Shown here piece by piece: positions 1 to 64,000 of a stretch of DNA of 64,000 nt (the first letter of the stretch is position 1; every line of letters starts with the position of its first letter). The translations under genes and the position numbers were made by a program. The DNA is from Methylococcales bacterium (GTDB lineage: Bacteria > Pseudomonadota > Gammaproteobacteria > Methylococcales > Methylomonadaceae), in contig JAPLRS010000007.1 of the NCBI GenBank assembly GCA_026399015.1, forward strand, positions 1-64,000, written 5' to 3'. Under the pieces are notes generated by a model. That model worked only from the letters and a program-made list of their open reading frames with translations, made no database searches and had not been told where the DNA came from.

Positions 1-282
1 TTTATCAGCGATACCATCATTATCATCATCTGTATCTATTGAATCTTTAATACCATCGTTATCATCATCGTTATCTAAAGAGTCTTTGATACCGTCATTA
101 TCATCATCAATATCTACAGAGTTTTGAATTTTGTCATTATCACTATCTAAGTCAACGTTATTTGATGCAGCAATTGCAATACCACTAATGTTGCTAAGCC
201 AAGATATATTTTGTGGAACCATAACAGGTGCGGCAAGTAAAGCCACTGCTGTTGTAATTAATAAGAATTGTGGGTGTTTCAT
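1..282 (-). CDS. Exported Asp-rich calcium-repeat (thrombospondin type 3) protein, 5' end only
   Basis: The first 94 codons of a gene that runs off the left edge of the window. The protein begins MKHPQFLLITTAVALLAAPV, a signal-peptide-like leader, and after SNNVDLDSDND it becomes repeats of the DDDNDGIKDS type. Such Asp/Asn/Gly repeats are calcium-binding thrombospondin type 3 or dockerin-like loops in known families. The start at 282 is preceded by GAGG at eight bases. The leader is nearly the same as that of the 458-aa protein starting at 31715 (shared VPQNISWL/LPQNISWL and AASNNVDLD), so the two are paralogues. A copy of the recurring 16-bp palindrome lies 163 bases upstream. The role is unknown; a surface or matrix calcium-binding protein is the inference. 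Confidence 0.85.
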   Translation of the reverse strand, partial: MKHPQFLLITTAVALLAAPVMVPQNISWLSNISGIAIAASNNVDLDSDNDKIQNSVDIDDDNDGIKDSLDNDDDNDGIKDSIDTDDDNDGIADK

Positions 283-639
283 TTATGCTGCCTCGGTTTA
301 ATTAAACAAATTAACTAATAGCATTACAGCTATTCCCAAATGATAACTTTCAATTGCTCATGAATTTAAAGTTAATTAACATTTAGACATACTTTAGCAT
401 AGATAAATGAACACTCAACCCCTAAGGAAAACTAAAAAAAGAAACCACATAAATATGTAGGCACATCAATAAACAACATTAATTTATTGAATTAAATATA
501 ATTTTTATATTTTTGTATATTTATATTAAAATTATCACCTCAAATAAAAATGTATATTGTCAAATTTAATATAGTTAACATAAACAAATTACTTTATATA
601 AAAATAATAAATAAATTACACAGATAAACTATTCAAAAT
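283..639. other. AT-rich intergenic region with one palindromic site
   Basis: This 357-base gap lies between the start of the Asp-rich gene (leftward) and the end of proA (also leftward). It is very AT-rich. The only structured element I see is the palindrome at 445-460. No hairpin with a T-run after proA is evident and no convincing ORF is present. Confidence 0.6.
445..460. promoter_or_regulatory. Recurring 16-bp palindromic site, copy A
   Basis: CCACATAAATATGTAG, an imperfect dyad. It is the exact reverse complement of the copy at 48913-48928, far away in the window. It lies upstream of the Asp-rich repeat gene that starts at 282. Unlike three other copies, no -10-like hexamer is seen 24 bases after it. 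Binding factor unknown. Confidence 0.6.
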
Positions 640-1896
640 TTATTGACCTCTCAAATGTCCATCACCATAAGCAACCCATTTATAAGAAGTTAACTCATTG
701 GGCCCCACTGGGCCACGCACATGTAACTTATCCGTACTGATACCAACAACGGAACCCAAACCGTAATCACCACCGCCCGACAATCTTGTTGAAGCATTAA
801 TCATGACGGATGCTGAATCCACTTGCGCTTCAAATTTTTGGGCCTTAGCTAAACTTTGGGTCACGATGGCATCTGTATGCCCAGAGCCATAATGATTTAT
901 GTGGTTGATTGCAGACGCGAGATCATCAACAACTTTAACTGACAGAATTGGCGCTAGATACTCAGTGTGCCAATCATCTTCTGCGGCCAGAGTTATTGTA
1001 GGTAAAATTTTTATGGATTGCTCACAACCACGTAATTCAATGTTTTTAGTTGTAAATGCACTATAAAGTTTGGGTAATAGTTGTTCTGCTATACATTTAT
1101 CAATCAACAAGGTTTCTAAAGCATTGCAGACCTGAACGCTTTGACATTTTGAGTCAATAGCGATATCAATAGCTTGATTAGGCTCAGCATCATCAGCAAT
1201 ATAAAGATGACATACCCCATCGTAATGCTTAATAACTGGAATGCGAGTTCCTTGAGCAATGCGTTTAATCAAATCTTTGCCGCCTCGAGGAATTAACACA
1301 TCAATGTATTCATCCATTTTAAGTAACTCACCTACTGCTTCATGGCCTGGTGTACGGATGATTTGTATGACATGCTCAGGTAAGCCAGCATTAACAGCCC
1401 CTGCTATCATGGCTTCGGTTAACAAGGTATTGGTTTGTAAAGCTTCTGATCCCCCACGCAAAATGACAGCATTACCACTTTTTATACAAACACCTGCTGC
1501 ATCGGTTGTTACATTAGGACGAGATTCATAAATAATACCAATTACACCTAAAGGCACAGATTTTTTATAAACTCTTAATCCCGCTGGATTCGTGTGTCCT
1601 TCTAATATACGATGTAAAGGATCTGGTAATTGAGCCACTTTTTTTAAACGTGACAGCATATATTCAAATGTCTTATCATCTATGGTTAAGCGTTTGATCA
1701 TGGCTGCCGATTGCCCTTCATCACGCGCTTTTGCAATTTCTTGCGCGTTAACAACTAATATTTGTTGTCTAACAGATTCTAATACATCTGCCATTTTTGC
1801 TAAGGCTAGATTTCTAAGATCGGCTGGTGTTGATGCAAGTTGACGGGATGCTAAACGACTTTGTTTTGCTAGAGTTAGTACACTATGATCATTCAT
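640..1896 (-). CDS. proA: Gamma-glutamyl phosphate reductase
   Basis: ProA reduces gamma-glutamyl phosphate to glutamate 5-semialdehyde with NADPH, the second step of proline synthesis, in the cytoplasm. The 418-aa protein has the usual family length and an aldehyde-dehydrogenase fold signature. The block CQSVQVCNALETLLID carries the catalytic cysteine, and ILRGGSEALQTN and GLGSVVGISTDKLHVRGP are family-typical. It is the last gene of a leftward run and starts 17 bases after the stop of fba. No good Shine-Dalgarno sequence precedes the ATG, so translation may depend on coupling to fba. The kinase partner proB is not in the window. Confidence 0.96.
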   Translation of the reverse strand: MNDHSVLTLAKQSRLASRQLASTPADLRNLALAKMADVLESVRQQILVVNAQEIAKARDEGQSAAMIKRLTIDDKTFEYMLSRLKKVAQLPDPLHRILEGHTNPAGLRVYKKSVPLGVIGIIYESRPNVTTDAAGVCIKSGNAVILRGGSEALQTNTLLTEAMIAGAVNAGLPEHVIQIIRTPGHEAVGELLKMDEYIDVLIPRGGKDLIKRIAQGTRIPVIKHYDGVCHLYIADDAEPNQAIDIAIDSKCQSVQVCNALETLLIDKCIAEQLLPKLYSAFTTKNIELRGCEQSIKILPTITLAAEDDWHTEYLAPILSVKVVDDLASAINHINHYGSGHTDAIVTQSLAKAQKFEAQVDSASVMINASTRLSGGGDYGLGSVVGISTDKLHVRGPVGPNELTSYKWVAYGDGHLRGQ

Positions 1897-1913
1897 GATT
1901 TTAACTGATTAGT

Positions 1914-2930
1914 TTATTGATAACGCTTAACCATCAAACTTAATGGAACCGCTTTAATCTTACTCGCATGACCAGCAGAGCCAAACGCTTGATAACGCTC
2001 TGTACATAGTTGCTGCATGGCATCACGGGCGGCTTTATAAATCTTTCGCGCATCAAGTTCGGCAACATTGTTTGGGTTACTGGTAAATTGTCTTATCGCT
2101 CCAGTAGATGCCATACGTAAATCCGTATCAATATTAACTTTACGAACCCCGTATTTAATACCCTCAACAATCTCGCTTACCGGCACCCCATAAGTTTGAG
2201 GAATTGTGCCGCCGTTAGCATTAATTACCTTTAACCAATCTTGCGGTATAGAACTAGACCCATGCATCACAAAATGCATATTCGGTAAGCGTTCTTGTAA
2301 CATTTTTAAGCGATTAATCACTAATACCTCACCCGTAGGTGGTTTACTGAACTTGTAAGCGCCATGACTAGTCCCTATTGCAACAGCCAAGGCATCAATC
2401 TGTGTATGTTTGACAAACTCTAAGGCTTCATCAGGATCAGTCAGTAATTGCCTGTGATCAAGTGTTGAACTTTGGGTCGATTCTAAAGACCCTAAGCAGC
2501 CAATTTCACCTTCTACTGACACACCACAGGCGTGCGCCATTTTTACTACAGCACTAGTCACTTCTACGTTATATTCAAAACTAGCTGGAGTTTTCATATC
2601 TGCTAATAGGGAACCATCCATCATCACAGAACTAAAACCCGACTGAATAGCTTGAGCGCAGATATCAGGTGTAGGGCCATGATCTCTGTGCATAACAACT
2701 GGAATATGTGGATATTGTTCTATGGCGGCCAATATTAAATGTCGTAAAAATATTTCACCTGCATAATTATTAGCTCCCGCAGAACCTTGCATAATAACGG
2801 GACTATCACAGGCATCTGCGGCTTGCATTATGGCTTGAACATGTTCCATGTTACTGATATTAAATGCGGGGACAGCAAAATTATGTTCAGCTGCATAATC
2901 TAAAATTTGTCTCAGTGAGACTAACGCCAT
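1914..2930 (-). CDS. fba: Class II fructose-bisphosphate aldolase, Calvin-cycle subtype
   Basis: A zinc-dependent aldolase that interconverts fructose 1,6-bisphosphate with dihydroxyacetone phosphate and glyceraldehyde 3-phosphate. The 338-aa protein begins MALVSLRQILDYAAEHNFAVPAFN, and VVMHRDHGPT holds a zinc-ligand histidine. KVNIDTDLRMASTGAIR is a substrate phosphate region. The overall pattern, including MHFVMHGSSSIPQDWL, fits the long Calvin-cycle subtype found in autotrophs, methylotrophs and many gammaproteobacteria, where it can also act on sedoheptulose bisphosphate. A strong AAGGAG site precedes the ATG and the gene follows tsaB by 11 bases. The pathway role (glycolysis, Calvin or ribulose monophosphate cycle) cannot be settled from this gene alone. 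Confidence 0.93.
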   Translation of the reverse strand: MALVSLRQILDYAAEHNFAVPAFNISNMEHVQAIMQAADACDSPVIMQGSAGANNYAGEIFLRHLILAAIEQYPHIPVVMHRDHGPTPDICAQAIQSGFSSVMMDGSLLADMKTPASFEYNVEVTSAVVKMAHACGVSVEGEIGCLGSLESTQSSTLDHRQLLTDPDEALEFVKHTQIDALAVAIGTSHGAYKFSKPPTGEVLVINRLKMLQERLPNMHFVMHGSSSIPQDWLKVINANGGTIPQTYGVPVSEIVEGIKYGVRKVNIDTDLRMASTGAIRQFTSNPNNVAELDARKIYKAARDAMQQLCTERYQAFGSAGHASKIKAVPLSLMVKRYQ

Positions 2931-2941
2931 TAGTGATCTCC

Positions 2942-3643
2942 TTAATTTTTTTGCTTACGCTCAGCTTCTGTTTGAGCAACTTTGTCGCGTAAATAAACCG
3001 GCATAGCTAGTTCAACAGGTACAGCTAGACCCTTATTAAAATCTCTTAAACCTAAGCGCACTATCGCAGAGGCTCTAGGGTAATGCTCAACATCATAAGA
3101 CAAGACCCTACTTCCCAGACGATAACTTAATTCTAAAGCGTAAACACCCCAGCCAGAGCCCACTCCCACGCCTTTAACATCTGGGAAATCAACATCAGAA
3201 GCTAAAGTTACCGCTTCTCTGCCGATTAATTGCGCCAATCCAGCCTCATCCTTTTTATAAACTCCCCAAAATATTTCTCCTATACGCGCATCTATTGCTG
3301 TAAAAGCGATATTTTCTGTCGGTTTAGATTGATCAAAGTAATTCTGTGCAACAGCAGCAAGCGTAGAAACTGGAACCACGGGTAAATCCGCTCCAAATGC
3401 TATACCCTGAATCACTCCAGTCGCAATACGAACTCCCGTAAATGATCCAGGGCCACAACTAAAGGCTAAGGCATCTAATTGTTGTGGACGAAGATCCGCA
3501 TCTGCCATTAAAGAATCAATCATAGGCAAAATAAGTTTCGTATGTTCTTTCGGCGTTAATTCAAAACGCTCAGTCACAACACCATCTATTAATAAAGCGG
3601 CTGAGCAAGCATCTGTTGATGTTTCAACAGCTAAAAGTTTCAT
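2942..3643 (-). CDS. tsaB: tRNA N6-threonylcarbamoyladenosine synthesis protein TsaB
   Basis: TsaB is the scaffold partner of TsaD and TsaE, which place threonylcarbamoyl on A37 of ANN-decoding tRNAs. The 233-aa protein begins MKLLAVETSTDACSAALLIDG, the ASKHA-fold phosphate-1 loop. EHTKLILPMIDSLM and ALAFSCGPGSFTGVRIATGV are hallmark TsaB blocks. Its ATG overlaps the TGA of the upstream helicase gene (ATGA at 3640-3643), so the two are translationally coupled. The pairing of tsaB with a YoaA/DinG-type helicase is a common gammaproteobacterial arrangement. Confidence 0.95.
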   Translation of the reverse strand: MKLLAVETSTDACSAALLIDGVVTERFELTPKEHTKLILPMIDSLMADADLRPQQLDALAFSCGPGSFTGVRIATGVIQGIAFGADLPVVPVSTLAAVAQNYFDQSKPTENIAFTAIDARIGEIFWGVYKKDEAGLAQLIGREAVTLASDVDFPDVKGVGVGSGWGVYALELSYRLGSRVLSYDVEHYPRASAIVRLGLRDFNKGLAVPVELAMPVYLRDKVAQTEAERKQKN

Positions 3644-5559
3644 TTGGATGTTTCCTCTTTAAAAAATGCTTCTACATCTGAAATGTCGCGCGTCCGGCTC
3701 ATTGCGGGTACGCTGTCTAAAAATATTTGGCCATATGAGCGTTTTAATAGTCGAGGATCACAAACCATTAAAACCCCTCTGTCAGTAACATCTCTAATTA
3801 ATCGTCCGACCCCTTGTCTTAAAGCTATTACAGCACTCGGTAGTTGATATTCAAAAAATGGATTTCTACCTTGTTGCCTCATAGCATCCATCCGAGCTTT
3901 TAAAACCGGATCACCTGGTGAAGTAAAGGGGAGTTTATCGATAATCACGCAAGACAATGCTTCACCTCTTACATCAACGCCCTCCCAAAAACTTGAAGTG
4001 CCTAATAATACTGCGTTACCCAATTCTTTAAATTGATCAAGTAATTGCCCTTTAGGTCGGGAACCTTGTATTAATAAAGGATATTTTAATTTTTTAGATA
4101 AAATTTCGGCCGCTTCATTCAAAGCCCTATGACTTGTAAACAAAAAGAAGGCCCTACCCTTGCTGGCTTTTAATACGGGGATAGCAAACTCCATAAGTTG
4201 CGGAATACAATCAGGATCATTAGGTTGAGGTAAGCCTTTAGGGTGATAAAACAAAGATTGTTTAGGATAATCAAAAGGACTGCCCCAACTGACACTTTGG
4301 GCTTTGCCTAAGCCTAAATTATTAGCAAAATGATCAAATCGATTAGCAATACTTAAGGTTGCAGAAGTAAAGATCCATGCGGCTTGGTGCTGATGCATAA
4401 ATTTACGAAATTCTGCCGCAATATCCATCGGGGTAAGGCTTAGAGTAAAGGTTTTACGGTGCGTCTCATACCACCGTATCCATTTACCATCCTTATCTTC
4501 CAGAATTAAATTTAAATTTTCTACTAATTCTTCAGAGCGTTTATAGCAAGATTCTAGGGGTTTAGTTTTAACAGAAGCCAACAATAATTGCTCTGATAAA
4601 CGTTTCATCTGCTCTTTTACAGACACTAAACCGGCACTGATTTTTGGATTTGACTCAACATCTTGCCAATCTCCGCGTTTTAGTTCTACGCCAAATGCTA
4701 AACGTAAATCTTTAATTTCGTGTTCTAAATCTTCGCAAGCAGTACGTAATGCTGGAATATCAGTCGCATCTTTAAAATACTCCATTAAAGTATCTTGAGC
4801 TAAATCACTTAATTGTTTAGAGCCAATATTAGTACCTAAAAAGTTTGAAGCAGTTTCAGCTAATTGATGCGCTTCATCAATAATAACAACTTCTGCACTG
4901 GGTAATAACTCACCAAAACCATTATCTCTAATTGACCAATCTGCACAGAGTAAATGATGATTGACCACCAATACATCTGCTTCTTGGGCCATTTGTCGTG
5001 CTTTTACTAAATAACAGTCCGCGTAATCCGAACAATCTTGTCCTAAGCAATTGTCTTGTGTTGAAGTAGCCTGATACCAAATGGGATCACCTTCTGTAAT
5101 GCCAGACATTTCTGAGATATCACCGTAACGAGTATTTTTAGCCCAATTATTGATTTTAGCTAAAGAAACAGCTTCTTCTTTAGTAAAACCAATCGTTGAC
5201 GTGAGGGCATTCTTTAATCGATAAGTGCACAGATAATTAGCGCGGCCTTTTAGTAAGGCGGCTTTAAACGGCTGTGGAATTGCTTTACGGATAATGGGCA
5301 AATCTTTATTAAATAACTGATCTTGAAGGTTTTTAGTACCAGTTGAAATAATGGCTTTTTTGCCGGAATAAATAGCAGGGACCAAATAGGCGAAGGTTTT
5401 ACCGGTACCGGTTCCAGCTTCTGCGATTAAATGCTGTTTATTTTTAATCGCCTTACTGATAGCAGTCGCCATTTCGACTTGCGCCGTTCTAGCTTGATAA
5501 CCTGATATAACCGTAGATAAGGCACCGTCATTACTAAAAAACTGGGTGGTTTCTGTCAT
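3640..5559 (-). CDS. yoaA: ATP-dependent DNA helicase YoaA (DinG/XPD family, iron-sulfur)
   Basis: A superfamily 2 5'-3' DNA helicase linked in E. coli to repair of stalled replication. The 639-aa length matches YoaA and is shorter than DinG. Walker A is AEAGTGTGKT (residues 47-55) and the DEAH box is IIDEAH (226-231). Four cysteines at 111, 171, 176 and 182 lie between them, as expected for the XPD-type 4Fe-4S cluster. The helicase end has GVGRLIRDVTDRGVLMVCDPR. It is followed by tsaB with a 4-base overlap and lies 89 bases downstream of cysN on the same strand. Confidence 0.93.
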   Translation of the reverse strand: MTETTQFFSNDGALSTVISGYQARTAQVEMATAISKAIKNKQHLIAEAGTGTGKTFAYLVPAIYSGKKAIISTGTKNLQDQLFNKDLPIIRKAIPQPFKAALLKGRANYLCTYRLKNALTSTIGFTKEEAVSLAKINNWAKNTRYGDISEMSGITEGDPIWYQATSTQDNCLGQDCSDYADCYLVKARQMAQEADVLVVNHHLLCADWSIRDNGFGELLPSAEVVIIDEAHQLAETASNFLGTNIGSKQLSDLAQDTLMEYFKDATDIPALRTACEDLEHEIKDLRLAFGVELKRGDWQDVESNPKISAGLVSVKEQMKRLSEQLLLASVKTKPLESCYKRSEELVENLNLILEDKDGKWIRWYETHRKTFTLSLTPMDIAAEFRKFMHQHQAAWIFTSATLSIANRFDHFANNLGLGKAQSVSWGSPFDYPKQSLFYHPKGLPQPNDPDCIPQLMEFAIPVLKASKGRAFFLFTSHRALNEAAEILSKKLKYPLLIQGSRPKGQLLDQFKELGNAVLLGTSSFWEGVDVRGEALSCVIIDKLPFTSPGDPVLKARMDAMRQQGRNPFFEYQLPSAVIALRQGVGRLIRDVTDRGVLMVCDPRLLKRSYGQIFLDSVPAMSRTRDISDVEAFFKEETSK

Positions 5560-5648
5560 TTAGTAATACCGGATAGAGTGGTTGTGACTAGAGGCTAACT
5601 AATCTGGGTTAATGATATTTATAATCAAAAACCCAGAATAATTAATGA

Positions 5649-7274
5649 TTAATAAATAATATTTTGGGCTTTAAGAGCGATATAAATATCTTCTATGCTT
5701 AGGTGATCAGTATCAAAAACCACATCGGCTAGATCAGCAGTGCTATTAAGTGTTAAAGCAATTAATCCAGCATTTTTAAGCGCATTAATTAATGTGGGTG
5801 CAGGTGTTTCTAACACAGTAACCACATGCCCATTATCAAATAATTTTCTTTCTAATTGATACGCTAAATCTTTACTAGAAGTACCCTTTAGGGCCACAGC
5901 AGCAGGTGTTTGTCCAAAACGCGCGGATCGTTCTTCTGCACTGACAGCTTTTTGATTGATATCATTACTCGCTCCCGTAATCATTCCTGCGCCGACGGTG
6001 CCGTTTGTTAAACGATCGATAACAATAAATGCCCCGGTACCTTTATTCTGTTTATACGCATCAAATACCACAGGGGCATTTACCGCAACAGTACATGAGC
6101 CAATTTCATTTAACTTTAAGTCACTGGCATCATGATGTTCTAAGGTATTTACATCTATTCTATGATGAATTAAAGAGACAGAACCAGATACACTGCGCGT
6201 ACCCAATTTTATGATGTATTGACGGCCTGGCACTAAAGATTGCTCAGTCATCCAAACGATATTTGCAGTAAATTTATCAGCAACTAGCGTAGATTGTTGT
6301 TGGTTACCTATCAGCATATCACCACGACTGACATCAATTTCGTCTTCTAAAGTTAGAGTAACCGCCATAGGTGGATAAGCTTCTACTAACTCACCATCAT
6401 AAGTCACAATCGCTTTGATCTTACTACTTTTACCCGAAGGTAATGCTGTGACTAAATCACCTCTTTTGAAAACACCTGAAGCGACAGTGCCACAGAACCC
6501 CCTAAAATCTAAGTTAGGGCGATTAACATATTGAACCGGAAAACGAGCATCCTTTAAGTTATGATCGTTCGAAATTTCAACAGTATTTAAGGCTTCCATT
6601 AAAGGTTGACCTGTATACCAGGGCATATTCTCACTGGGATTTACAACATTATCGCCGTCTAAAGCTGACATTGGGATAAACGTAATATCCTTTAAATCCA
6701 GAGTTTCAGTGAATGTTAAGTAATCTTGTTTAATTTTATTAAAAGTTTCTTCACTATAAGCCATTAAATCCATTTTATTGATAGCTACAATAATATGGTT
6801 AATACCTAATAAAGACGCTATAAAACTATGCCTTTTAGTTTGAGTTTGCACGCCATAACGGGCATCAATCAAGATAATCGCTAAATCACAAGTTGAAGCG
6901 CCAGTAGCCATGTTACGTGTATATTGCTCATGGCCTGGGGTATCTGCAATAATGAATTTACGCGTGGAAGTAGAAAAATATCTGTAAGCCACATCTATGG
7001 TAATGCCTTGCTCGCGTTCGGCTTGCAGTCCATCAACTAACAATGCTAAATCAATCTTACCTGCGCCTGTTGTGCCTGATTTAACACTATCTGCCTGCAC
7101 GGCAGCTAATTGATCCTCATAGATCATTTTTGAATCATGTAACAAACGACCAATTAAGGTACTTTTGCCATCATCTACATTACCGCATGTTAAGAAGCGT
7201 AAAAGCTCTTTATTCTCGTGCTGTGCTAAATAAGCATTAATATCTGTACTGATTAAATCGGATTGGTGTGACAT
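5649..7274 (-). CDS. cysN: Sulfate adenylyltransferase GTPase subunit with vestigial APS-kinase tail
   Basis: CysN is the GTPase subunit that drives ATP sulfurylase (CysD) to make adenosine 5'-phosphosulfate. G1 is GNVDDGKST near residue 28, G3 is DTPGHEQY and G4 is NKMD. E. coli CysN has 475 aa and bifunctional CysNC about 630; this protein has 541. Residues about 450-541 look like a shortened, degenerate APS kinase: the linker-like [13 protein letters not shown] is followed by [18 protein letters not shown] where a working domain has GLSGSGKST and a similar helix. The P-loop glycines and lysine are gone, so kinase activity is very unlikely. It lies 41 bases downstream of cysD. Confidence 0.95.
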
Positions 7275-7315
7275 TGTGTTCTCTGAATTCTGGTGATGTT
7301 GTATTGATAGGGTTA

Positions 7316-8224
7316 TTAAAAATAACCTTCCCGCTTTTTCTGTTCCATAGAGCCTGATTGATCATGATCAATTAAGCGGCCTTGGCGTTCAGAGGTCGTG
7401 GTTAATAACATTTCTTGAATAATTTCAGGTAATGTCGTTGCTTCAGATTCAACCGCCCCAGTTAGTGGGTAACAACCCAATGTACGGAAGCGCACTTTTT
7501 TCATTTCTATTTTTTCATTCGGACCAATTGGCATACGATCATCATCAACCATAATTAACATCCCATCACGGTTAACAACGGGACGCTCTTTAGCAAAATA
7601 CAAAGGCACAATAGGAATGTTTTCTAAATGAATATATTGCCAAATATCGAGTTCGGTCCAATTTGATAAAGGAAATACACGAATACTTTCACCTTTATCA
7701 ATTTTTCCGTTATAGATATTCCATAGTTCTGGACGCTGATTCTTTGGATCCCAACGATGATTTTTGTCACGGAACGAATAAACTCGTTCCTTAGCGCGAG
7801 ATTTTTCTTCATCACGACGTGCGCCACCAAAGGCAGCATCAAATTGATATTTATCTAAGGCTTGTTTAAGTCCATCTGTTTTCATAACATCGGTATGTTT
7901 TTTACTGCCATGAGTAAAAGGCCCGATACCTTGATCAACACCATCTTGGTTGATATGTACTAATAATTCTAAGCCTAGCTTTTCAACCATTTGATCCCGA
8001 AACTCAATCATTTCCTTAAACTTCCATGTAGTATCGACATGCATCATAGGAAAAGGTGGTTTACCCGGATAAAAAGCTTTCATTGTTAAATGCAACATAA
8101 CGGCAGAATCTTTACCGACAGAATATAGCATAACCGGACGCTCAAATTCTGCGGCTACTTCTCGAATAATATGGATACTTTCTGCTTCTAGCTCTTTAAG
8201 GTGGGTCAGTTTATGATCAGTCAT
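7316..8224 (-). CDS. cysD: Sulfate adenylyltransferase subunit 2
   Basis: The catalytic ATP sulfurylase subunit, which forms APS from sulfate and ATP together with CysN. The 302-aa protein has the usual length. The PP-loop motif is [32 protein letters not shown] and the C-terminal [13 protein letters not shown] are strongly conserved in the family. It heads the leftward cysDN operon. The APS reductase that would use the product is cysH at 37776. Confidence 0.97.
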
Positions 8225-8322
8225 TAATGGTCCGTCAGGGGGGTAAGCTCGATAATGTAATTGATTATATCAATGTTAATTGGGTATTTTAATTTGAACA
8301 GCTAGTTAATACCAGTCATCAA

Positions 8323-8348
8323 CCCACTAAATGTGGGATATTTTTTAT
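8323..8348. terminator. Small hairpin with T-run, possible terminator
   Basis: CCCAC and GTGGG arms with a 5-base loop, followed on the plus strand by ATATTTTTTATT. It lies between the ends of two leftward units (copA end and cysD start). The T-run is on the plus strand, where no gene is ending, so the function is doubtful. Confidence 0.25.
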
Positions 8349-8381
8349 TATGAGTTTATTTTATTTAACTAAAAGGCAATT

Positions 8382-10619
8382 TTAATCAATTTTCATCCAT
8401 CTTAACCGATTAGCGTTGCTCACAACGGTCAAAGATGACATGGCCATAGCTGCACCAGCAATCATAGGGTTTAATAAAACACCAAAGATTGGATATAACA
8501 TGCCGGCAGCAACAGGAATACTTAAAGTGTTATAGAAGAAAGCACCTAACAAGTTTTGTTTTATGTTGGTCACGGTAATTTTAGATAATTGAATAACCTC
8601 AGCAATTTTTAATAACGAACCCTGCAATATAACAATATCTGCACTTTCAATAGCGACATCAGTGCCCGTACCGATGGCAAACCCCACATCTGCTTGTGCT
8701 AATGCAGGTGCATCATTAATACCATCACCGACCATGCCGACAATTTCCCCATGATCTTGCAACTTCTTTACAATATCAGCTTTATCTTGAGGTAATACTT
8801 GCGCTTTAATTTCAGTTATACCGGCTTGCTGCGCAATGGCTTGAGCGGTCATTTGATTATCACCGGTCACCATAATAACCCTCAGCCCTTGATTGATAAA
8901 GCGTTGCACTGCACCTGCAGAATCCGCTTTAATTGAATCAGCGATTGAAAGTATTGCAATAAGTTGAGCATCTACAGCTAATAAAATAGGTGTTTGTCCT
9001 TGTGACGCAAGCTTTTCAAGATCTGAAATCACATGATCCAAATCAATATTACTAGCATCCATGAGCGCTTTATTACCCAGAGCAACCTGCTGATTATTAA
9101 GAATTGCACTTACTCCGAAACCAGATTGAGCTTCAAACTGCTCTACTTTGAGTAAATTGAGTTGTCTATTCTCTGCTGCCTCAACGATAGCGGCCGCTAA
9201 AGGATGTTCAGAACCAACTTCAATACTAGCGGCTAATTGTAAAATCTGATCAGAATTATAATTAGTATTTAACGCTTTTATACTTGATAAAACGGGCTTT
9301 CCTTGCGTGACCGTTCCCGTTTTGTCCAAAATTAAACAACTAATTTTCCCAGCTGTTTGTAAAGCATCCCCCTTACGAATCAATATACCTAATTGCGCAG
9401 CTCTACCGACGGCAACCATCACTGAAATTGGAGTGGCTAAACCTAAGGCACAAGGACAAGCAATTACTAAAACAGTCATCGAAGTGACAAAGGCATAAGA
9501 AACAGCTGGTTCGGGACCAATAAGTGCCCATATTATGAAGGTGATGATAGAAATACCAACCACAACAGGTACAAAAATACCTGATATTTTATCCGCTAAA
9601 CGGGCAATTTCTGGTTTACTATTCTGAGCCTGTTTAACGCTCTTAATAATTTGAGCTAGAGCGGTATCTCTCCCTATGCGGGTGGCTTTAAATATGAAAC
9701 TACCACTTAAGTTAACAGTACCTGCAACAACTTCAGAACCGATAGTTTTATCAAGGGGTATTGATTCACCGGTTAACATTGATTCATCAACCGCTGAAAA
9801 TCCCTCTAATAAAACACCATCCACTGGAATTTTTTCTCCAGGTCTTATGCGAATAGATTCACCCAATCCAACTTGTTCTATGGGAATATCTATTTCAATT
9901 CCTTCACGTAATACTCTTGCGGTTCTTGGTTGCAAGCCAATTAATTGTCGTATAGCAGTAGACGTTTTACCTCTGGCTAAGGTTTCTAAAGCTGAACCTA
10001 GATTTATAAAAGCTAAAATAACGACTGCAGCTTCAAAATAGGCGTGCTTAGCCAAACTGGGTAAATAATCGGAGTAATCAATAACAACGCACGAAAAAAG
10101 CCAGGCTGATCCAGTACCCAAAGTGATTAAGGTATCCATATTAGCTTGTCTAAGTTGTAATGATTTTATTGCACCACTATAAAAATGCCATCCCGAATAA
10201 ACTAAAACTGCTAAGGTAATTAAGGCCATTTCTGGCCAAAACCAACGCCCCGAAAGACTGGTCATGTCTGGTAACAAATCCATCATGTCTGCTAACATAA
10301 GAAATGCACCAAAAACTCCAGCGACTGTCGCTTTTTTAATGAGTTGATAATATCGATTTAATTCGAGTTGCTCTTGTATTTCAGGATCCTCAAAACCTTC
10401 CATTACGGCAGCATCAAAGCCAGCCTCTTTAACTGTTTTGATTAATAAATCAACTTCTGCATTACCTCGAATCAAGGCATTATGATCAGCAAAATTAACA
10501 CTTACTGAAGTTACTCCAGCTACATTTGTTAAAGCTCCTTCTATAGCACTTACACATCCAGCACAACGCATGCCTAGGATTGAAAGCTGAACCTCATCCT
10601 GAGTCGTATTTATATTCAT
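8382..10619 (-). CDS. copA: Copper-exporting P1B-type ATPase
   Basis: A copper(I) pump of the inner membrane that moves Cu+ from cytoplasm to periplasm. The 745-aa protein has one N-terminal metal-binding domain with CxxC at residues 19-22 (GMRCAGC), the transmembrane CPC motif ([12 protein letters not shown]), the phosphorylation site DKTGTVTQG and the hinge motif [16 protein letters not shown]. Downstream of copZ by 32 bases on the same strand, it forms a copZ-copA operon. Given the many exported copper enzymes in this window it may serve either detoxification or metal delivery to them. Family and direction of transport are known from homologues; the delivery role is inference. Confidence 0.95.
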
Positions 10620-10651
10620 TGAGTGCCTATAGAAGTGCTTAAATAATGGCG

Positions 10652-10861
10652 TTAATTAGCCGTGAATCCGGCATCAGTTATAACTTTTATCAGACTTTCT
10701 AACTGAATTTGCGCTTCATCATATTGAAGCGTGACTGTACTGGCTTTATGATCCGCAATAACTGAATAGACTCCAGGAATAACACTTAACTTAGCAGTAA
10801 TATTTGCTTCACAACCACCACATTTCATACCTGATACAGTTAATACTTTATTTTCTATCAT
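10652..10861 (-). CDS. copZ: Copper chaperone, heavy-metal-associated domain
   Basis: A 69-aa single HMA-domain protein that carries Cu+ in the cytoplasm, usually to CopA. The metal site is [13 protein letters not shown] chose the ATG at 10861 ([11 protein letters not shown]) because GAGGAC lies seven bases upstream; an upstream TTG at 10876 would put that site inside the gene. It is the first gene of the copZ-copA unit and is divergent from hflD. Confidence 0.9.
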
Positions 10862-10925
10862 ATGATTTGTCCTCAATATTATGGCAACACTTTATAACAC
10901 ATTCGACTAAACACCAGTAAATATG

Positions 10926-10938
10926 ATACAACTTGTAT
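10926..10938. promoter_or_regulatory. Small palindrome between copZ and hflD
   Basis: ATACAACTTGTAT is a perfect inverted repeat around a central C, in the 163-base gap between the divergent copZ and hflD genes. A copper-responsive operator would be expected in this gap, but the dyad does not match the usual CueR operator closely and the regulator gene is not in the window. Kept as a low-confidence site. Confidence 0.3.
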
Positions 10939-11024
10939 AGCTTAAAATGTCTGGTATATTTTAAACATAGATTTTAATCAAATTACACTTACTTTTCATT
11001 TAAAAACTTTACTCAGTTAAACCT

Positions 11025-11648
11025 ATGCAACTTAATACAATTACTCACCAAACTATTGCACTTGCTGGTATTGCCCAAGCAGCGGCACTAGTTCAACAAC
11101 TAGCCACAAAAGGCAGTTGTGATTCCGAGGCTTTTGAATCAAGTATAGCTAGTTTGTTAAAAATTGATTCAGATAGCGTAATTGATGTTTATGGAAGTTT
11201 AGCTGGCTTAAAATTAGGCTTAACGCAGTTAAATATTCAAATGACCGGACTTAAAATAGTAAACCCAGAGCAAGCTCGATATTCAGCTGCTTTAGTGTTT
11301 TTAGAAAATCAACTATCTGAACGCAAAGACCTTCTAAATACCATTAATATAGGTATAGTTCGTGCTCAATCACAAACTGAACATTTCGGCTTATTTCATG
11401 AAAATGTTATAGCAACATTCAGTGAAATTTATCAAAAAACAATTAGTACTATTCATCCTAGAATCATGGTTAATGGCAATCCTGATTATTTAGCCCGACC
11501 AGAGACCGCCGATAAAATTAGAGCTTGTTTGTTAGCAGGAATTCGATCAGCAATTTTGTGGCGTCAATGTGGTGGCACGCGCTGGAAATTTTTATTTTAT
11601 CGAAAAAAAATTCAAGCTGAATTACAAGAGTTATTAAAACAAGTTTGA
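11025..11648 (+). CDS. hflD: HflD family protein (DUF489)
   Basis: In E. coli HflD is a peripheral membrane protein that modulates lambda lysogeny by binding CII; its housekeeping role is unclear. The 207-aa product has the family length, and the start MQLNTITHQTIALAGIAQAAALVQQLA and internal ENVIATFSEIYQKTISTIHPRI are typical. In many gammaproteobacteria it sits between mnmA and purB; here it instead precedes an ABC exporter. The stop TGA overlaps the ATG of the next gene (TGATG), so expression is probably coupled. Confidence 0.88.
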   Translation: MQLNTITHQTIALAGIAQAAALVQQLATKGSCDSEAFESSIASLLKIDSDSVIDVYGSLAGLKLGLTQLNIQMTGLKIVNPEQARYSAALVFLENQLSERKDLLNTINIGIVRAQSQTEHFGLFHENVIATFSEIYQKTISTIHPRIMVNGNPDYLARPETADKIRACLLAGIRSAILWRQCGGTRWKFLFYRKKIQAELQELLKQV

Positions 11649-12574
11649 TGTCCAACTTAATTGAAGTTAAGCATGTAAGCCGGTATTTTGGTAATTATTG
11701 CGCAGTCAACGATCTCAGTTTTAACCTTACTAAAGGTCAAGTATTAGGTTTTTTAGGTGTTAATGGTTCTGGAAAAACAACCACTATGCAAATGTTGACG
11801 GGCAATCTTGCTCTTAGCCAGGGTCAAATTACAATTAATGGTTTTGATATTCAGCAGCAACCTAGATTGGCAAAACGCAGTCTTGGCTACTTACCAGATA
11901 CCCCACCCTTATACCAAGACTTAAATGTTAGCGAGTTCTTAACCTACTGCGCGCAATTACATGCTATCCCCAAACATGATATTCCCCGTGCAATAGATTT
12001 GGTTCTACAGCGTTGTGAGTTAAAACAGGTATCTAAACGACTAATAGCTAATTTATCAAAAGGTTTTCAGCAACGTATTGGAATTGCTCAAGCCATTATT
12101 CACAATCCTGCGGTTATTATTTTAGATGAGCCAACAGTTGGTTTAGATCCTATACAAATTAGAGAGATACGGCATTTAATTAAAGAGTTAGGTGCAGATC
12201 ACAGTATCATTTTATCTACGCACATTTTAAATGAAGTCCAAGAAGTGTGTAGTGATGTCTTGATAATAAGGAAAGGCAATGTATTAATTAAAGAAAGCCT
12301 AGAAAATCTAACCCAGTCAGTTACAAAAAAAAGTTTATTGGTTAAAACTAATAAAACGGTTGAACAGAGAATCTTATTAAGTATTCCTGGTATTAATAGT
12401 TTAGATTTATTGCCCAATAATAATCTAAAAATTGATTATGATCCCAATCAGGATTGTAGCCAGAAAATTGCCGAAACAATTATCTTAAATGGATGGGAGT
12501 TAGTAGAAATGACTCCAATTAAAACAAGTTTAGAGGATTTATTTATTGCTTATTCAGAAAACAGTGTTCAATAA
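11648..12574 (+). CDS. ABC transporter ATP-binding protein, GldA type
   Basis: The ATPase of an ABC-2 exporter. Walker A is GVNGSGKTT, the signature is NLSKGFQQRIGIAQAI and Walker B is AVIILDEPTVGLDP, with the H-loop in IILSTHIL. The ATG at 11648 overlaps the hflD stop; an in-frame TTG lies one codon earlier. It is followed by a permease (2-base gap) and a GldG-like protein, the order found in the gliding-type (GldAFG-like) ABC systems that many non-gliding gammaproteobacteria also carry. The substrate is unknown. Confidence 0.88.
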   Translation: MSNLIEVKHVSRYFGNYCAVNDLSFNLTKGQVLGFLGVNGSGKTTTMQMLTGNLALSQGQITINGFDIQQQPRLAKRSLGYLPDTPPLYQDLNVSEFLTYCAQLHAIPKHDIPRAIDLVLQRCELKQVSKRLIANLSKGFQQRIGIAQAIIHNPAVIILDEPTVGLDPIQIREIRHLIKELGADHSIILSTHILNEVQEVCSDVLIIRKGNVLIKESLENLTQSVTKKSLLVKTNKTVEQRILLSIPGINSLDLLPNNNLKIDYDPNQDCSQKIAETIILNGWELVEMTPIKTSLEDLFIAYSENSVQ

Positions 12575-12576
12575 CT

Positions 12577-13329
12577 ATGATAATTAGGATTGCAAGCCAC
12601 GAATTTAAAGCCTATTTTAAATCCCCTATGGCTTGGACAATATTGGCTGTATTACAACTCATTCTTGGGTATTTATTTTTAACTCAAATTGAAACATTCA
12701 CTTTAATGCAAGATAAATTAGCTAATATAGAAGGGGCTCCAGATTTAACAGATATCATCGTTATTCCTTTATTCAGCAATGCAGGCATTATTTTGTTACT
12801 GGTAACCCCGCTTTTAACCATGCGATTGATTTGCGAAGAACGACGTAATAAAACCCTTTCATTACTCTTATCAGCTCCAATTTCAGATACTCAAATTATC
12901 TTAGGTAAATATTTAGGCACTTTAAGTTTACTTGGGATTATTATTTTATTGATTTCATTAATGCCTTTGTCTTTGATGACAGTAGTTGAATTTGATAAAG
13001 GTAAATTATTGGCTAATGTCCTTGGCCTGAGTTTGCTTTGTTCAGCATTTACTGCGGTAGGAATTTTTATGTCGACTGTCGTTGGTCACCCTACCGTAGC
13101 AGCGATAGGGACTATGGGCATTTTATTGATACTCTGGCTTCTTAATATTAATAGTACCCTCAGCGATAATCCCAATGAATTTCTTAGCTATTTCTCATTA
13201 CTTAAGCATTTTCAGAGCATTCAAACGGGGTTACTGGATAGTAGCGATATTATCTATTTTGTTTTATTTATCTGCAGCTTTCTAATCCTGACTGTTAACA
13301 GTTTATCCCAGCAACGATTTCAAAAATGA
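12577..13329 (+). CDS. ABC-2 type permease, GldF type
   Basis: A 250-aa integral membrane protein with about six hydrophobic segments, the partner of the preceding ATPase. MIIRIASHEFKAYFKSPMAW at the N-terminus and RLICEERRNKTLSLLLSAPIS after the second helix are typical of ABC-2 permeases of the gliding-associated family. It is translationally packed between the ATPase (2-base gap) and the next gene (4-base ATGA overlap). Cargo unknown; no gliding genes are near, so motility is not implied. Confidence 0.85.
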   Translation: MIIRIASHEFKAYFKSPMAWTILAVLQLILGYLFLTQIETFTLMQDKLANIEGAPDLTDIIVIPLFSNAGIILLLVTPLLTMRLICEERRNKTLSLLLSAPISDTQIILGKYLGTLSLLGIIILLISLMPLSLMTVVEFDKGKLLANVLGLSLLCSAFTAVGIFMSTVVGHPTVAAIGTMGILLILWLLNINSTLSDNPNEFLSYFSLLKHFQSIQTGLLDSSDIIYFVLFICSFLILTVNSLSQQRFQK

Positions 13330-13934
13330 GTTTAATTAGCCCTATAAATCAACAAGTAGGTCTTAAAAATAAGCTAATAAGCCTTGTATTAATAAGCGGA
13401 CTTTGCGTTATTGCTTGGTTAGGTAATATATATGTTTTTCAATTAGATATAACGCGTAAATCTAGCAATACATTATCGTTATCAAGTCAAAATCTAGTAA
13501 ATAAATTAACCCATCCGATTTTTATTACTGCTTATATTGAAAAAGGCCAATCTTTACGAGTTCAAATTAGACAATTAATTGATCGTTATAGGCAAATTAA
13601 TAAAAATTTCAATCTTACTTTTATTGACCCCCAGTTACATCCTGAACTTTCCAAAGAACTAAAATTGGGCCCTGAAGGTATTATTTTAGTCAGCTATGAA
13701 GATCGTATAGAAAAACTTAACTATATTGACGAAAAATCTTTAAGTGAGTCTTTGGGCCGTCTGGCAAATATTGAAAATATTACGCTTGAATTATCAAGTA
13801 AAAAACATTCTGATGGATCACTTGAATTATCAGAAACAGCAATTGCAACATTGAATTTAATTTACTTAATTGTATTGCCTTTAACCTTTGTTAGCAGTGG
13901 AATTATTATTTGGCGTAAACGTAAATCAAGTTAG
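13326..13934 (+). CDS. Shortened GldG-like ABC accessory protein
   Basis: GldG-type proteins of this transporter family usually have 450 aa or more: an N-terminal membrane anchor, a periplasmic IFT52/GldG domain, and a C-terminal anchor followed by a basic tail. This product has only 202 aa. It keeps the anchor (about residues 16-36), the start of the periplasmic domain (FIDPQLHPELSKELKLGPEG), and a C-terminal helix with WRKRKSS. The join is around ENITLELSSKKHSDGS. The reading frame is intact, so this looks like an in-frame internal deletion. The DUF4340 partner that normally follows is missing. Confidence 0.7.
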   Translation: MSLISPINQQVGLKNKLISLVLISGLCVIAWLGNIYVFQLDITRKSSNTLSLSSQNLVNKLTHPIFITAYIEKGQSLRVQIRQLIDRYRQINKNFNLTFIDPQLHPELSKELKLGPEGIILVSYEDRIEKLNYIDEKSLSESLGRLANIENITLELSSKKHSDGSLELSETAIATLNLIYLIVLPLTFVSSGIIIWRKRKSS

Positions 13935-14021
13935 AAGTAATATTCAAATAGCAATTGGATTAGGTTTTATAAACGTCGCCCCTTACAATAGCGCCATCAT
14001 AATTAAGAGTGTTTACTCCAC

Positions 14022-15692
14022 ATGACATTAAAAAAAGCTTCATTATTTCTAGCTGTATGCTTATTAATACTAGCAGCTACAGGCATTATTATTTATACAT
14101 TTCCCAGCCAAATGGGCAAGGCAGACCTTACACCACCAGAAACAGTTTTTAATCAGGAAAAAGGCAATAATAGCATTGTAAAACCTTGCTCTAATGAACA
14201 TCCAGAGTGGAGACCCTCTCAAGTTATTGATGATGTATTGATCAATGCCGCGCCAGATTGTAGCCCAGATAACCCCTATGAAGTAGCAACTTCTGTCAAA
14301 GGCACTAATAATGTGTCAATGGCTACATTAATGCAAACTGACTTTGCTCAGGATGCAATAACAATGGGGGAAGATTTAGATAATGATGGTGATCCAGATG
14401 TAATACATATCAAACTAGAAGTGGTGGAATTAAACGGGAGCAGTCCGGATGGGGATTATATAATTAACAGTTTTGATATCGCACCCGGTATACAACCCGG
14501 TTTGTGGGTATACGCCCCTAAATCTCGTGGTATGGCAGTTAAAAACTTTAACTCTTTAGTTTCAAATCCTTTATTAAGAGCACCATCACCTTCTATTCGA
14601 GTTGAACAGGGAGATAAAGTTTATATCACCTTAGAAAACACCCATTATTTACCTCATACCATACATCTTCATGGCGTGGATCATCCATGGGTAAATTCCA
14701 AAGGTGAAGATAACGATGGTATGGAAGAGCATTCAGTATTTCCAGGGCAAAGTCATACTTATGAAATTCAGCCTCGGCACGTTGGAACCATGTTATATCA
14801 CTGTCATGTTCAAACAGCACAACATTTTATGATGGGCTTGGGTGGAATGTTTATTATTGAAGAAAACCAACCTAACAATTGGGTTCAAACCTTTAATATT
14901 GGTGCTGGACAAGTACGTCATCCAGCAAAAGCAGTTATCAAAAACTACAATCAAGAATACGACTTACATTATCAATCTATTGATAAAAAATTGGCCCATA
15001 TTATCCAAGAGGCTAATGATCCTCGTCTAATTGCTGAACGCATGGCTAGGGATTACAACATTACCGAATCATTTGAGAACTACTTTTTATTAAATGGACA
15101 CTCTTTTCCTTATACTATCAGAGATGCCATGATTATTACTTCGGAAAATGAAGATATAAAATTACATGTTGCTAATTTTCAACGCAGTAGCATCGCCTTA
15201 CATATACATGGTCATAAAGCCACAACTGTTGCTTTAGATGGTGTTGACCAACCAGAAGCATTACAAATCACCCGAGATGTAATTGATATTGCAACCGCAC
15301 AAAGAAATGATATTCATCTTAAAACTCGTAATGATGGTTTGCATAGCTATGGTCCTGGTTTATGGATGTTTCATGATCATGTTCCCACAGGGACAACAAC
15401 GGACGGAATGGAGCCAGGGGGTAATATGGCAATAATGGCTTATAAAGAATTATTAGATGATCAAGGCATGCCAAAAATGCATGATCACTTGTTTAATGAA
15501 GTTTTCAACAAAGACTATTATGCTAAAAAACAAGCTATTTGGGCAGAAGGTAGTTATGCTAAATTGCTGGGCGATGCAGGGTTACTCATTCCAAAACATA
15601 TCTACATCATCTTATTTGGCTTAGCCGTTGGTCTGCTACTCGGCTTGTTATTAGTAGGTGTATTGATTATTAAACGGAATTTAAAGTCATGA
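14022..15692 (+). CDS. Membrane-anchored two-domain multicopper oxidase
   Basis: A 556-aa exported protein anchored at both ends (helices near residues 7-25 and 525-550). Copper motifs are HLHG (215-218), HCH (260-262) with H268 and a downstream Met, then HIHGH (394-398) and HDH (451-453). The type 1 cysteine lies in domain 1, and domain 2 has Asp where the Cys would be, which is the pattern of two-domain laccase-like or nitrite-reductase-like oxidases that work as trimers. The 200 residues before the first motif are unusual and include a calcium-loop-like stretch, DLDNDGDPDV. The next gene overlaps by four bases and encodes a cupredoxin, a likely electron partner. Substrate unknown. Confidence 0.85.
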   Translation: MTLKKASLFLAVCLLILAATGIIIYTFPSQMGKADLTPPETVFNQEKGNNSIVKPCSNEHPEWRPSQVIDDVLINAAPDCSPDNPYEVATSVKGTNNVSMATLMQTDFAQDAITMGEDLDNDGDPDVIHIKLEVVELNGSSPDGDYIINSFDIAPGIQPGLWVYAPKSRGMAVKNFNSLVSNPLLRAPSPSIRVEQGDKVYITLENTHYLPHTIHLHGVDHPWVNSKGEDNDGMEEHSVFPGQSHTYEIQPRHVGTMLYHCHVQTAQHFMMGLGGMFIIEENQPNNWVQTFNIGAGQVRHPAKAVIKNYNQEYDLHYQSIDKKLAHIIQEANDPRLIAERMARDYNITESFENYFLLNGHSFPYTIRDAMIITSENEDIKLHVANFQRSSIALHIHGHKATTVALDGVDQPEALQITRDVIDIATAQRNDIHLKTRNDGLHSYGPGLWMFHDHVPTGTTTDGMEPGGNMAIMAYKELLDDQGMPKMHDHLFNEVFNKDYYAKKQAIWAEGSYAKLLGDAGLLIPKHIYIILFGLAVGLLLGLLLVGVLIIKRNLKS

Positions 15693-16375
15693 AAAATTGT
15701 TTAACCGGTATTATCTTTATTTATTGCGTTAATTTTGCTTTCGCTATGAATCATAGTGGCATGCTAATGAACGAAAAGGGTATGATTATGAATTCTAATA
15801 CTGATAAGATACCAAAAGATTGTACGACAATTTCTGAAACGATTGATGTTACTATCAGGGCAGGACATCAATATGCTCTAAAATTTCCAGGAAAAATGTA
15901 CGCATTTGATACGCAAGAAATTAATGTTAAGCCTTGCGCAAAACTTAATATCACTTTTATTAATGACGATCAAATTCGTCATCAATTGATGATACATGGC
16001 TTACCGGGTTATTTATATTCAGAAGGTATGTTTCATTTAGAACTTAATGGTGCTGGGCAATTAGAAGCGTCAGTGATATTTCCTAGTCAAAAGAAAACCT
16101 ACCTGATGCATTGTGAATTACCACAGCATATGGAAAAAGGCATGAAGTCACAGATTAAAGTTGATGGTGGTGACGGGGATTTACCTAGTATTCCTGGTAT
16201 TAGCTTTCCCATTAAAGCCGACTATTATAAAATCGACTGGAGTCAGTTAACTATTGCTATTATCGCATTGAGCATTTTGCTTGGGATTGCCATAGTTTTA
16301 ATTGTTGTCAATTATGCGGCTAAGATATCTGCTATGGGGGATAAAATACTCAGCAATATTAAACCCAAAAGTTAA
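15689..16375 (+). CDS. Membrane-anchored cupredoxin
   Basis: A 228-aa protein with a signal peptide, one cupredoxin domain and a C-terminal membrane helix (about residues 185-212). The probable type 1 copper ligands are H98, C142, H147 and M152 (IRHQLMIHG and MHCELPQHMEKGM). A Met/His-rich stretch follows the signal peptide. The start overlaps the stop of the multicopper oxidase (ATGA), so the two are co-translated and probably work together at the periplasmic face of the membrane, with this protein as electron donor or copper donor. The pairing is inference from position and fold. Confidence 0.82.
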   Translation: MKNCLTGIIFIYCVNFAFAMNHSGMLMNEKGMIMNSNTDKIPKDCTTISETIDVTIRAGHQYALKFPGKMYAFDTQEINVKPCAKLNITFINDDQIRHQLMIHGLPGYLYSEGMFHLELNGAGQLEASVIFPSQKKTYLMHCELPQHMEKGMKSQIKVDGGDGDLPSIPGISFPIKADYYKIDWSQLTIAIIALSILLGIAIVLIVVNYAAKISAMGDKILSNIKPKS

Positions 16376-16413
16376 TTACTCTGCTTTTGTTTACAACGCT
16401 AGGATCAGACTCA

Positions 16414-16878
16414 ATGAGAAATTTAATTATTTATACGGCTGCATTTTTATCTTTGATATCAAACATTGTCCATTCTGAAGAAATTGGATGTATTACGACC
16501 ACTTGGAAGCTTTTAGGCTCAAATAATAAGATTTGTGTTCAAGCCTTTGATGATCCAAAAGTAAAGGGGGTTTCCTGCCATGTTAGTCAAGCCAAAGCAG
16601 GTGGTATTTCGGGTGCTTTGGGAGTTGCTGAAGATCCCTCTCAATTTTCAATAGCCTGTCGTCAAACCGGACCTATTGTAATTAAAGAAAAACTACCCGC
16701 AGAAGAAACCGCTTTTACTGAGAGTACTTCATTATTTTTCAAGGAAACTAAAGTCTCAAGAATGTTTGACGCTAAACGCAACACTTTGGTGTACGTCGCT
16801 ATAAGTCGAAAAATAATTGATGGTGCCCCCGCAAACAGTATATCAACAGTTCCTGTTATGCCGTGGAATAATAATTAA
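16414..16878 (+). CDS. creA: CreA family protein
   Basis: A 154-aa exported protein of the CreA family, whose function is not established. A signal peptide is followed by GCITTTWKLLGSNNKICVQAFDDPKVKGVSCHVSQA... features such as the conserved cysteines and SIACRQTGP. I use the ATG at 16414, which has AGGA nine bases upstream, rather than an earlier TTG at 16387. It follows the cupredoxin gene by 38 bases and may belong to the same transcript. Confidence 0.85.
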   Translation: MRNLIIYTAAFLSLISNIVHSEEIGCITTTWKLLGSNNKICVQAFDDPKVKGVSCHVSQAKAGGISGALGVAEDPSQFSIACRQTGPIVIKEKLPAEETAFTESTSLFFKETKVSRMFDAKRNTLVYVAISRKIIDGAPANSISTVPVMPWNNN

Positions 16879-16973
16879 CACTGAGCTTTAGTTGACAATC
16901 CCTCTGCACAGGTTAAGTTAACTTACTATATAATTTACTTCACCCCAACAAATAATAATTAAGAGGAGGCACT

Positions 16974-17474
16974 ATGAATATTTATTCAAATAAATATAAA
17001 TTAATTTTAAGTTCAATGCTTGTGGTCATCGCATGTTCTAGTAATAATGTAGTTTTAGCTGAAGAAGCTGATCAGATATCAGGGCACGAAGTTCATCATG
17101 CTCAAACAGCACAAACTAATGCTGAATGGCCAGGTATTTATAATGGCTTTATTCCCTGTGATGATTGTAACGGCATTAAAACTTCACTCGCGTTAAATAG
17201 TAACAACACCTATATTCTTATTAGGCAATATGTTGGGAAATCAGAAAGAGAAATTGTCGAAAAGGGTAAATATACTACTGGTAATAGCGGTGATATTCTA
17301 GTGTTAACACCTCGTAACACTGTGGAAACTGGAATACATTATTTTCGTGTAGGTGAAAGCTCATTAATACAATTAGATAACAATGGAAACGCTATTACGG
17401 GTAAAAAAGCAGATCGTTTTGTTTTAAGAAAAAATGAAATAAAAGAACCTAAAGCAGCATCACACGCACATTAA
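16974..17474 (+). CDS. NlpE-like copper stress protein
   Basis: A 166-aa exported protein with an NlpE N-terminal domain: YNGFIPCDDCNGIKTSLAL has the CxxC of that family, followed by a small beta-barrel. NlpE of E. coli is an outer-membrane lipoprotein that senses copper and surface contact and signals to Cpx. A Cys lies in VVIACSS, but it is not a clear lipobox. The C-terminus is His-bearing (ASHAH). A strong AGGAGG precedes the ATG. The neighbours are copper proteins, which supports a role in copper handling. It ends at a hairpin. Confidence 0.75.
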   Translation: MNIYSNKYKLILSSMLVVIACSSNNVVLAEEADQISGHEVHHAQTAQTNAEWPGIYNGFIPCDDCNGIKTSLALNSNNTYILIRQYVGKSEREIVEKGKYTTGNSGDILVLTPRNTVETGIHYFRVGESSLIQLDNNGNAITGKKADRFVLRKNEIKEPKAASHAH

Positions 17475-17481
17475 GATAAAT

Positions 17482-17512
17482 TCCCTTATCCAACGATATA
17501 GTGGATAAGGGA
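17482..17512. terminator. Bidirectional terminator hairpin between nlpE-like gene and acs
   Basis: An 11-bp perfect stem, TCCCTTATCCA and TGGATAAGGGA, with a 9-base loop, placed between two convergent genes. The T-run after it is short on either strand. Position and stem support a shared terminator. Confidence 0.65.
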
Positions 17513-17560
17513 TTTCCAAAGCTAAGTATTTATTTATATTGAATTAAGATTATATAAATA

Positions 17561-19498
17561 CTAACGATTAAGTCGATTTTCTATGATACTTAACACTACT
17601 GATGGATCCGCTAATGTTGACGTATCTCCAAGATTTTCTAATTCATTAGCCGCGACTTTTCTTAAAATACGGCGCATTATTTTTCCTGATCGTGTTTTAG
17701 GTAATCCAGGAGCCCATTGAATTATGTCAGGATGTGCAATCGCGCCAATTTCTTTTCTTACTAATGACATTAAAGCTTTTTTAAGATCATCTGAAGGTTC
17801 AATACCGTTATTTAAAGTTACATAGGCATAAATACCCTGCCCTTTGATATCATGAGGATATCCAACAACGGCGGCTTCTGATACTAATTCATGTAATACC
17901 AAAGCACTTTCTATTTCTGCGGTCCCCATCCGATGTCCAGAAACATTAATAACGTCGTCAACTCGCCCTGTTATCCAATAATATCCATCTTCGTCTCTAC
18001 GAGCACCATCACCTGCAAAATAATAACCTGGATAATGATTAAAATAGGTATCTAAAAATCGTTGATGATCCCCATAGACTGTACGTGCTTGACCTGGCCA
18101 TGAATCACTTATGACAAGTAAACCTTCCGCAACCCCAGACATTAATACCCCTTGAGCATCTAAAATTTCTGGTTTAATACCAAAAAAAGGTAACGTTGCA
18201 GATCCAGGTTTTAAATTTGTAACTCCTGGTAATGGTGTGATTAAAATTCCACCGGTTTCTGTTTGCCACCAAGTATCCATTATTGGACAATTTGCCTCTC
18301 CAACTTGATGATAATACCATTCCCAAGCCTCTGGATTAATGGGCTCACCCACACTACCTAAGACTCTTAAGCTAGATCTACTAGTGCATTTAACATAATC
18401 ACTCCCGTGAGCCATTAATGCTCTTATAACCGTAGGGGCAGTATAAAAAATATTAACACTATGTTTATCAATCACTTTCCATAATCTATCATAATCAGGA
18501 TAAGTTGGAACGCCTTCAAATACAAGAGTCGTAGCACCATTACACAAAGGACCATAAACCATATAGGTGTGCCCTGTAATCCAGCCTATATCTGCTGTAC
18601 ACCAATAGACCTCACCCTCTTGATAATCAAAGATATACTTATGAGTTATGGCAGCATATAACAAATACCCCGCTGTTGTGTGGACAACACCTTTAGGTTG
18701 CCCAGTAGAACCTGAGGTATATAAAATAAACAAAGGATCCTCTGCGGACATTTTTTCTGCGGGACATTCAATTGAAGCCATTACCATAGCTTCATGAAAC
18801 CACACATCACGCGCACTATCCCAAACTACTGAATTACCAGTATTTTGAATAACAATTACTTTTCTTACATTTGGACACGATAATATTGCCTCATCAACAC
18901 TGCTTTTGATAGGTAAAACTTTACCACCTCTATAGCCTTCGTCAGCGCATATTACAAACTGACAGTCAGAGTCTAAAATACGATCTTTTAATGCTTCTGC
19001 AGAAAATCCACCAAACACAATTGAATGCACCGCTCCAATACGTGTACATGCCAACATGACTGGAGCAGACTCCATAAGCATTGGCATATAAATGCACACA
19101 CGGTCGCCTTTTTTGACTCCCTGAGCTTTTAACACATTCGCAAATTTACAGACTTGTTCATGTAATTCACGATAAGTTAATGTTTTTGAATGATTAGGCT
19201 CATCTCCTTCCCAAATAATAGCAACTTGGTCTGCACGGGAACTTAAATGACGATCTACACAATTAACACTAACATTAAGCTCACCACCCTCAAACCATTT
19301 TATGGTTCCAGTATGATAATCACAGTCTTTAACAGTATGCCAGGGTTTATACCACTCCAAAAACAGGTCAGCTTGTTCTGCCCAAAATTGTTCTGGGTGA
19401 TTAATTGACTGCCGATACAGAGAGTTATAGCGCTCTTTATTGATATGGGCTTTAACCGCTATAGAGGGTTTGACAGCATAAACTTTACTTTCTGACAT
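17561..19498 (-). CDS. acs: Acetyl-CoA synthetase
   Basis: Activates acetate to acetyl-CoA through acetyl-AMP. The 645-aa length is typical. The P-loop-like A3 motif is [14 protein letters not shown], the hinge is [21 protein letters not shown], and [11 protein letters not shown] carries the lysine that is acetylated by Pat-type enzymes. [11 protein letters not shown] is the adenylate-binding A5 motif (here [11 protein letters not shown]). It is divergent from ppsA, with a 158-base gap that must hold both promoters. Confidence 0.97.
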
Positions 19499-19656
19499 GT
19501 ATTATCCTTAAACAATCTTTAAACTGGCGTCACTTTAATAAATTATGTAAAAATTTGCACGCTATTTACTTACTAGTATCAATCTATTCATTAAAGAGTA
19601 AACTACTCATTTCTTTTCAATCGAAAAGACCCTCACCTAATTCAAGGATAATTATC

Positions 19657-22083
19657 ATGTCCACTTCCACAAATTATATTCGCTGGTTTAATGAATTAAA
19701 GATAGATGACGTACCTTTAGTTGGAGGAAAAAACGCCTCATTAGGTGAGATGTATCAAGAATTAAGTGAGCAAGGTATTCAAATACCAAACGGATTTGCA
19801 GTAACGGCAGAAGCCTATCATTATCTATTAAACCAGACAAACTCTTGGGAAGCATTACACACTGTATTAGATGATTTGAACCCTAATGATATTGCAGATT
19901 TAGCAAATCGGGCGCGTGTAGCTAGAGACATTATTTATGCGGCACCTTTTCCGTCAGATCTAGAATACCAAATCATTGAAGCATATAAGAAATTACAAGT
20001 TCAATACGGTAATGATATGAGTGTTGCTGTGCGTAGTTCTGCAACTGCTGAAGATTTACCCACCGCAAGTTTTGCTGGACAGCAAGACACATTTCTTAAT
20101 GTTAGCGGTGAACTTGCACTGTTGGACGCATGTAAAAAGTGTTTCGCGAGCTTATTTACTGATCGCGCTATTCATTACCGTATTGATCAAGGATTTGATC
20201 ATTTCAAAGTTGCGTTGTCTGTTGGTATTATGAAAATGGTGCGTTCAGATTTAAATGCAAGTGGCGTTATGTTTTCTTTAGATACTGAATCAGGATTTGA
20301 TGAAGTCGTATTTATCACAGGAGCCTATGGATTAGGTGAAAATGTTGTTCAAGGTGCAGTTGACCCAGATGAGTTCTATGTACATAAACCCACATTTAAC
20401 CAAGGCTATCGAGCCATCTTAAAAAGAAATTTAGGAAGTAAAAAAATAAAAATGATCTATAGCGAAGGTCGAACACATGAACCTACTCGCAACATTGCGA
20501 CTTCTGAAACTGAACGCCAACGCTTTTGCATAAATGACCAAGATGTTTTGACACTTGCGGATTATGCAATAAAAATTGAAAAACATTACAGTAATAAAGC
20601 TGGCTTTATTAAACCAATGGATATGGAATGGGCTAAAGATGGATTAGACGGCACTTTGTACATAGTCCAAGCACGGCCCGAAACAGTTGTTTCACAATTA
20701 AATGGATCAATACTAGAACAATATAGTATCAACGAATCAGGTCAAGCTTTAGTCACTGGCCACGCTGTCGGCAGTAAAATTGCCGTTGGTATTGCAAGAA
20801 TTATTAACAATATAACTGAATTAAAATATTTTAAACCAGGTGATGTCCTAGTTGCTGATTTAACCACACCAGATTGGGAACCCGTGATGAAAATTGCATC
20901 GGCTATTGTAACTAATAGGGGTGGAAGAACTTGTCATGCAGCAATTATTTCCCGTGAATTAGGTGTGCCAGCCGTTATTGGTTGTGAAAATGCAACTACC
21001 ATTATTAAAAACAATACCCCTGTTACTGTTTCCTGCGCAGAAGGTGATAAAGGTGTGGTTTACGAAGGTAACTTAAAGTTTTCTATAACTAAAACAAACT
21101 TAAAAGATTTAAAACGGCCAAAAACTAAAATAATGCTAAATTTGGGAAATCCCGAGTTGGCTTTTAAGACGCGCTTTCTGCCAAATGACGGAGTTGGCTT
21201 GGCAAGAATGGAGTTTATCATTACTGAGTATATTAAAGCTCACCCTATGGCATTAATACACCCTGAACGCGTACAAGATGAAACAGAACGAAAACAATTA
21301 AGAGAATTAACGCGACAATATAAAAATACTCAAGAGTTCTTTATTCAAAAACTTTCAGAAGGTGTTGCTACCATTGCGGCAGCTTTTTATCCTAAGCCTG
21401 TTGTCGTCCGAATGTCAGATTTTAAAACAAATGAATATGCAACTTTATTAGGTGGACGCTGGTTTGAATTTGAAGAAGCTAATCCTATGATTGGTTTCAG
21501 AGGTGCATCTCGTTATATCCATCCTGCTTACGCTGAAGGTTTTGCACTAGAATGTGCAGCAATGAAGCGCGTACGAGAAACCATGGGATTAACGAACGTT
21601 ATTTTAATGATACCTTTTTGCCGTAGAGTTCAAGAAGCCGTAAAAGTACTAAATTACATGGCTGAGTTAGGCTTGCAGCGTGGTGAGAATAATTTAGAAA
21701 TTTACGTCATGTGCGAAATACCTAACAACGTTATCCAAATAGATGCATTTTCTGAGCATTTTGATGGCTTTTCTATTGGCTCTAACGATTTAACCCAATT
21801 AACACTTGGAGTCGATCGTGATTCTGCAATAATTGCAGATGACTTTGATGAGCGTGACTTAGGCGTTAAAGAAATGATTCGTTTAGCGTCAGTTGGCGCT
21901 AAACGTAATGCCAAACATTGTGGCCTATGTGGGCAAGCACCTTCAGATTATCCTGAAATGGCCGAGTTTTTAGTAGAAATTGGCATTGATTCTATGAGCT
22001 TAAACCCTGATACTGTTTTGAAAACAACGCAATTAGTATTGGAAACTGAAGCGAGACTTAATAGAACTAATAATTTATCTTAA
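19657..22083 (+). CDS. ppsA: Phosphoenolpyruvate synthase
   Basis: Converts pyruvate and ATP to phosphoenolpyruvate, AMP and phosphate, a gluconeogenic step. The start at 19657 gives an 808-aa protein beginning MSTSTNYIRWFNELKIDDVP with AAGGA eight bases upstream; upstream in-frame codons lack the family sequence. The swivelling phosphohistidine is in GGRTCHAAIISRELGVPAVIG, and the C-terminal TIM-barrel end has GLCGQAPSDYPEMAEFLVE. The partner regulatory kinase (PpsR) gene is not in view. Confidence 0.96.
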   Translation: MSTSTNYIRWFNELKIDDVPLVGGKNASLGEMYQELSEQGIQIPNGFAVTAEAYHYLLNQTNSWEALHTVLDDLNPNDIADLANRARVARDIIYAAPFPSDLEYQIIEAYKKLQVQYGNDMSVAVRSSATAEDLPTASFAGQQDTFLNVSGELALLDACKKCFASLFTDRAIHYRIDQGFDHFKVALSVGIMKMVRSDLNASGVMFSLDTESGFDEVVFITGAYGLGENVVQGAVDPDEFYVHKPTFNQGYRAILKRNLGSKKIKMIYSEGRTHEPTRNIATSETERQRFCINDQDVLTLADYAIKIEKHYSNKAGFIKPMDMEWAKDGLDGTLYIVQARPETVVSQLNGSILEQYSINESGQALVTGHAVGSKIAVGIARIINNITELKYFKPGDVLVADLTTPDWEPVMKIASAIVTNRGGRTCHAAIISRELGVPAVIGCENATTIIKNNTPVTVSCAEGDKGVVYEGNLKFSITKTNLKDLKRPKTKIMLNLGNPELAFKTRFLPNDGVGLARMEFIITEYIKAHPMALIHPERVQDETERKQLRELTRQYKNTQEFFIQKLSEGVATIAAAFYPKPVVVRMSDFKTNEYATLLGGRWFEFEEANPMIGFRGASRYIHPAYAEGFALECAAMKRVRETMGLTNVILMIPFCRRVQEAVKVLNYMAELGLQRGENNLEIYVMCEIPNNVIQIDAFSEHFDGFSIGSNDLTQLTLGVDRDSAIIADDFDERDLGVKEMIRLASVGAKRNAKHCGLCGQAPSDYPEMAEFLVEIGIDSMSLNPDTVLKTTQLVLETEARLNRTNNLS

Positions 22084-22130
22084 GTTTCTTTACCAAATCC
22101 ACATCAAAATCTAATAATACAAATCGATCA

Positions 22131-22853
22131 ATGAAACTAGCTTTTCAGTATATTACATGGAGCATCTCTTTAAAAACCTTAATGAGTACTGGTCTTTTTT
22201 TTACTATGATGCAGACACATGCTGAAAACCTACCTCCTCCAGCTGATTTGTATGAGCAAATTTTAGATGTACAAAACCAATTAAATATTAAGATTATTGG
22301 TTTGGATAGAATTAAAAATGAAGAAAAAATTGCTACGCGTGGCAATCTAAATCAACAAATTGAACAATTATTAGCCTCATTTAATCATATCGTAAGTAGA
22401 AATAATAAAGGTGAAATTGAACGCATTGTTATCGTCAATAAAAAACACAAATCTGAAACTCAAACAATTATCCTACCTACAACACATCAAGGTAATCATT
22501 ACATAGTATCTACACAACTAACGGGTGATGGAAGTATCTGGGAGTCAATGGATATGGTGATTGATACAGGTGCAGATATTGTAGTTTTACCGGCCTCCAT
22601 GATTTCGAAATTAGGTATGAATAATAACAACTTTAGTATTCAAAAAATGCAAACCGCAAATGGAAGAGCTGATGCAAAAATTGGAGTATTACATACTCTA
22701 AAATTAGGTGGTGAAACGATTAATGATGTTCAAGTTGCATTCATTGCCGATAAATTACTAGGTAATCATAAATTATTAGGTATGAGTGCTTTAAATAGAT
22801 ACCAAATTAATATTGATGATCAGAGCCAGTCTATTACGCTAATTAAGAAATAA
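22131..22853 (+). CDS. Exported retropepsin-like aspartic protease
   Basis: A 240-aa protein with an N-terminal signal-like helix and, from about residue 140, a single-domain aspartic protease: MVIDTGADIVVLP gives the DTGA active site, and NHKLLGMSALNRYQINID is the typical second glycine-rich block. This is the clan AA family seen in many proteobacteria, which acts as a homodimer like retroviral proteases. Residues 30-135 include a predicted helical segment and then a beta-rich part. Substrate unknown. It follows ppsA by 47 bases. Confidence 0.8.
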   Translation: MKLAFQYITWSISLKTLMSTGLFFTMMQTHAENLPPPADLYEQILDVQNQLNIKIIGLDRIKNEEKIATRGNLNQQIEQLLASFNHIVSRNNKGEIERIVIVNKKHKSETQTIILPTTHQGNHYIVSTQLTGDGSIWESMDMVIDTGADIVVLPASMISKLGMNNNNFSIQKMQTANGRADAKIGVLHTLKLGGETINDVQVAFIADKLLGNHKLLGMSALNRYQINIDDQSQSITLIKK

Positions 22854-22876
22854 AAAATCAACCCAAACTTTTTATT

Positions 22877-23626
22877 TTAAGGCCTTTCTATCTGAAAAAC
22901 TTTACTCTGAAAAAGCACAACTAAGCTATTTGCGGTCATATCTTTAATATAAAGACCTGAAGGTAAAGTTTGCCCAACTTTATACTTGACACCATCAATC
23001 ATCACAAAACAATCATCAGTTTGTTCTGAATAGACAAACACATTAATCACGATTTTGGGTACACTTTGTTGGTACTCAAATGGCAAATCTTGTAAAAAAG
23101 GTAAGTTACTTTCCGATGCATCAGGGACAAATATTTTCTCTTTAACAATTAATGGCTCACTAGGTTTAATAATTTCATGTTCAATAGGTTTGACCTCTTG
23201 GACTGCGGGCTTAATTAATGGTGGCGAATGAACCAGAGAACGACTAAAACTGCCATCTTCTTGCTTTAATAAATCTTCAAAGGATGTCGACTTGATTTGT
23301 TTTTTATCTTCTTTGTATATTTTTTCAGTTTTAGCAGAATTAATAATAACTTCAGATGGACCAATTTTGTTCATTGATTCGATTTGAATATTTGGTTTTG
23401 TAATTATTTTCGCTTCAACTTGAGAAGAAACGTCTGATTCGCGTATAAACCAAATCATAGCCAGTGTTAAAAATACATTAATTGCTATAAAAATAAGACC
23501 ATAAATCACTACTTGTCGTCGTTTATGCTGAGTTGGTATTAAACTTAAATCAACATTACTGCTCTTAGCTTGCAGTGCCAATCTTTCTTTTTCTGATTTG
23601 CGCAAGGCATTTAAAATAAATGACAT
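22877..23626 (-). CDS. gspB: General secretion pathway protein B
   Basis: GspB/ExeB is an inner-membrane partner of GspA that helps place the type II secretion outer-membrane pore in the cell wall. The 249-aa protein begins MSFILNALRKSEKERLALQ, a hallmark of the family, has one membrane helix (about residues 38-60), a long variable linker, and a C-terminal domain (FVYSEQTDDCFVMIDGVKYKVGQTLPSGL) of the PilP/GspC homology-region type. The start overlaps the stop of gspA by one base. No other type II secretion gene is within the window. Confidence 0.88.
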   Translation of the reverse strand: MSFILNALRKSEKERLALQAKSSNVDLSLIPTQHKRRQVVIYGLIFIAINVFLTLAMIWFIRESDVSSQVEAKIITKPNIQIESMNKIGPSEVIINSAKTEKIYKEDKKQIKSTSFEDLLKQEDGSFSRSLVHSPPLIKPAVQEVKPIEHEIIKPSEPLIVKEKIFVPDASESNLPFLQDLPFEYQQSVPKIVINVFVYSEQTDDCFVMIDGVKYKVGQTLPSGLYIKDMTANSLVVLFQSKVFQIERP

Positions 23627-25290
23627 TATTCGTTTATAACTAAATTTGAATTTTTTAAAGTTTGAGCATAATTTTTAAGACCGAGTAAAGTTTTAGGTCC
23701 AATGTTACCATTCGCTATTATTTGATGTTGTTGTTGAAAAAACTTTACACGTTGCATTAATTTTTCATCATAAAGATAAGGTTTTTTAACCATACAACTT
23801 ATTCCATCATAACTATTTAATACATATCGTAACCACAAAACATTATCAGAATTTTGTTGGTAAGAAATTGTTTTATTAGGATCTAAAACAGGTGGTTCAA
23901 GAATTAAATAATAGCCATCCCAAAACTTCAAGATTTCAGCACTGGAAAATTTAGTATTTCCAGCAAAAAGAACCTCTGTTTGCTGTTCTGAAAAACCAGT
24001 CAATAGGGTATGGTGTTTACTCTTATCATTTAAAACAAACTCTAATATAACTGGCTTATTTAAGGCTATTAGTTCTTTCCAACTCATTTTCCCTAAAACA
24101 CAACGCAACCCAGTAATCTGAACATTATTACAATTTAATTTTTGATTATTTGGGACAGATTTCCCCCAATCTTTAACTATATCAATTAATGCCGTATCTA
24201 ATGCATAATTTGGATTACTTATCCAGTCTGAAAAAGATTGAGAGTGCATAATTTCAGAAGTTGTAACGTCATCTTTAGCCGAAATTTTAATTGGTTTTAC
24301 GTCTGTTTCAATTTTGGGCATACTAATTAAAGAAGAAACCGTAGGTATAGTTTTTATGACCCAAGTGTTTCTATATGTGCTTTTAATAAAATCAAAATTT
24401 TGCTGGGCAACAACTAAAAATCCAAATATACCCAATAAAAACAACACGAAATGTAACCACTTAAAAGTTAGATTATTCTGTGTTATAGGTAATACTTCTT
24501 CGGCAGCTTGAACGACAATAGCCGAATTAACTTTCTGAACATGGGTAGCATAGGCCCCTAAAAGAGCTCTATCACATAATAAATTTATGAGTCGCGGTAC
24601 GCCTAAAGATAATTGAAATATCTTACGGATAGCACTTTCATTAAATAAATTAACATCGCCATGACTCACGCTCAATCGATGTTTAATATAAGCTCTGGTA
24701 TCTTTTAGAGATAAAGATTGTAAGTGATATCTAGCAGTTATTCTCTGATTTAATTGCCTTAGAACTTGTCTCTGAAGCAAATCCTTTAGTTCTGGTTGAC
24801 CAACTAAAATAATTCGTAATAATTTCGCTTTTGATGTTTCAAGATTCGTTAATAACCTTAATTGCTCAAGCACGTCCATGCTTAAGTTTTGAGCTTCATC
24901 AATTAATAAAACCGTCTCCCTACCTTTTGCATGAGTCAATAGTAAATGCTGGTTTAATTTATCAATTAGGTATTTTAACGATTGAGAGGATTTATCATAG
25001 ACAATGGACAGTTCATCACAAAGGGTCGCAACTAATTCCTTTGCCGTTAATCTAGAATTTAATACTAATGCTAAATCTATATTTTCAGGTAATTGTTGTA
25101 ATAAACAATGACAAAGTGTGGTTTTACCTGTGCCAACTTCACCCGTCAAAGCAACAAAACCTCCACCATATTTTATGCCATAGAGTAAATGAGCCAACCC
25201 TTCCTGATGTCGCTTACTCATATACATAAAGTGAGGATCAGGAGAGATTGAAAAAGGGAAGTGAGTTAAATGAAAATGTTCTAAATACAA
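23626..25290 (-). CDS. gspA: General secretion pathway protein A (ExeA-type AAA ATPase)
   Basis: A 554-aa inner-membrane ATPase with a periplasmic peptidoglycan-binding tail. The start MYLEHFHLTHFPFSISPDPHF is family-typical. Walker A is GEVGTGKTT and Walker B is VLLIDEAQNLS. One membrane helix lies near residues 275-295. The periplasmic part has a C39-like region (LNCNNVQITGLRCVLGKMSWKELIALNKPV) and ends in a peptidoglycan-binding domain 1 (FFQQQHQIIANGNIGPKTLLGLK). It is co-transcribed with gspB. Confidence 0.9.
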   Translation of the reverse strand: MYLEHFHLTHFPFSISPDPHFMYMSKRHQEGLAHLLYGIKYGGGFVALTGEVGTGKTTLCHCLLQQLPENIDLALVLNSRLTAKELVATLCDELSIVYDKSSQSLKYLIDKLNQHLLLTHAKGRETVLLIDEAQNLSMDVLEQLRLLTNLETSKAKLLRIILVGQPELKDLLQRQVLRQLNQRITARYHLQSLSLKDTRAYIKHRLSVSHGDVNLFNESAIRKIFQLSLGVPRLINLLCDRALLGAYATHVQKVNSAIVVQAAEEVLPITQNNLTFKWLHFVLFLLGIFGFLVVAQQNFDFIKSTYRNTWVIKTIPTVSSLISMPKIETDVKPIKISAKDDVTTSEIMHSQSFSDWISNPNYALDTALIDIVKDWGKSVPNNQKLNCNNVQITGLRCVLGKMSWKELIALNKPVILEFVLNDKSKHHTLLTGFSEQQTEVLFAGNTKFSSAEILKFWDGYYLILEPPVLDPNKTISYQQNSDNVLWLRYVLNSYDGISCMVKKPYLYDEKLMQRVKFFQQQHQIIANGNIGPKTLLGLKNYAQTLKNSNLVINE

Positions 25291-25360
25291 AATATAAACA
25301 ATTTAATATAATTTAAGCTACATAATAATATACGAAATTAATATCTCTTTATGTTTATTT

Positions 25361-25407
25361 CTTGGTATCAAATATGAAGGGCATTGCACTTCATATTTGA
25401 TACCAAG
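25361..25407. repeat. Perfect 19-bp inverted repeat
   Basis: CTTGGTATCAAATATGAAG and its exact complement, separated by nine bases. It lies between the start of gspA and the end of the collagen-like gene, both leftward. It could terminate the collagen-like transcript, but no T-run follows the stem in that direction. The long perfect stem could also be a mobile-element remnant. Confidence 0.75.
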
Positions 25408-25483
25408 TTTTATAACCCAAACAGAATTAATAATTAATAAAATTGCTGTGAATTTTTATATAATAAAAAATATCATCCAGTTA

Positions 25484-26416
25484 TCAAAATGATCTCACAG
25501 GCCTGACTGGTAATTCTTCATTCTTATTAACATAATTCCCTTGACTTCCATCATTAAAGTTTTGAGTCCATGCATATTGTGCATCTACATCTTCAGTTGA
25601 GGTCCAATACAAACTGTCACTAAAACGGCCAACTCCTGTGGATAATAAATTATCATACATCAATTTCATTTCACCTAACGATGGTAAAAACCAATCTGAT
25701 GTTCCGTTACTAGATACATATTCATCAGCAACATTGGCGGCCCCGGACACACACAATTTCAATATATTTGATGAATTTTTATTTCCAAATCCTACAGCTT
25801 TTGCCGCCCATCCTTTAACGCTAGAAATTGAATCAAGTGTGTTATCACACCAAACAACCTCTTTTGCAGCATCAATAGGAGCTGCTTCAAGATAATCAAA
25901 GTTATCGTATTTGTCTTCATAATCAACAAAGAAAATATAACCGCCACCAGGGCCAACATCACCAACTTTATAACTAAAACTTTCAACCCAACTTAAACCA
26001 ATTGGTCCTTTAGGTCCTGTTGCACCTTTAGGTCCTTGTATACCTTGTGCACCTGTTAACCCTTTTGGCCCTTGTGGTCCCTGAGGTCCAATATCACCTT
26101 TTTCACCCTTTAGACCCGTTTGACCTCTGTCGCCTTTACTACCTTTATCACCTTTGTCGCCCTTAATAGGCTCAAGATTTCCTAATACCAACCAATTATT
26201 GGAAGATGAATCAGGAACTTTGTTTTCGTTTATAGTTAATAAATTAAGGTAATTTTTACTATCGTAAGTAACAATATCACCGGCAATATACCTTAAATTT
26301 GGAGTCCATTCACCTATATAAGATCCAACTTTAATACCTGCAAATGAATAGCTTGATGCTATTAATAGACCAATTAACGATAACAAGTATAACGATTTTT
26401 TTGTTATATTTTTCAT
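25484..26416 (-). CDS. Exported collagen-like protein with C-terminal DUF1566-type domain
   Basis: A 310-aa protein with a signal peptide, a short domain (GEWTPNLRYIAGDIVTYDSKNYL) resembling carbohydrate-binding family 5/12 modules, about eighteen Gly-X-Y triplets from residue 88 (GDKGDKGSKGDRGQTGLKG), and a C-terminal domain with GPGGGYIFFV, WFLPSLGEMKLMY, YWTSTE and PVRPVRSF. The last pattern is the Lcl/DUF1566 domain found at the C-terminus of bacterial collagen-like adhesins such as Lcl of Legionella. A surface adhesion role is likely by family. It lies downstream of the MauG-type gene by 29 bases. Confidence 0.82.
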   Translation of the reverse strand: MKNITKKSLYLLSLIGLLIASSYSFAGIKVGSYIGEWTPNLRYIAGDIVTYDSKNYLNLLTINENKVPDSSSNNWLVLGNLEPIKGDKGDKGSKGDRGQTGLKGEKGDIGPQGPQGPKGLTGAQGIQGPKGATGPKGPIGLSWVESFSYKVGDVGPGGGYIFFVDYEDKYDNFDYLEAAPIDAAKEVVWCDNTLDSISSVKGWAAKAVGFGNKNSSNILKLCVSGAANVADEYVSSNGTSDWFLPSLGEMKLMYDNLLSTGVGRFSDSLYWTSTEDVDAQYAWTQNFNDGSQGNYVNKNEELPVRPVRSF

Positions 26417-26445
26417 GATACGTTCTCAATAAAATTAAATTAATA

Positions 26446-28917
26446 TTAGTTAAACACAGAAGCAAAAGATTTCAGTTCTGGTAAATTTTTAGCAGGTCGA
26501 CCACCTGCTCCAATTGCTGGCAAAGTTAGTAAATTTTCTTTGAATCTACCTGAAGTAATACGTACCGAATTTCCCACGCTACCATTTGGGATAACTAAAG
26601 AAGGGTGATCAAACGGTGCTTTTTCCAGACGCACTCTTTCATCAGTTAAAGTTTTGAGAAAAGCCACTAAATCATCAATATCGGAACTAGTCAGATTTAA
26701 AGTTTCATGAAGCTTATTCGTTGAATTACAGGTAACATCTAAATTTTGTTTACTACCCGCCATATCAGCAGCTAAATTACTAGGATTACCACCATCAAAA
26801 GGTCTATATCCTGAGCTATCAATTAATCCCGTAATAGACGAGTCAGGAGCAACAATTGTATTTCCGAAAGTATCTAAAGTTAAAATGGGATTTGCACACT
26901 CTAAATCTCGATTAAATTTATCTTCACGATCACCGCCTCGATTATAAAACTGAACGACTTGCTCTAAAGTTGCTTGTCCACCATTATGAAAATAAGGCCC
27001 TGTTAATTCTACATTTCTTAAACCAGGTGTTTTAAAGGCTCCATCAACCGCATCTCGTTCATCTTTAATTATTGGGTCAGTACCACATAACAAGCTTGAT
27101 GCTGTAGTATTAGGATTCCAATTTATACAACCTATATTTTGAGCAAACAAAGTTGAATTAGTAGTCAAAATATCAGGCGCTAAACTAGTCATTTGAGCAT
27201 TAATAATTGACATATCGAAGGGGTCATTCGCGTTTCTTTTTGCATTTCTTGTGAATGATAATGGGTAACCGTAGGGATCATCACTTCCTAATCCTATATC
27301 TTCCTCAGTTGGACGAACGCCTGTATTGTAAAAACCATCATCATAGAGAGCTACCCCACCATCTCCCATAATCATTCGTTGTATATATTTGCCAATGTCT
27401 GTGGCATTCTCGGCATTTTCAACGTGACTAACTGACGCAGATGTAAACTCTGCTCCAACGTGACAATTAATGCATTGGCCTTTACCAACAAATAAATTCT
27501 TACCATTTATTTCTTGCTCTGTAAAATCCCCTCCACTAAGTGCAGGATCTTCCTGAGCTCTGTCAAATCTAGAGTCATCGGAGACTAAAGTTGCTTCATA
27601 GGCTTGTACAGCAAGTCCCCAAAAAAGTGAGAAATTATTCTCAATTAGTTTATAGCCATCAATTTTCTTTTTATCTGAAACATTCCAATAAGCTTCATTA
27701 AAAGTTTGTTGAATCAGAGATTTATAAGTATATTCAGCTTTTAAACCTAAGCCTGGTTTAGCATACCTACCTAGTACACTATCTGTTGGATCAACAATTT
27801 GATTATTTAATGGTTTTAATGCCAGCATTTTTTTAGCTAACTGTGCAAATTTCTTTCCGCCACAAGTCATTTCAAAACTACTTAATGCAGGACCTACAGC
27901 CTCAGATGCTAAACTTGCATTAAATATAGTTAAACGTTGTTTAACTAACTTACCTTTCTGATTTTGAATATAAATTTCGGGATGTGAATCGCTAATAGAT
28001 ATTTCATCAGTTTGTGAAGAAAAAGTTCTCATTCCATATGAATCAATACCATTGAAAATGTTATTTGCCCGACCATCCCAAAAGTTTCTAAAGTTATAAA
28101 CAGCGTTAATCACAGTAGGTGTGTTTCTAGGTTCAACTTGACGCACATAATTTCCAGCGACAGTAAATATTGATGCAGTTTCGTCTTTAGAAGAAAATCG
28201 ATTAATACATTTCTCCTTTTTACCTGATTTAGATAGTTGGGTAAAAATCGCATGATAAGCTCCTTGTGAAGACACAATATCATCACTATCTTTTATCACC
28301 TCAGCATTTCTATCATTTTGAGGTGCTAAATTCTCGATTGCTATTTCAGGTTCTTTATATTTTCGTAGTGGAAAATCATTTAGGGTAAGTTTGTAATTAG
28401 GTCCTTTTCCTGACGTAAATACATTACCAATTGGAGTTTTACCATCACTAGCCATTTTATCGCTGGAATTTCTCATACCAGGATTTATCTGATTTTTAGT
28501 ACGATTATCGGCACCTGCATTAAAGTGACAACTTCCACATGCAAGTCCATCGCTACCTACTTGAGAATCCCAGAAAAATATTTTCCCTAAGGCTATTAAT
28601 GAAGCTTTATCTTTTACGATGCTAGGATAAATACTTATTTTATTCCCTGTATTATCAATCATATAAGGTTCGGGAGCAGGAACACATTTTAAAGAAACAG
28701 GTAATTCTGGAAACGCACGCATACTATTTTGATCACAATAACTCGGCAATGTAGGGTTTGTTAATGCAACATCAGTTATAGAATCTGCTTTTGTGGTCTT
28801 TGCCAATGCGCTTGAAGGAAATGTGATGCTTAACGAAACCAATAAGCAAATCAATAATCCATTTTCACGGGCGATCTTAAGGCTACTTTTTATACATAAT
28901 TTATTAATACTCATCAT
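26446..28917 (-). CDS. Large dihaem cytochrome c peroxidase/MauG-type protein
   Basis: An exported 823-aa protein with two c-type haem sites, CGSCH at 127-131 and CINCH at 482-486. [23 protein letters not shown] and [20 protein letters not shown] are hallmark blocks of the cytochrome c peroxidase/MauG family. Normal members have 320-450 aa; this one is about twice that through insertions, mainly between the two haems. GAGGG upstream fits the second of two adjacent ATGs (28914) better than the first. It lies 19 bases downstream of an unrecognised exported protein. It may reduce peroxide or perform MauG-like oxidations at the cell surface; the substrate is not known. Confidence 0.88.
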
Positions 28918-28936
28918 CTTACCCTCAATTATCTAG

Positions 28937-31258
28937 TTAAAACTGACAAGTATTTTGGCCATTAATAATGCCACATGTTAGTGTTGGGACTACTGAGGTT
29001 TGTCCACCGCGACTAGAATAGACAGTAACAGATACAGGAACTGAATACATAGTGCTGGGTAATGCCATATTTCCGGCAGGTTTTTGTGGTGACACGATGG
29101 TGCCATTAGCTGCATAGACCCAACATGGATTACTCGCAATTGGGCAGGGCAATGCAGTTGTCGCAGTCTTCGGGTTGTAAACTAACTCCATCGGCTGTGG
29201 ATCTGCCGCCATAGGAAACCCAAATTGATCAAAAGCCTGAACATACAACTGTAGATTGGGTGTAGTGGCAGCTAATGTTGAACCAGCTGTCACCGAAATC
29301 ACTCCTTTATTTTGCCTGTTATCCCATCTAGCAATCGCAAACACTATATCATCTGGTGTTTGAGATGCAGGAATCGATAATTGATTTGCTAATTTCCCCA
29401 AGCAATAAGTTGAAGCCGGCATTGGTGTACCCCAAGGCGCCGGATCAAGTGCTCCAACTATGGGAGGTTTCTCTCCAGCCGTCGGTGTTGTTAATGGACC
29501 TGAACCGCAAGATAAGAATGCCAAATCTTGAAAGTTGTTAGGTAATATTGGTGCACCTAAAAATAAGTTTTCAGGAAATATGTATTCAAAATTTGGTGCA
29601 TTATATTGGCCTGCCACTAGGCCATTTGCATATTTACCTGCAGGGTTATTAGGATCCAAATAAGTACGAGGGACGTAACAAGGCATGGTTCTACTATTGC
29701 ACATTGTCCGACTTACAATTCTAAAGTTTCTGGTTGGTGGGGCAAAATTACCTGTTGCAGGGACAAATCGCGCTCGTCCAATTACTGGTGGGCCAGAAGG
29801 GCTAACTGTACCAATTAAACGATCAGTAATTACCCCTGATTTTTTATCAACATCCATGGCGAAGATATCGACCATAGCACTTGGATCCGTTGTAAAACCC
29901 TCAACATGAACACGCGATGTAACTTCTTGAGGAATATTTTGCAGCGGTAAAGCATTGGTACCAGCCAATAACGCTTCAATCATTACATAAGCTGGTTTAC
30001 TTCCAGGGAATGTGTAAATACCTAAATGAGCATTAATAGTGTGAGCTGAAATAAAATATGGCGAGGTGAATACTGGTTCAGCGACATTAGTATCAATGGT
30101 TAATGTGCCTGAGTAAGTAATGTAGTCACCAACCTCAAAAGGTGTTTGGCGATCTGGACGCGTACTGCATGGAATATTAATAGTACCTACCGAACCACAT
30201 GGCCCTGCTGGTGGTACAACAGTTTTAGACAAAGGTTCCATTACATAGTTATGGCAATAACCATCTTTTTGCGCTGGAAACGCCGGAAAAGATATCCCAC
30301 CAACTGCCGGTAAATTTGAACATTTTGTAACGCTAGTTTGAACGGGTCTGTTTTGTTGAGGGCATAAAGCGTCAGTGTCCCCAGTCTCACCAAATGGATA
30401 AGCTCTAGGTATACACATAGGATATCCAGTAGCGGCATGAATGGTTGGGTTATCAGTATCCGCAGTAAATCTTGGATCATAGTGACTTTCTTCAACATCA
30501 CAAGTTCCTAGTATTTTACAATCAGATCCACCGTGTCTTAAACCAAAGCGACCAATAGGATCGTTAATACGTACACGTGAATCTGGAGCAACACATAAAG
30601 GATTTGGTGAGGATTGACCAACTAAGCCTTCTGAAGGTAATCCGGCTGAAATACAGAGTTCTCCAGTCGTGTAGTCAATTGATTTTATATACCCTTGACC
30701 CATGTTAAGAGCATTCTGTGAAATAAACACTAATCCAGCTATATGTTTCATTTGCCCAGTTGTACTATCTTTAACAATATTACCTTGCACATGCATTTCG
30801 TAAGCAGGAACAGGTAAAGAGTCTGGCTGATTACCAACAATTGATCCAGGTGGTGATACCTTATCTGCTAAAGCTAAACCTGAAGTATAGGGTTTTGTAC
30901 CAACAGGCACTAAATCAGCATCAAATAATTCCGCCCATGTTAATGCGGTTGCTGGCATTTGTAAGACTGTGTTACATGGGATGATAATTTCTATACCATT
31001 TACAGTCACTTTTCCGCCCCAAAGTTTAGGATCTACGTTACGGCCCGCATCAGTACATACACTAGGATCAAGTACCGCACTTTGAATATGACCATTAATA
31101 TCAAATTGAGATGGCACGACCGGTGGTGGTGTAGCAGGACTAATAGGAAAAATTCTTGGCTTAATTACATTCTGATTACCTTGAGCAGAATCAGCGTTGT
31201 TAAATACTAACATCATGCTGAGTATTGCTACATAGGGACAAAGGCGTATAATTGTCAT
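28937..31258 (-). CDS. Unrecognised large exported protein, upstream of the MauG-type gene
   Basis: A 773-aa protein with a signal peptide (MTIIRLCPYVAILSMMLVFNNADSAQG). I do not recognise a named family. It is rich in Pro, Gly and Cys: at least eighteen cysteines in patterns such as CAPDSRVRIND and CDVEESHYDPRF, as expected for a disulfide-bonded extracellular protein. An internal stretch (QTPFEVGDYITYSGTLTID) looks beta-rich. The start at 31258 has GGAG nine bases upstream; a GTG at 31285 is less likely. The 19-base gap to the dihaem gene implies a shared transcript and probably a shared job. Confidence 0.7.
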   Translation of the reverse strand: MTIIRLCPYVAILSMMLVFNNADSAQGNQNVIKPRIFPISPATPPPVVPSQFDINGHIQSAVLDPSVCTDAGRNVDPKLWGGKVTVNGIEIIIPCNTVLQMPATALTWAELFDADLVPVGTKPYTSGLALADKVSPPGSIVGNQPDSLPVPAYEMHVQGNIVKDSTTGQMKHIAGLVFISQNALNMGQGYIKSIDYTTGELCISAGLPSEGLVGQSSPNPLCVAPDSRVRINDPIGRFGLRHGGSDCKILGTCDVEESHYDPRFTADTDNPTIHAATGYPMCIPRAYPFGETGDTDALCPQQNRPVQTSVTKCSNLPAVGGISFPAFPAQKDGYCHNYVMEPLSKTVVPPAGPCGSVGTINIPCSTRPDRQTPFEVGDYITYSGTLTIDTNVAEPVFTSPYFISAHTINAHLGIYTFPGSKPAYVMIEALLAGTNALPLQNIPQEVTSRVHVEGFTTDPSAMVDIFAMDVDKKSGVITDRLIGTVSPSGPPVIGRARFVPATGNFAPPTRNFRIVSRTMCNSRTMPCYVPRTYLDPNNPAGKYANGLVAGQYNAPNFEYIFPENLFLGAPILPNNFQDLAFLSCGSGPLTTPTAGEKPPIVGALDPAPWGTPMPASTYCLGKLANQLSIPASQTPDDIVFAIARWDNRQNKGVISVTAGSTLAATTPNLQLYVQAFDQFGFPMAADPQPMELVYNPKTATTALPCPIASNPCWVYAANGTIVSPQKPAGNMALPSTMYSVPVSVTVYSSRGGQTSVVPTLTCGIINGQNTCQF

Positions 31259-31714
31259 GTCTGAAAGCTCCAATCTATTGATCACAATTAATAAACATTA
31301 AGTTTTTTAACATTTTTTAGTAAGATACCACAAAATCAATAGAATGCAAACTAATGTAATTAAATTTTTTTAACATCCATTAAAATAGTTAATTTAGTTT
31401 TCTAAATCATTGCTGAAACCAGACAGTTTAAATCAATATTTTAAAAAAAATTTTAACTATAATAAATACAATAAAAATATTAAAAAGTAATTTTTAACAA
31501 TTAGTTATATAAATTAAATACCGCACACCTATGTGGATTTTAATTTTAATAATTTTTTATTTTGACTTAGAATAAATTTGATGTTATCGTTTTTTACAAA
31601 TGTTAAGTCTTTTAACATTTTATTGAGCAAATACTCGATATAAGAGAAGATTAATGTAAAAAATTTACGATTAAATATTTATTAAATAATTTTAGGAATA
31701 ACGAGGATATTAAA
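31259..31714. other. AT-rich divergent promoter region
   Basis: This gap of about 456 bases separates the leftward unknown/MauG pair from the rightward Asp-rich gene, so it must contain two promoters. It holds one degenerate copy of the recurring palindrome (31521-31536). I see no ORF and no clear terminator in it. Confidence 0.6.
31521..31536. promoter_or_regulatory. Recurring palindromic site, degenerate copy B
   Basis: CCGCACACCTATGTGG matches copy A at 11 of 16 positions; the TATGTGG half is intact. It lies 179 bases upstream of the Asp-rich gene, similar to copies A and C relative to their genes. It could equally serve the leftward unit. Confidence 0.4.
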
Positions 31715-33091
31715 ATGAAACACCCACAATTATTATCATTGACAACAGCGGTAGCTCTCTTAGCTACACCTGTTTTACTACCCCAAAATATTTCTTGGTT
31801 GCAAAATGTTAGTAGCGTTGCGTTAGCTGCTAGTAATAATGTTGACCTAGATGACGATAACGATACTATACCGAATGCTGTCGATACTGATGATGATAAC
31901 GATGGCATCAAAAACGATAAAGATTTCGATGATGATAATGACGGCAAAAAAGATTCGGTAGATTTTGATGATGATAATGACGGTATTGTTGATAAATTAG
32001 ATCGTCGTGATGATGATGCTGACAATGATGGCAAAAATGATGTTGTAGACCTTGATGATGATAATGACGGAATCCCAGACTTAACTGATCCTGATGATGA
32101 CAATGATGGGATTATTGATACCAAAGATATCAATGACACTGACAATGATAATGACGGCATACTAAACGCTAAAGACTCTGATTTAGACAACGATAAAATC
32201 CCAAATAATAAAGATTTAGACGATGATAACGATGGCCTATCAGATGTAACAGAAAGTTTATCTGGCTATGATGATGACAGCGATGGTATTCAAAATTCTA
32301 TCGATGACGATGACGATAACGATGGAATTAAAGATGTCTCTGATAAAGATGATGATAATGATGGAATCATAGATTCTTTAGATACAGATGACGACAACGA
32401 CGGCATATCTGACGCGAAAGATACTGATGATGACAATGACACAATATTAGACAAGGACGATGTAAATGGTAGTGATAAGGACAACGATGGCCTAGTTGAT
32501 AGCGTTGACTCTGACGATGATAATGATAAGAGTCTTGACGCAGATGATACTGACGATGATAACGATGGTACGCCTGATGATAGCGATCTAAAGTCATTAG
32601 ATAAAGACCACGACGGTATTACTAACAGTATAGACATTGATGATGATAATGATGGTATCGATGATAGTTTGGATAGTGACGATGATAATGACGGAACCTT
32701 GGATGCTAATGATCAAGATGATGACAATGATAAAATCATAGATACCCTCGATAATGATGACGATAATGACTCAGTTACAGATAAGTTAGATCATAATACT
32801 TGCTTCGACATCGATAACGACGGCATTATTGATGGTGAAGATGAGGACTCAGACAACGATGGCATTGTTGACAGTAAAGATACAGATTCTGACAATGACA
32901 CCATTGATGACGGCAATGATCATGACTCCGATAATGACGGTGTTGACGATAATGATGATGACGATGAAGGTAATAACGGTATCACAGATGGATTAGATGA
33001 CGATACTACTGAATGTGAGGATCACCAACATCAAAATAGAGGTGAAACAGAGCAAAGTGGCAATGGTAATCATGGTCACAATAACAACTAA
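31715..33091 (+). CDS. Exported Asp-rich calcium-repeat (thrombospondin type 3) protein
   Basis: A 458-aa protein made almost wholly of DxDxDGxxD-type repeats after a signal peptide (cleavage probably after VALAA). The unit is about 12-13 residues, for example DDDNDGIKD, which in thrombospondin type 3 repeats wraps calcium ions. About 150 residues are Asp, so the protein is extremely acidic. The last 35 residues change to His/Gly/Asn (DHQHQNRGETEQ, NGNHGHNNN), a possible transition-metal site. GAGG precedes the ATG and a strong terminator follows, so it is a single-gene transcript. A cell-surface, sheath or matrix role is inferred. Its paralogue begins at 282. Confidence 0.88.
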   Translation: MKHPQLLSLTTAVALLATPVLLPQNISWLQNVSSVALAASNNVDLDDDNDTIPNAVDTDDDNDGIKNDKDFDDDNDGKKDSVDFDDDNDGIVDKLDRRDDDADNDGKNDVVDLDDDNDGIPDLTDPDDDNDGIIDTKDINDTDNDNDGILNAKDSDLDNDKIPNNKDLDDDNDGLSDVTESLSGYDDDSDGIQNSIDDDDDNDGIKDVSDKDDDNDGIIDSLDTDDDNDGISDAKDTDDDNDTILDKDDVNGSDKDNDGLVDSVDSDDDNDKSLDADDTDDDNDGTPDDSDLKSLDKDHDGITNSIDIDDDNDGIDDSLDSDDDNDGTLDANDQDDDNDKIIDTLDNDDDNDSVTDKLDHNTCFDIDNDGIIDGEDEDSDNDGIVDSKDTDSDNDTIDDGNDHDSDNDGVDDNDDDDEGNNGITDGLDDDTTECEDHQHQNRGETEQSGNGNHGHNNN

Positions 33092-33115
33092 TCAAATTTG
33101 ATTAATTAAAACATA

Positions 33116-33148
33116 AAAGCCCCTGCCTTAAAACAGGGGCTTTTTTTT
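33116..33148 (+). terminator. Rho-independent terminator of the Asp-rich gene
   Basis: AGCCCCTG and CAGGGGCT form an 8-bp GC-rich stem with an 8-base loop, followed by eight T residues, 25 bases after the stop codon. Confidence 0.95.
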
Positions 33149-33218
33149 GCTCATTCGAACATAAAACAAAACTAATTCAAAGACCTGATGTTTTACCTTG
33201 TAAGGACAAATAAATAAA

Positions 33219-33704
33219 TTATTTCTCAGCTAACTCTCTATAAGAGCCTGAAAAATATAACAATGGCTCGCCGTCTCTACAGACACTTTCTTGAATTTCT
33301 CCAATTACAATCCAATGGGTCCCTACCAAAACCTTGTTAACAACTTTACAATCTAAAGATAAAATACTGTCATTCAAAAAAGGCGTGCCACTTGCGCTAA
33401 CAGACCAATTAGTATTTGCAAAACGCTCTTCTTGACTAGCGCCACCGGCAAATTGATTTGATACATTTTGCTGATCTGTGCTTAATACATTGACCGCAAA
33501 ATTTTGGCTTTCTTCAATGCCAGTCCCAGTATCTGCATTTTGGTTAAGACAGACTAAAATTTGTGGTGGATTAGCAGAGACACTAGAAAATGCAGTAACT
33601 GTCATGCCTTGTAAACCATACCTTTCTGAGCTTGTAGTAACGACTGTTACGCCACTCGCCCAAAGTTGTAGCGCTTTTTTAAAATCATCAACACCGACAG
33701 CCAT
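33219..33704 (-). CDS. Flavin reductase-like domain protein
   Basis: A 161-aa FMN-binding split-barrel protein of the flavin reductase family (HpaC/RutF type). DDFKKALQLWASGVTVVTT, LQGMTVTAFSSVSANPPQILVCLN and ESQNFAVNVLS are the conserved blocks. Members either supply reduced flavin to a monooxygenase or have lost their partner. I chose the ATG at 33704 (MAVGVDDF) since GGAG lies six bases upstream; the upstream in-frame TTG at 33737 has no support. No flavin monooxygenase lies next to it. Confidence 0.85.
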   Translation of the reverse strand: MAVGVDDFKKALQLWASGVTVVTTSSERYGLQGMTVTAFSSVSANPPQILVCLNQNADTGTGIEESQNFAVNVLSTDQQNVSNQFAGGASQEERFANTNWSVSASGTPFLNDSILSLDCKVVNKVLVGTHWIVIGEIQESVCRDGEPLLYFSGSYRELAEK

Positions 33705-33922
33705 ACTTATCTCCAGTTTTAAGAATTTATTGTGCAAAATATTACGTTATTGTTAATAGTACAACAGCTATTAGTATTTTTAAAAGACTACAAAAAAATA
33801 AAGCGCTAACTAGTTGATACATTGACTATATCAATAAATTATGAGTATTAGTCCTGTTACGAGACCACCAGTTGTTCCTTTACAATTTGAGAATAAATGA
33901 CATAAAAATTTACAGATACCAC

Positions 33923-36055
33923 TTATAACTGCAATGCGGCTCGCACACAACGCAAAACGCCATAACTGTATTGTCCTTCTAACAACTCATAAACTGGTTT
34001 CAAGGCATTTTGTTGTTCATCCGGCAAACCTAAAATAACATCTTGAATGATTTTAATCTCCGACTCAGAAATATCCAGCACATCTGATAATCGCAATTGA
34101 CCTTGCTCTAAGCCATGAGCCAGATGGTTATAAATAGTATCTTCTTTAAGCTCACGTTTAATCGCAACTTGCTGCACACTAAAACCCAGTTTAAATAACT
34201 CAACCGATTCGTTAATAGTGTCTGGTGTTTTATGATCACCAACATAATCCAAAATAATACCCAAAAACTGTTCACCATATAATTCCAGCTTTCTAACGCC
34301 AACTCCTGATAACAAAGCCATCTGCGCAAGATTTGTGGGTTTTTCTTCAACCATGGCCATTAAGGTGGCATCATTAAAGATAATATAAGGTGGCACATCT
34401 TGATCGTCAGCAATACTCCGGCGCATAGCGCGCAAAGCATCCCATAAGGCGCTGTTCATTTGAGTTTTTGAAAGTTGCTTGGAGCCAGATTTTCGGCTAG
34501 ATTTAGTTTTTTCAACCTTGATATCTTTTCGCAGAATAAGCTGTTGTTCACCACGTAAAATTGGTCGACAGGTATCTGTTAACTGTAAAACGCCAAAATG
34601 TTCAAAATTAACCGACACCAAATTTCGCGCGACTAATTGCCTAAAGACCGAAGACCATTGTTGTTCATCTAAATCTTTACCAATACCAAAAGTAGAAATT
34701 TTATCGTGTGCTGCATTAACAATACGCTCAGTTGCTTTTCCAAGTAACACTTCAATTAAATAACCTACGCCATAGCGTTGCCCAGTTCTATAAATACATG
34801 ACAATGCTTGTTGCGCCACTAAAGTGCCATCCCAAGTTTCAACGGTTTCTAAACAAGTATCACAGTTATTACAGCCCTGCTCTAAATGATCACCAAAATA
34901 ATTGAGTAAGCCTTGGCGCCGACAATGCACTTGCTCACAAAGCGCCAACATGGCGTCTAACTTATGTAACTCTAAGCGTTTATGTGCTTCATCCGCAGGT
35001 GAATCAGCTAACATTCGGCGTAAAGTAATAACATCCTGTAAGCCATAAGCCATCCACGCATTCGCAGACAAGCCATCTCGCCCTGCTCTACCGGTTTCTT
35101 GATAATAGGCTTCAACACTTTTAGGCAAATCTAAATGCGCCACAAATCTTACATTAGGTTTATCAATGCCCATCCCAAAGGCAATAGTAGCGACAATCAC
35201 TAAACCTTCTTCCATCAAAAATCGGTGTTGATGTTGATAGCGCAACTCATTGGTCATACCTGCATGATAGGCTAAAGCATTTATACCTTTTCCTCTCAGA
35301 TACTCGGCAGTTTCATCTACTTTTTTTCTAGATAAACAATACACAATTCCCGAATCACCAGCATGTTCAGCCGTAATAAATTCAATTAATTGCATGCGGG
35401 CATTTTGTTTTTGCACGATACGGTATCGAATATTAGGCCGATCAAAACTACTTAAATACAGCGGGGCATGATGTAAATCTAAGCGCTCTATAATCTCCTG
35501 ACGAGTTTTCTCATCCGCTGTTGCCGTTAAGGCAATACGCGGGACATCAGGAAATTGCTCATGCAACATGGATAATTGCAAATAATCTGCTCTAAAATCA
35601 TGTCCCCATTGCGATACACAATGCGCTTCATCAATTGCAAATAATGCAATGCTAAGACGTTTAAATAAACCTAAAGTCCGATCAGAAGTTAAACGTTCTG
35701 GGGCAATATAGAGTAAATCGATTTCATGATTCAGTAATTGTCGTTCAATTAAGCGTACGTTATCTTGAGAAAGCGTGGAATTTAAAAAGGCGGCTTTAAC
35801 ACCCAATTGTAATAAAGCATTCACTTGATCTTGCATTAAAGCAATCAGAGGCGAGATAACTATACCTACCCCCGGTCTAATCAAGGCAGGAATTTGATAA
35901 CAAAGCGATTTACCACCGCCAGTAGGCATTAAGACTAAAGCATCTTGCCCTGCAATCACTGATTCTATAACGGTTTGTTGCTGGCCTCTAAAGTGATCAT
36001 AACCAAATACGGTCTTTAAAACTGCCAAAGGTTGCTTCGTTATGGTGCGATTCAT
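33923..36055 (-). CDS. recQ: ATP-dependent DNA helicase RecQ
   Basis: A 3'-5' helicase of recombination and fork repair. The 710-aa protein has Walker A ([15 protein letters not shown]), DEAH ([17 protein letters not shown]), motif VI ([13 protein letters not shown]), the zinc-binding cysteines ([10 protein letters not shown] and CNNCDTC), an RQC winged helix, and a C-terminal HRDC domain ([24 protein letters not shown]). About 100 further residues form an extra helical domain ([20 protein letters not shown]) like the helix-turn-helix tail of longer RecQ proteins. It is divergent from gshA. Confidence 0.96.
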
Positions 36056-36137
36056 GCGACGATATTATTTCTTCAATCAGGTAAACCCATTATAATAGTC
36101 GGATTATACAGGACAGCAGTGAATACACGCCTACTCA

Positions 36138-37724
36138 ATGACCTATTTTACAAAATCACTCCCGACGCGACTGACACAATTACTTAAAAACGATCACCAA
36201 CAACTTTTATGTGGTGGCTTTAAAGGTATTGAAAAAGAAAGTTTACGTTTAGGCGAAAATGGCTTAATTGCCCAAACCCCACATCCAAAAGCCTTAGGCT
36301 CTGCGTTAACACATCCTAGTATTACGACAGATTATTCAGAAGCCTTAATTGAATTAATAACACCCGCATTTTCTGATATCAATGATGCGCTAGGATATTT
36401 ACAAAACATTCATGACTTTGTATATCACAATCTTGATGATGAAATCTTATTAGGCGCCAGTATGCCCTGTGGCATTGATGGAGATGTAAGTATTCCTATC
36501 GCCACTTATGGGAGTTCAAATATTGGCCGCATGAAACATGTCTATCGGCATGGCTTGTGGCACCGCTATGGTAGAACCATGCAAGCGATAGCTGGCATAC
36601 ATTTTAATTATTCTGTACCAGAAGCACTTTGGCCAACCCTACATAGCTTAGAGAAAAGTGACTTGTCGCTAGAGGAATTTAGAGCTGCTGCTTACTTTGG
36701 TTTAACCCGTAATTTTCAACGTATAGGGTGGTTAATTTTATATCTATTTGGTGCCTCACCCGCTATTTGTAAAAACTTTTTTAAAAGTCGTCCAGAACTC
36801 ATGACCCAATTCGAAGAGTTCGACTCAGGTACGCTTTATCACCCCTATGCCACCTCATTGCGTATGAGTGACATTGGCTATAAAAGTAAAAACCAAGCTA
36901 ATTTAAAAATAGATTACAACTCGCTAAGTGGTTATGTTGATAGTTTAACGCAAGCCATTAGTACGCCCTACCCCGACTACGAAAAGCTAGGCGTTACTAT
37001 TAATGGTGAATACCAACAACTTAACGCTAATATCTTACAAATTGAAAACGAATTCTATAGCACCATGCGCCCCAAACAGATCATCAATTCTGGGGAAAAA
37101 CCAACCATAGCCCTTAAAAAACGCGGCGTGCGTTATGTAGAAATGCGTTCATTGGATTTAGATATCTTTAATCCGATAGGTATCGATGTTGATAAAGCAC
37201 GTTTTATTGAAGCGTTATTGTTAACGTGTTTACTTAACAATAGTCCACAAAATACTGATCTTGATCAACAAATCAATAACTCTAATCAGCTAGCAGTAGC
37301 TAACCAAGGTAGAAAACCTGGCTTAACTTTACTGAGAGGCGAAGAAACTATTTTATTAACAGATTGGGCCACTGAAATTTTAGATTCCATGCAAACAGTC
37401 TGTGAGATTTTAGATAATGCAGACACAGACAAACCCTATACCAAAGCATTAGAACAACAAAAAACTGTAGTTAATAAACCTGATTTAACAGCGTCAGCAA
37501 GATTATTAGCTCGCATGACTGAAACACAGCAACCCTTTAGTCGATTTGCCTTAAACCAATCAAGAGAACATGCGGAATTCTTCAAAAATTGTGCTTTAAA
37601 AGCAGATGTTCAACAAGACTTTACAGAAATGGCTATTAAATCGATTACTAAACAAAACGAAATTGAACAAACACCTCAAATTCCTTTTGAAGAGTTTTTG
37701 CACAACTATTTCTCCCAAACATAA
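36138..37724 (+). CDS. gshA: Glutamate-cysteine ligase
   Basis: First step of glutathione synthesis, joining glutamate to cysteine with ATP. The 528-aa length and the start GGFKGIEKESLRLGENGLIAQT fit the proteobacterial type 1 enzyme. IMPLICITLY typical blocks are TDYSEALIELITP, SMPCGIDGD and GVRYVEMRSLDLDIFNPIGI. It is followed at 51 bases by cysH, so thiol synthesis and sulfate reduction may be co-expressed. Confidence 0.95.
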   Translation: MTYFTKSLPTRLTQLLKNDHQQLLCGGFKGIEKESLRLGENGLIAQTPHPKALGSALTHPSITTDYSEALIELITPAFSDINDALGYLQNIHDFVYHNLDDEILLGASMPCGIDGDVSIPIATYGSSNIGRMKHVYRHGLWHRYGRTMQAIAGIHFNYSVPEALWPTLHSLEKSDLSLEEFRAAAYFGLTRNFQRIGWLILYLFGASPAICKNFFKSRPELMTQFEEFDSGTLYHPYATSLRMSDIGYKSKNQANLKIDYNSLSGYVDSLTQAISTPYPDYEKLGVTINGEYQQLNANILQIENEFYSTMRPKQIINSGEKPTIALKKRGVRYVEMRSLDLDIFNPIGIDVDKARFIEALLLTCLLNNSPQNTDLDQQINNSNQLAVANQGRKPGLTLLRGEETILLTDWATEILDSMQTVCEILDNADTDKPYTKALEQQKTVVNKPDLTASARLLARMTETQQPFSRFALNQSREHAEFFKNCALKADVQQDFTEMAIKSITKQNEIEQTPQIPFEEFLHNYFSQT

Positions 37725-37775
37725 ATCAGGATCTAATACATTCTCTGACACACACTCATACCTAAATATATCGTT

Positions 37776-38498
37776 ATGACTGCACACACAATCGACACAT
37801 TACAAGCCGAATTAGCTGATAAAAATCCTAGAACTATTCTCAAAAGTGCGCTAGAACACTATGATAATATTTATATTTCTTTTAGTGGCGCAGAAGATGT
37901 AGTACTCATTGATATGGCAACTAAGCTTCGTAGCGATGTAAAAGTATTCTCATTAGATACGGGTCGATTACATCCAGAAACTTATCGCTATATTGAAACA
38001 GTTAGAAAACATTACAACATTCAAATTGAACTCCTCAGTCCAGATAGAGATCTATTAGATAACTTTGTAGCTAACAAAGGTTTATTCAGTTTTTACGAAG
38101 ACGGTCATCAAGAATGTTGCGGGATTCGTAAAGTAGAACCCTTAAAACGCAAATTAGCTCAATTAGATGCGTGGATTACTGGCCAGCGCAAAGATCAAAG
38201 CTTAGACACCCGTCAAGATATACCAGAAGTTCAGGTAGATAGCGCTTTTTCAACGACAGAAAAAACCTTAGTTAAATTTAACCCGCTTATCAATTGGTCA
38301 TCTAGCCAAGTGTGGGATTACATCGAAGCACATCAAGTTCCGTATAATCCTTTGCATCAACAAGGCTTTATTAGTATTGGATGCGAGCCATGTACTCGTG
38401 CCGTATTACCTAATCAACACGAACGAGTTGGCCGTTGGTGGTGGGAAGCCGGTGGCAAAAAAGAATGCGGTTTACACGCTGGTAATATTAAAAAATAA
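37776..38498 (+). CDS. cysH: Adenylylsulfate (APS) reductase, iron-sulfur type
   Basis: A 240-aa PP-loop reductase that forms sulfite from activated sulfate. Two cysteine pairs, CC at 114-115 and CxxC at 203-206, are the ligands of the 4Fe-4S cluster that marks APS reductases; PAPS reductases such as E. coli CysH lack them. The catalytic cysteine is in ECGLH (C231). Use of APS directly removes the need for APS kinase, which fits the ruined kinase tail on CysN (5649-7274). It is followed at three bases by a glycosyltransferase gene. Confidence 0.94.
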
Positions 38499-38501
38499 GC
38501 T

Positions 38502-39281
38502 ATGTTACCTACTAATACCTTTAGCATTCTAGGCACTCCCTTCCCTAGCCTTAGTTACCAAGCCTGTCTTAGCTTATTTCAAAACTGGATAGAGAGTAAA
38601 TCCAACCATCAAGTCTGTATTGCTAATGTACATACTGTGGTAACAGCCCTATCCGACACAGAACTTTTAAATATAAACCAGCAATCGTTGATGACGATGG
38701 ATGGCTTACCGCTAGTGTGGTATGCCAAAAACGTTTATAAGTCCAAAACCGCTGAACGCGTGTGTGGGCCAGAATTAATGCTTAGATGTTTAGAGCATGG
38801 TCAATCCCAGGGTTGGAAGCATTTCTTTTTAGGTGGTAAAAATGATGTGTTGGTAGATTTAGTTGCTACTATGCAAACGCGCTACCCAAAGGTAAACATT
38901 GTAGGTTGGCATTCACCGCCATTTAGAGCCTTAACACCAGAAGAAGACGCACAACTAATTGACCTAATTAATGCGCAACAACCTGATTTTTTATGGGTAG
39001 GCTTAGGCGCCCCCAAACAAGAAAAGTGGATAGCCGCACATATTGATAAAATAACTGCGTCTGTGCAACTGGGTGTTGGCGCCGCCTTTGACTTTCATTC
39101 TGGGCATATCAAACGCGCGCCAGTATGGATGCAAAAAGTCGGATTAGAATGGTTTTACAGACTCTTACAAGACAAACGTTTATTTAAACGCTATCTTGAA
39201 ACTAACCCCATTTTTATAAAACACTTCATTAAAGATTATCTAAAATCTAGATTCAGCAAACAATCTAAACAAACAATTTAA
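38502..39281 (+). CDS. WecG/TagA/CpsF family glycosyltransferase
   Basis: A 259-aa glycosyltransferase family 26 enzyme, which adds a sugar such as N-acetylmannosamine or its uronic acid to a lipid-linked glycan. Family blocks are CIANVHTVVTALSD, MDGLPLVWYAK, RVCGPELMLRCLE, FFLGGKNDV, WVGLGAPKQEKWIA and GVGAAFDFHSG with the conserved Asp and basic C-terminus. The gene starts three bases after cysH and its end overlaps the convergent TPR gene by four bases. No polysaccharide operon lies next to it, so the product is unclear. Confidence 0.88.
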   Translation: MLPTNTFSILGTPFPSLSYQACLSLFQNWIESKSNHQVCIANVHTVVTALSDTELLNINQQSLMTMDGLPLVWYAKNVYKSKTAERVCGPELMLRCLEHGQSQGWKHFFLGGKNDVLVDLVATMQTRYPKVNIVGWHSPPFRALTPEEDAQLIDLINAQQPDFLWVGLGAPKQEKWIAAHIDKITASVQLGVGAAFDFHSGHIKRAPVWMQKVGLEWFYRLLQDKRLFKRYLETNPIFIKHFIKDYLKSRFSKQSKQTI

Positions 39282-41497
39282 TCATTCCTATACTTTTCAG
39301 CGAGTTCAACACTAAAACATTCTGACTGCAAACCTTGTTGGTATCGCACCCACATCGTTTCATACGCAATTTCTAAATGCTCACAAAAGCGTTGGCTATC
39401 AAATAATGGCTGGGTATTTTTATTACTCAGCAATCGGGCTTTTATGTCTGCTAATAAGCTTGGATGCGTCGCTAATTTTATTGCCATAGCCTCATAACTA
39501 GCTAAATTTTCTGTAACTAATTCAGATAAACCTATAGCTTGTAATAAACTTCCGGCCATGCGACCTGCAAAAGCTTCACCTGCACAGGTTACTATCGGTA
39601 AACCGACCCACAAAGCATCGCTAGCGGTAGTTCCCGCATTAAAGGGTAAGGTATCTAAACATAAATCTGCTAATTGATAGCGCCCCAAATACTCCTGATA
39701 AGTGACTTTTTTCGCAAAAATTAAACGATCTGGATTAATACCACAGGCAACAGCAAATTGCTTTTGATTAAGCTCAACAGCCGGATTATCTGCTAATAAC
39801 CACAACACGCTATTGGGCACCGCGGCTAATAAACGCATCCAAATCGCAAAAAAAACTGGCGTCACTTTATAGCTATTATTAAACGAACAGAATACAAAAC
39901 TGTCATCATTCAAACCATAATCGGCTCTTAGTAAATCGCCTTTCGGTTGATAACGTTGTCCATCATTAACTTGATAACAGTCAGGTAAATACACCACTTG
40001 CTCAGTGTAAAACTCCTTAAGATCTGGCGGTATAACAAACTGATCAGCAATAATATAATCAATAACCTTTAAGCCCATCGTCCCTGGATAACCTAGATAA
40101 TTAACTTGAATGGGCGCTGGTTTAAAACACAAAATATCCGTACGACTATTGGCTGTATAGCCCATTAAATCGATAGCGATATCAATTTTTAGCTCCACGA
40201 TTAAATTAGCGACTTCTGTATCACTCATCGCAGTGGCATCTATGAACTGATCAAACGCTTTAACTACTCTATTACCAATACTGCTACTTGAACCTTGCTT
40301 TAAAGAGATAGCAATCACCTCAAAACGCTCACGATCATGCCGCTCAAAAAGTTCAACCATTAATATGGTTAACGCATGATCTCTAAAATCAGCAGAAATA
40401 TAGGCTAAATTAATTTTCTTAGCCGCAGACTGACTAGGACTATGGTTGTATTTAATGGCTTGATAATGATGCGTTTCAGCAAAAACTTCTGCGCAACATA
40501 GCTGAGCCGCAGCTGAATCAGAAACCGCTAAAAAGGATAAGGGCTTATAGCCCTCTTGTCTGGCCATAATACTTGCTATCACTTGCTGTTGATGGTGCTC
40601 ATAGTCAGTCCACTCACAACAATATTGCTGCGCATAAAACAAACTTCCTAAAGCCTCAGCGTGATTCGGCTTAAGTGTTAAGGCTTTTTGATAAAAATAA
40701 ATAGCCTCAGATAGTTTATTTTGGGTCTTTAAAATATGCGCAATATTGCTGTAGGTGTCCGCATAATTGGGTCTTAAGTCTAAAGCTTTTTTATAACTTA
40801 TTAACGCCTGTTCATAGCGCTGTAAATTTTTTAAAGTGGCGCCTAAATTATGATGAAAATCTGGGTTATCCGGTTTAAGTGTCAATGCCTTATCATAATA
40901 AGCTAGCGCAGCCTCTAATTTATGTTCGGCTTTTAAAGTATTAGCAATATTACCGAAGGCTTCCGCATAATCCGGCTTTAATTGCAGGGCTTTTTGATAA
41001 GACTCAATAGCTGCGCCATACTCTTTTATGTCTTGAAACGACACCCCTAAATTATTATAAGCCTCAGCATAATTTGGGTTTAAGGCTATGGCTAGTTGGT
41101 AATATTGAATAGCGTCGTTAGTATTATTTTGCTCTCTGTACATATTCGCCAAATTATTAAACATTGTGTAATCTGGCTTAATAGATATTGCCTTAAGAAC
41201 TAACTGCAACCCTAAATCGGCTCTATTCGTTTGATGATAAATCAAACCTAATAAATGCAATGCATTTGCATGCTCTGGTGCTAAAGCTAAAACTTGTTGG
41301 TATAAAACTTCCGCTTCTGCAATTTGGCCACCTTAATGTTTATTAAAAGCCGTATTAAAAAGTGTTGTCAGAGCAGAAACGTCAGGTGCACCTAAAGGCT
41401 TCAAACTCGAATTAGGTTTATTAAAACAACAGTGTTTATATTTTTTTAAACTACCACACGGGCAAGGATCATTACGACCCAGTTTTGGGGATGCCAT
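39278..41497 (-). pseudogene. SEC-C/TPR/OGT-type glycosyltransferase interrupted by one stop codon
   Basis: The open frame at 39278-41260 encodes about six TPR repeats and a C-terminal SPINDLY-type O-GlcNAc transferase region (PIQVNYLGYPGTMGLKVIDY; TLPFNAGTTASDALWVGLPI). Read upstream in the same frame the coding continues: an ATG at 41497 begins [20 protein letters not shown], a SEC-C zinc motif (Cys 12, 14, 23, 24), and runs 54 codons to a TAA at 41333-41335. After that stop the frame resumes with GGQIAEAEVLYQQVLALAPE, a TPR. A CAA to TAA change would explain it. The 3' part could still be made from an internal TTG (41260) or ATG, so loss of function is probable, not proven. Confidence 0.85.
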
Positions 41498-41599
41498 TAA
41501 AACTCTCGATTACACAGGTAACAACATTTTAGTTTGGCTAATATCATGCCATAATATTAGCAATACAATAAACCAAAGACTTATCTTTTAATAAATACT

Positions 41600-43264
41600 A
41601 TGGCGCAATATATTTACTCTATGAATCGGGTTGGCAAAATTGTCCCACCCAAAAAATACATTCTTAAAAACATCTCCTTATCTTTCTTCCCCGGCGCCAA
41701 AATTGGCGTACTCGGTCTTAATGGTTCTGGTAAATCAACTTTACTAAGAATTATGGCAGGCATAGATAAAGAAATTGAAGGCGAAGCGATTCCACTTAAA
41801 GGTATCAACATTGGGTACTTAGCCCAAGAACCACACTTAGATCCAGAAAAAACAGTGCGTGGCAATATTGAAGAAGCCGTTGCAGAAGTTAAAAATGCCC
41901 TCACTGCTTTAGACGCTGTGTACGCTGCGTATGCAGATCCAGATGCTGATTTTGATAAATTAGCGGCCGAGCAAGCTAAATTAGAAGACATAATCAATGC
42001 CAATGATGGCCACAATTTAGACCGTAAACTCGAAGTCGCCGCGGATGCCTTAAGACTGCCGGATTGGGATGCGGATGTTACAAAATTATCAGGGGGTGAA
42101 AAACGTCGTGTAGCTTTGTGTCGTTTATTGCTCTCAAACCCAGACATGTTGTTATTAGACGAGCCAACCAACCATTTAGACGCAGAGTCGGTTGCATGGT
42201 TAGAACGTTTCTTACATGACTTCACAGGCACAGTGGTTGCGGTTACCCATGATCGATATTTCTTAGATAATGTTGCGGGCTGGATTTTGGAACTCGATAG
42301 AGGATCCGGGATTCCATGGGAAGGTAACTACTCTAGCTGGTTAGAACAAAAGAGTAATCGCTTGTTGCAAGAAGAGAAACAAGAATCTTCTCGTCAAAAA
42401 GCCATGAAAGAAGAATTGGAATGGGTGCGTACCAACCCTAAAGGTCGTCACGCAAAAAGTAAGGCACGTTTGGCTCGTTTTGAAGAACTGTCTTCAACAG
42501 AAGTACAAAAACGTAATGAAACCCAAGAAATATACATTCCACCTGGACCTCGTTTAGGTGATGTAGTGATTGAAGCAGAAAACATCAGCAAAGCGTTTGG
42601 CGACAAGCTCTTATTTAATGATCTTAACTTCAGATTACCACCCGGTGGTATCGTAGGTATTATTGGACCCAACGGCGCTGGTAAAACCACCTTATTTAGA
42701 ATGATGGCAGGTTTAGAACAACCAGACACAGGCTCTTTAAACATCGGCCAAACCGTGCAATTGGCTTATGTTGATCAGTTGCGTGATGATTTGGATGCTA
42801 AGAAAACTGTCTTTGAAGAAATTTCAGATGGTTTAGATATCATTACTGTCGGCAAATACGAAACCCCTTCACGTTCTTATGTAGGACGTTTCAACTTTAA
42901 AGGTGCCGATCAAGGTAAATACATCGGTGATTTATCAGGGGGTGAACGCAATCGTGTTCATTTAGCTAAGTTACTTAAAACGGGTGGCAATGTCTTACTA
43001 TTAGATGAACCAACCAACGACTTAGACGTAGAAACCTTAAGAGCCTTGGAAGAAGCCCTACTGGCTTTCCCGGGTTGCGCAGTGGTTATTTCGCATGATC
43101 GATGGTTCTTAGATAGAATCGCGACGCACATCTTAGCTTTTGAAGGCGATAGTAATGTAGTATGGTTTGAAGGTAATTACGAAGATTACGAAGCTGACCG
43201 TCATCGCCGTTTAGGCACCGATGCTGACAACCCAAAACGTATAAAATATAAGAAAATTAATTAA
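41600..43264 (+). CDS. ettA: Energy-dependent translational throttle protein EttA
   Basis: An ABC-F ATPase that binds the ribosomal E site and gates the first peptide bond according to the ATP/ADP ratio. The 554-aa length matches E. coli EttA (555). Two nucleotide-binding domains are present: GLNGSGKST / [16 protein letters not shown] / [11 protein letters not shown] and GPNGAGKTT / [15 protein letters not shown] / [11 protein letters not shown]. The arm and interdomain linker ([18 protein letters not shown]) are also typical. It is monocistronic, ending at a hairpin. Confidence 0.97.
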
Positions 43265-43287
43265 TTTTCCGCTTTAAAAGCTTAGCA

Positions 43288-43323
43288 ATTCCAGTAGTTA
43301 TTGCCCAAAATAACTACTGGAAT
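43288..43323 (+). terminator. Hairpin downstream of ettA
   Basis: A 15-bp perfect stem, ATTCCAGTAGTTATT and AATAACTACTGGAAT, with a six-base loop, 24 bases after the ettA stop. The following ATACTTTAT is only weakly T-rich. Confidence 0.7.
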
Positions 43324-43376
43324 ATACTTTATCCCTCAAATTCTAATATTATTATCCTTGGTCAACTCGGTTTTAC

Positions 43377-43403
43377 TGTTACACTGCAGTCAACACAGTA
43401 ACA
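43377..43403. promoter_or_regulatory. TGTTAC-GTAACA dyad upstream of the coiled-coil gene
   Basis: TGTTAC and GTAACA arms flank 15 bases in the promoter region of the 138-aa coiled-coil gene (start 43486). A further GTGTTAC follows at 43428. It may be a protein-binding site; there is no other support. Confidence 0.25.
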
Positions 43404-43485
43404 CTAAGCCATTGATTTAAAATAATTGTGTTACAATCTTTTAGTGTTAATCCAGCACAGTAGCAGTACAACAAGGTAAACAATT

Positions 43486-43902
43486 ATGTTCGATGACAAA
43501 TTTTTTGAAGAATGGCTAGATAGTCAGGCCCAAAAAGTAATGGAGCAAGTTGCAGGGGGGCAGAGTGTATCTTCTGACCAAATGATGATTTTAATGCTGA
43601 AAGCCCAAATAAATCATTTTGCGCATTTAGATATTGATCTACGTAACGAAATGAAATTGTTACGTGAAGACATGGACAAACGTTTTGAACAAGTAGTCAT
43701 TCGTTTCGAACAGGTAAAACATCAATTTGAGAAGCGTTTTGAGCAAGTAGATAAAAGGTTCGAGCAGGTAGACAAACGCTTTGATCAAGTGGATAAACGC
43801 TTTGAGCAAATCGTGTCAAGAATTGATCACTTTATGATCTGGTCATTTGCAACCACTCTCACCGTCGGTGGAATTGTGATTGCAACCATCAAGTTTCTTT
43901 AA
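43486..43902 (+). CDS. Coiled-coil protein with C-terminal membrane helix
   Basis: A 138-aa protein. Residues about 60-115 contain seven-residue repeats of the DKRFEQV type, a near-perfect heptad that predicts a long coiled coil. A single membrane helix closes the protein (IWSFATTLTVGGIVIATIKFL region). The layout resembles DUF1640-like or phage-antirepressor-adjacent coiled-coil proteins common in proteobacteria, whose function is unknown. AAGG lies nine bases before the ATG. The gene end overlaps that of the convergent DUF3047 gene by four bases. Confidence 0.75.
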   Translation: MFDDKFFEEWLDSQAQKVMEQVAGGQSVSSDQMMILMLKAQINHFAHLDIDLRNEMKLLREDMDKRFEQVVIRFEQVKHQFEKRFEQVDKRFEQVDKRFDQVDKRFEQIVSRIDHFMIWSFATTLTVGGIVIATIKFL

Positions 43903-44579
43903 TCTTTACTAAAATAAATATCACCGTAATACGCGGTCACTTTACCTTTTGAATCATCGCTATCCGACATAACTGCAACACCGTCTATGTACCTGATATC
44001 TTCATTAAAATGTTCTTTTAAATCTTCAAGAATATTACGTTTCTCAGAATACCAAGTACCCGTATTATGCGACGCATCTTTTACCGAAATCATCGTCATA
44101 TTGCCATTAGCGCCACCAAAGGTATAGGCGTTGGGCCACACTTTTCCGACCGGTGAAGTGCTAGACCACACATAATTTAAAGCTTTATTCTTCCAAAAAG
44201 CTGCGCCGCCACTCACTAACACATACACTCTAGCGGCATAATCATCACCAGACATCTCTTGTTCATTTAAATGCCCTAATTTATTCTCAATATGCCAACG
44301 CCAATGCATTATTGGGGTTTTGTACAAATCAATACGCTGCTCATTAAAAAAACCAGAAGCACCATTAGAACTTTCAGCTTTTAATACTTTAGCGCCATCT
44401 AACTCTACTAAAGTGTATTTAGTTTGACCTTTAAAATCTTTAGCTTCCCAATTATCTAATTGCCCGTTAGAAAAGGAGCCGACAACTAATTTTTCAACAA
44501 CTGGATCTTCAGCATTAATAGCAAAACTAAAAGCTGATAAAAACAAAATACATAAAACTTGCTTAAATAAAAAAAACAT
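43899..44579 (-). CDS. DUF3047 family exported protein
   Basis: A 226-aa protein with a signal peptide and the beta-sandwich sequence pattern of DUF3047: VLKAESSNGASGFFNEQRIDLYKTPIMHWRWHIE parts, DDYAARVYVLVSGG, LNYVWSS and ITAYYGDIYF-like end (VTAYYGDIYFSKD). Members are periplasmic and uncharacterised. It lies 41 bases downstream of the SCO/cytochrome gene and is probably in the same transcript, which may hint at a role with the copper oxidase system. Confidence 0.85.
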   Translation of the reverse strand: MFFLFKQVLCILFLSAFSFAINAEDPVVEKLVVGSFSNGQLDNWEAKDFKGQTKYTLVELDGAKVLKAESSNGASGFFNEQRIDLYKTPIMHWRWHIENKLGHLNEQEMSGDDYAARVYVLVSGGAAFWKNKALNYVWSSTSPVGKVWPNAYTFGGANGNMTMISVKDASHNTGTWYSEKRNILEDLKEHFNEDIRYIDGVAVMSDSDDSKGKVTAYYGDIYFSKD

Positions 44580-44620
44580 TAAAACTCAATCTCCCCCGAA
44601 ATTAAATAAAACCTACAAAA

Positions 44621-45715
44621 CTACAACAAACCGTTTTCGACTGCTTTTACAGGCGCAGCAGGGACAACTTCTTGAACTGGTTCGGCAGGTGTAGATTCTA
44701 TAGCATGGTCATGACCTGCATGATTGTGTCCAGCATGGTCAGCAGATTCACCAGCAGTTTCTCCATAAGTCGCATCACTATCTTCCATATACTTAATGAT
44801 TTCTTCCACGTCCTTATCGCTAAACTTAAAGCTAGGCATGATCACTTCGTTATATTTCTTAAACAAACTCATGACGATAGGATCCTTTTCAGCTAACATC
44901 ACCTCTGGCGTTTTAAGCCACTTTCTTAACCAAGCCGGATCACGCACTTTAGTCACATTTAACAAACCAGGCCCAATGTTATCTTCGGCACCTAAACTGT
45001 GACAGCCATCACAACGCGAATGAAACAACTCTTCGCCTTTGGGAATTTTGCGTATTTTCCCAGCATCCGCATAATTTACAGTGTCAGCTGTTTTACCCTC
45101 TTGATACGCCTTAAAAGTACTTAAGGTTCTACCAATAAGCCAAGCTAAAACTCTAGGTTCATCATAAGGCGATCTTTTTACCCACTGTCCCGTATGCTCA
45201 TTACCCATCATAATACTGGTACTGTGTTCGCTTAGATTTTTTTCTTCGTAACCTTCTCTAAACAAACCAAAAGTGCGTCTTAATTGAATGGTTTCCTCTT
45301 TTGTAGCCGTTAAAAATTTCCACCCTGAATCAGGCGTAATTTTAAATTTAGCCGCATACGCTTTTAAAACTTCAGGAGTATCATGGTCAGGATCAATACT
45401 AATTGAGTAAAAGAAAATATCTTTACCCATACGACTACCTAATAATTTTTGTACTTTACGTAAATTAGCTGTTTCTGATGGGCAACTATCACCGCAATGC
45501 GTAAAGATAAAATTAATAATAACAATTTTATCTTTTAATAAATCCTCATAAAACTTAAGCTTTTGTCCATCCTGATCAACCAAGGTAATATTAGGAAAAT
45601 ATTCTGGCCCCCATGGTGAGCCTTTAGGAGCCGCCAAACTGTTACTGGCCATCCCTCCTAACAATACACTCAATGCTAAAAACTTTAAAAGCATTGTCAC
45701 AGAAAATCTTTTCAT
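44621..45715 (-). CDS. SCO1/SenC-type copper chaperone fused to cytochrome c
   Basis: A 364-aa exported protein. The N-terminal thioredoxin-like SCO domain has the copper ligands C74, C78 (THCGDSCP) and H164 (SEHSTSIMM). After it comes a cytochrome c domain with CDGCH (235-239) and a probable axial Met in IMPSFKFSDKDV. The C-terminus is His-rich (HAGHNHAGHDHA). I use the ATG at 45715 (MKRFSVTMLL, signal peptide); an earlier TTG would start inside a terminator hairpin. It lies downstream of the 911-aa multicopper oxidase and may load its copper or shuttle electrons. Confidence 0.88.
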   Translation of the reverse strand: MKRFSVTMLLKFLALSVLLGGMASNSLAAPKGSPWGPEYFPNITLVDQDGQKLKFYEDLLKDKIVIINFIFTHCGDSCPSETANLRKVQKLLGSRMGKDIFFYSISIDPDHDTPEVLKAYAAKFKITPDSGWKFLTATKEETIQLRRTFGLFREGYEEKNLSEHSTSIMMGNEHTGQWVKRSPYDEPRVLAWLIGRTLSTFKAYQEGKTADTVNYADAGKIRKIPKGEELFHSRCDGCHSLGAEDNIGPGLLNVTKVRDPAWLRKWLKTPEVMLAEKDPIVMSLFKKYNEVIMPSFKFSDKDVEEIIKYMEDSDATYGETAGESADHAGHNHAGHDHAIESTPAEPVQEVVPAAPVKAVENGLL

Positions 45716-45740
45716 AATATGGCCTGCTATTTGTTTAAAA

Positions 45741-45771
45741 AAAACCGGTAACACCCAAAAATGTTACCGGT
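45741..45771 (-). terminator. Rho-independent terminator after the 911-aa oxidase
   Basis: ACCGGTAACA and TGTTACCGGT form a 10-bp stem with an 8-base loop; on the minus strand it is followed by eight T residues (plus-strand A-run at 45737-45744). It separates the oxidase from the SCO/cytochrome gene, whose own start is at 45715. Confidence 0.9.
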
Positions 45772-45787
45772 CTGTTGTATATTAACT

Positions 45788-45992
45788 CTTCGACTAGCTC
45801 AGAGCGAACGGTTTGTGGATATAATGATCATCCGTAATACACGACTTATCCGTAATACCTGACTCCTCCGTAATACCTGACTCATCCGTAATACCCGACT
45901 CATCCGTAATACTCGACTCATCCGTAATACTCGACTTATCCGTAATACCCGACTTATCCGTATTACCCCGTTCGTCCTGAGCCTGGTCGAAG
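45788..45992. repeat. Split palindromic repeat element enclosing a minisatellite
   Basis: The outer arms are a near-complementary pair. The left arm (45788-45811) begins CTTCGACTAGCTCAG and ends GCGAACGG; the right arm (45968-45992) begins CCGTTCGTCCTGAGC and ends GGTCGAAG. Short palindromes of this CTTCGAC...GAACGG type recur in many proteobacterial intergenic regions. Here the two halves are 156 bases apart and hold the 18-bp tandem array. The right arm ends four bases from the oxidase stop codon. Confidence 0.75.
45831..45974. repeat. 18-bp tandem repeat, eight units
   Basis: Units start at 45831, 45849, 45867, 45885, 45903, 45921, 45939 and 45957, each close to TCCGTAATACCCGACTCA. Variation is confined to a few positions (C/T after TAATAC, C/T in GACTCA). 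The array lies between the oxidase stop codon and its terminator, so it would be in the 3' untranslated part of the mRNA. Confidence 0.92.
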
Positions 45993-45996
45993 GACC

Positions 45997-48732
45997 TTAC
46001 TTCGGTAATGTAGCAGGGATTGTAAAGCCTTTTGCTGCTGTTAAATCACCTGTTTTAGCCGTGGGTAAGTAGATACTTGGTTCATATTGTACACCGTTCC
46101 AGTCTGGCATCGGCGTTGGTACTGCCAAGGTTTGGCCTGGGTGTTCAAGATCCCATCTTAATAACATCGCATGATCTTCATGTTGCGTGTTATGGCAATG
46201 TTCAACATAAGTTCCCGCGAAGTCTCTAAAGCGTATCGCAATATCCACTGATGTTGTTGTATCGGCTAAAGGACCTACACGATACAAGTCTTTACGCGCA
46301 TACTTTTCCCAAGCTGGAGGCGCTACACCACCACGATACAATATTTGACCTTCTTCAAAGTGGGCGTGTACTGGATGTGTCCAACCACCGGCACCTTTGA
46401 TATGCCAGATTTCAAGCGCACCTTGTTCTGGCGCTGCCGAAATGCGATGCTCATCAGCAGTTAGTCCGGCGCCCCCATCGGTTTTAATTGTCCAAGGCGC
46501 TAAATCAGTTCCACCACCTGAACGACCAAAGTCAAACGTTCTATGTACGGCTTTAGCAAGATCAGTTTGCGTAGGTCTGTTTAACGGAATCATCACTTTA
46601 CCAGGATTAACAATGGTTTGAGTTGTTGTTGTGACCTTTTTAGTTTTAGAATTAACAGTTGTCACTGTTTGAGTTGTCGTTACTGATTCTTCGTATTCAG
46701 CAGGATTCATACTGTAATCCACTTGTGCTGGGTTGTAGTTTGCCAACTTAGCGTTAGGTTGATAAGGTTTTGTCATATCAACAGGGGCTGGATCTGTTAC
46801 TTTAAATTCTAAAAACTTACCAATCGCAGGGTCACCATTAATACCATCCGCTTTATAAGCTGCTTTACTTGCAACGCCATCAACTTTAGCCGGAGCCAAC
46901 ACATCCGCTAACGGAATATACTTACTTGGACCCATGCCATTTTGATGTTCTGCTAAGTTCACCATATACAATTTAGTACCTTTCGCTAAGCCCGCAAAGT
47001 CGACGATAATATCGTAACGCTCACCAATACCTTGTTCTGGTAAGGCATCAGGTGATTGCGCATTAGGAAATCTAACGGTATGTTCCATTAAGTTTCCGTC
47101 GTTAGCGATCATGTGGAATGGGATTTTAGTGTAGCTTTTAACGCCTTTAGCATCTGTTGTTTCTTTAACAATCGCAATCTTAAAGTCACGCGACACTGCA
47201 CCGTCTAACATTCTAAAACGGTAACGACGTGGACGGACATCAAAGGTGGGTTTGTATTGCCAGTTAACTAACACTCTGTCACCTAAGAAACCATCTAAGT
47301 TAAAGATGTTAAATTTTAATTGCCCGGTTTTATCCCAGGCTTTATCAGCAATCAATAAGTTAACGTCATAATCACGGTTACCCCAATCTAAACCCGTACC
47401 ACTCGGCAAACATAAGTTAACGTTTGCAGGGTCTGCGTAATGACACGCATAACCTGGGTTAATGGGGTAACTTTGTGTTTTTATACTCTTTGATGTATGC
47501 GCTAAGGGTTCAATGGCTGTATTACCAATACCCGTTTTAGCTTCATTTAGATCCACTGGCTCTCTACCACGATCTAAGGCACTGTAGTAGTTCATCGCTG
47601 CCGCATTTCCTTTGTAAACGTTTTGCGCAGTGTAATCTAACATGTGATCATGAAACCAGTGAGTACTCATGGTTTCACGCCAATCACCTGCTACCGGTGT
47701 AATACCACCGTGACCATCGGGCGCGCCTGCTCTAGGATCTATAGCGCCAGTATTGATAGAATCATGACCTGCTAACACCATTGGCCAATGATAATCATAA
47801 AATTGACCAGGATAGAAATAAGCATGAGCAAAACCATCACTTTCTGCTGGGTTATGGCCATTATGCTCATGCGTACTAATGGTATGACGCGCAAAGCCAT
47901 TATTAGCGGCTTCATCAATTGGTAGACCGTTGTAATGCCTAAAGATTAAAGGCTCGCCATAACGTGCCATTAAGATTTTGGGGGGTAAAGTTCCGTCAAA
48001 AGTCCACACTGAGTTTTTATCTTGCGTCGGTAAATTAGGATGGATTTTAATAACAGCACCCTCAGTACCCGGTTTTCCATCACCGTTCACATCAATATAG
48101 TACAAACCATTAGGACCAAACTCACCGGTTTTATATCCGTGTAACTGGACTTTATCACGTAAACCACCGTTGACACGGGCACCGGTTTGTACGGTTTGGA
48201 AAAAGCGTTTGTAAGGAAATTCATCCCAGCGTTGGTGAGCAAACTCTTCACCGCCTGGACGTCCTTCGGCAGGTGTATTTGTTTGTGCACCCAAACACTC
48301 GTTAACTTTAGCTTGCCAAGGACTCGTAATCGATTCATCAACTTTACGTAAAGGCACTGAGTTCATTTTTTCAGATAAAAATGCATCTAAAGCTGCACCA
48401 TCAGGGCCAGATGTACAATCCGTTGGCGCAGGATAGCTTCTTGTGCCATCAATACTTGAGATACCCACGGATTTGCTGGTATCTTCAAAGGTACCAAATT
48501 CTTCAAAAGTAAACATCTTGGCAGTAAATTCCGTCGCACAAGCCCCGTTAATACACAATGGACTAGGTTCTGGTTTTGAAATATTCGTAACAGGATCAAC
48601 CTGTGCCGTTGGAATATTAAAACCTGCATAGGCAACAGATCCACTTAACAACCCTATTGCTATCGCTAATGCCGAAACGGGCTTTCTGCTAGCAACAAAA
48701 GTTGTGCTGTCTTGCTCTTTTTTAGTAGTCAT
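45997..48732 (-). CDS. Exported multicopper oxidase, 911 aa
   Basis: A three-domain-type multicopper oxidase, longer than laccase/CotA (about 500 aa) because of insertions. A signal peptide ends near residue 36. Copper motifs: HEHNGH (288-293), HWFHDH (358-363), HPVHAH (786-791) and HCHNTQHEDHAMLL (from 845), which complete type 1 and type 2/3 sites. Two insertions stand out: a calcium-loop-like YIDVNGDGKPGTE near 212-224, and a Thr/Val/Lys-rich low-complexity linker (SVTTTQTVTTVNSKTK) near 690. AAGGTG precedes the ATG. Large oxidases of this kind include metal (Mn, Fe, Cu) and phenol oxidases, so substrate is open. A palindromic site and a fitting promoter lie upstream. Confidence 0.9.
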   Translation of the reverse strand: MTTKKEQDSTTFVASRKPVSALAIAIGLLSGSVAYAGFNIPTAQVDPVTNISKPEPSPLCINGACATEFTAKMFTFEEFGTFEDTSKSVGISSIDGTRSYPAPTDCTSGPDGAALDAFLSEKMNSVPLRKVDESITSPWQAKVNECLGAQTNTPAEGRPGGEEFAHQRWDEFPYKRFFQTVQTGARVNGGLRDKVQLHGYKTGEFGPNGLYYIDVNGDGKPGTEGAVIKIHPNLPTQDKNSVWTFDGTLPPKILMARYGEPLIFRHYNGLPIDEAANNGFARHTISTHEHNGHNPAESDGFAHAYFYPGQFYDYHWPMVLAGHDSINTGAIDPRAGAPDGHGGITPVAGDWRETMSTHWFHDHMLDYTAQNVYKGNAAAMNYYSALDRGREPVDLNEAKTGIGNTAIEPLAHTSKSIKTQSYPINPGYACHYADPANVNLCLPSGTGLDWGNRDYDVNLLIADKAWDKTGQLKFNIFNLDGFLGDRVLVNWQYKPTFDVRPRRYRFRMLDGAVSRDFKIAIVKETTDAKGVKSYTKIPFHMIANDGNLMEHTVRFPNAQSPDALPEQGIGERYDIIVDFAGLAKGTKLYMVNLAEHQNGMGPSKYIPLADVLAPAKVDGVASKAAYKADGINGDPAIGKFLEFKVTDPAPVDMTKPYQPNAKLANYNPAQVDYSMNPAEYEESVTTTQTVTTVNSKTKKVTTTTQTIVNPGKVMIPLNRPTQTDLAKAVHRTFDFGRSGGGTDLAPWTIKTDGGAGLTADEHRISAAPEQGALEIWHIKGAGGWTHPVHAHFEEGQILYRGGVAPPAWEKYARKDLYRVGPLADTTTSVDIAIRFRDFAGTYVEHCHNTQHEDHAMLLRWDLEHPGQTLAVPTPMPDWNGVQYEPSIYLPTAKTGDLTAAKGFTIPATLPK

Positions 48733-48883
48733 GACACACCTTCAATTAAAAATATAAAACTTAAAATAAATACATAAATAAACGATCGCACCCTCGATCG
48801 TTTAAAACCGATAAATCAATATCTAAAAGCCGTATTGAAACCATCACTCATTTATGTATTTCAATATCTTTATTACGGTTTCT

Positions 48884-48912
48884 ATTCTACTGACCTGCCC
48901 CATGGGGCAAAA
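48884..48912 (-). promoter_or_regulatory. Predicted promoter of the 911-aa oxidase gene
   Basis: On the minus strand a -10-like TAGAAT (48889-48884) begins 24 bases after palindrome C. The -35 position directly abuts the palindrome and reads TTTTGC, a poor match, as expected for an activator-dependent promoter. Between them lies a perfect 14-bp palindrome, TGCCCCATGGGGCA (48896-48909), a possible second operator. Confidence 0.5.
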
Positions 48913-48928
48913 CTACATATTTATGTGG
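48913..48928. promoter_or_regulatory. Recurring palindromic site, copy C
   Basis: CTACATATTTATGTGG, whose reverse complement equals copy A base for base. It lies 181 bases before the 911-aa oxidase start and 24 bases before its -10-like hexamer. A weaker half-matching site (ending TATAAATATGTGG) lies at 48964-48979, 51 bp away centre to centre. Confidence 0.7.
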
Positions 48929-49270
48929 TTTAACAATTTTATTTCAGGATTTTGATATGTTTCTGGTATAAATATGTGGAAATAACTTAATAACATTACT
49001 TATAAAAAGTTATTTAAAATACTGATAATATTTATAAAATATGATTTATATTTACACAAAATGGTTTTTAAAATAAATATATTTACAGCTTGTATTTTTT
49101 ATATTTTTTTTATTTGAATAATAATTCAAACAAAAAAAGTTAAAATATTTAAGTTTTTTCGTGTTTTATATGCCTAACCCTCCATGATTTTGCGATAATT
49201 ACTGGCAATGACAATCTGAACAGGTCCAACATCAAGTAAACCCTAGCTTCGTAATGACAAACCATGCGGC

Positions 49271-49291
49271 CTTCCTGAGCGAAGTCGAAAG
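49271..49291. repeat. Fragment of a palindromic repeat
   Basis: The stretch contains TTCCTGAGC and GAAGTCGAAAG, similar to the right arm of the element at 45968-45992 (CCTGAGC...GTCGAAG). It lies in the decayed intergenic region, on the downstream side of the oxidase remnant. Confidence 0.45.
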
Positions 49292-49434
49292 ATATTACTC
49301 GTCGAATATTTAATACCCTTAGCCCTACTACCCCAACCCTGATCTGACAGTTACCTATTTATATAGGATGCTGCCCTAGGCGCATCAATGTATAACCTTA
49401 AGGTGTTTCAATAAATCGGGGTTTACTAATATGC

Positions 49435-49521
49435 CTAGGTAAAAAACCCTATGGCAATTGCCAAGGCCGATACAGGCTTTCTTTGTAAAAGTCGATTGGC
49501 TCTCATTTTTTTATTAACCAT
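49435..49521 (-). pseudogene. 5' remnant of a third multicopper oxidase gene
   Basis: A 28-codon frame ending in TAG. Its residues 14-25, RKPVSALAIAIG, are identical to residues 16-27 of the 911-aa oxidase, and the start context GGAAGGTGTGAGATG matches that gene's AAGGTGTGTCATG. The preceding KK is also shared. The remaining gene is lost. The palindrome at 49686-49701 stands 165 bases upstream, as copy C stands before the intact oxidase, so the duplication included the promoter. The fragment keeps most of a signal peptide but nothing else. Confidence 0.8.
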
Positions 49522-49685
49522 CTCACACCTTCCTATTAAAATTAAAATATAAATTTACAAATAAATACTAAAAAACATTTAACACATAAAATCTGGCCTA
49601 ATCCTAAAAAACAAAAAAGCAGATTAATTAATATACTTCTGGGTTGACAGCCTCTTTGCTTAGGCGATTTTTTAAGCTTTTAAAA

Positions 49686-49701
49686 CGCTATATTTATGTG
49701 G
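49686..49701. promoter_or_regulatory. Recurring palindromic site, copy D (upstream of the remnant)
   Basis: CGCTATATTTATGTGG matches copy C at 13 of 16 positions; one half-site is eroded. At the expected 24-base offset on the minus strand the sequence is TAAGCA, a decayed -10. Both fit a promoter no longer under selection. Confidence 0.55.
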
Positions 49702-49805
49702 TTTTACTAAAAAATAAACCAAAAAAATTTAGCCACTTCTTAAATCCATAAATTACATTATTGCTCCTATGGGTATAGTTTAGTGACTTCCAAGTCCTTG
49801 TATAA

Positions 49806-49821
49806 CCGCATATTTATGTAG
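49806..49821. promoter_or_regulatory. Recurring palindromic site, copy E
   Basis: CCGCATATTTATGTAG matches copy C at 13 of 16 positions. It is 268 bases upstream of the 677-aa oxidase. The hexamer at the 24-base offset (TTACTT) is a poor -10, and a better promoter lies nearer the gene. Confidence 0.5.
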
Positions 49822-49997
49822 TTTTTTGTAATAAATTTTATTTTTTACTTACTTTATATTGCACTAAAATTACACCGGAGCGACACTTAATAACCTTTCA
49901 GATTGCACACTTAATTTAAATAATTGTTATTATTTATAATTTTGCTTAAAGCAAATATGAGGTGGTAAAAAGACAAATAAATATTTTAACTTTTTTC

Positions 49998-50025
49998 TTG
50001 ACGTGCAACTCTCAACTGTTACACT
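49998..50025 (+). promoter_or_regulatory. Sigma-70-like promoter of the 677-aa oxidase gene
   Basis: TTGACG (49998-50003) and TACACT (50020-50025) are separated by 16 bases. The predicted transcript would have a leader of about 57 bases before the ATG at 50089. It is independent of palindrome E, which is about 180 bases upstream. Confidence 0.45.
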
Positions 50026-50088
50026 ATTCCGCAATGTAAATGTTAAACAATTTATTAAATTTAAAGCTTTTACCCATGAGGCCTGCTT

Positions 50089-52122
50089 ATGTTGAAGAAA
50101 ACCCGAAGTTTATTTAGCCACTCCAAGCACGAAACTGATGTTGCTAAGTACATTAAAGAAGTGCGTGATCTAGAAGCGGCCGGTGTAACACGCAGAGAAC
50201 TTTTTAAAATGGGCTTAAAAGCCAGTGCCACAGGCTTAGTAACCGTAACCGGCGCCAGCTTAATTCCAGGTCTTGCGCAAGCAAAAAATGGCGGTGCAGT
50301 TGCCATAAACGGTGTCACCGGAGGTGGCAACAGGCCATTAATCATCAGTCCGCCTTGTACCAAACCTTGGTCAGAACCTTTAGTGATTCCTAAAGTCTGT
50401 CAGCCCGTTAGCCAATTTACCGGTTTACCCTCAGGTGAATACCCTAATGACCCTAGCTTAAGCATTGAAAAATTTCATTCTGGCTGTGGCCTAGGCGGGG
50501 ATTGGGAAAAATATACGGACGCAAGACGCGAGCCTCACCAAAGATGGAACGAACTCAATGGAGAAAGTTCAATTAAATACGAATTAGAGTGTCTTGAAAT
50601 TGATTGGAACTTTTATTTTTCTGAAGAATATCCCACTTTTAATTCAAAAGTCTGGACTTATAAAGACATGACCCCCAATGTCAATGGCGATTTCGCTTGT
50701 GGCCCTGCCCGCATTAAAGCCTATTACGGTCAGCCCGTACTCATGCGTATGTTTAACAGCTTGCCCATGCAAGGTCGTGATAACCAAGGTTTTGGTATTA
50801 ACCAAATATCGCCGCATTTACATAATGCGCATAACCCACCTGAATCAGATGGTGGGCCTAATCGATTTTTTGATTCAGCCAAGTTTTACGATTATTGGTA
50901 TCCCAATATTCGCGCTGGGTTTTCAAGTACGCATAAAAAATCTACCCGCTATGATGCCAGCACCAAACAATATTATGATTGCGCCGGTGATTGGAAAGAA
51001 ACCCAAAGCTCTTTATGGTTTCATGACCACCGTATGGATTTTACCTCTCAAAATGTTTATAAAGGCATGGCCTCGTTCTATTCCTTATATAGTAATGATA
51101 TAAATTTAGATACCGACGACGAAACCACCGGCTTACGTTTACCCAGTGGCGAATACGATGTGCCTGTGGTCATTGGTGATAAAACCTTTGATCAAGATGG
51201 CCAAATGTTTATGGATTTATTCAATAGCGGTGGCTTTAAAGGCGACATGACCACGGTTAACTTTAAAATTAAGCCTTTTTTTGAGGTTAAGCGCCGTAAA
51301 TATCGTGTTAGATTCTTAAATGGTGGCCCCTCTACCTTCTTAGAGCTTTCGCTTAAAAATGCGAATTTAAACTCTAAGGTACCCACATTAATGACCCGTA
51401 TTGCGAATGACGGCAATTTATTACCCAAAGCACAAATAGTGCCTAGCATACGCTTAGGTGTGGCAGAACGCGCAGATGTAATTATTGACTTTAGCCAGTA
51501 TAAAGATGGCGATATTGTGTATTTAGAAAATAGACTGCAATCTTTGTATCCATCGCAAGGCACCACAGGTCGAATTTTACCCCCCAGTCGTGATACTGAA
51601 ATATTAATGTTTAAAATCGTGGGTCCAGCGGTAACCGATGATTACAGTGCGCCAATGAAGACGCTGCAAACACAAGAAATGGTGCCCTTACCTATACAAC
51701 CTAAGCCAACGGTAAAACGTAGCTTTAGTTTTGGTACCAGTAACGGCGCGTGGAATGTGAATGGTAAATTGTATAGCCCGTTAGTCATGTCGGCTTATCC
51801 GGCCGAAGGTTCTTGTGAAGAATGGACCTTTACCTCAGGTGGGGGGTGGTCACATCCGGTGCATATACATCATGAAGAAAGCCTTTTAATAAAGCGTAAT
51901 GGCAATGCTCCAGCCTTAGATGACTTATCTAGAAAAGATGTCTATCGAGTTGGAGAAGGCTCAGAAGGTACGGCCGGCACGTCTAGCTTAACTTTTAGAA
52001 TGCAATTTAGAGATTGGGTTGGGGATTATCCCTGCCATTGTCATAACGTGGTGCACGAAGATCACGGGATGATGTTTAGATTTAAAATTGTGCCACCTAC
52101 CGACCCCAAAGCTGGCAAATAA
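50089..52122 (+). CDS. Exported multicopper oxidase, 677 aa, Tat signal
   Basis: The N-terminus has TRRELFKMG (twin Arg at 35-36) followed by a hydrophobic stretch ending in GLAQA, a probable Tat signal, which suits a protein folded with copper in the cytoplasm. Copper motifs are HLHNAH (243-248), WFHDH (310-314), HPVHIH (589-594) and HCHNVVHEDHGMM (from 650), giving complete type 1, 2 and 3 sites. It is related to the divergent 911-aa oxidase (both have HNPxESDG, FYDYxxP and QNVYKG) but the two use different export routes. GAGG lies before the ATG. It ends at a strong terminator. Substrate unknown. Confidence 0.9.
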   Translation: MLKKTRSLFSHSKHETDVAKYIKEVRDLEAAGVTRRELFKMGLKASATGLVTVTGASLIPGLAQAKNGGAVAINGVTGGGNRPLIISPPCTKPWSEPLVIPKVCQPVSQFTGLPSGEYPNDPSLSIEKFHSGCGLGGDWEKYTDARREPHQRWNELNGESSIKYELECLEIDWNFYFSEEYPTFNSKVWTYKDMTPNVNGDFACGPARIKAYYGQPVLMRMFNSLPMQGRDNQGFGINQISPHLHNAHNPPESDGGPNRFFDSAKFYDYWYPNIRAGFSSTHKKSTRYDASTKQYYDCAGDWKETQSSLWFHDHRMDFTSQNVYKGMASFYSLYSNDINLDTDDETTGLRLPSGEYDVPVVIGDKTFDQDGQMFMDLFNSGGFKGDMTTVNFKIKPFFEVKRRKYRVRFLNGGPSTFLELSLKNANLNSKVPTLMTRIANDGNLLPKAQIVPSIRLGVAERADVIIDFSQYKDGDIVYLENRLQSLYPSQGTTGRILPPSRDTEILMFKIVGPAVTDDYSAPMKTLQTQEMVPLPIQPKPTVKRSFSFGTSNGAWNVNGKLYSPLVMSAYPAEGSCEEWTFTSGGGWSHPVHIHHEESLLIKRNGNAPALDDLSRKDVYRVGEGSEGTAGTSSLTFRMQFRDWVGDYPCHCHNVVHEDHGMMFRFKIVPPTDPKAGK

Positions 52123-52164
52123 ACTAGTGACTTCCTAGTTTATTTTTAAGCAAGTTTGACCAAA

Positions 52165-52205
52165 AGCCAGAGTTTTGCATCACAAAGCAACACTCTGGCT
52201 TTTTT
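52165..52205 (+). terminator. Rho-independent terminator after the 677-aa oxidase
   Basis: AGCCAGAGTTTTGC and GCAACACTCTGGCT form a 14-bp stem with one mismatch and an 8-base loop, followed by TTTTT. Confidence 0.93.
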
Positions 52206-52266
52206 GTTAAAATATATTTTTATATATAACTTAAGTTAATAATTTTAATCTAATAATTTATAAAAA

Positions 52267-52282
52267 CTACATAAACATGTAG
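52267..52282. promoter_or_regulatory. Recurring palindromic site, copy F
   Basis: CTACATAAACATGTAG, the most symmetric copy at its ends. It is 92 bases before the start of the 219-aa SCO gene. A -10-like TAAAAT starts exactly 24 bases after it. Confidence 0.7.
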
Positions 52283-52311
52283 TTACCATAAATACCCTGT
52301 TTCTCTAAAAT
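52283..52311 (+). promoter_or_regulatory. Predicted promoter of the 219-aa SCO gene
   Basis: TTACCA (52283-52288), directly after palindrome F, and TAAAAT (52306-52311) with 17 bases between. The weak -35 next to the site fits class II activation. Confidence 0.5.
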
Positions 52312-52373
52312 AGAGCCATACGAATGAGTCAATCATTCCACGTGTAGCGACTAACTTTTTTGGGGAATTTACG

Positions 52374-53033
52374 ATGCATAAACGCAATTTTATTAAAACA
52401 CTGTTGGGCGGTTTTATTGGATTAACAGCTACCACTAAAGGGATGCCAGCACTGGCTTTAGTTAATCAGGCTCCGGCTAAAAAAAGCCTGCAAGATCTGA
52501 TTGCCACCCGTCGTAGAAATAAGTTTCTAAATTTGCCACTATTAACACATGAAGGTAAATTAGTGCGTTTGTATGACGATTTATTAAAAGATAAAATCGT
52601 TTTAATGAACTTTACCTATGTAGACTGCCAAGGTATTTGTCCTGGTATGACCGAAAACCTAAAAAAAGTTTATAACGAATTTGGTGATCGTATGGGTAAA
52701 GATGTATTTATGTATTCATTTTCATTGGTACAAGACAGTCCAGAAAAACTTAAGCATTACCGTGAAATGCACCACATTAAAGATGGCTGGACTTTTTTAA
52801 CCGGCACTAAAGCCGACATGGAAGCCATCAGAGTTCATTTAGGTTTTAATTCTAACGATCCAAAAATTGATCAAGACCGCTCACAACATACTGGCGTCGT
52901 TAAATTTGGTATTGAAAACTTAGAAAGATGGGGCATGACCCCTGCCCTAGGCGAAGCTAAATTTATTGCCGAATATGTAAGATGGATGGAACCAAACGGT
53001 CCGCGTCCAGATCCTGTAGCCCTTGCGGCTTGA
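52374..53033 (+). CDS. SCO1/SenC family copper chaperone
   Basis: A 219-aa exported protein with only a SCO thioredoxin-like domain. Ligands are C85 and C89 (DCQGICPG) and H172 (SQHTG). The N-terminus MHKRNFIKTLLGGFIGLTA is a single-Arg-pair-lacking, Tat-like or Sec leader. LYDDLLKDKIVLMNF matches the SCO/cytochrome protein at 44621 (FYEDLLKDKIVIINF), so the two are paralogues. SCO proteins deliver copper to cuproenzymes; here the two nearby oxidases are the obvious candidates. GGGGA precedes the ATG. The stop codon lies inside the first unit of a 20-bp repeat array. Confidence 0.9.
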   Translation: MHKRNFIKTLLGGFIGLTATTKGMPALALVNQAPAKKSLQDLIATRRRNKFLNLPLLTHEGKLVRLYDDLLKDKIVLMNFTYVDCQGICPGMTENLKKVYNEFGDRMGKDVFMYSFSLVQDSPEKLKHYREMHHIKDGWTFLTGTKADMEAIRVHLGFNSNDPKIDQDRSQHTGVVKFGIENLERWGMTPALGEAKFIAEYVRWMEPNGPRPDPVALAA

Positions 53034-53380
53034 ATAAATGTTCTTTAATCTGAAAGGGCGTTCTTTCGCTTGAATAAATGCCCTTTCGTCTGAAAGGGCG
53101 TTCTTTGGCTTGAATAAATGTTCTTTCGTCTGAAAGGACGTTCTTTCGCTTGAATAAACGTCCGTATGCCTAAACGGACATACTTTCGTCTGAACGGACA
53201 TTCTTTGACTTGAATAAACGTCCGTTTATCCAAACTGACCTGCGTTACAGCAAACGGAGCTTTAAACACGGCGATAAACATTCTTTCGCTTGAACTGACC
53301 TTCTTTCGCCTGAACTTACGTTCTTTCACCTGTCCGGACTTCCTTTTGCCAAAACGGAGCTACTTTGGCGCCAGCCAAGC
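53021..53380. repeat. 20-bp degenerate tandem repeat, about eighteen units
   Basis: In register from 53021, successive 20-base units read like TTCTTTCGCTTGAATAAATG, alternating with units such as TTCTTTCGTCTGAAAGGACG. Later units diverge (CCGTATGCC, CCGTTTATCC cores). The first unit contains the last codons and the stop of the SCO gene. Several neighbouring units are inverted copies of each other (CCCTTTC and GAAAGGG), so the transcript could fold into a chain of hairpins. No stop codons fall in two minus-strand frames over part of it, which is a by-product of the repeat. Confidence 0.9.
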
Positions 53381-53516
53381 AAGCGCCCCTCCTCATCTGC
53401 AACTTCATTAATAATAGTCCTTAAGTTAACTTGTTATTTTATAAAATAAAATAATATAATGCCATTAACTTGAAATCAAGAAAGACTAAATTCTCACACA
53501 TTGCCATTATCCCAAA
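53381..53516. other. Promoter region of the histidine kinase gene
   Basis: The part of the 53034-53516 gap after the repeats. It is AT-rich, with TATTTTATAAAATAAAATA at 53436-53454 as the only notable stretch. No palindrome of the recurring type is seen here. Confidence 0.4.
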
Positions 53517-54926
53517 ATGACTAAATTCGACCCCATATTTGACGTCTGCTCAGTTTGTACAGAACACCAATTATTGCAACTTATCTTTGATGCCACTGAC
53601 GCTGCCATTTTTAGATTAGACAACTATGGGCGCATTACCTTAGTTAATCAACGCATGATAGACATGTTTAAAATTACCCGAGAACAGCTTATCGGGCATT
53701 TTTACGATGATATTTTAGGCACTAATAATAAAGACGATAACTTTACTCAGTTAAAACCCTTAATCGACAAAACCATTAACTCAATTAATTTTCAAAGAGT
53801 TTATGTTAGATCTGACGACAGTCAATTTAACGGACAATTTAGAGCCCGAGGCATGTTTGATAAAAATAACCAACCCGAAGGCGTGGTGGTTATTATTAGT
53901 GACATAACCGAACAAAAAACGGTTGAAAATGAATTACTACACTGCCGGACTCGCTTTAGCGTAATGACAGACAACCTGCCCTGTGGCTTATATGACTTAG
54001 CGCAATACCCCGATGGTCGAAGTGAATATAGCTACTTAAGCAGCAGAGCCGAAGAAATATATGAGCTGACCTTTGCAGAACTACAAGCGGATATGTCATT
54101 ATTTTGGAATATGGTATTTCCTGAGGACTTGCATCAACTGCTAAACCTAAATAAAGAGTGCAACAAAAAGGGCAATTTATTTGAAGCGAAGTTCCGTATC
54201 AAAACCCGCTCTGGTAAAATCAAGTGGATTAAAACATCTTCATCACCCAATCCACACCTAGCCGGCGAACATGTCATTTGGAGTGGCTATATCATAGATA
54301 TAACCCGCCAAAAAAGTATGGAACAAGATTTGTTAGAACTCGAAATTGCGCACCGCGTATCGTTAGAACATGAACGCATTATGGAAGATTTGCATGACGG
54401 CTTTGGCTCGCAACTCTCAAGCGCAGGTTTATTAGCCCAAAGAGGCGAACTAACTAATGCACAAATGGCCACGCTGTTACAAGAATGTATGGAAGATTTA
54501 CATATTGTGGTAGATACCTTTAGTAACCAAGAACGCAACCTACACACATCTCTGGTTAATTTTAGACACCGCTTACAACAACGTAATAACCATAATACCA
54601 CGCAATTTAATTGGGATTTTCAGCTGGATCAGATACCCGCCATGGATTCTAGAACTATTTTGCATGTATTGCGTATTATTCAAGAAGTGATTAATAACGC
54701 CTTAAAGCACGCACAAGCTAAACAAATTAATATTAGCGCCACTTATGCTAACGACACTTTAGTTGTGACTATCTCAGATAATGGTATTGGCATGCCAGAG
54801 GAATTTAGAGCGGGACGCGGTTTAAAAAATATCAACAAACGCGCCCATGAAATTGGTGGCTATTTACATTTTGAACGCAAAACCCCGGGCACCGAGGTTA
54901 GCCTTATAGTAGTGATTAACCGATAA
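53517..54926 (+). CDS. Soluble PAS-PAS sensor histidine kinase, NarX/DegS type
   Basis: A 469-aa kinase without membrane segments, so it senses in the cytoplasm. Two PAS domains occupy about residues 15-135 and 145-265. The dimerisation domain of the HisKA_3 class has the phospho-acceptor H293 in EDLHDGFGSQL. The ATPase domain holds EVINNALKHAQA (N box), ISDNGIGMPEE (G1) and GRGLKNINKRAHEIGG (G2). The N-terminal CSVC at 11-14 could bind metal or sense redox. It is convergent with a NarL-type regulator gene whose stop is two bases away; they are the likely pair. Confidence 0.92.
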   Translation: MTKFDPIFDVCSVCTEHQLLQLIFDATDAAIFRLDNYGRITLVNQRMIDMFKITREQLIGHFYDDILGTNNKDDNFTQLKPLIDKTINSINFQRVYVRSDDSQFNGQFRARGMFDKNNQPEGVVVIISDITEQKTVENELLHCRTRFSVMTDNLPCGLYDLAQYPDGRSEYSYLSSRAEEIYELTFAELQADMSLFWNMVFPEDLHQLLNLNKECNKKGNLFEAKFRIKTRSGKIKWIKTSSSPNPHLAGEHVIWSGYIIDITRQKSMEQDLLELEIAHRVSLEHERIMEDLHDGFGSQLSSAGLLAQRGELTNAQMATLLQECMEDLHIVVDTFSNQERNLHTSLVNFRHRLQQRNNHNTTQFNWDFQLDQIPAMDSRTILHVLRIIQEVINNALKHAQAKQINISATYANDTLVVTISDNGIGMPEEFRAGRGLKNINKRAHEIGGYLHFERKTPGTEVSLIVVINR

Positions 54927-54927
54927 T

Positions 54928-55680
54928 TTATTCAGCATCCATCAGCATACCTATACCAGTTCCAACGCCACTCATACTTAACCCCATGCCATTCTCGTTG
55001 TCAAACAAACCAATGCTATTGGCTTTGGCAACGGCTTGCGCTTGCGAATGCACTTCTAGCTTTTTGTATAAGTTACGGATATGAAATTGTACTGTTGATA
55101 ATTTAATATCTAAAGTATCTGCCACCTGGCCATATGTATTACCTAAGGATAATAATCTTAATAAACTGGTTTCTTTTGGCGTTAATTCAGGAAACGATTG
55201 CGTCATAGAAAACTTAGGTGAACCGGCTAATCTAAATAAATATTGCGCCAATTGTGGGCTAATCGGGTAACTGCCTTCTAACACCGACATAATGCCATGA
55301 CTAATTGATAAAGACGTATCGTTTTTAATCACGTAGCCATTGGCGCCTAAGCGAATTGCGTCTAACAAGTTTCTTTCAGAGGTTAACACCGACACCACCA
55401 TAATAGGGACATCTGGATATGCTTTTTTAGCACAGCGAATCACTTCGTTACCATGCATATCGGGTAAGCCTAAATCAACCAACACCAAATCTAACTTTCT
55501 ATTCGACTTATTAATAAGCTCTTGCGCTTCTGCGCCGGTTTGCACCACATCAATCGACCAATGTAGCCCCATGATTTGGACAGCTTCTTTTAATTGTTGC
55601 GCAAAGGTTGGATCGTCTTCCACTAATAAGCAGCGTTTTGGGCAACCGATACAATTAGACATTGCAGACATAGCATTCAC
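54928..55680 (-). CDS. NarL/FixJ-family response regulator
   Basis: A 250-aa regulator with a receiver domain (acidic pair EDD at 21-23, phospho-acceptor D69 in LVDLGLPD) and a LuxR-type helix-turn-helix (LTPKETSLLRLLSLGNTYGQVA ... STVQFHIRNLYKKLEVHSQAQAV blocks). An unusual N-terminal extension carries CIGCPKRC just before the receiver, a possible metal site. The C-terminal tail (MGLSMSGVGTGIGMLM) is Gly/Met-rich. Tail-to-tail with the kinase gene. As the only transcription factor in the oxidase region it is a candidate for binding the recurring palindrome. Confidence 0.92.
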   Translation of the reverse strand: MNAMSAMSNCIGCPKRCLLVEDDPTFAQQLKEAVQIMGLHWSIDVVQTGAEAQELINKSNRKLDLVLVDLGLPDMHGNEVIRCAKKAYPDVPIMVVSVLTSERNLLDAIRLGANGYVIKNDTSLSISHGIMSVLEGSYPISPQLAQYLFRLAGSPKFSMTQSFPELTPKETSLLRLLSLGNTYGQVADTLDIKLSTVQFHIRNLYKKLEVHSQAQAVAKANSIGLFDNENGMGLSMSGVGTGIGMLMDAE

Positions 55681-56206
55681 CGTTTAGATATTAATTCGTT
55701 AATATTAAAAAATACTTTTTTACTTTTCTTTAAATAAAGTATCTTAACTTTATTGCTGGGCAAAGAATATCAACACCTACCAAACTTGTCTAGTGTTTTT
55801 TTAATAAATCCATAAAGAAATGTTTAACATTTTATTTAATTGAAATTTATGAATATAAACGCATGATTTATAGATATAATTTTTCAATGTTACAAGACTT
55901 TTTATTTTTAATATTACAAAATAAAGTTAAAATACTTATGTATTTATAAATATTTATTAACCTTATTAAGGTATAAAGACCGCAAAATTCATCCACAATG
56001 CCCTTAGGGTTTAGACAATTTAAATTATTAAAGAAATTTTCTTACAAAACCCACATAAACATGTAGTTTCCACGTTAACTTACTTTGCATAAACTATAGC
56101 TACACAACTCAGATTTACATTCTGTGGGAATAAACTGAGTGATTAAGTTGTGGATAAAAGGATATTTACAATTTAAAACTGAATAAACCTTAACGAGGAT
56201 ATTTGT
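55681..56206. other. Divergent promoter region with palindrome G
   Basis: A 526-base AT-rich gap between the regulator gene (leftward) and the first large exported protein (rightward). The palindrome at 56051-56066 and its downstream -10-like hexamer are the only features I can support. No ORF is convincing. Confidence 0.6.
56051..56066. promoter_or_regulatory. Recurring palindromic site, copy G
   Basis: CCACATAAACATGTAG, differing from copy A at one position. It is 141 bases before the 763-aa exported protein. A -10-like TAAACT (56090-56095) starts exactly 24 bases after it, and TTTCCA abuts it at the -35 position with a 17-base spacer. Confidence 0.7.
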
Positions 56207-58498
56207 ATGAAAACAAGAACAAAAAATATATTACGTCAGTCCATCAGACTGATACTAAGCGGATCCATGTTGATGACTGGCGCAGCTGATGCGGTGTTGT
56301 TTGATCATGGACCATCAGATCCAATCATTACTTTTCCACAATGGTACCGTGATGAAGAAGGCTTAGCTTTAGGCTTATGCCGCTCAACTTCAGTATTTTG
56401 CTTTCCATTAGCAACAAATCCTGCAGGCTATCCGGGCAATATTGGCGATGAAGCTTTTTACAACCTTGTAGAATTTGTTGGCACAACGGCAACAACTGGC
56501 AACGACTTTGAATATCGATATATGGGTGCGCTTGAAGCCTCTTATTTACCTGGCCCTACTCCTAAACACGGAGATGAAACTGTATTTGCGCGTATTAGAA
56601 TTACCTTTAACTTTAACGATGTTAATAAGGAAGGCACATATACTATTACGCACCCATTTGGTGTACACACTTTTACAAATGTAAAAGCCACAACAAAAAC
56701 AAATCTAATTGGCGCTCAGGCTGCAAATTTTTTTACTGTTGACGTACCACTAGGTACTGGATTTGAGGGAGCTTTATCAGGTCCAGTAGGCCCTTTTATT
56801 AAATGGACAGGCAACTTGCCTTTAATATCTGGCACAGAGCAATTCGTAGGTAATCCCACCATTCCACATACATTTACTGGCAGCCCTTTTGGTACTAACT
56901 ATTTACGAATTGATGGACCAACTGGATCAAATATTGGTGGTACAGGTAAAGATTTTATTGAAGTTACTCTGGCTAGTGTCCTAGGACAAATCTGGACTAA
57001 TAAAATAGCAACACCATTAAAGATTGATAGTGCTGCATTAAGCCGTTCTCAAGGTAAGAATGGTATAGATGTTTGGACCACTTCTGCAGCAAATAAACGC
57101 ATAATAGTCACTGGTAAAGGCATGCCAAGTTTACAATTAAAACAAACAAGTGTACTTAATAATTTACCTGCTTTCCCAATGGCTAAATACCATGGCCATA
57201 TCGAGTACCCAGTAACATACACTGGAATCAATTCAACACCTGAGGCAACACCCGCACAAATTAAGATAACCAATTTAACAACTGGCGATGCCTTGGAAAA
57301 TGCAACAATTGGTTTACCTGATGTCGTTAAAATAAAACAAGCTACATTCGATACATTTAAACGACAAATCAGTGTTATTGCTGAATCATCTGACCAAATA
57401 TCGAAACCTAGTTTGATCGTAGAGGGTATTCCAGGACTACCTAGCGGCATAATGATGCCTTGTATTGTGGGTAGTACTGAGCAATGCTTTACTTATCAAT
57501 TAGCACTAAACACTGAACCACCTGAAAAAATTACTGTATTTTCAGCAGGTTCCGGTTCAAATAACCATCAACTAGTCAATCTAATTGGCTCAGCACAAAA
57601 TCTTGATAACCCTCCTATTGCAGATAATTTGGTAGCACCCGGTGTGGATGTTTTTACTGGTGGTACCAGCCAAATAGTTGATGCATTAAAAAATCCCGTC
57701 CTACCAGCAGGTGCAGTTATTGTGCAACAACCAATATCTGGTAATGTAAAACTTGTTAATGGGGTATGGGTATTTATACCTAATACAGGTATAACTGTTG
57801 GTGCTGATAGTTTTACTTATGTAATTAAAAATTTTGCAAACGTATCAAATTTAGCAAGAGTTAATTTAAATATTAAATTCCAACCATCTGCTGCTACTGG
57901 CAATAAAGATAGTTTTGCTGCAAGAATAGTAAATGGCACTACATCCTTCCCCAAAGTCTTGAATGTATTAGCAAATGATGCGCCAGGTTCAACTAACCTA
58001 CAAGATCAACTTGATGCTACAACTGTAAAAATAATTAGCGCGCCAACTAAGGGATCTGCATCTGTTAATAATGATGGGACAATTACCTATACTGCAAAAA
58101 ATACAACTGGACTAGATACCTTTACATACACAGTACAGACCAACGCTGGCATAACATCAGCTCCAACAACAGTAAATATTACAAACTTCTCTGTGGCTGA
58201 AACCTTAACCATTAGTCGTGTTGATTATACAGTCGCATCAAAAAAATGGAATATTGTTGGCTCAACTCCATGGTTTGGTGGTGATTTACCAAACACAACA
58301 ATAAACTGTTTTTATGGTGGAATTAATACACCGAGAACGACTAGTAACCTCATTGGCACAACCGCTGTAGTGCCAACTACAGGAGCATTTACACTTGTGG
58401 TTACTGGCTCCCCAATAGTTGGCACTACAGGCAATAGTAACCTAATTTGTCAAAGTTCAAATGGTGGTCTAGGTGCTGGCAACGTCAAAGCCAAATAG
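56207..58498 (+). CDS. Large exported protein with Ig/cadherin-like domains, paralogue 1
   Basis: A 763-aa secreted protein. After a signal peptide (SMLMTGAADA) comes a domain of about 430 residues starting DHGPSDPIITFPQWYRDEEGLAL, shared with the next gene; I do not recognise its family. About residues 470-665 hold two cadherin-like/VCBS-type modules (AGVDVFTGGTSQ-like start and VLANDAPGSTNLQDQLD, GSASVNNDGTITYTAKN), of the kind found in adhesins. The C-terminal 90 residues form another small beta domain with two Cys. GAGG precedes the ATG. Palindrome G stands upstream, so it may be co-regulated with the oxidases. A 16-bp palindrome with T-run (58532-58553) follows the gene. Confidence 0.75.
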   Translation: MKTRTKNILRQSIRLILSGSMLMTGAADAVLFDHGPSDPIITFPQWYRDEEGLALGLCRSTSVFCFPLATNPAGYPGNIGDEAFYNLVEFVGTTATTGNDFEYRYMGALEASYLPGPTPKHGDETVFARIRITFNFNDVNKEGTYTITHPFGVHTFTNVKATTKTNLIGAQAANFFTVDVPLGTGFEGALSGPVGPFIKWTGNLPLISGTEQFVGNPTIPHTFTGSPFGTNYLRIDGPTGSNIGGTGKDFIEVTLASVLGQIWTNKIATPLKIDSAALSRSQGKNGIDVWTTSAANKRIIVTGKGMPSLQLKQTSVLNNLPAFPMAKYHGHIEYPVTYTGINSTPEATPAQIKITNLTTGDALENATIGLPDVVKIKQATFDTFKRQISVIAESSDQISKPSLIVEGIPGLPSGIMMPCIVGSTEQCFTYQLALNTEPPEKITVFSAGSGSNNHQLVNLIGSAQNLDNPPIADNLVAPGVDVFTGGTSQIVDALKNPVLPAGAVIVQQPISGNVKLVNGVWVFIPNTGITVGADSFTYVIKNFANVSNLARVNLNIKFQPSAATGNKDSFAARIVNGTTSFPKVLNVLANDAPGSTNLQDQLDATTVKIISAPTKGSASVNNDGTITYTAKNTTGLDTFTYTVQTNAGITSAPTTVNITNFSVAETLTISRVDYTVASKKWNIVGSTPWFGGDLPNTTINCFYGGINTPRTTSNLIGTTAVVPTTGAFTLVVTGSPIVGTTGNSNLICQSSNGGLGAGNVKAK

Positions 58499-58588
58499 CA
58501 TCACTTTTATCTTTGCATACAGAGACTTACTAAGCTTAATTAAGCTTGATTTTTAAAGAATATTAACCCAAATATTTGAGGTGAAAAA

Positions 58589-61500
58589 ATGAATATGCCA
58601 ACTTTAACAACTGCGCTGCAGTTAAAAAGCAAAAAAACTATTTTGCGTAAAGCAATCCAATGCGTCCTTGCTAGTACTGCACTAGCTAGTGGAATCAGCT
58701 ATGCTCAATTACTTGACCATGGCCCGTTAAACCCAGTTATAACTTTTCCAGATTGGTACCGTGATACTGAAGGCTTAGCGTTAACGCCCTGTACATCTTC
58801 ATCTCAATACTGTTTTCCATTAGCCCCAAACCCAGCTGGTTTTGTAGGCAATATAGGTGATGAAGTATTTTATAATCTCGTTGAATTTGTAAATACCACA
58901 ACAGGCTCAGATTTCCAATATCGCTATATGGGTGCATTAGAAGCCTCTTATTTACCGGGTCCTGCTCCAGTTCATGGACAAGAAACCGTATTTGCACGTA
59001 TACGCATCACGTTTAATTTTAATGATCCGAAGAAAAATGGCACATACAAAGTAACTCACCCATTTGGTGTTCATACTTTTGAAAATGTCCAAGCCACAGC
59101 TAAAACTAACTTAATTGGTAGTCAAGCAGCTAACTTTTTTACAGTAGACGTGCCCTTTGGTCTCGGTTTTGAAGGAGCCTTAGATGGCCCTATCGGACCT
59201 TTTATTAAATGGGATAAAGATTTACCCCTTACAGCTGGACCCGATCCAAAAAACCCAATCCCTGGCGCTGTAGAAGAATTCGTAGGAGACCCTACATATA
59301 TTGATCCATTCACGGGTAAAGCTGGTCATACCTTTACCGGAAGTCCTTTTAACACTAACTTTATTCGTATTGATGGCCCTGTTGGCTCAAATCTTGATGG
59401 TCTGGGCCATGACTTTCTATACGAAAATTTGGGTAATGTAATGGGTCAAAAATGGACAGCACCCATTGCACCTGGTTTAAAAATTGATTCAGCAGTTAAA
59501 ACTCGTTCTATAGGAACCGCAGTTGCTGGTAAAAACGGTATTGATGTGTGGGCTTCGTCTGCTCCGCAACAGGAATTAATAGTAACTGGTGCTGGCATGC
59601 CAAGTTTAAAACTATTTGAAAGTACCGATGTTCCTGGTAAATATCATGGGCATATTGAATACCCTGTCAGTAATGGTATACCAGAACAAGTTATGGTAAC
59701 TAATTTAAGCAGTAATCCCGTCGTGAATTCTACAGCGGGATTAATGGATATTGTCGAAATATCGCAAGCCACATATGACACAACACCATCTACACGCAAG
59801 TTAACAGTAGTTGCTCATTCTAGCGATGAATTTATTCAACCTAACCTAATTGTACAAGGTGTCCCTGGTGTAAATGCAGGTGCAATGACATCTGCGCAAT
59901 GCAACGGATTAACTAAATATTCAGACTCTGACGTCTGCTATGTAACAAACTTAGCTGATGGGGTAGAGCCACCTATTAATATTTCAGTATTATCTACTGA
60001 CTCAGGCTCACATTCAGATCATGTATTACAATTAATTGGTGGTCCTGATAATAGCCCTCAACTGACAAATTTTATACCAGTAGCCAATGACGTAACATGC
60101 AAAGTTACAGTAAGTGGCACCACTTCTTTGACGGTAGACAATTGTAGTAGCGCACTTCCTGCCGCTGGATTAATTACACAATTACCTTTAAATAGCACAA
60201 TAACTCATGTTGCTGGAAGTTCTACTTGGTCTTTTACTCCAACGGCTAATACATTTGTTGCTCCATTATTCGCACCTGTAAGCATGAAGTATGTGTTGCA
60301 AGATACTCCAACTCCTTTGATACCATATCCTCCTGTATCAAATGAAGCAACAATAACTCTAGCTTTTGTGCCTGCTGCACCAACACTTTCAGCTACAACT
60401 AATATTACAAATAATGGGTTCACAGTAAATTGGGGCTCATCTATAGGTGCAACTAGTTATAAGGTTACTGCAAATGGTGTAACAACAGAAATTTTGAGTA
60501 CAGTACCTAACGCGTTACCACCAACCACAACTTCTATTAGCGCGCCATCAGGAACTAATACTACGGTGTCTATAAATGCTTGTAATGTGAACGGTACTAA
60601 TTGCTCAACACCATCAATCCTTACTCAATTCACTTTACCTGCTAACCCTGTTATATCGGGCATTACAAATATTAATAGTACGGGTATGACTGTGAATTGG
60701 GCTGGTGTAACAGGTGCTACTGGCTATAGTTTGCAGTACTCTACTAATGCTGGTACAACTTGGGCTGATGTTGGCCCAGCTACAGCTACAACTGGCGTCA
60801 GATTGTCGACAGCATTAATTGGTTCATCTACTTCTGGAATAATTACTGGTCTAACAACTGGCAATAGCTATATGTTTAAATTATTAGCAACGGATCCAGC
60901 AGGTAACAGTGGTTATTCAAACCCAAGTACTATTGCAACTACCTCAACTGGTACTCTTAGTATTCCGGCTTTAACGAGTACGAATATATCAGCAGTAACC
61001 ACAGATGGATTTACTGTCACATGGCCGGATGTAAGCGGAGCAACTAATTACAATGTAACTGTAAACGGTGTGACTACTTCTGTAACAACACCAACTAAAA
61101 CACTAACAGGCTTAAATCCTGGGTCTAGCAACTCAATTACTGTTGCTGCTTGTAACCAAAGCGGATTAAGTTGCTCTACTCCTACACCTGCTTTGACACA
61201 ATGGACACTTGCAAATGCACCAACGCTATTAACTGTGTCTAACCTAACAGATACAACATTAACATTGAGTTGGACTGGTACTTCTCAAAGTTTTAAAGTT
61301 GAAAGAGCAACAAGTGCTGACTTTAAAACTAATCTCGTCACAACTAGCAATATCATTGGTAATAGTACTTCTGTCAGTGGTTTAAGTGGGAATACCACTT
61401 ATTACTTCAGAGTGACTGGTGTTAGTACTCTAGGAACGACAACCTTAACTGGCTTATCATCAGAAACGGCAATTAAATTGACTTTACCTTCTGCACCGAC

Positions 61501-61783
61501 AGGAACAAAGGGTGTTGATGGAAATAACAAAGACACTGTTATTTCAGCTGGTATAAGTTGGACCTCAATTCAGGGGTTAAACTATGACGTAATGTGGGGC
61601 TCAGCAGCGCAATTATCAAATGACACCGGCACTATTGAGACTAACGTTACATCAGGTGCTTTAATTACAATGCCTGGAATAGCAGCTAATACAAGTATCA
61701 GCTTGAAAGTTAGGGCTAAAACAGCAACTACTACAAGTGCTTGGTCTAATACTAATCCCCCGATTACAGCTAAAGCACAATAA
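58589..61783 (+). CDS. Large exported protein with fibronectin type III domains, paralogue 2
   Basis: A 1064-aa secreted protein. The signal peptide ends in GISYAQ. Residues about 42-480 repeat the N-terminal domain of the preceding gene (DHGPLNPVITFPDWYRDTEGLAL; EASYLPGPAPVHGQETVFARIRITF; YHGHIEYPV). From about residue 590 four fibronectin type III-like modules follow (GFTVNWGSSIGATSYKVTANG; GMTVNWAGVTGATGYSLQYS; GFTVTWPDVSGATNYNVTVNG; TLTLSWTGTSQSFKVERA). So the two paralogues share a head and differ in the tail. The second and third modules are similar enough to suggest recent internal duplication. GAGG precedes the ATG; a hairpin follows. Adhesion or matrix binding is inferred. Confidence 0.78.
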   Translation: MNMPTLTTALQLKSKKTILRKAIQCVLASTALASGISYAQLLDHGPLNPVITFPDWYRDTEGLALTPCTSSSQYCFPLAPNPAGFVGNIGDEVFYNLVEFVNTTTGSDFQYRYMGALEASYLPGPAPVHGQETVFARIRITFNFNDPKKNGTYKVTHPFGVHTFENVQATAKTNLIGSQAANFFTVDVPFGLGFEGALDGPIGPFIKWDKDLPLTAGPDPKNPIPGAVEEFVGDPTYIDPFTGKAGHTFTGSPFNTNFIRIDGPVGSNLDGLGHDFLYENLGNVMGQKWTAPIAPGLKIDSAVKTRSIGTAVAGKNGIDVWASSAPQQELIVTGAGMPSLKLFESTDVPGKYHGHIEYPVSNGIPEQVMVTNLSSNPVVNSTAGLMDIVEISQATYDTTPSTRKLTVVAHSSDEFIQPNLIVQGVPGVNAGAMTSAQCNGLTKYSDSDVCYVTNLADGVEPPINISVLSTDSGSHSDHVLQLIGGPDNSPQLTNFIPVANDVTCKVTVSGTTSLTVDNCSSALPAAGLITQLPLNSTITHVAGSSTWSFTPTANTFVAPLFAPVSMKYVLQDTPTPLIPYPPVSNEATITLAFVPAAPTLSATTNITNNGFTVNWGSSIGATSYKVTANGVTTEILSTVPNALPPTTTSISAPSGTNTTVSINACNVNGTNCSTPSILTQFTLPANPVISGITNINSTGMTVNWAGVTGATGYSLQYSTNAGTTWADVGPATATTGVRLSTALIGSSTSGIITGLTTGNSYMFKLLATDPAGNSGYSNPSTIATTSTGTLSIPALTSTNISAVTTDGFTVTWPDVSGATNYNVTVNGVTTSVTTPTKTLTGLNPGSSNSITVAACNQSGLSCSTPTPALTQWTLANAPTLLTVSNLTDTTLTLSWTGTSQSFKVERATSADFKTNLVTTSNIIGNSTSVSGLSGNTTYYFRVTGVSTLGTTTLTGLSSETAIKLTLPSAPTGTKGVDGNNKDTVISAGISWTSIQGLNYDVMWGSAAQLSNDTGTIETNVTSGALITMPGIAANTSISLKVRAKTATTTSAWSNTNPPITAKAQ

Positions 61784-61792
61784 ATCGCTTTT

Positions 61793-61827
61793 ATGGGTTG
61801 AAATTATATTAATTAATTTCAACCCAT
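61793..61827 (+). terminator. Hairpin after the 1064-aa protein
   Basis: ATGGGTTGAAATT and AATTTCAACCCAT form a 13-bp perfect stem with a 9-base AT loop, ten bases after the stop. The sequence after it (TTAGTTAC) is only weakly T-rich. Confidence 0.65.
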
Positions 61828-61899
61828 TTAGTTACTTCACATAAATATTGTGTTTAATTTGGTATAGACATTTAAACGCATCAATGTCAAAAAACTATC

Positions 61900-62595
61900 A
61901 TGAAACTTCTAACCAAATTAACGCTCGTCTTAGGTTGTACTGGGTTAAGTATCTATGCACAAGCCGCACCTAAAGCAATTACTGCAATGGCTAGCCCGGC
62001 TACAACCTACTCATTTTTTACTGTTAATACCAGTAAAATACCTAACGGCAGTACATTTGCAAGCATCCAAGCAAGCTTACAAGCCCAATTGGATTTAAAT
62101 TCGCCAAAATTAACCGCTTGTTGGGTCACTGGCGATGCAAATAGAACCGCCATAAATTGTGGGAATGGTGCTATGCAACTAGAGACTAATGAGGCATATA
62201 CATACAATATTGGCACTAGTATTGCCCCCTACCCTTTACCCACTAAAGAGTTAAAAGCGGCAATTTTAGAGTCACAAGTTTCTAATTTTATATCCTCTGT
62301 ACTTGGTACAGCAGGAGATTTAACAGGTAGAGTAGTTAACATACATTTTAAACAACGAGTTGCACAATTTGGCATGATAGTTGACTCTGGACAAGCAAAT
62401 GCACCCTCTATAACTGGTTTGCAATTTGTTATTAACCATCAAACGGTGCCTGTGCAATCTTTAACGGGAGGTGCGCCCAATTTTGTAGGTATAGAAGATA
62501 AAGCCGGCTTTACTGATTTAACGATTATCGCCTCTGGATCTAGTCGTGCATGGGTAGCGGATCAATTAGCATTTGTACCATTGTCTGCGTTCTAG
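61900..62595 (+). CDS. Secreted protein of unknown function
   Basis: A 231-aa protein with a signal peptide (cleavage probably after AQA in SIYAQAAPKA). I do not recognise a family. It contains two Cys (TACWVTGD and INCGNG) that may form a disulfide, and the rest appears beta-rich. Its stop is ten bases before the next start, so both are probably one transcript. A weak partial match to the recurring palindrome (TCACATAAATATTGTG, 61837-61852) lies upstream but lacks the promoter spacing. Confidence 0.65.
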   Translation: MKLLTKLTLVLGCTGLSIYAQAAPKAITAMASPATTYSFFTVNTSKIPNGSTFASIQASLQAQLDLNSPKLTACWVTGDANRTAINCGNGAMQLETNEAYTYNIGTSIAPYPLPTKELKAAILESQVSNFISSVLGTAGDLTGRVVNIHFKQRVAQFGMIVDSGQANAPSITGLQFVINHQTVPVQSLTGGAPNFVGIEDKAGFTDLTIIASGSSRAWVADQLAFVPLSAF

Positions 62596-62605
62596 GGATA
62601 AGATT

Positions 62606-64000
62606 ATGAATTATAAAATAACGCGTCAACATTTATTAAGTATCGCCTATTTGGGCGCTTGCATTCCGTTTGCAACCGCTGAAGCTGTACCCCAATATAC
62701 TGTAACTGATCTAGGGAGTTTAGGTGGGACGTATAGTGTTGGCTTAAGTGTTAATAACAGTGGGATAGCTAGTGGTTTTTCTCACTTAGTTGATAACAGC
62801 TCACAACATGCGTTAATAGGCCAAGGTTTAACTGCTGCTCAAGATTTAACGGGCTTAACCGGAAATTTTAGTGAGGCTTATGGCATTAACAATTTAGGGC
62901 AAGCAGTAGGTTCTGCTACTTTGTTAGGCGATGCTATTTATCATGCTTTTAAATGGGATGGCGGTGCAACACCACCGTTAGTAAAACTAAAGGATTTGAG
63001 TGCGTTAACAGCCACTCCAGCGTCGACAAATAGTCGCGCATTTGATATTAATGATTCGGGTACTGCCGTAGGTTTTTCTGCGACTGCAGCCGGCACCGAA
63101 CATGCTGTGTCATGGCAAGCAACTGGCACAATTAAAGATTTAGGAACTTTGGATGGTACGGGTAATAGTCAGGCAACGGCTATTAATGCATCGGGTCTTA
63201 TTGCTGGTTTTTCCTCGTTAACGGGTAATAAAGCCACGCATGCAGTGTTATGGAATGGCACAGCATTAACTGACTTAGGTACATTAGGTGGTACCCACAG
63301 TGCCGCCTATGATGTTAATGCCTTAGGTGATGTCGTAGGCTCTGCTTCAATAGCCTTAGACTCTGAGCAGCATGCCTTTTTATGGCAAGCAAATGCCGTC
63401 ACTAAAATGAAAGACCTGGGTACTTTAGGTGGCACATTTAGTGAAGCTAGAGGGATTAGTAGTACGGGTGATGTGGTGGGTTATACTTTTACGGCTAATA
63501 ATGCTGCTCAAAAAGCCTTTCTCTGGCAAACCGGCTCTGTTGGTGTTAAAGATTTAAATACTTTACTAGAACCTGTTACAGGTGCGGGCTGGACTTTATT
63601 AGAAGCCACTTCAATTAGTGAAGATGGCAATTATATTGCTGGCGTGGGTCAGTTTAATGGTGAAAGACATGCGTTTTTATTAAAAACCTTTGTACCTGAT
63701 ACTACCCCACCTGTTATTACAGTCAGTATTGCCCCTGTTGCACCCAATGCAACTGGTTGGTATACCGTCTCTCCTGCAGTTACTTGGAGTGTAACGGATG
63801 CACAATCGGCTATTACGACTAAAGTAGGTTGTGTTAATAACCCTGCGGTGGCTAATACCACGGCTTTAGGTACTACCTTATCATGCTCGGCCATCAGTGC
63901 CGGTGGAGCAGCACCTACAGTGACCACTGCCGCAATCAAAGTGGATACAACTTTACCTGTGATCAGCTCACCAATCTTAAGCGCTGCTTTGGTACCTGCG
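62606..64000 (+). CDS. HAF-repeat extracellular protein, 3' end outside the window
   Basis: A frame of 465 codons without stop up to the window edge. The protein starts MNYKITRQHLLSIAYLGACI with a signal peptide. From about residue 30 to 350 it repeats a 45-55-residue unit, such as DLGTLGGTHSAAYDVNALGDVVG followed by HAFLW, at least five times. This is the HAF family of probable extracellular repeats, which may form a propeller. After residue 365 the sequence turns to Ig-like (PPVITVSIAPVAPNATGWYT). AGGGATAAG precedes the ATG. It follows the secreted protein closely. Confidence 0.85.
   Translation, partial: MNYKITRQHLLSIAYLGACIPFATAEAVPQYTVTDLGSLGGTYSVGLSVNNSGIASGFSHLVDNSSQHALIGQGLTAAQDLTGLTGNFSEAYGINNLGQAVGSATLLGDAIYHAFKWDGGATPPLVKLKDLSALTATPASTNSRAFDINDSGTAVGFSATAAGTEHAVSWQATGTIKDLGTLDGTGNSQATAINASGLIAGFSSLTGNKATHAVLWNGTALTDLGTLGGTHSAAYDVNALGDVVGSASIALDSEQHAFLWQANAVTKMKDLGTLGGTFSEARGISSTGDVVGYTFTANNAAQKAFLWQTGSVGVKDLNTLLEPVTGAGWTLLEATSISEDGNYIAGVGQFNGERHAFLLKTFVPDTTPPVITVSIAPVAPNATGWYTVSPAVTWSVTDAQSAITTKVGCVNNPAVANTTALGTTLSCSAISAGGAAPTVTTAAIKVDTTLPVISSPILSAALVPA

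Follow-up and report, generated by a model that had tools for sequence, protein, structure and literature searches.

A predicted exported-protein regulon with palindromic operator sites and a candidate NarL-type activator in a Methylococcales MAG

Introduction

Does the 16-bp palindrome that recurs near oxidase, SCO and surface-protein genes in the window, the stretch of 64,000 nucleotides analysed here, act as an operator, and which regulator and which genes would belong to it? The window represents C44:1-64000 of the genome G000, a MAG of 2.70 Mb in 47 contigs with a completeness of 86%. The nearest genome with a syntenic locus is G009, a MAG of the same genus, in which the locus is located on contig C99 (L069; 14,444 bases). 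A contig scan for relatives bearing the window regulator returned two useful loci, L069 and L070 (handle G258; from its contig number and position, its genome was taken to be G262), and one distant locus. Relatives of this regulator occur in MAGs named uncultured Methylococcaceae, from which a methanotrophic host is inferred. A literature search, confined to open-licence papers and a few sets of terms, returned no account of the palindrome or of the regulon.

Features of the window are as follows, the operators and their promoter elements being predicted from the sequence.

1-282, minus strand: gene of a DDDND-repeat (TSP3-like) protein, running off the contig start (gene call)
445..460, minus strand: operator copy A, exact match, facing the DDDND-repeat gene; -35 TTGAGT at 413-418(-), -10 TAAAGT at 391-396(-)
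31521..31536, plus strand: copy B, a weak operator that differs from CYACATNNNNATGTRG at 2 positions, ahead of the gene at 31715; -35 TTGACT at 31562-31567, -10 TATCGT at 31585-31590
31715..33091, plus strand: DDDND-repeat protein, exported and placed in the predicted regulon; exact sites accompany its paralogues at C44:1-282(-) and C5:39310(+)
44621..45754, minus strand: SCO1/SenC + cytochrome c protein (Pfam; gene order as in related clusters)
45997..48732, minus strand: large multicopper oxidase, MCOL (Pfam Cu-oxidase_2; best PDB match bilirubin oxidase)
48884..48889, minus strand: -10-like TAGAAT, 23 nt from the operator, conserved in L069
48913..48928, minus strand: operator of the MCOL promoter, exact match, conserved at L069:13412
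49435..49521, minus strand: remnant of a duplicated MCOL 5' end, 28-codon frame to the stop (blastn 70% over 141 columns; 30-residue N-terminal match)
49686..49701, minus strand: decayed operator of the MCOL remnant, 3 mismatches, alignable over 26 nt with the region of the MCOL operator
49806..49821, minus strand: operator copy, 1 mismatch, with -10-like TAAACT at 49777-49782(-), spacing 23
50089..52122, plus strand: Tat-type multicopper oxidase (Pfam), with its own sigma-70-like promoter
52267..52282, plus strand: operator of the SCO promoter, exact match, identical at L069:10809; -10-like TAAAAT at 52306-52311
52374..53033, plus strand: SCO1/SenC protein (Pfam)
53517..54926, plus strand: PAS-PAS histidine kinase (Pfam), adjoining the regulator in L069 too
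54928..55680, minus strand: NarL/LuxR-type response regulator (Response_reg + GerE; nearest solved HTH QscR), proposed as activator, also from its distribution
56051..56066, plus strand: operator of the surface-protein operon, exact match, conserved at L069:7010; -10-like TAAACT at 56090-56095
56207..58498, plus strand: surface protein SURF1, Ig-like, exported, predicted first gene of the operon (Pfam Big_9); its paralogues have the exact sites C44:65115 and 68330
58589..61783, plus strand: surface protein SURF2, after a 90-bp gap from SURF1, without a site of its own
61900..62595, plus strand: small exported protein, a relative of which comes after SURF1 in L069

Occurrence and distribution of the palindrome

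All seven copies listed by the sequence-only reading are present where it had placed them. Matches with up to 3 mismatches number 14 in the window (a palindrome may be counted on both strands), against 5.2 (sd 2.7) in shuffled sequences, none of 100 of which reached 14. The consensus is CYACAT-NNNN-ATGTRG, in most cases followed by TT.

Exact matches to CYACATNNNNATGTRG were counted in each genome against a reversed-pattern control, the genus being represented by G000, G009 and 33 other genomes. Genome G000 contains nine exact sites and no control matches; seven of the nine are located on C44, and five of the nine lie beyond the window (C44:65115, 68330 and 72436; C5:39131; C7:4325). In G009, five exact sites and one control match were found; four of the sites are on the single contig with the syntenic locus, three of them at orthologous promoters, and the site on G009:C74 falls within a coding frame. 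The other 33 genomes together have 18 exact sites against 30 control matches (Fisher P 2e-4 for the contrast with G000 and G009). Sites exceed the control in G121 (4 vs 0) and G245 (3 vs 0), though these genomes lack the regulator; two of these seven sites were inspected. Among the 13 of the 18 sites that were inspected, eight are in coding frames, one lies across a frame end, two are in terminator-like hairpins (GCCCTACAT..ATGTAGGGC) and two are intergenic (G245, G158); the other five belong to G121 (three) and G245 (two).

Random scatter or hits inside genes would have spoken against an operator; all nine exact sites of G000 are intergenic and upstream of a gene. The rule that copies lie between genes thus holds for these nine sites, but C44:72436 is terminator-like, and C7:4325, separated from its gene by about 540 bp, has neither of the promoter spacings described below. 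Site C44:72436 has hairpin arms of 14 bp (-20.2 kcal/mol) about 60 bp after a stop codon; it is probably a terminator and was dropped as an operator. Repeated CCTTCGACAGGCTCAGGACGAACGG-like elements are located beside the C7 site (L027:4370-4800). The palindrome as such is real and non-random, and it is very probably a regulatory operator.

Promoter layouts

Spacing was analysed for 13 exact gene-facing sites, namely, nine of G000 and four of the five of G009, leaving out G009:C74 and the weaker copies. The motif TANNNT is present exactly 23 nt past the 16-mer in nine of the 13, against four at the next-best offset and one when read away from the gene; its background frequency is 37/962 (3.8%). 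The binomial P of 1e-10 for nine of 13 assumes independence, which is untrue of paralogues and orthologues; G000 alone gives 5/9 (P 9e-6). The nine promoters are those of the large oxidase, SCO, SURF1, SURF3 and SURF4 in G000 and of the large oxidase, SCO, SURF1 and a second surface gene in G009. The spacing claimed earlier for 48913, 52267 and 56051 was confirmed, with 23 nt between the site and TAGAAT, TAAAAT and TAAACT, respectively. The dyad centre, which had been put at about -43, is computed near -43.5 from the predicted start, the -10 hexamer being taken as positions -12 to -7. A site near -42, a weak -35 and a -10 are combined in nine of the 13 exact sites, a sequence layout of class II activator-dependent promoters, from which activation is predicted.

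The four exceptions to the 23-nt spacing are C44:72436, C7:4325 and two DDDND-repeat promoters. In the latter two and in that of the weak copy 31521, a -10 hexamer (TAAAGT, TATAGT and TATCGT) is located 48 nt from the site and is accompanied by a -35 hexamer (TTGAGT, TTGAGT and TTGACT). The distance from the dyad to the -10 is 31 bp in the class II-like layout and 56 bp in the DDDND-repeat layout. Copies A (445) and B (31521) had been treated as exceptions, and they do lack a -10 at 23 nt, but they have a common second layout; because both, with the C5 paralogue, have the -10 at 48 nt and a real -35, they look like a second promoter class. Copy E (49806) proved to be no exception, as TAAACT is found at 23 nt when it is read on the minus strand. 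Copies 49686 and 49806 fit best on the minus strand, before the decayed duplicate of the large oxidase 5' end and not before the oxidase gene at 50089.

Two observations concern contig ends. Contigs C44 (window 1-282) and C5 (L026:10311-10592) break at the same residue inside similar DDDND-repeat genes, probably an assembly break at repeats. The identical near-site CAAGATAAATATGTAG is present at G000:C5:100-115 and G000:C21:100-115, the same position from the contig start, and points to a common repeat at contig ends.

Promoter alignments of G000 and G009 show conservation of the site above its surroundings: identity within the site is 16/16 for SCO, 15/16 for SURF1 and 15/16 for the large oxidase, against 69%, 76% and 65%, respectively, outside it. 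The -10 hexamer is kept at equal spacing in these promoters. Close to the oxidase gene at 50089, both genomes have a sigma-70-like promoter, as judged by eye, and the link of this gene to the operator in G000 is doubtful.

Predicted regulon

The predicted regulon is represented by the large oxidase, SCO, the series SURF1-SURF2-small protein-HAF-repeat protein, SURF3, SURF4 and the DDDND-repeat proteins. SURF2 and the small exported protein likely share the operon of SURF1, for which structure prediction gave a mean pLDDT of 36. The SCO-cytochrome protein possibly belongs to one operon with the large oxidase, from which it is separated by a 242-bp gap. An adhesin-like protein on C7 with DUF4347, cadherin and RTX domains is also possibly a member; neither spacing fits its site.

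The view that all copies precede genes of exported proteins was borne out insofar as a shared regulon of such proteins is supported, but copy 445 faces left, towards a gene that runs off the contig start. Genome-wide counts, conservation and fixed spacing likewise uphold an operator, a class II-like geometry and an exported-protein regulon. The further proposal of an extracellular copper oxidation system fares less well: the oxidases of the window are bilirubin-oxidase/CotA-like by homology, and copper oxidation as the purpose of the regulon is only a guess. The idea of a copper-specific repressor box was also weighed and rejected. For an exported copper-protein system, the analysis supplies an operator of defined sequence, a candidate for its regulator and a list of genes; the inducing signal could reveal the purpose of the system.

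Candidate regulator

Genes of the kinase and of the NarL-type regulator are located tail-to-tail in the locus of both G000 and G009. The regulator has the NarL/FixJ architecture, with domains PF00072 (1.4e-17) and PF00196 (8.6e-14). The motifs VEDD, VDLGLPD, VSV and IKND were read from its sequence; we take these to supply the acidic pair, Asp, Ser/Thr and Lys of the phospho-acceptor pocket. Its HTH is nearest to that of QscR (E 1.7e-9), followed by VraR, EsrB and NarL, among solved structures, and the LuxR-type pattern CT-N12-AG is complete in seven of the 13 exact sites. The kinase matches HisKA_3 below threshold (E 0.043) and contains the HDG motif; it is the likely partner of the regulator. 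Tandem repeats of 20/40 bp (CGTTCTTTCGCTTGAATAAA-like) are present between the SCO and kinase genes (window 53028-53332).

At E<=1e-40 the regulator was found in four of 237 family genomes (G000, G009, G262 and G246) and in two of 251 sampled genomes of the order, a sample without G009 and G262. The G262 regulator is 53% identical and has nearly the same recognition helix, yet this genome has no exact sites; its sites with one mismatch number nine against 20 control matches, and the five inspected of these nine are all inside coding frames. In G246, where the regulator is 46% identical, there are five one-mismatch sites against six controls, of which one site is followed after about 100 bp by an exported alginate-export-like gene but has no TANNNT at 23, and another is just before an integrase frame. 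The association of palindrome and regulator is confined to two genomes, both incomplete MAGs of one genus, and so may represent one evolutionary event.

In the promoters of G000 and G009, no conserved site was seen before the regulator or kinase gene except 56051, 371 bp off. Use of this site in reverse for the regulator gene was rejected: by eye, TAATTT is present at 23 nt in G000 and none was seen there in G009. A different NarL-type regulator, 32% identical, is encoded near SCO in G126 (L169:13501-14240). By distribution and geometry, the NarL-type regulator 54928-55680 is the best candidate for an activator binding the palindrome.

Proposed mechanism and alternative explanations

The preferred reading, to which we assign a probability of roughly 0.65, is that a dimeric activator binds the palindrome and controls the exported-protein regulon, this activator most likely being the NarL-type regulator in its phosphorylated form, with its PAS kinase. 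The kinase would drive the adjacent regulator by phosphorylation, and a regulator dimer would occupy CYACAT-NNNN-ATGTRG. At the promoters of the large oxidase, SCO and surface proteins the dimer, centred at about -43.5 beside a poor -35, would recruit sigma-70 polymerase, and at the three DDDND-repeat promoters its position would be about -68.5, with a recognisable -35 further downstream.

A genuine activator operator bound by another factor, such as a CRP/FNR-type or other LuxR-family protein, appears unlikely. The 5-4-5 palindrome TACAT-N4-ATGTA resembles the FNR layout, and retention of the recognition helix in G262 without exact sites would agree with such a factor. However, the NarL-type gene is inside the locus of both site-rich genomes and rare elsewhere; moreover, in the available excerpts of PMC9314961 a CRP class II site is 29 bp from the -10, against 31 bp here, and the two spacings found here are within 1 bp of the NarL distances of 32 and 55 bp. 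A repressor, blocking polymerase as a dimer over the -35 region, is distinctly improbable: in the nine class II-like promoters the site directly adjoins the -35 position, as a repressor site might, but the -35 hexamers of these promoters are poor, which suits activation; in the DDDND-repeat promoters the site is far enough upstream of the -35 to be less suitable for repression. Least probable are RNA hairpins, terminators or chance palindromes, a reading already largely refuted. Although C44:72436 resembles the two terminator-like sites of other genomes, the other 12 exact gene-facing sites form weak hairpins (arms of 4-8 bp, -1.3 to -7.4 kcal/mol), and fixed -10 spacing and conservation would be left unexplained; no Rfam match at gathering scores was found in L026, L027 and the window, and chance palindromes were ruled out by the counts together with the fixed spacing.

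Related gene clusters

Genes of the surface protein, small protein, HAF repeats, large oxidase, SCO, second oxidase, P782 and MauG-like protein are clustered in other genomes of the order. The upstream survey covered 45 loci, 44 of which have an upstream region (L160 has none); three of these belong to G000 and 41 to other genomes. These 41 rows precede related surface and oxidase genes in genomes that lack the regulator, and the palindrome was found in none of them; upstream sequence is short or missing in three rows, and one cluster contributes several. The sigma-54-type signature TGGCA[C/T]-N5-TTGC is present in ten rows, and 31 have neither this signature nor the palindrome. The neighbour ahead of the surface gene in G137 is a Sigma54_activat gene. 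A paralogous operon (oxidase-SCO-P782-MauG) on contig C39 of G000 itself (L162:4698-15975), the proteins of which are 56-67% identical to those of the window, lacks the palindrome; strict and near-strict patterns did not detect the sigma-54 signature there either.

This distribution suggests a regulatory handover. At slightly less than even odds, a NarL-type two-component system would have replaced, within one genus, sigma-54 and its enhancer-binding activator in the control of a conserved exported copper-protein cluster; its operator would then have arisen, with two fixed geometries, at some eight promoters and have captured new surface-protein families as well. If true, this may offer a clean example of closely related bacteria whose regulation has been rewired from one sigma factor to another.

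Comparison with known systems

Control by sigma-54 in the order concerns similar downstream genes, namely, those of the surface protein, oxidases and SCO, with TGGCA[C/T]-N5-TTGC promoters, in ten of the 41 rows, instead of the palindrome and the NarL-type regulator. Among regulators of methanotrophs, MxaB of Methylomicrobium is a NarL-type response regulator, tied to the control of methanol dehydrogenase. LuxR regulators of the QscR/LasR type, among which QscR has the closest solved HTH, have an acyl-homoserine-lactone domain, whereas the window regulator has a receiver domain. The sensor NarX differs in layout from the window kinase with its two PAS domains.

The window regulator is similar to NarL in its Response_reg and GerE domains, and the NarL model is its top NCBIfam match, but its score of 92.5 bits is below the cut-off of 250 for a NarL orthologue (NF007935). 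The NarL operator is a 7-2-7 heptamer pair in the available excerpts of PMC9314961, whereas the palindrome here has CYACAT half-sites in a 6-4-6 arrangement, the pairing of regulator and site being itself a proposed one. Excerpts of PMC6113619 give the LuxR-type motif as CT-N12-AG and place the QscR site at -54 to -29. According to the same excerpts of PMC9314961, ogt promoters of E. coli function with a single NarL site placed 65, 55 or 32 bp from the -10, the 32-bp promoter being active but poorly coupled to nitrate; the distances of 31 and 56 bp found here differ by 1 bp from two of these and the shorter one by 2 bp from that of CRP. Judged by its sequence features, the window system is very probably a real operator with its regulon, of the proposed NarL/LuxR-type activator kind.
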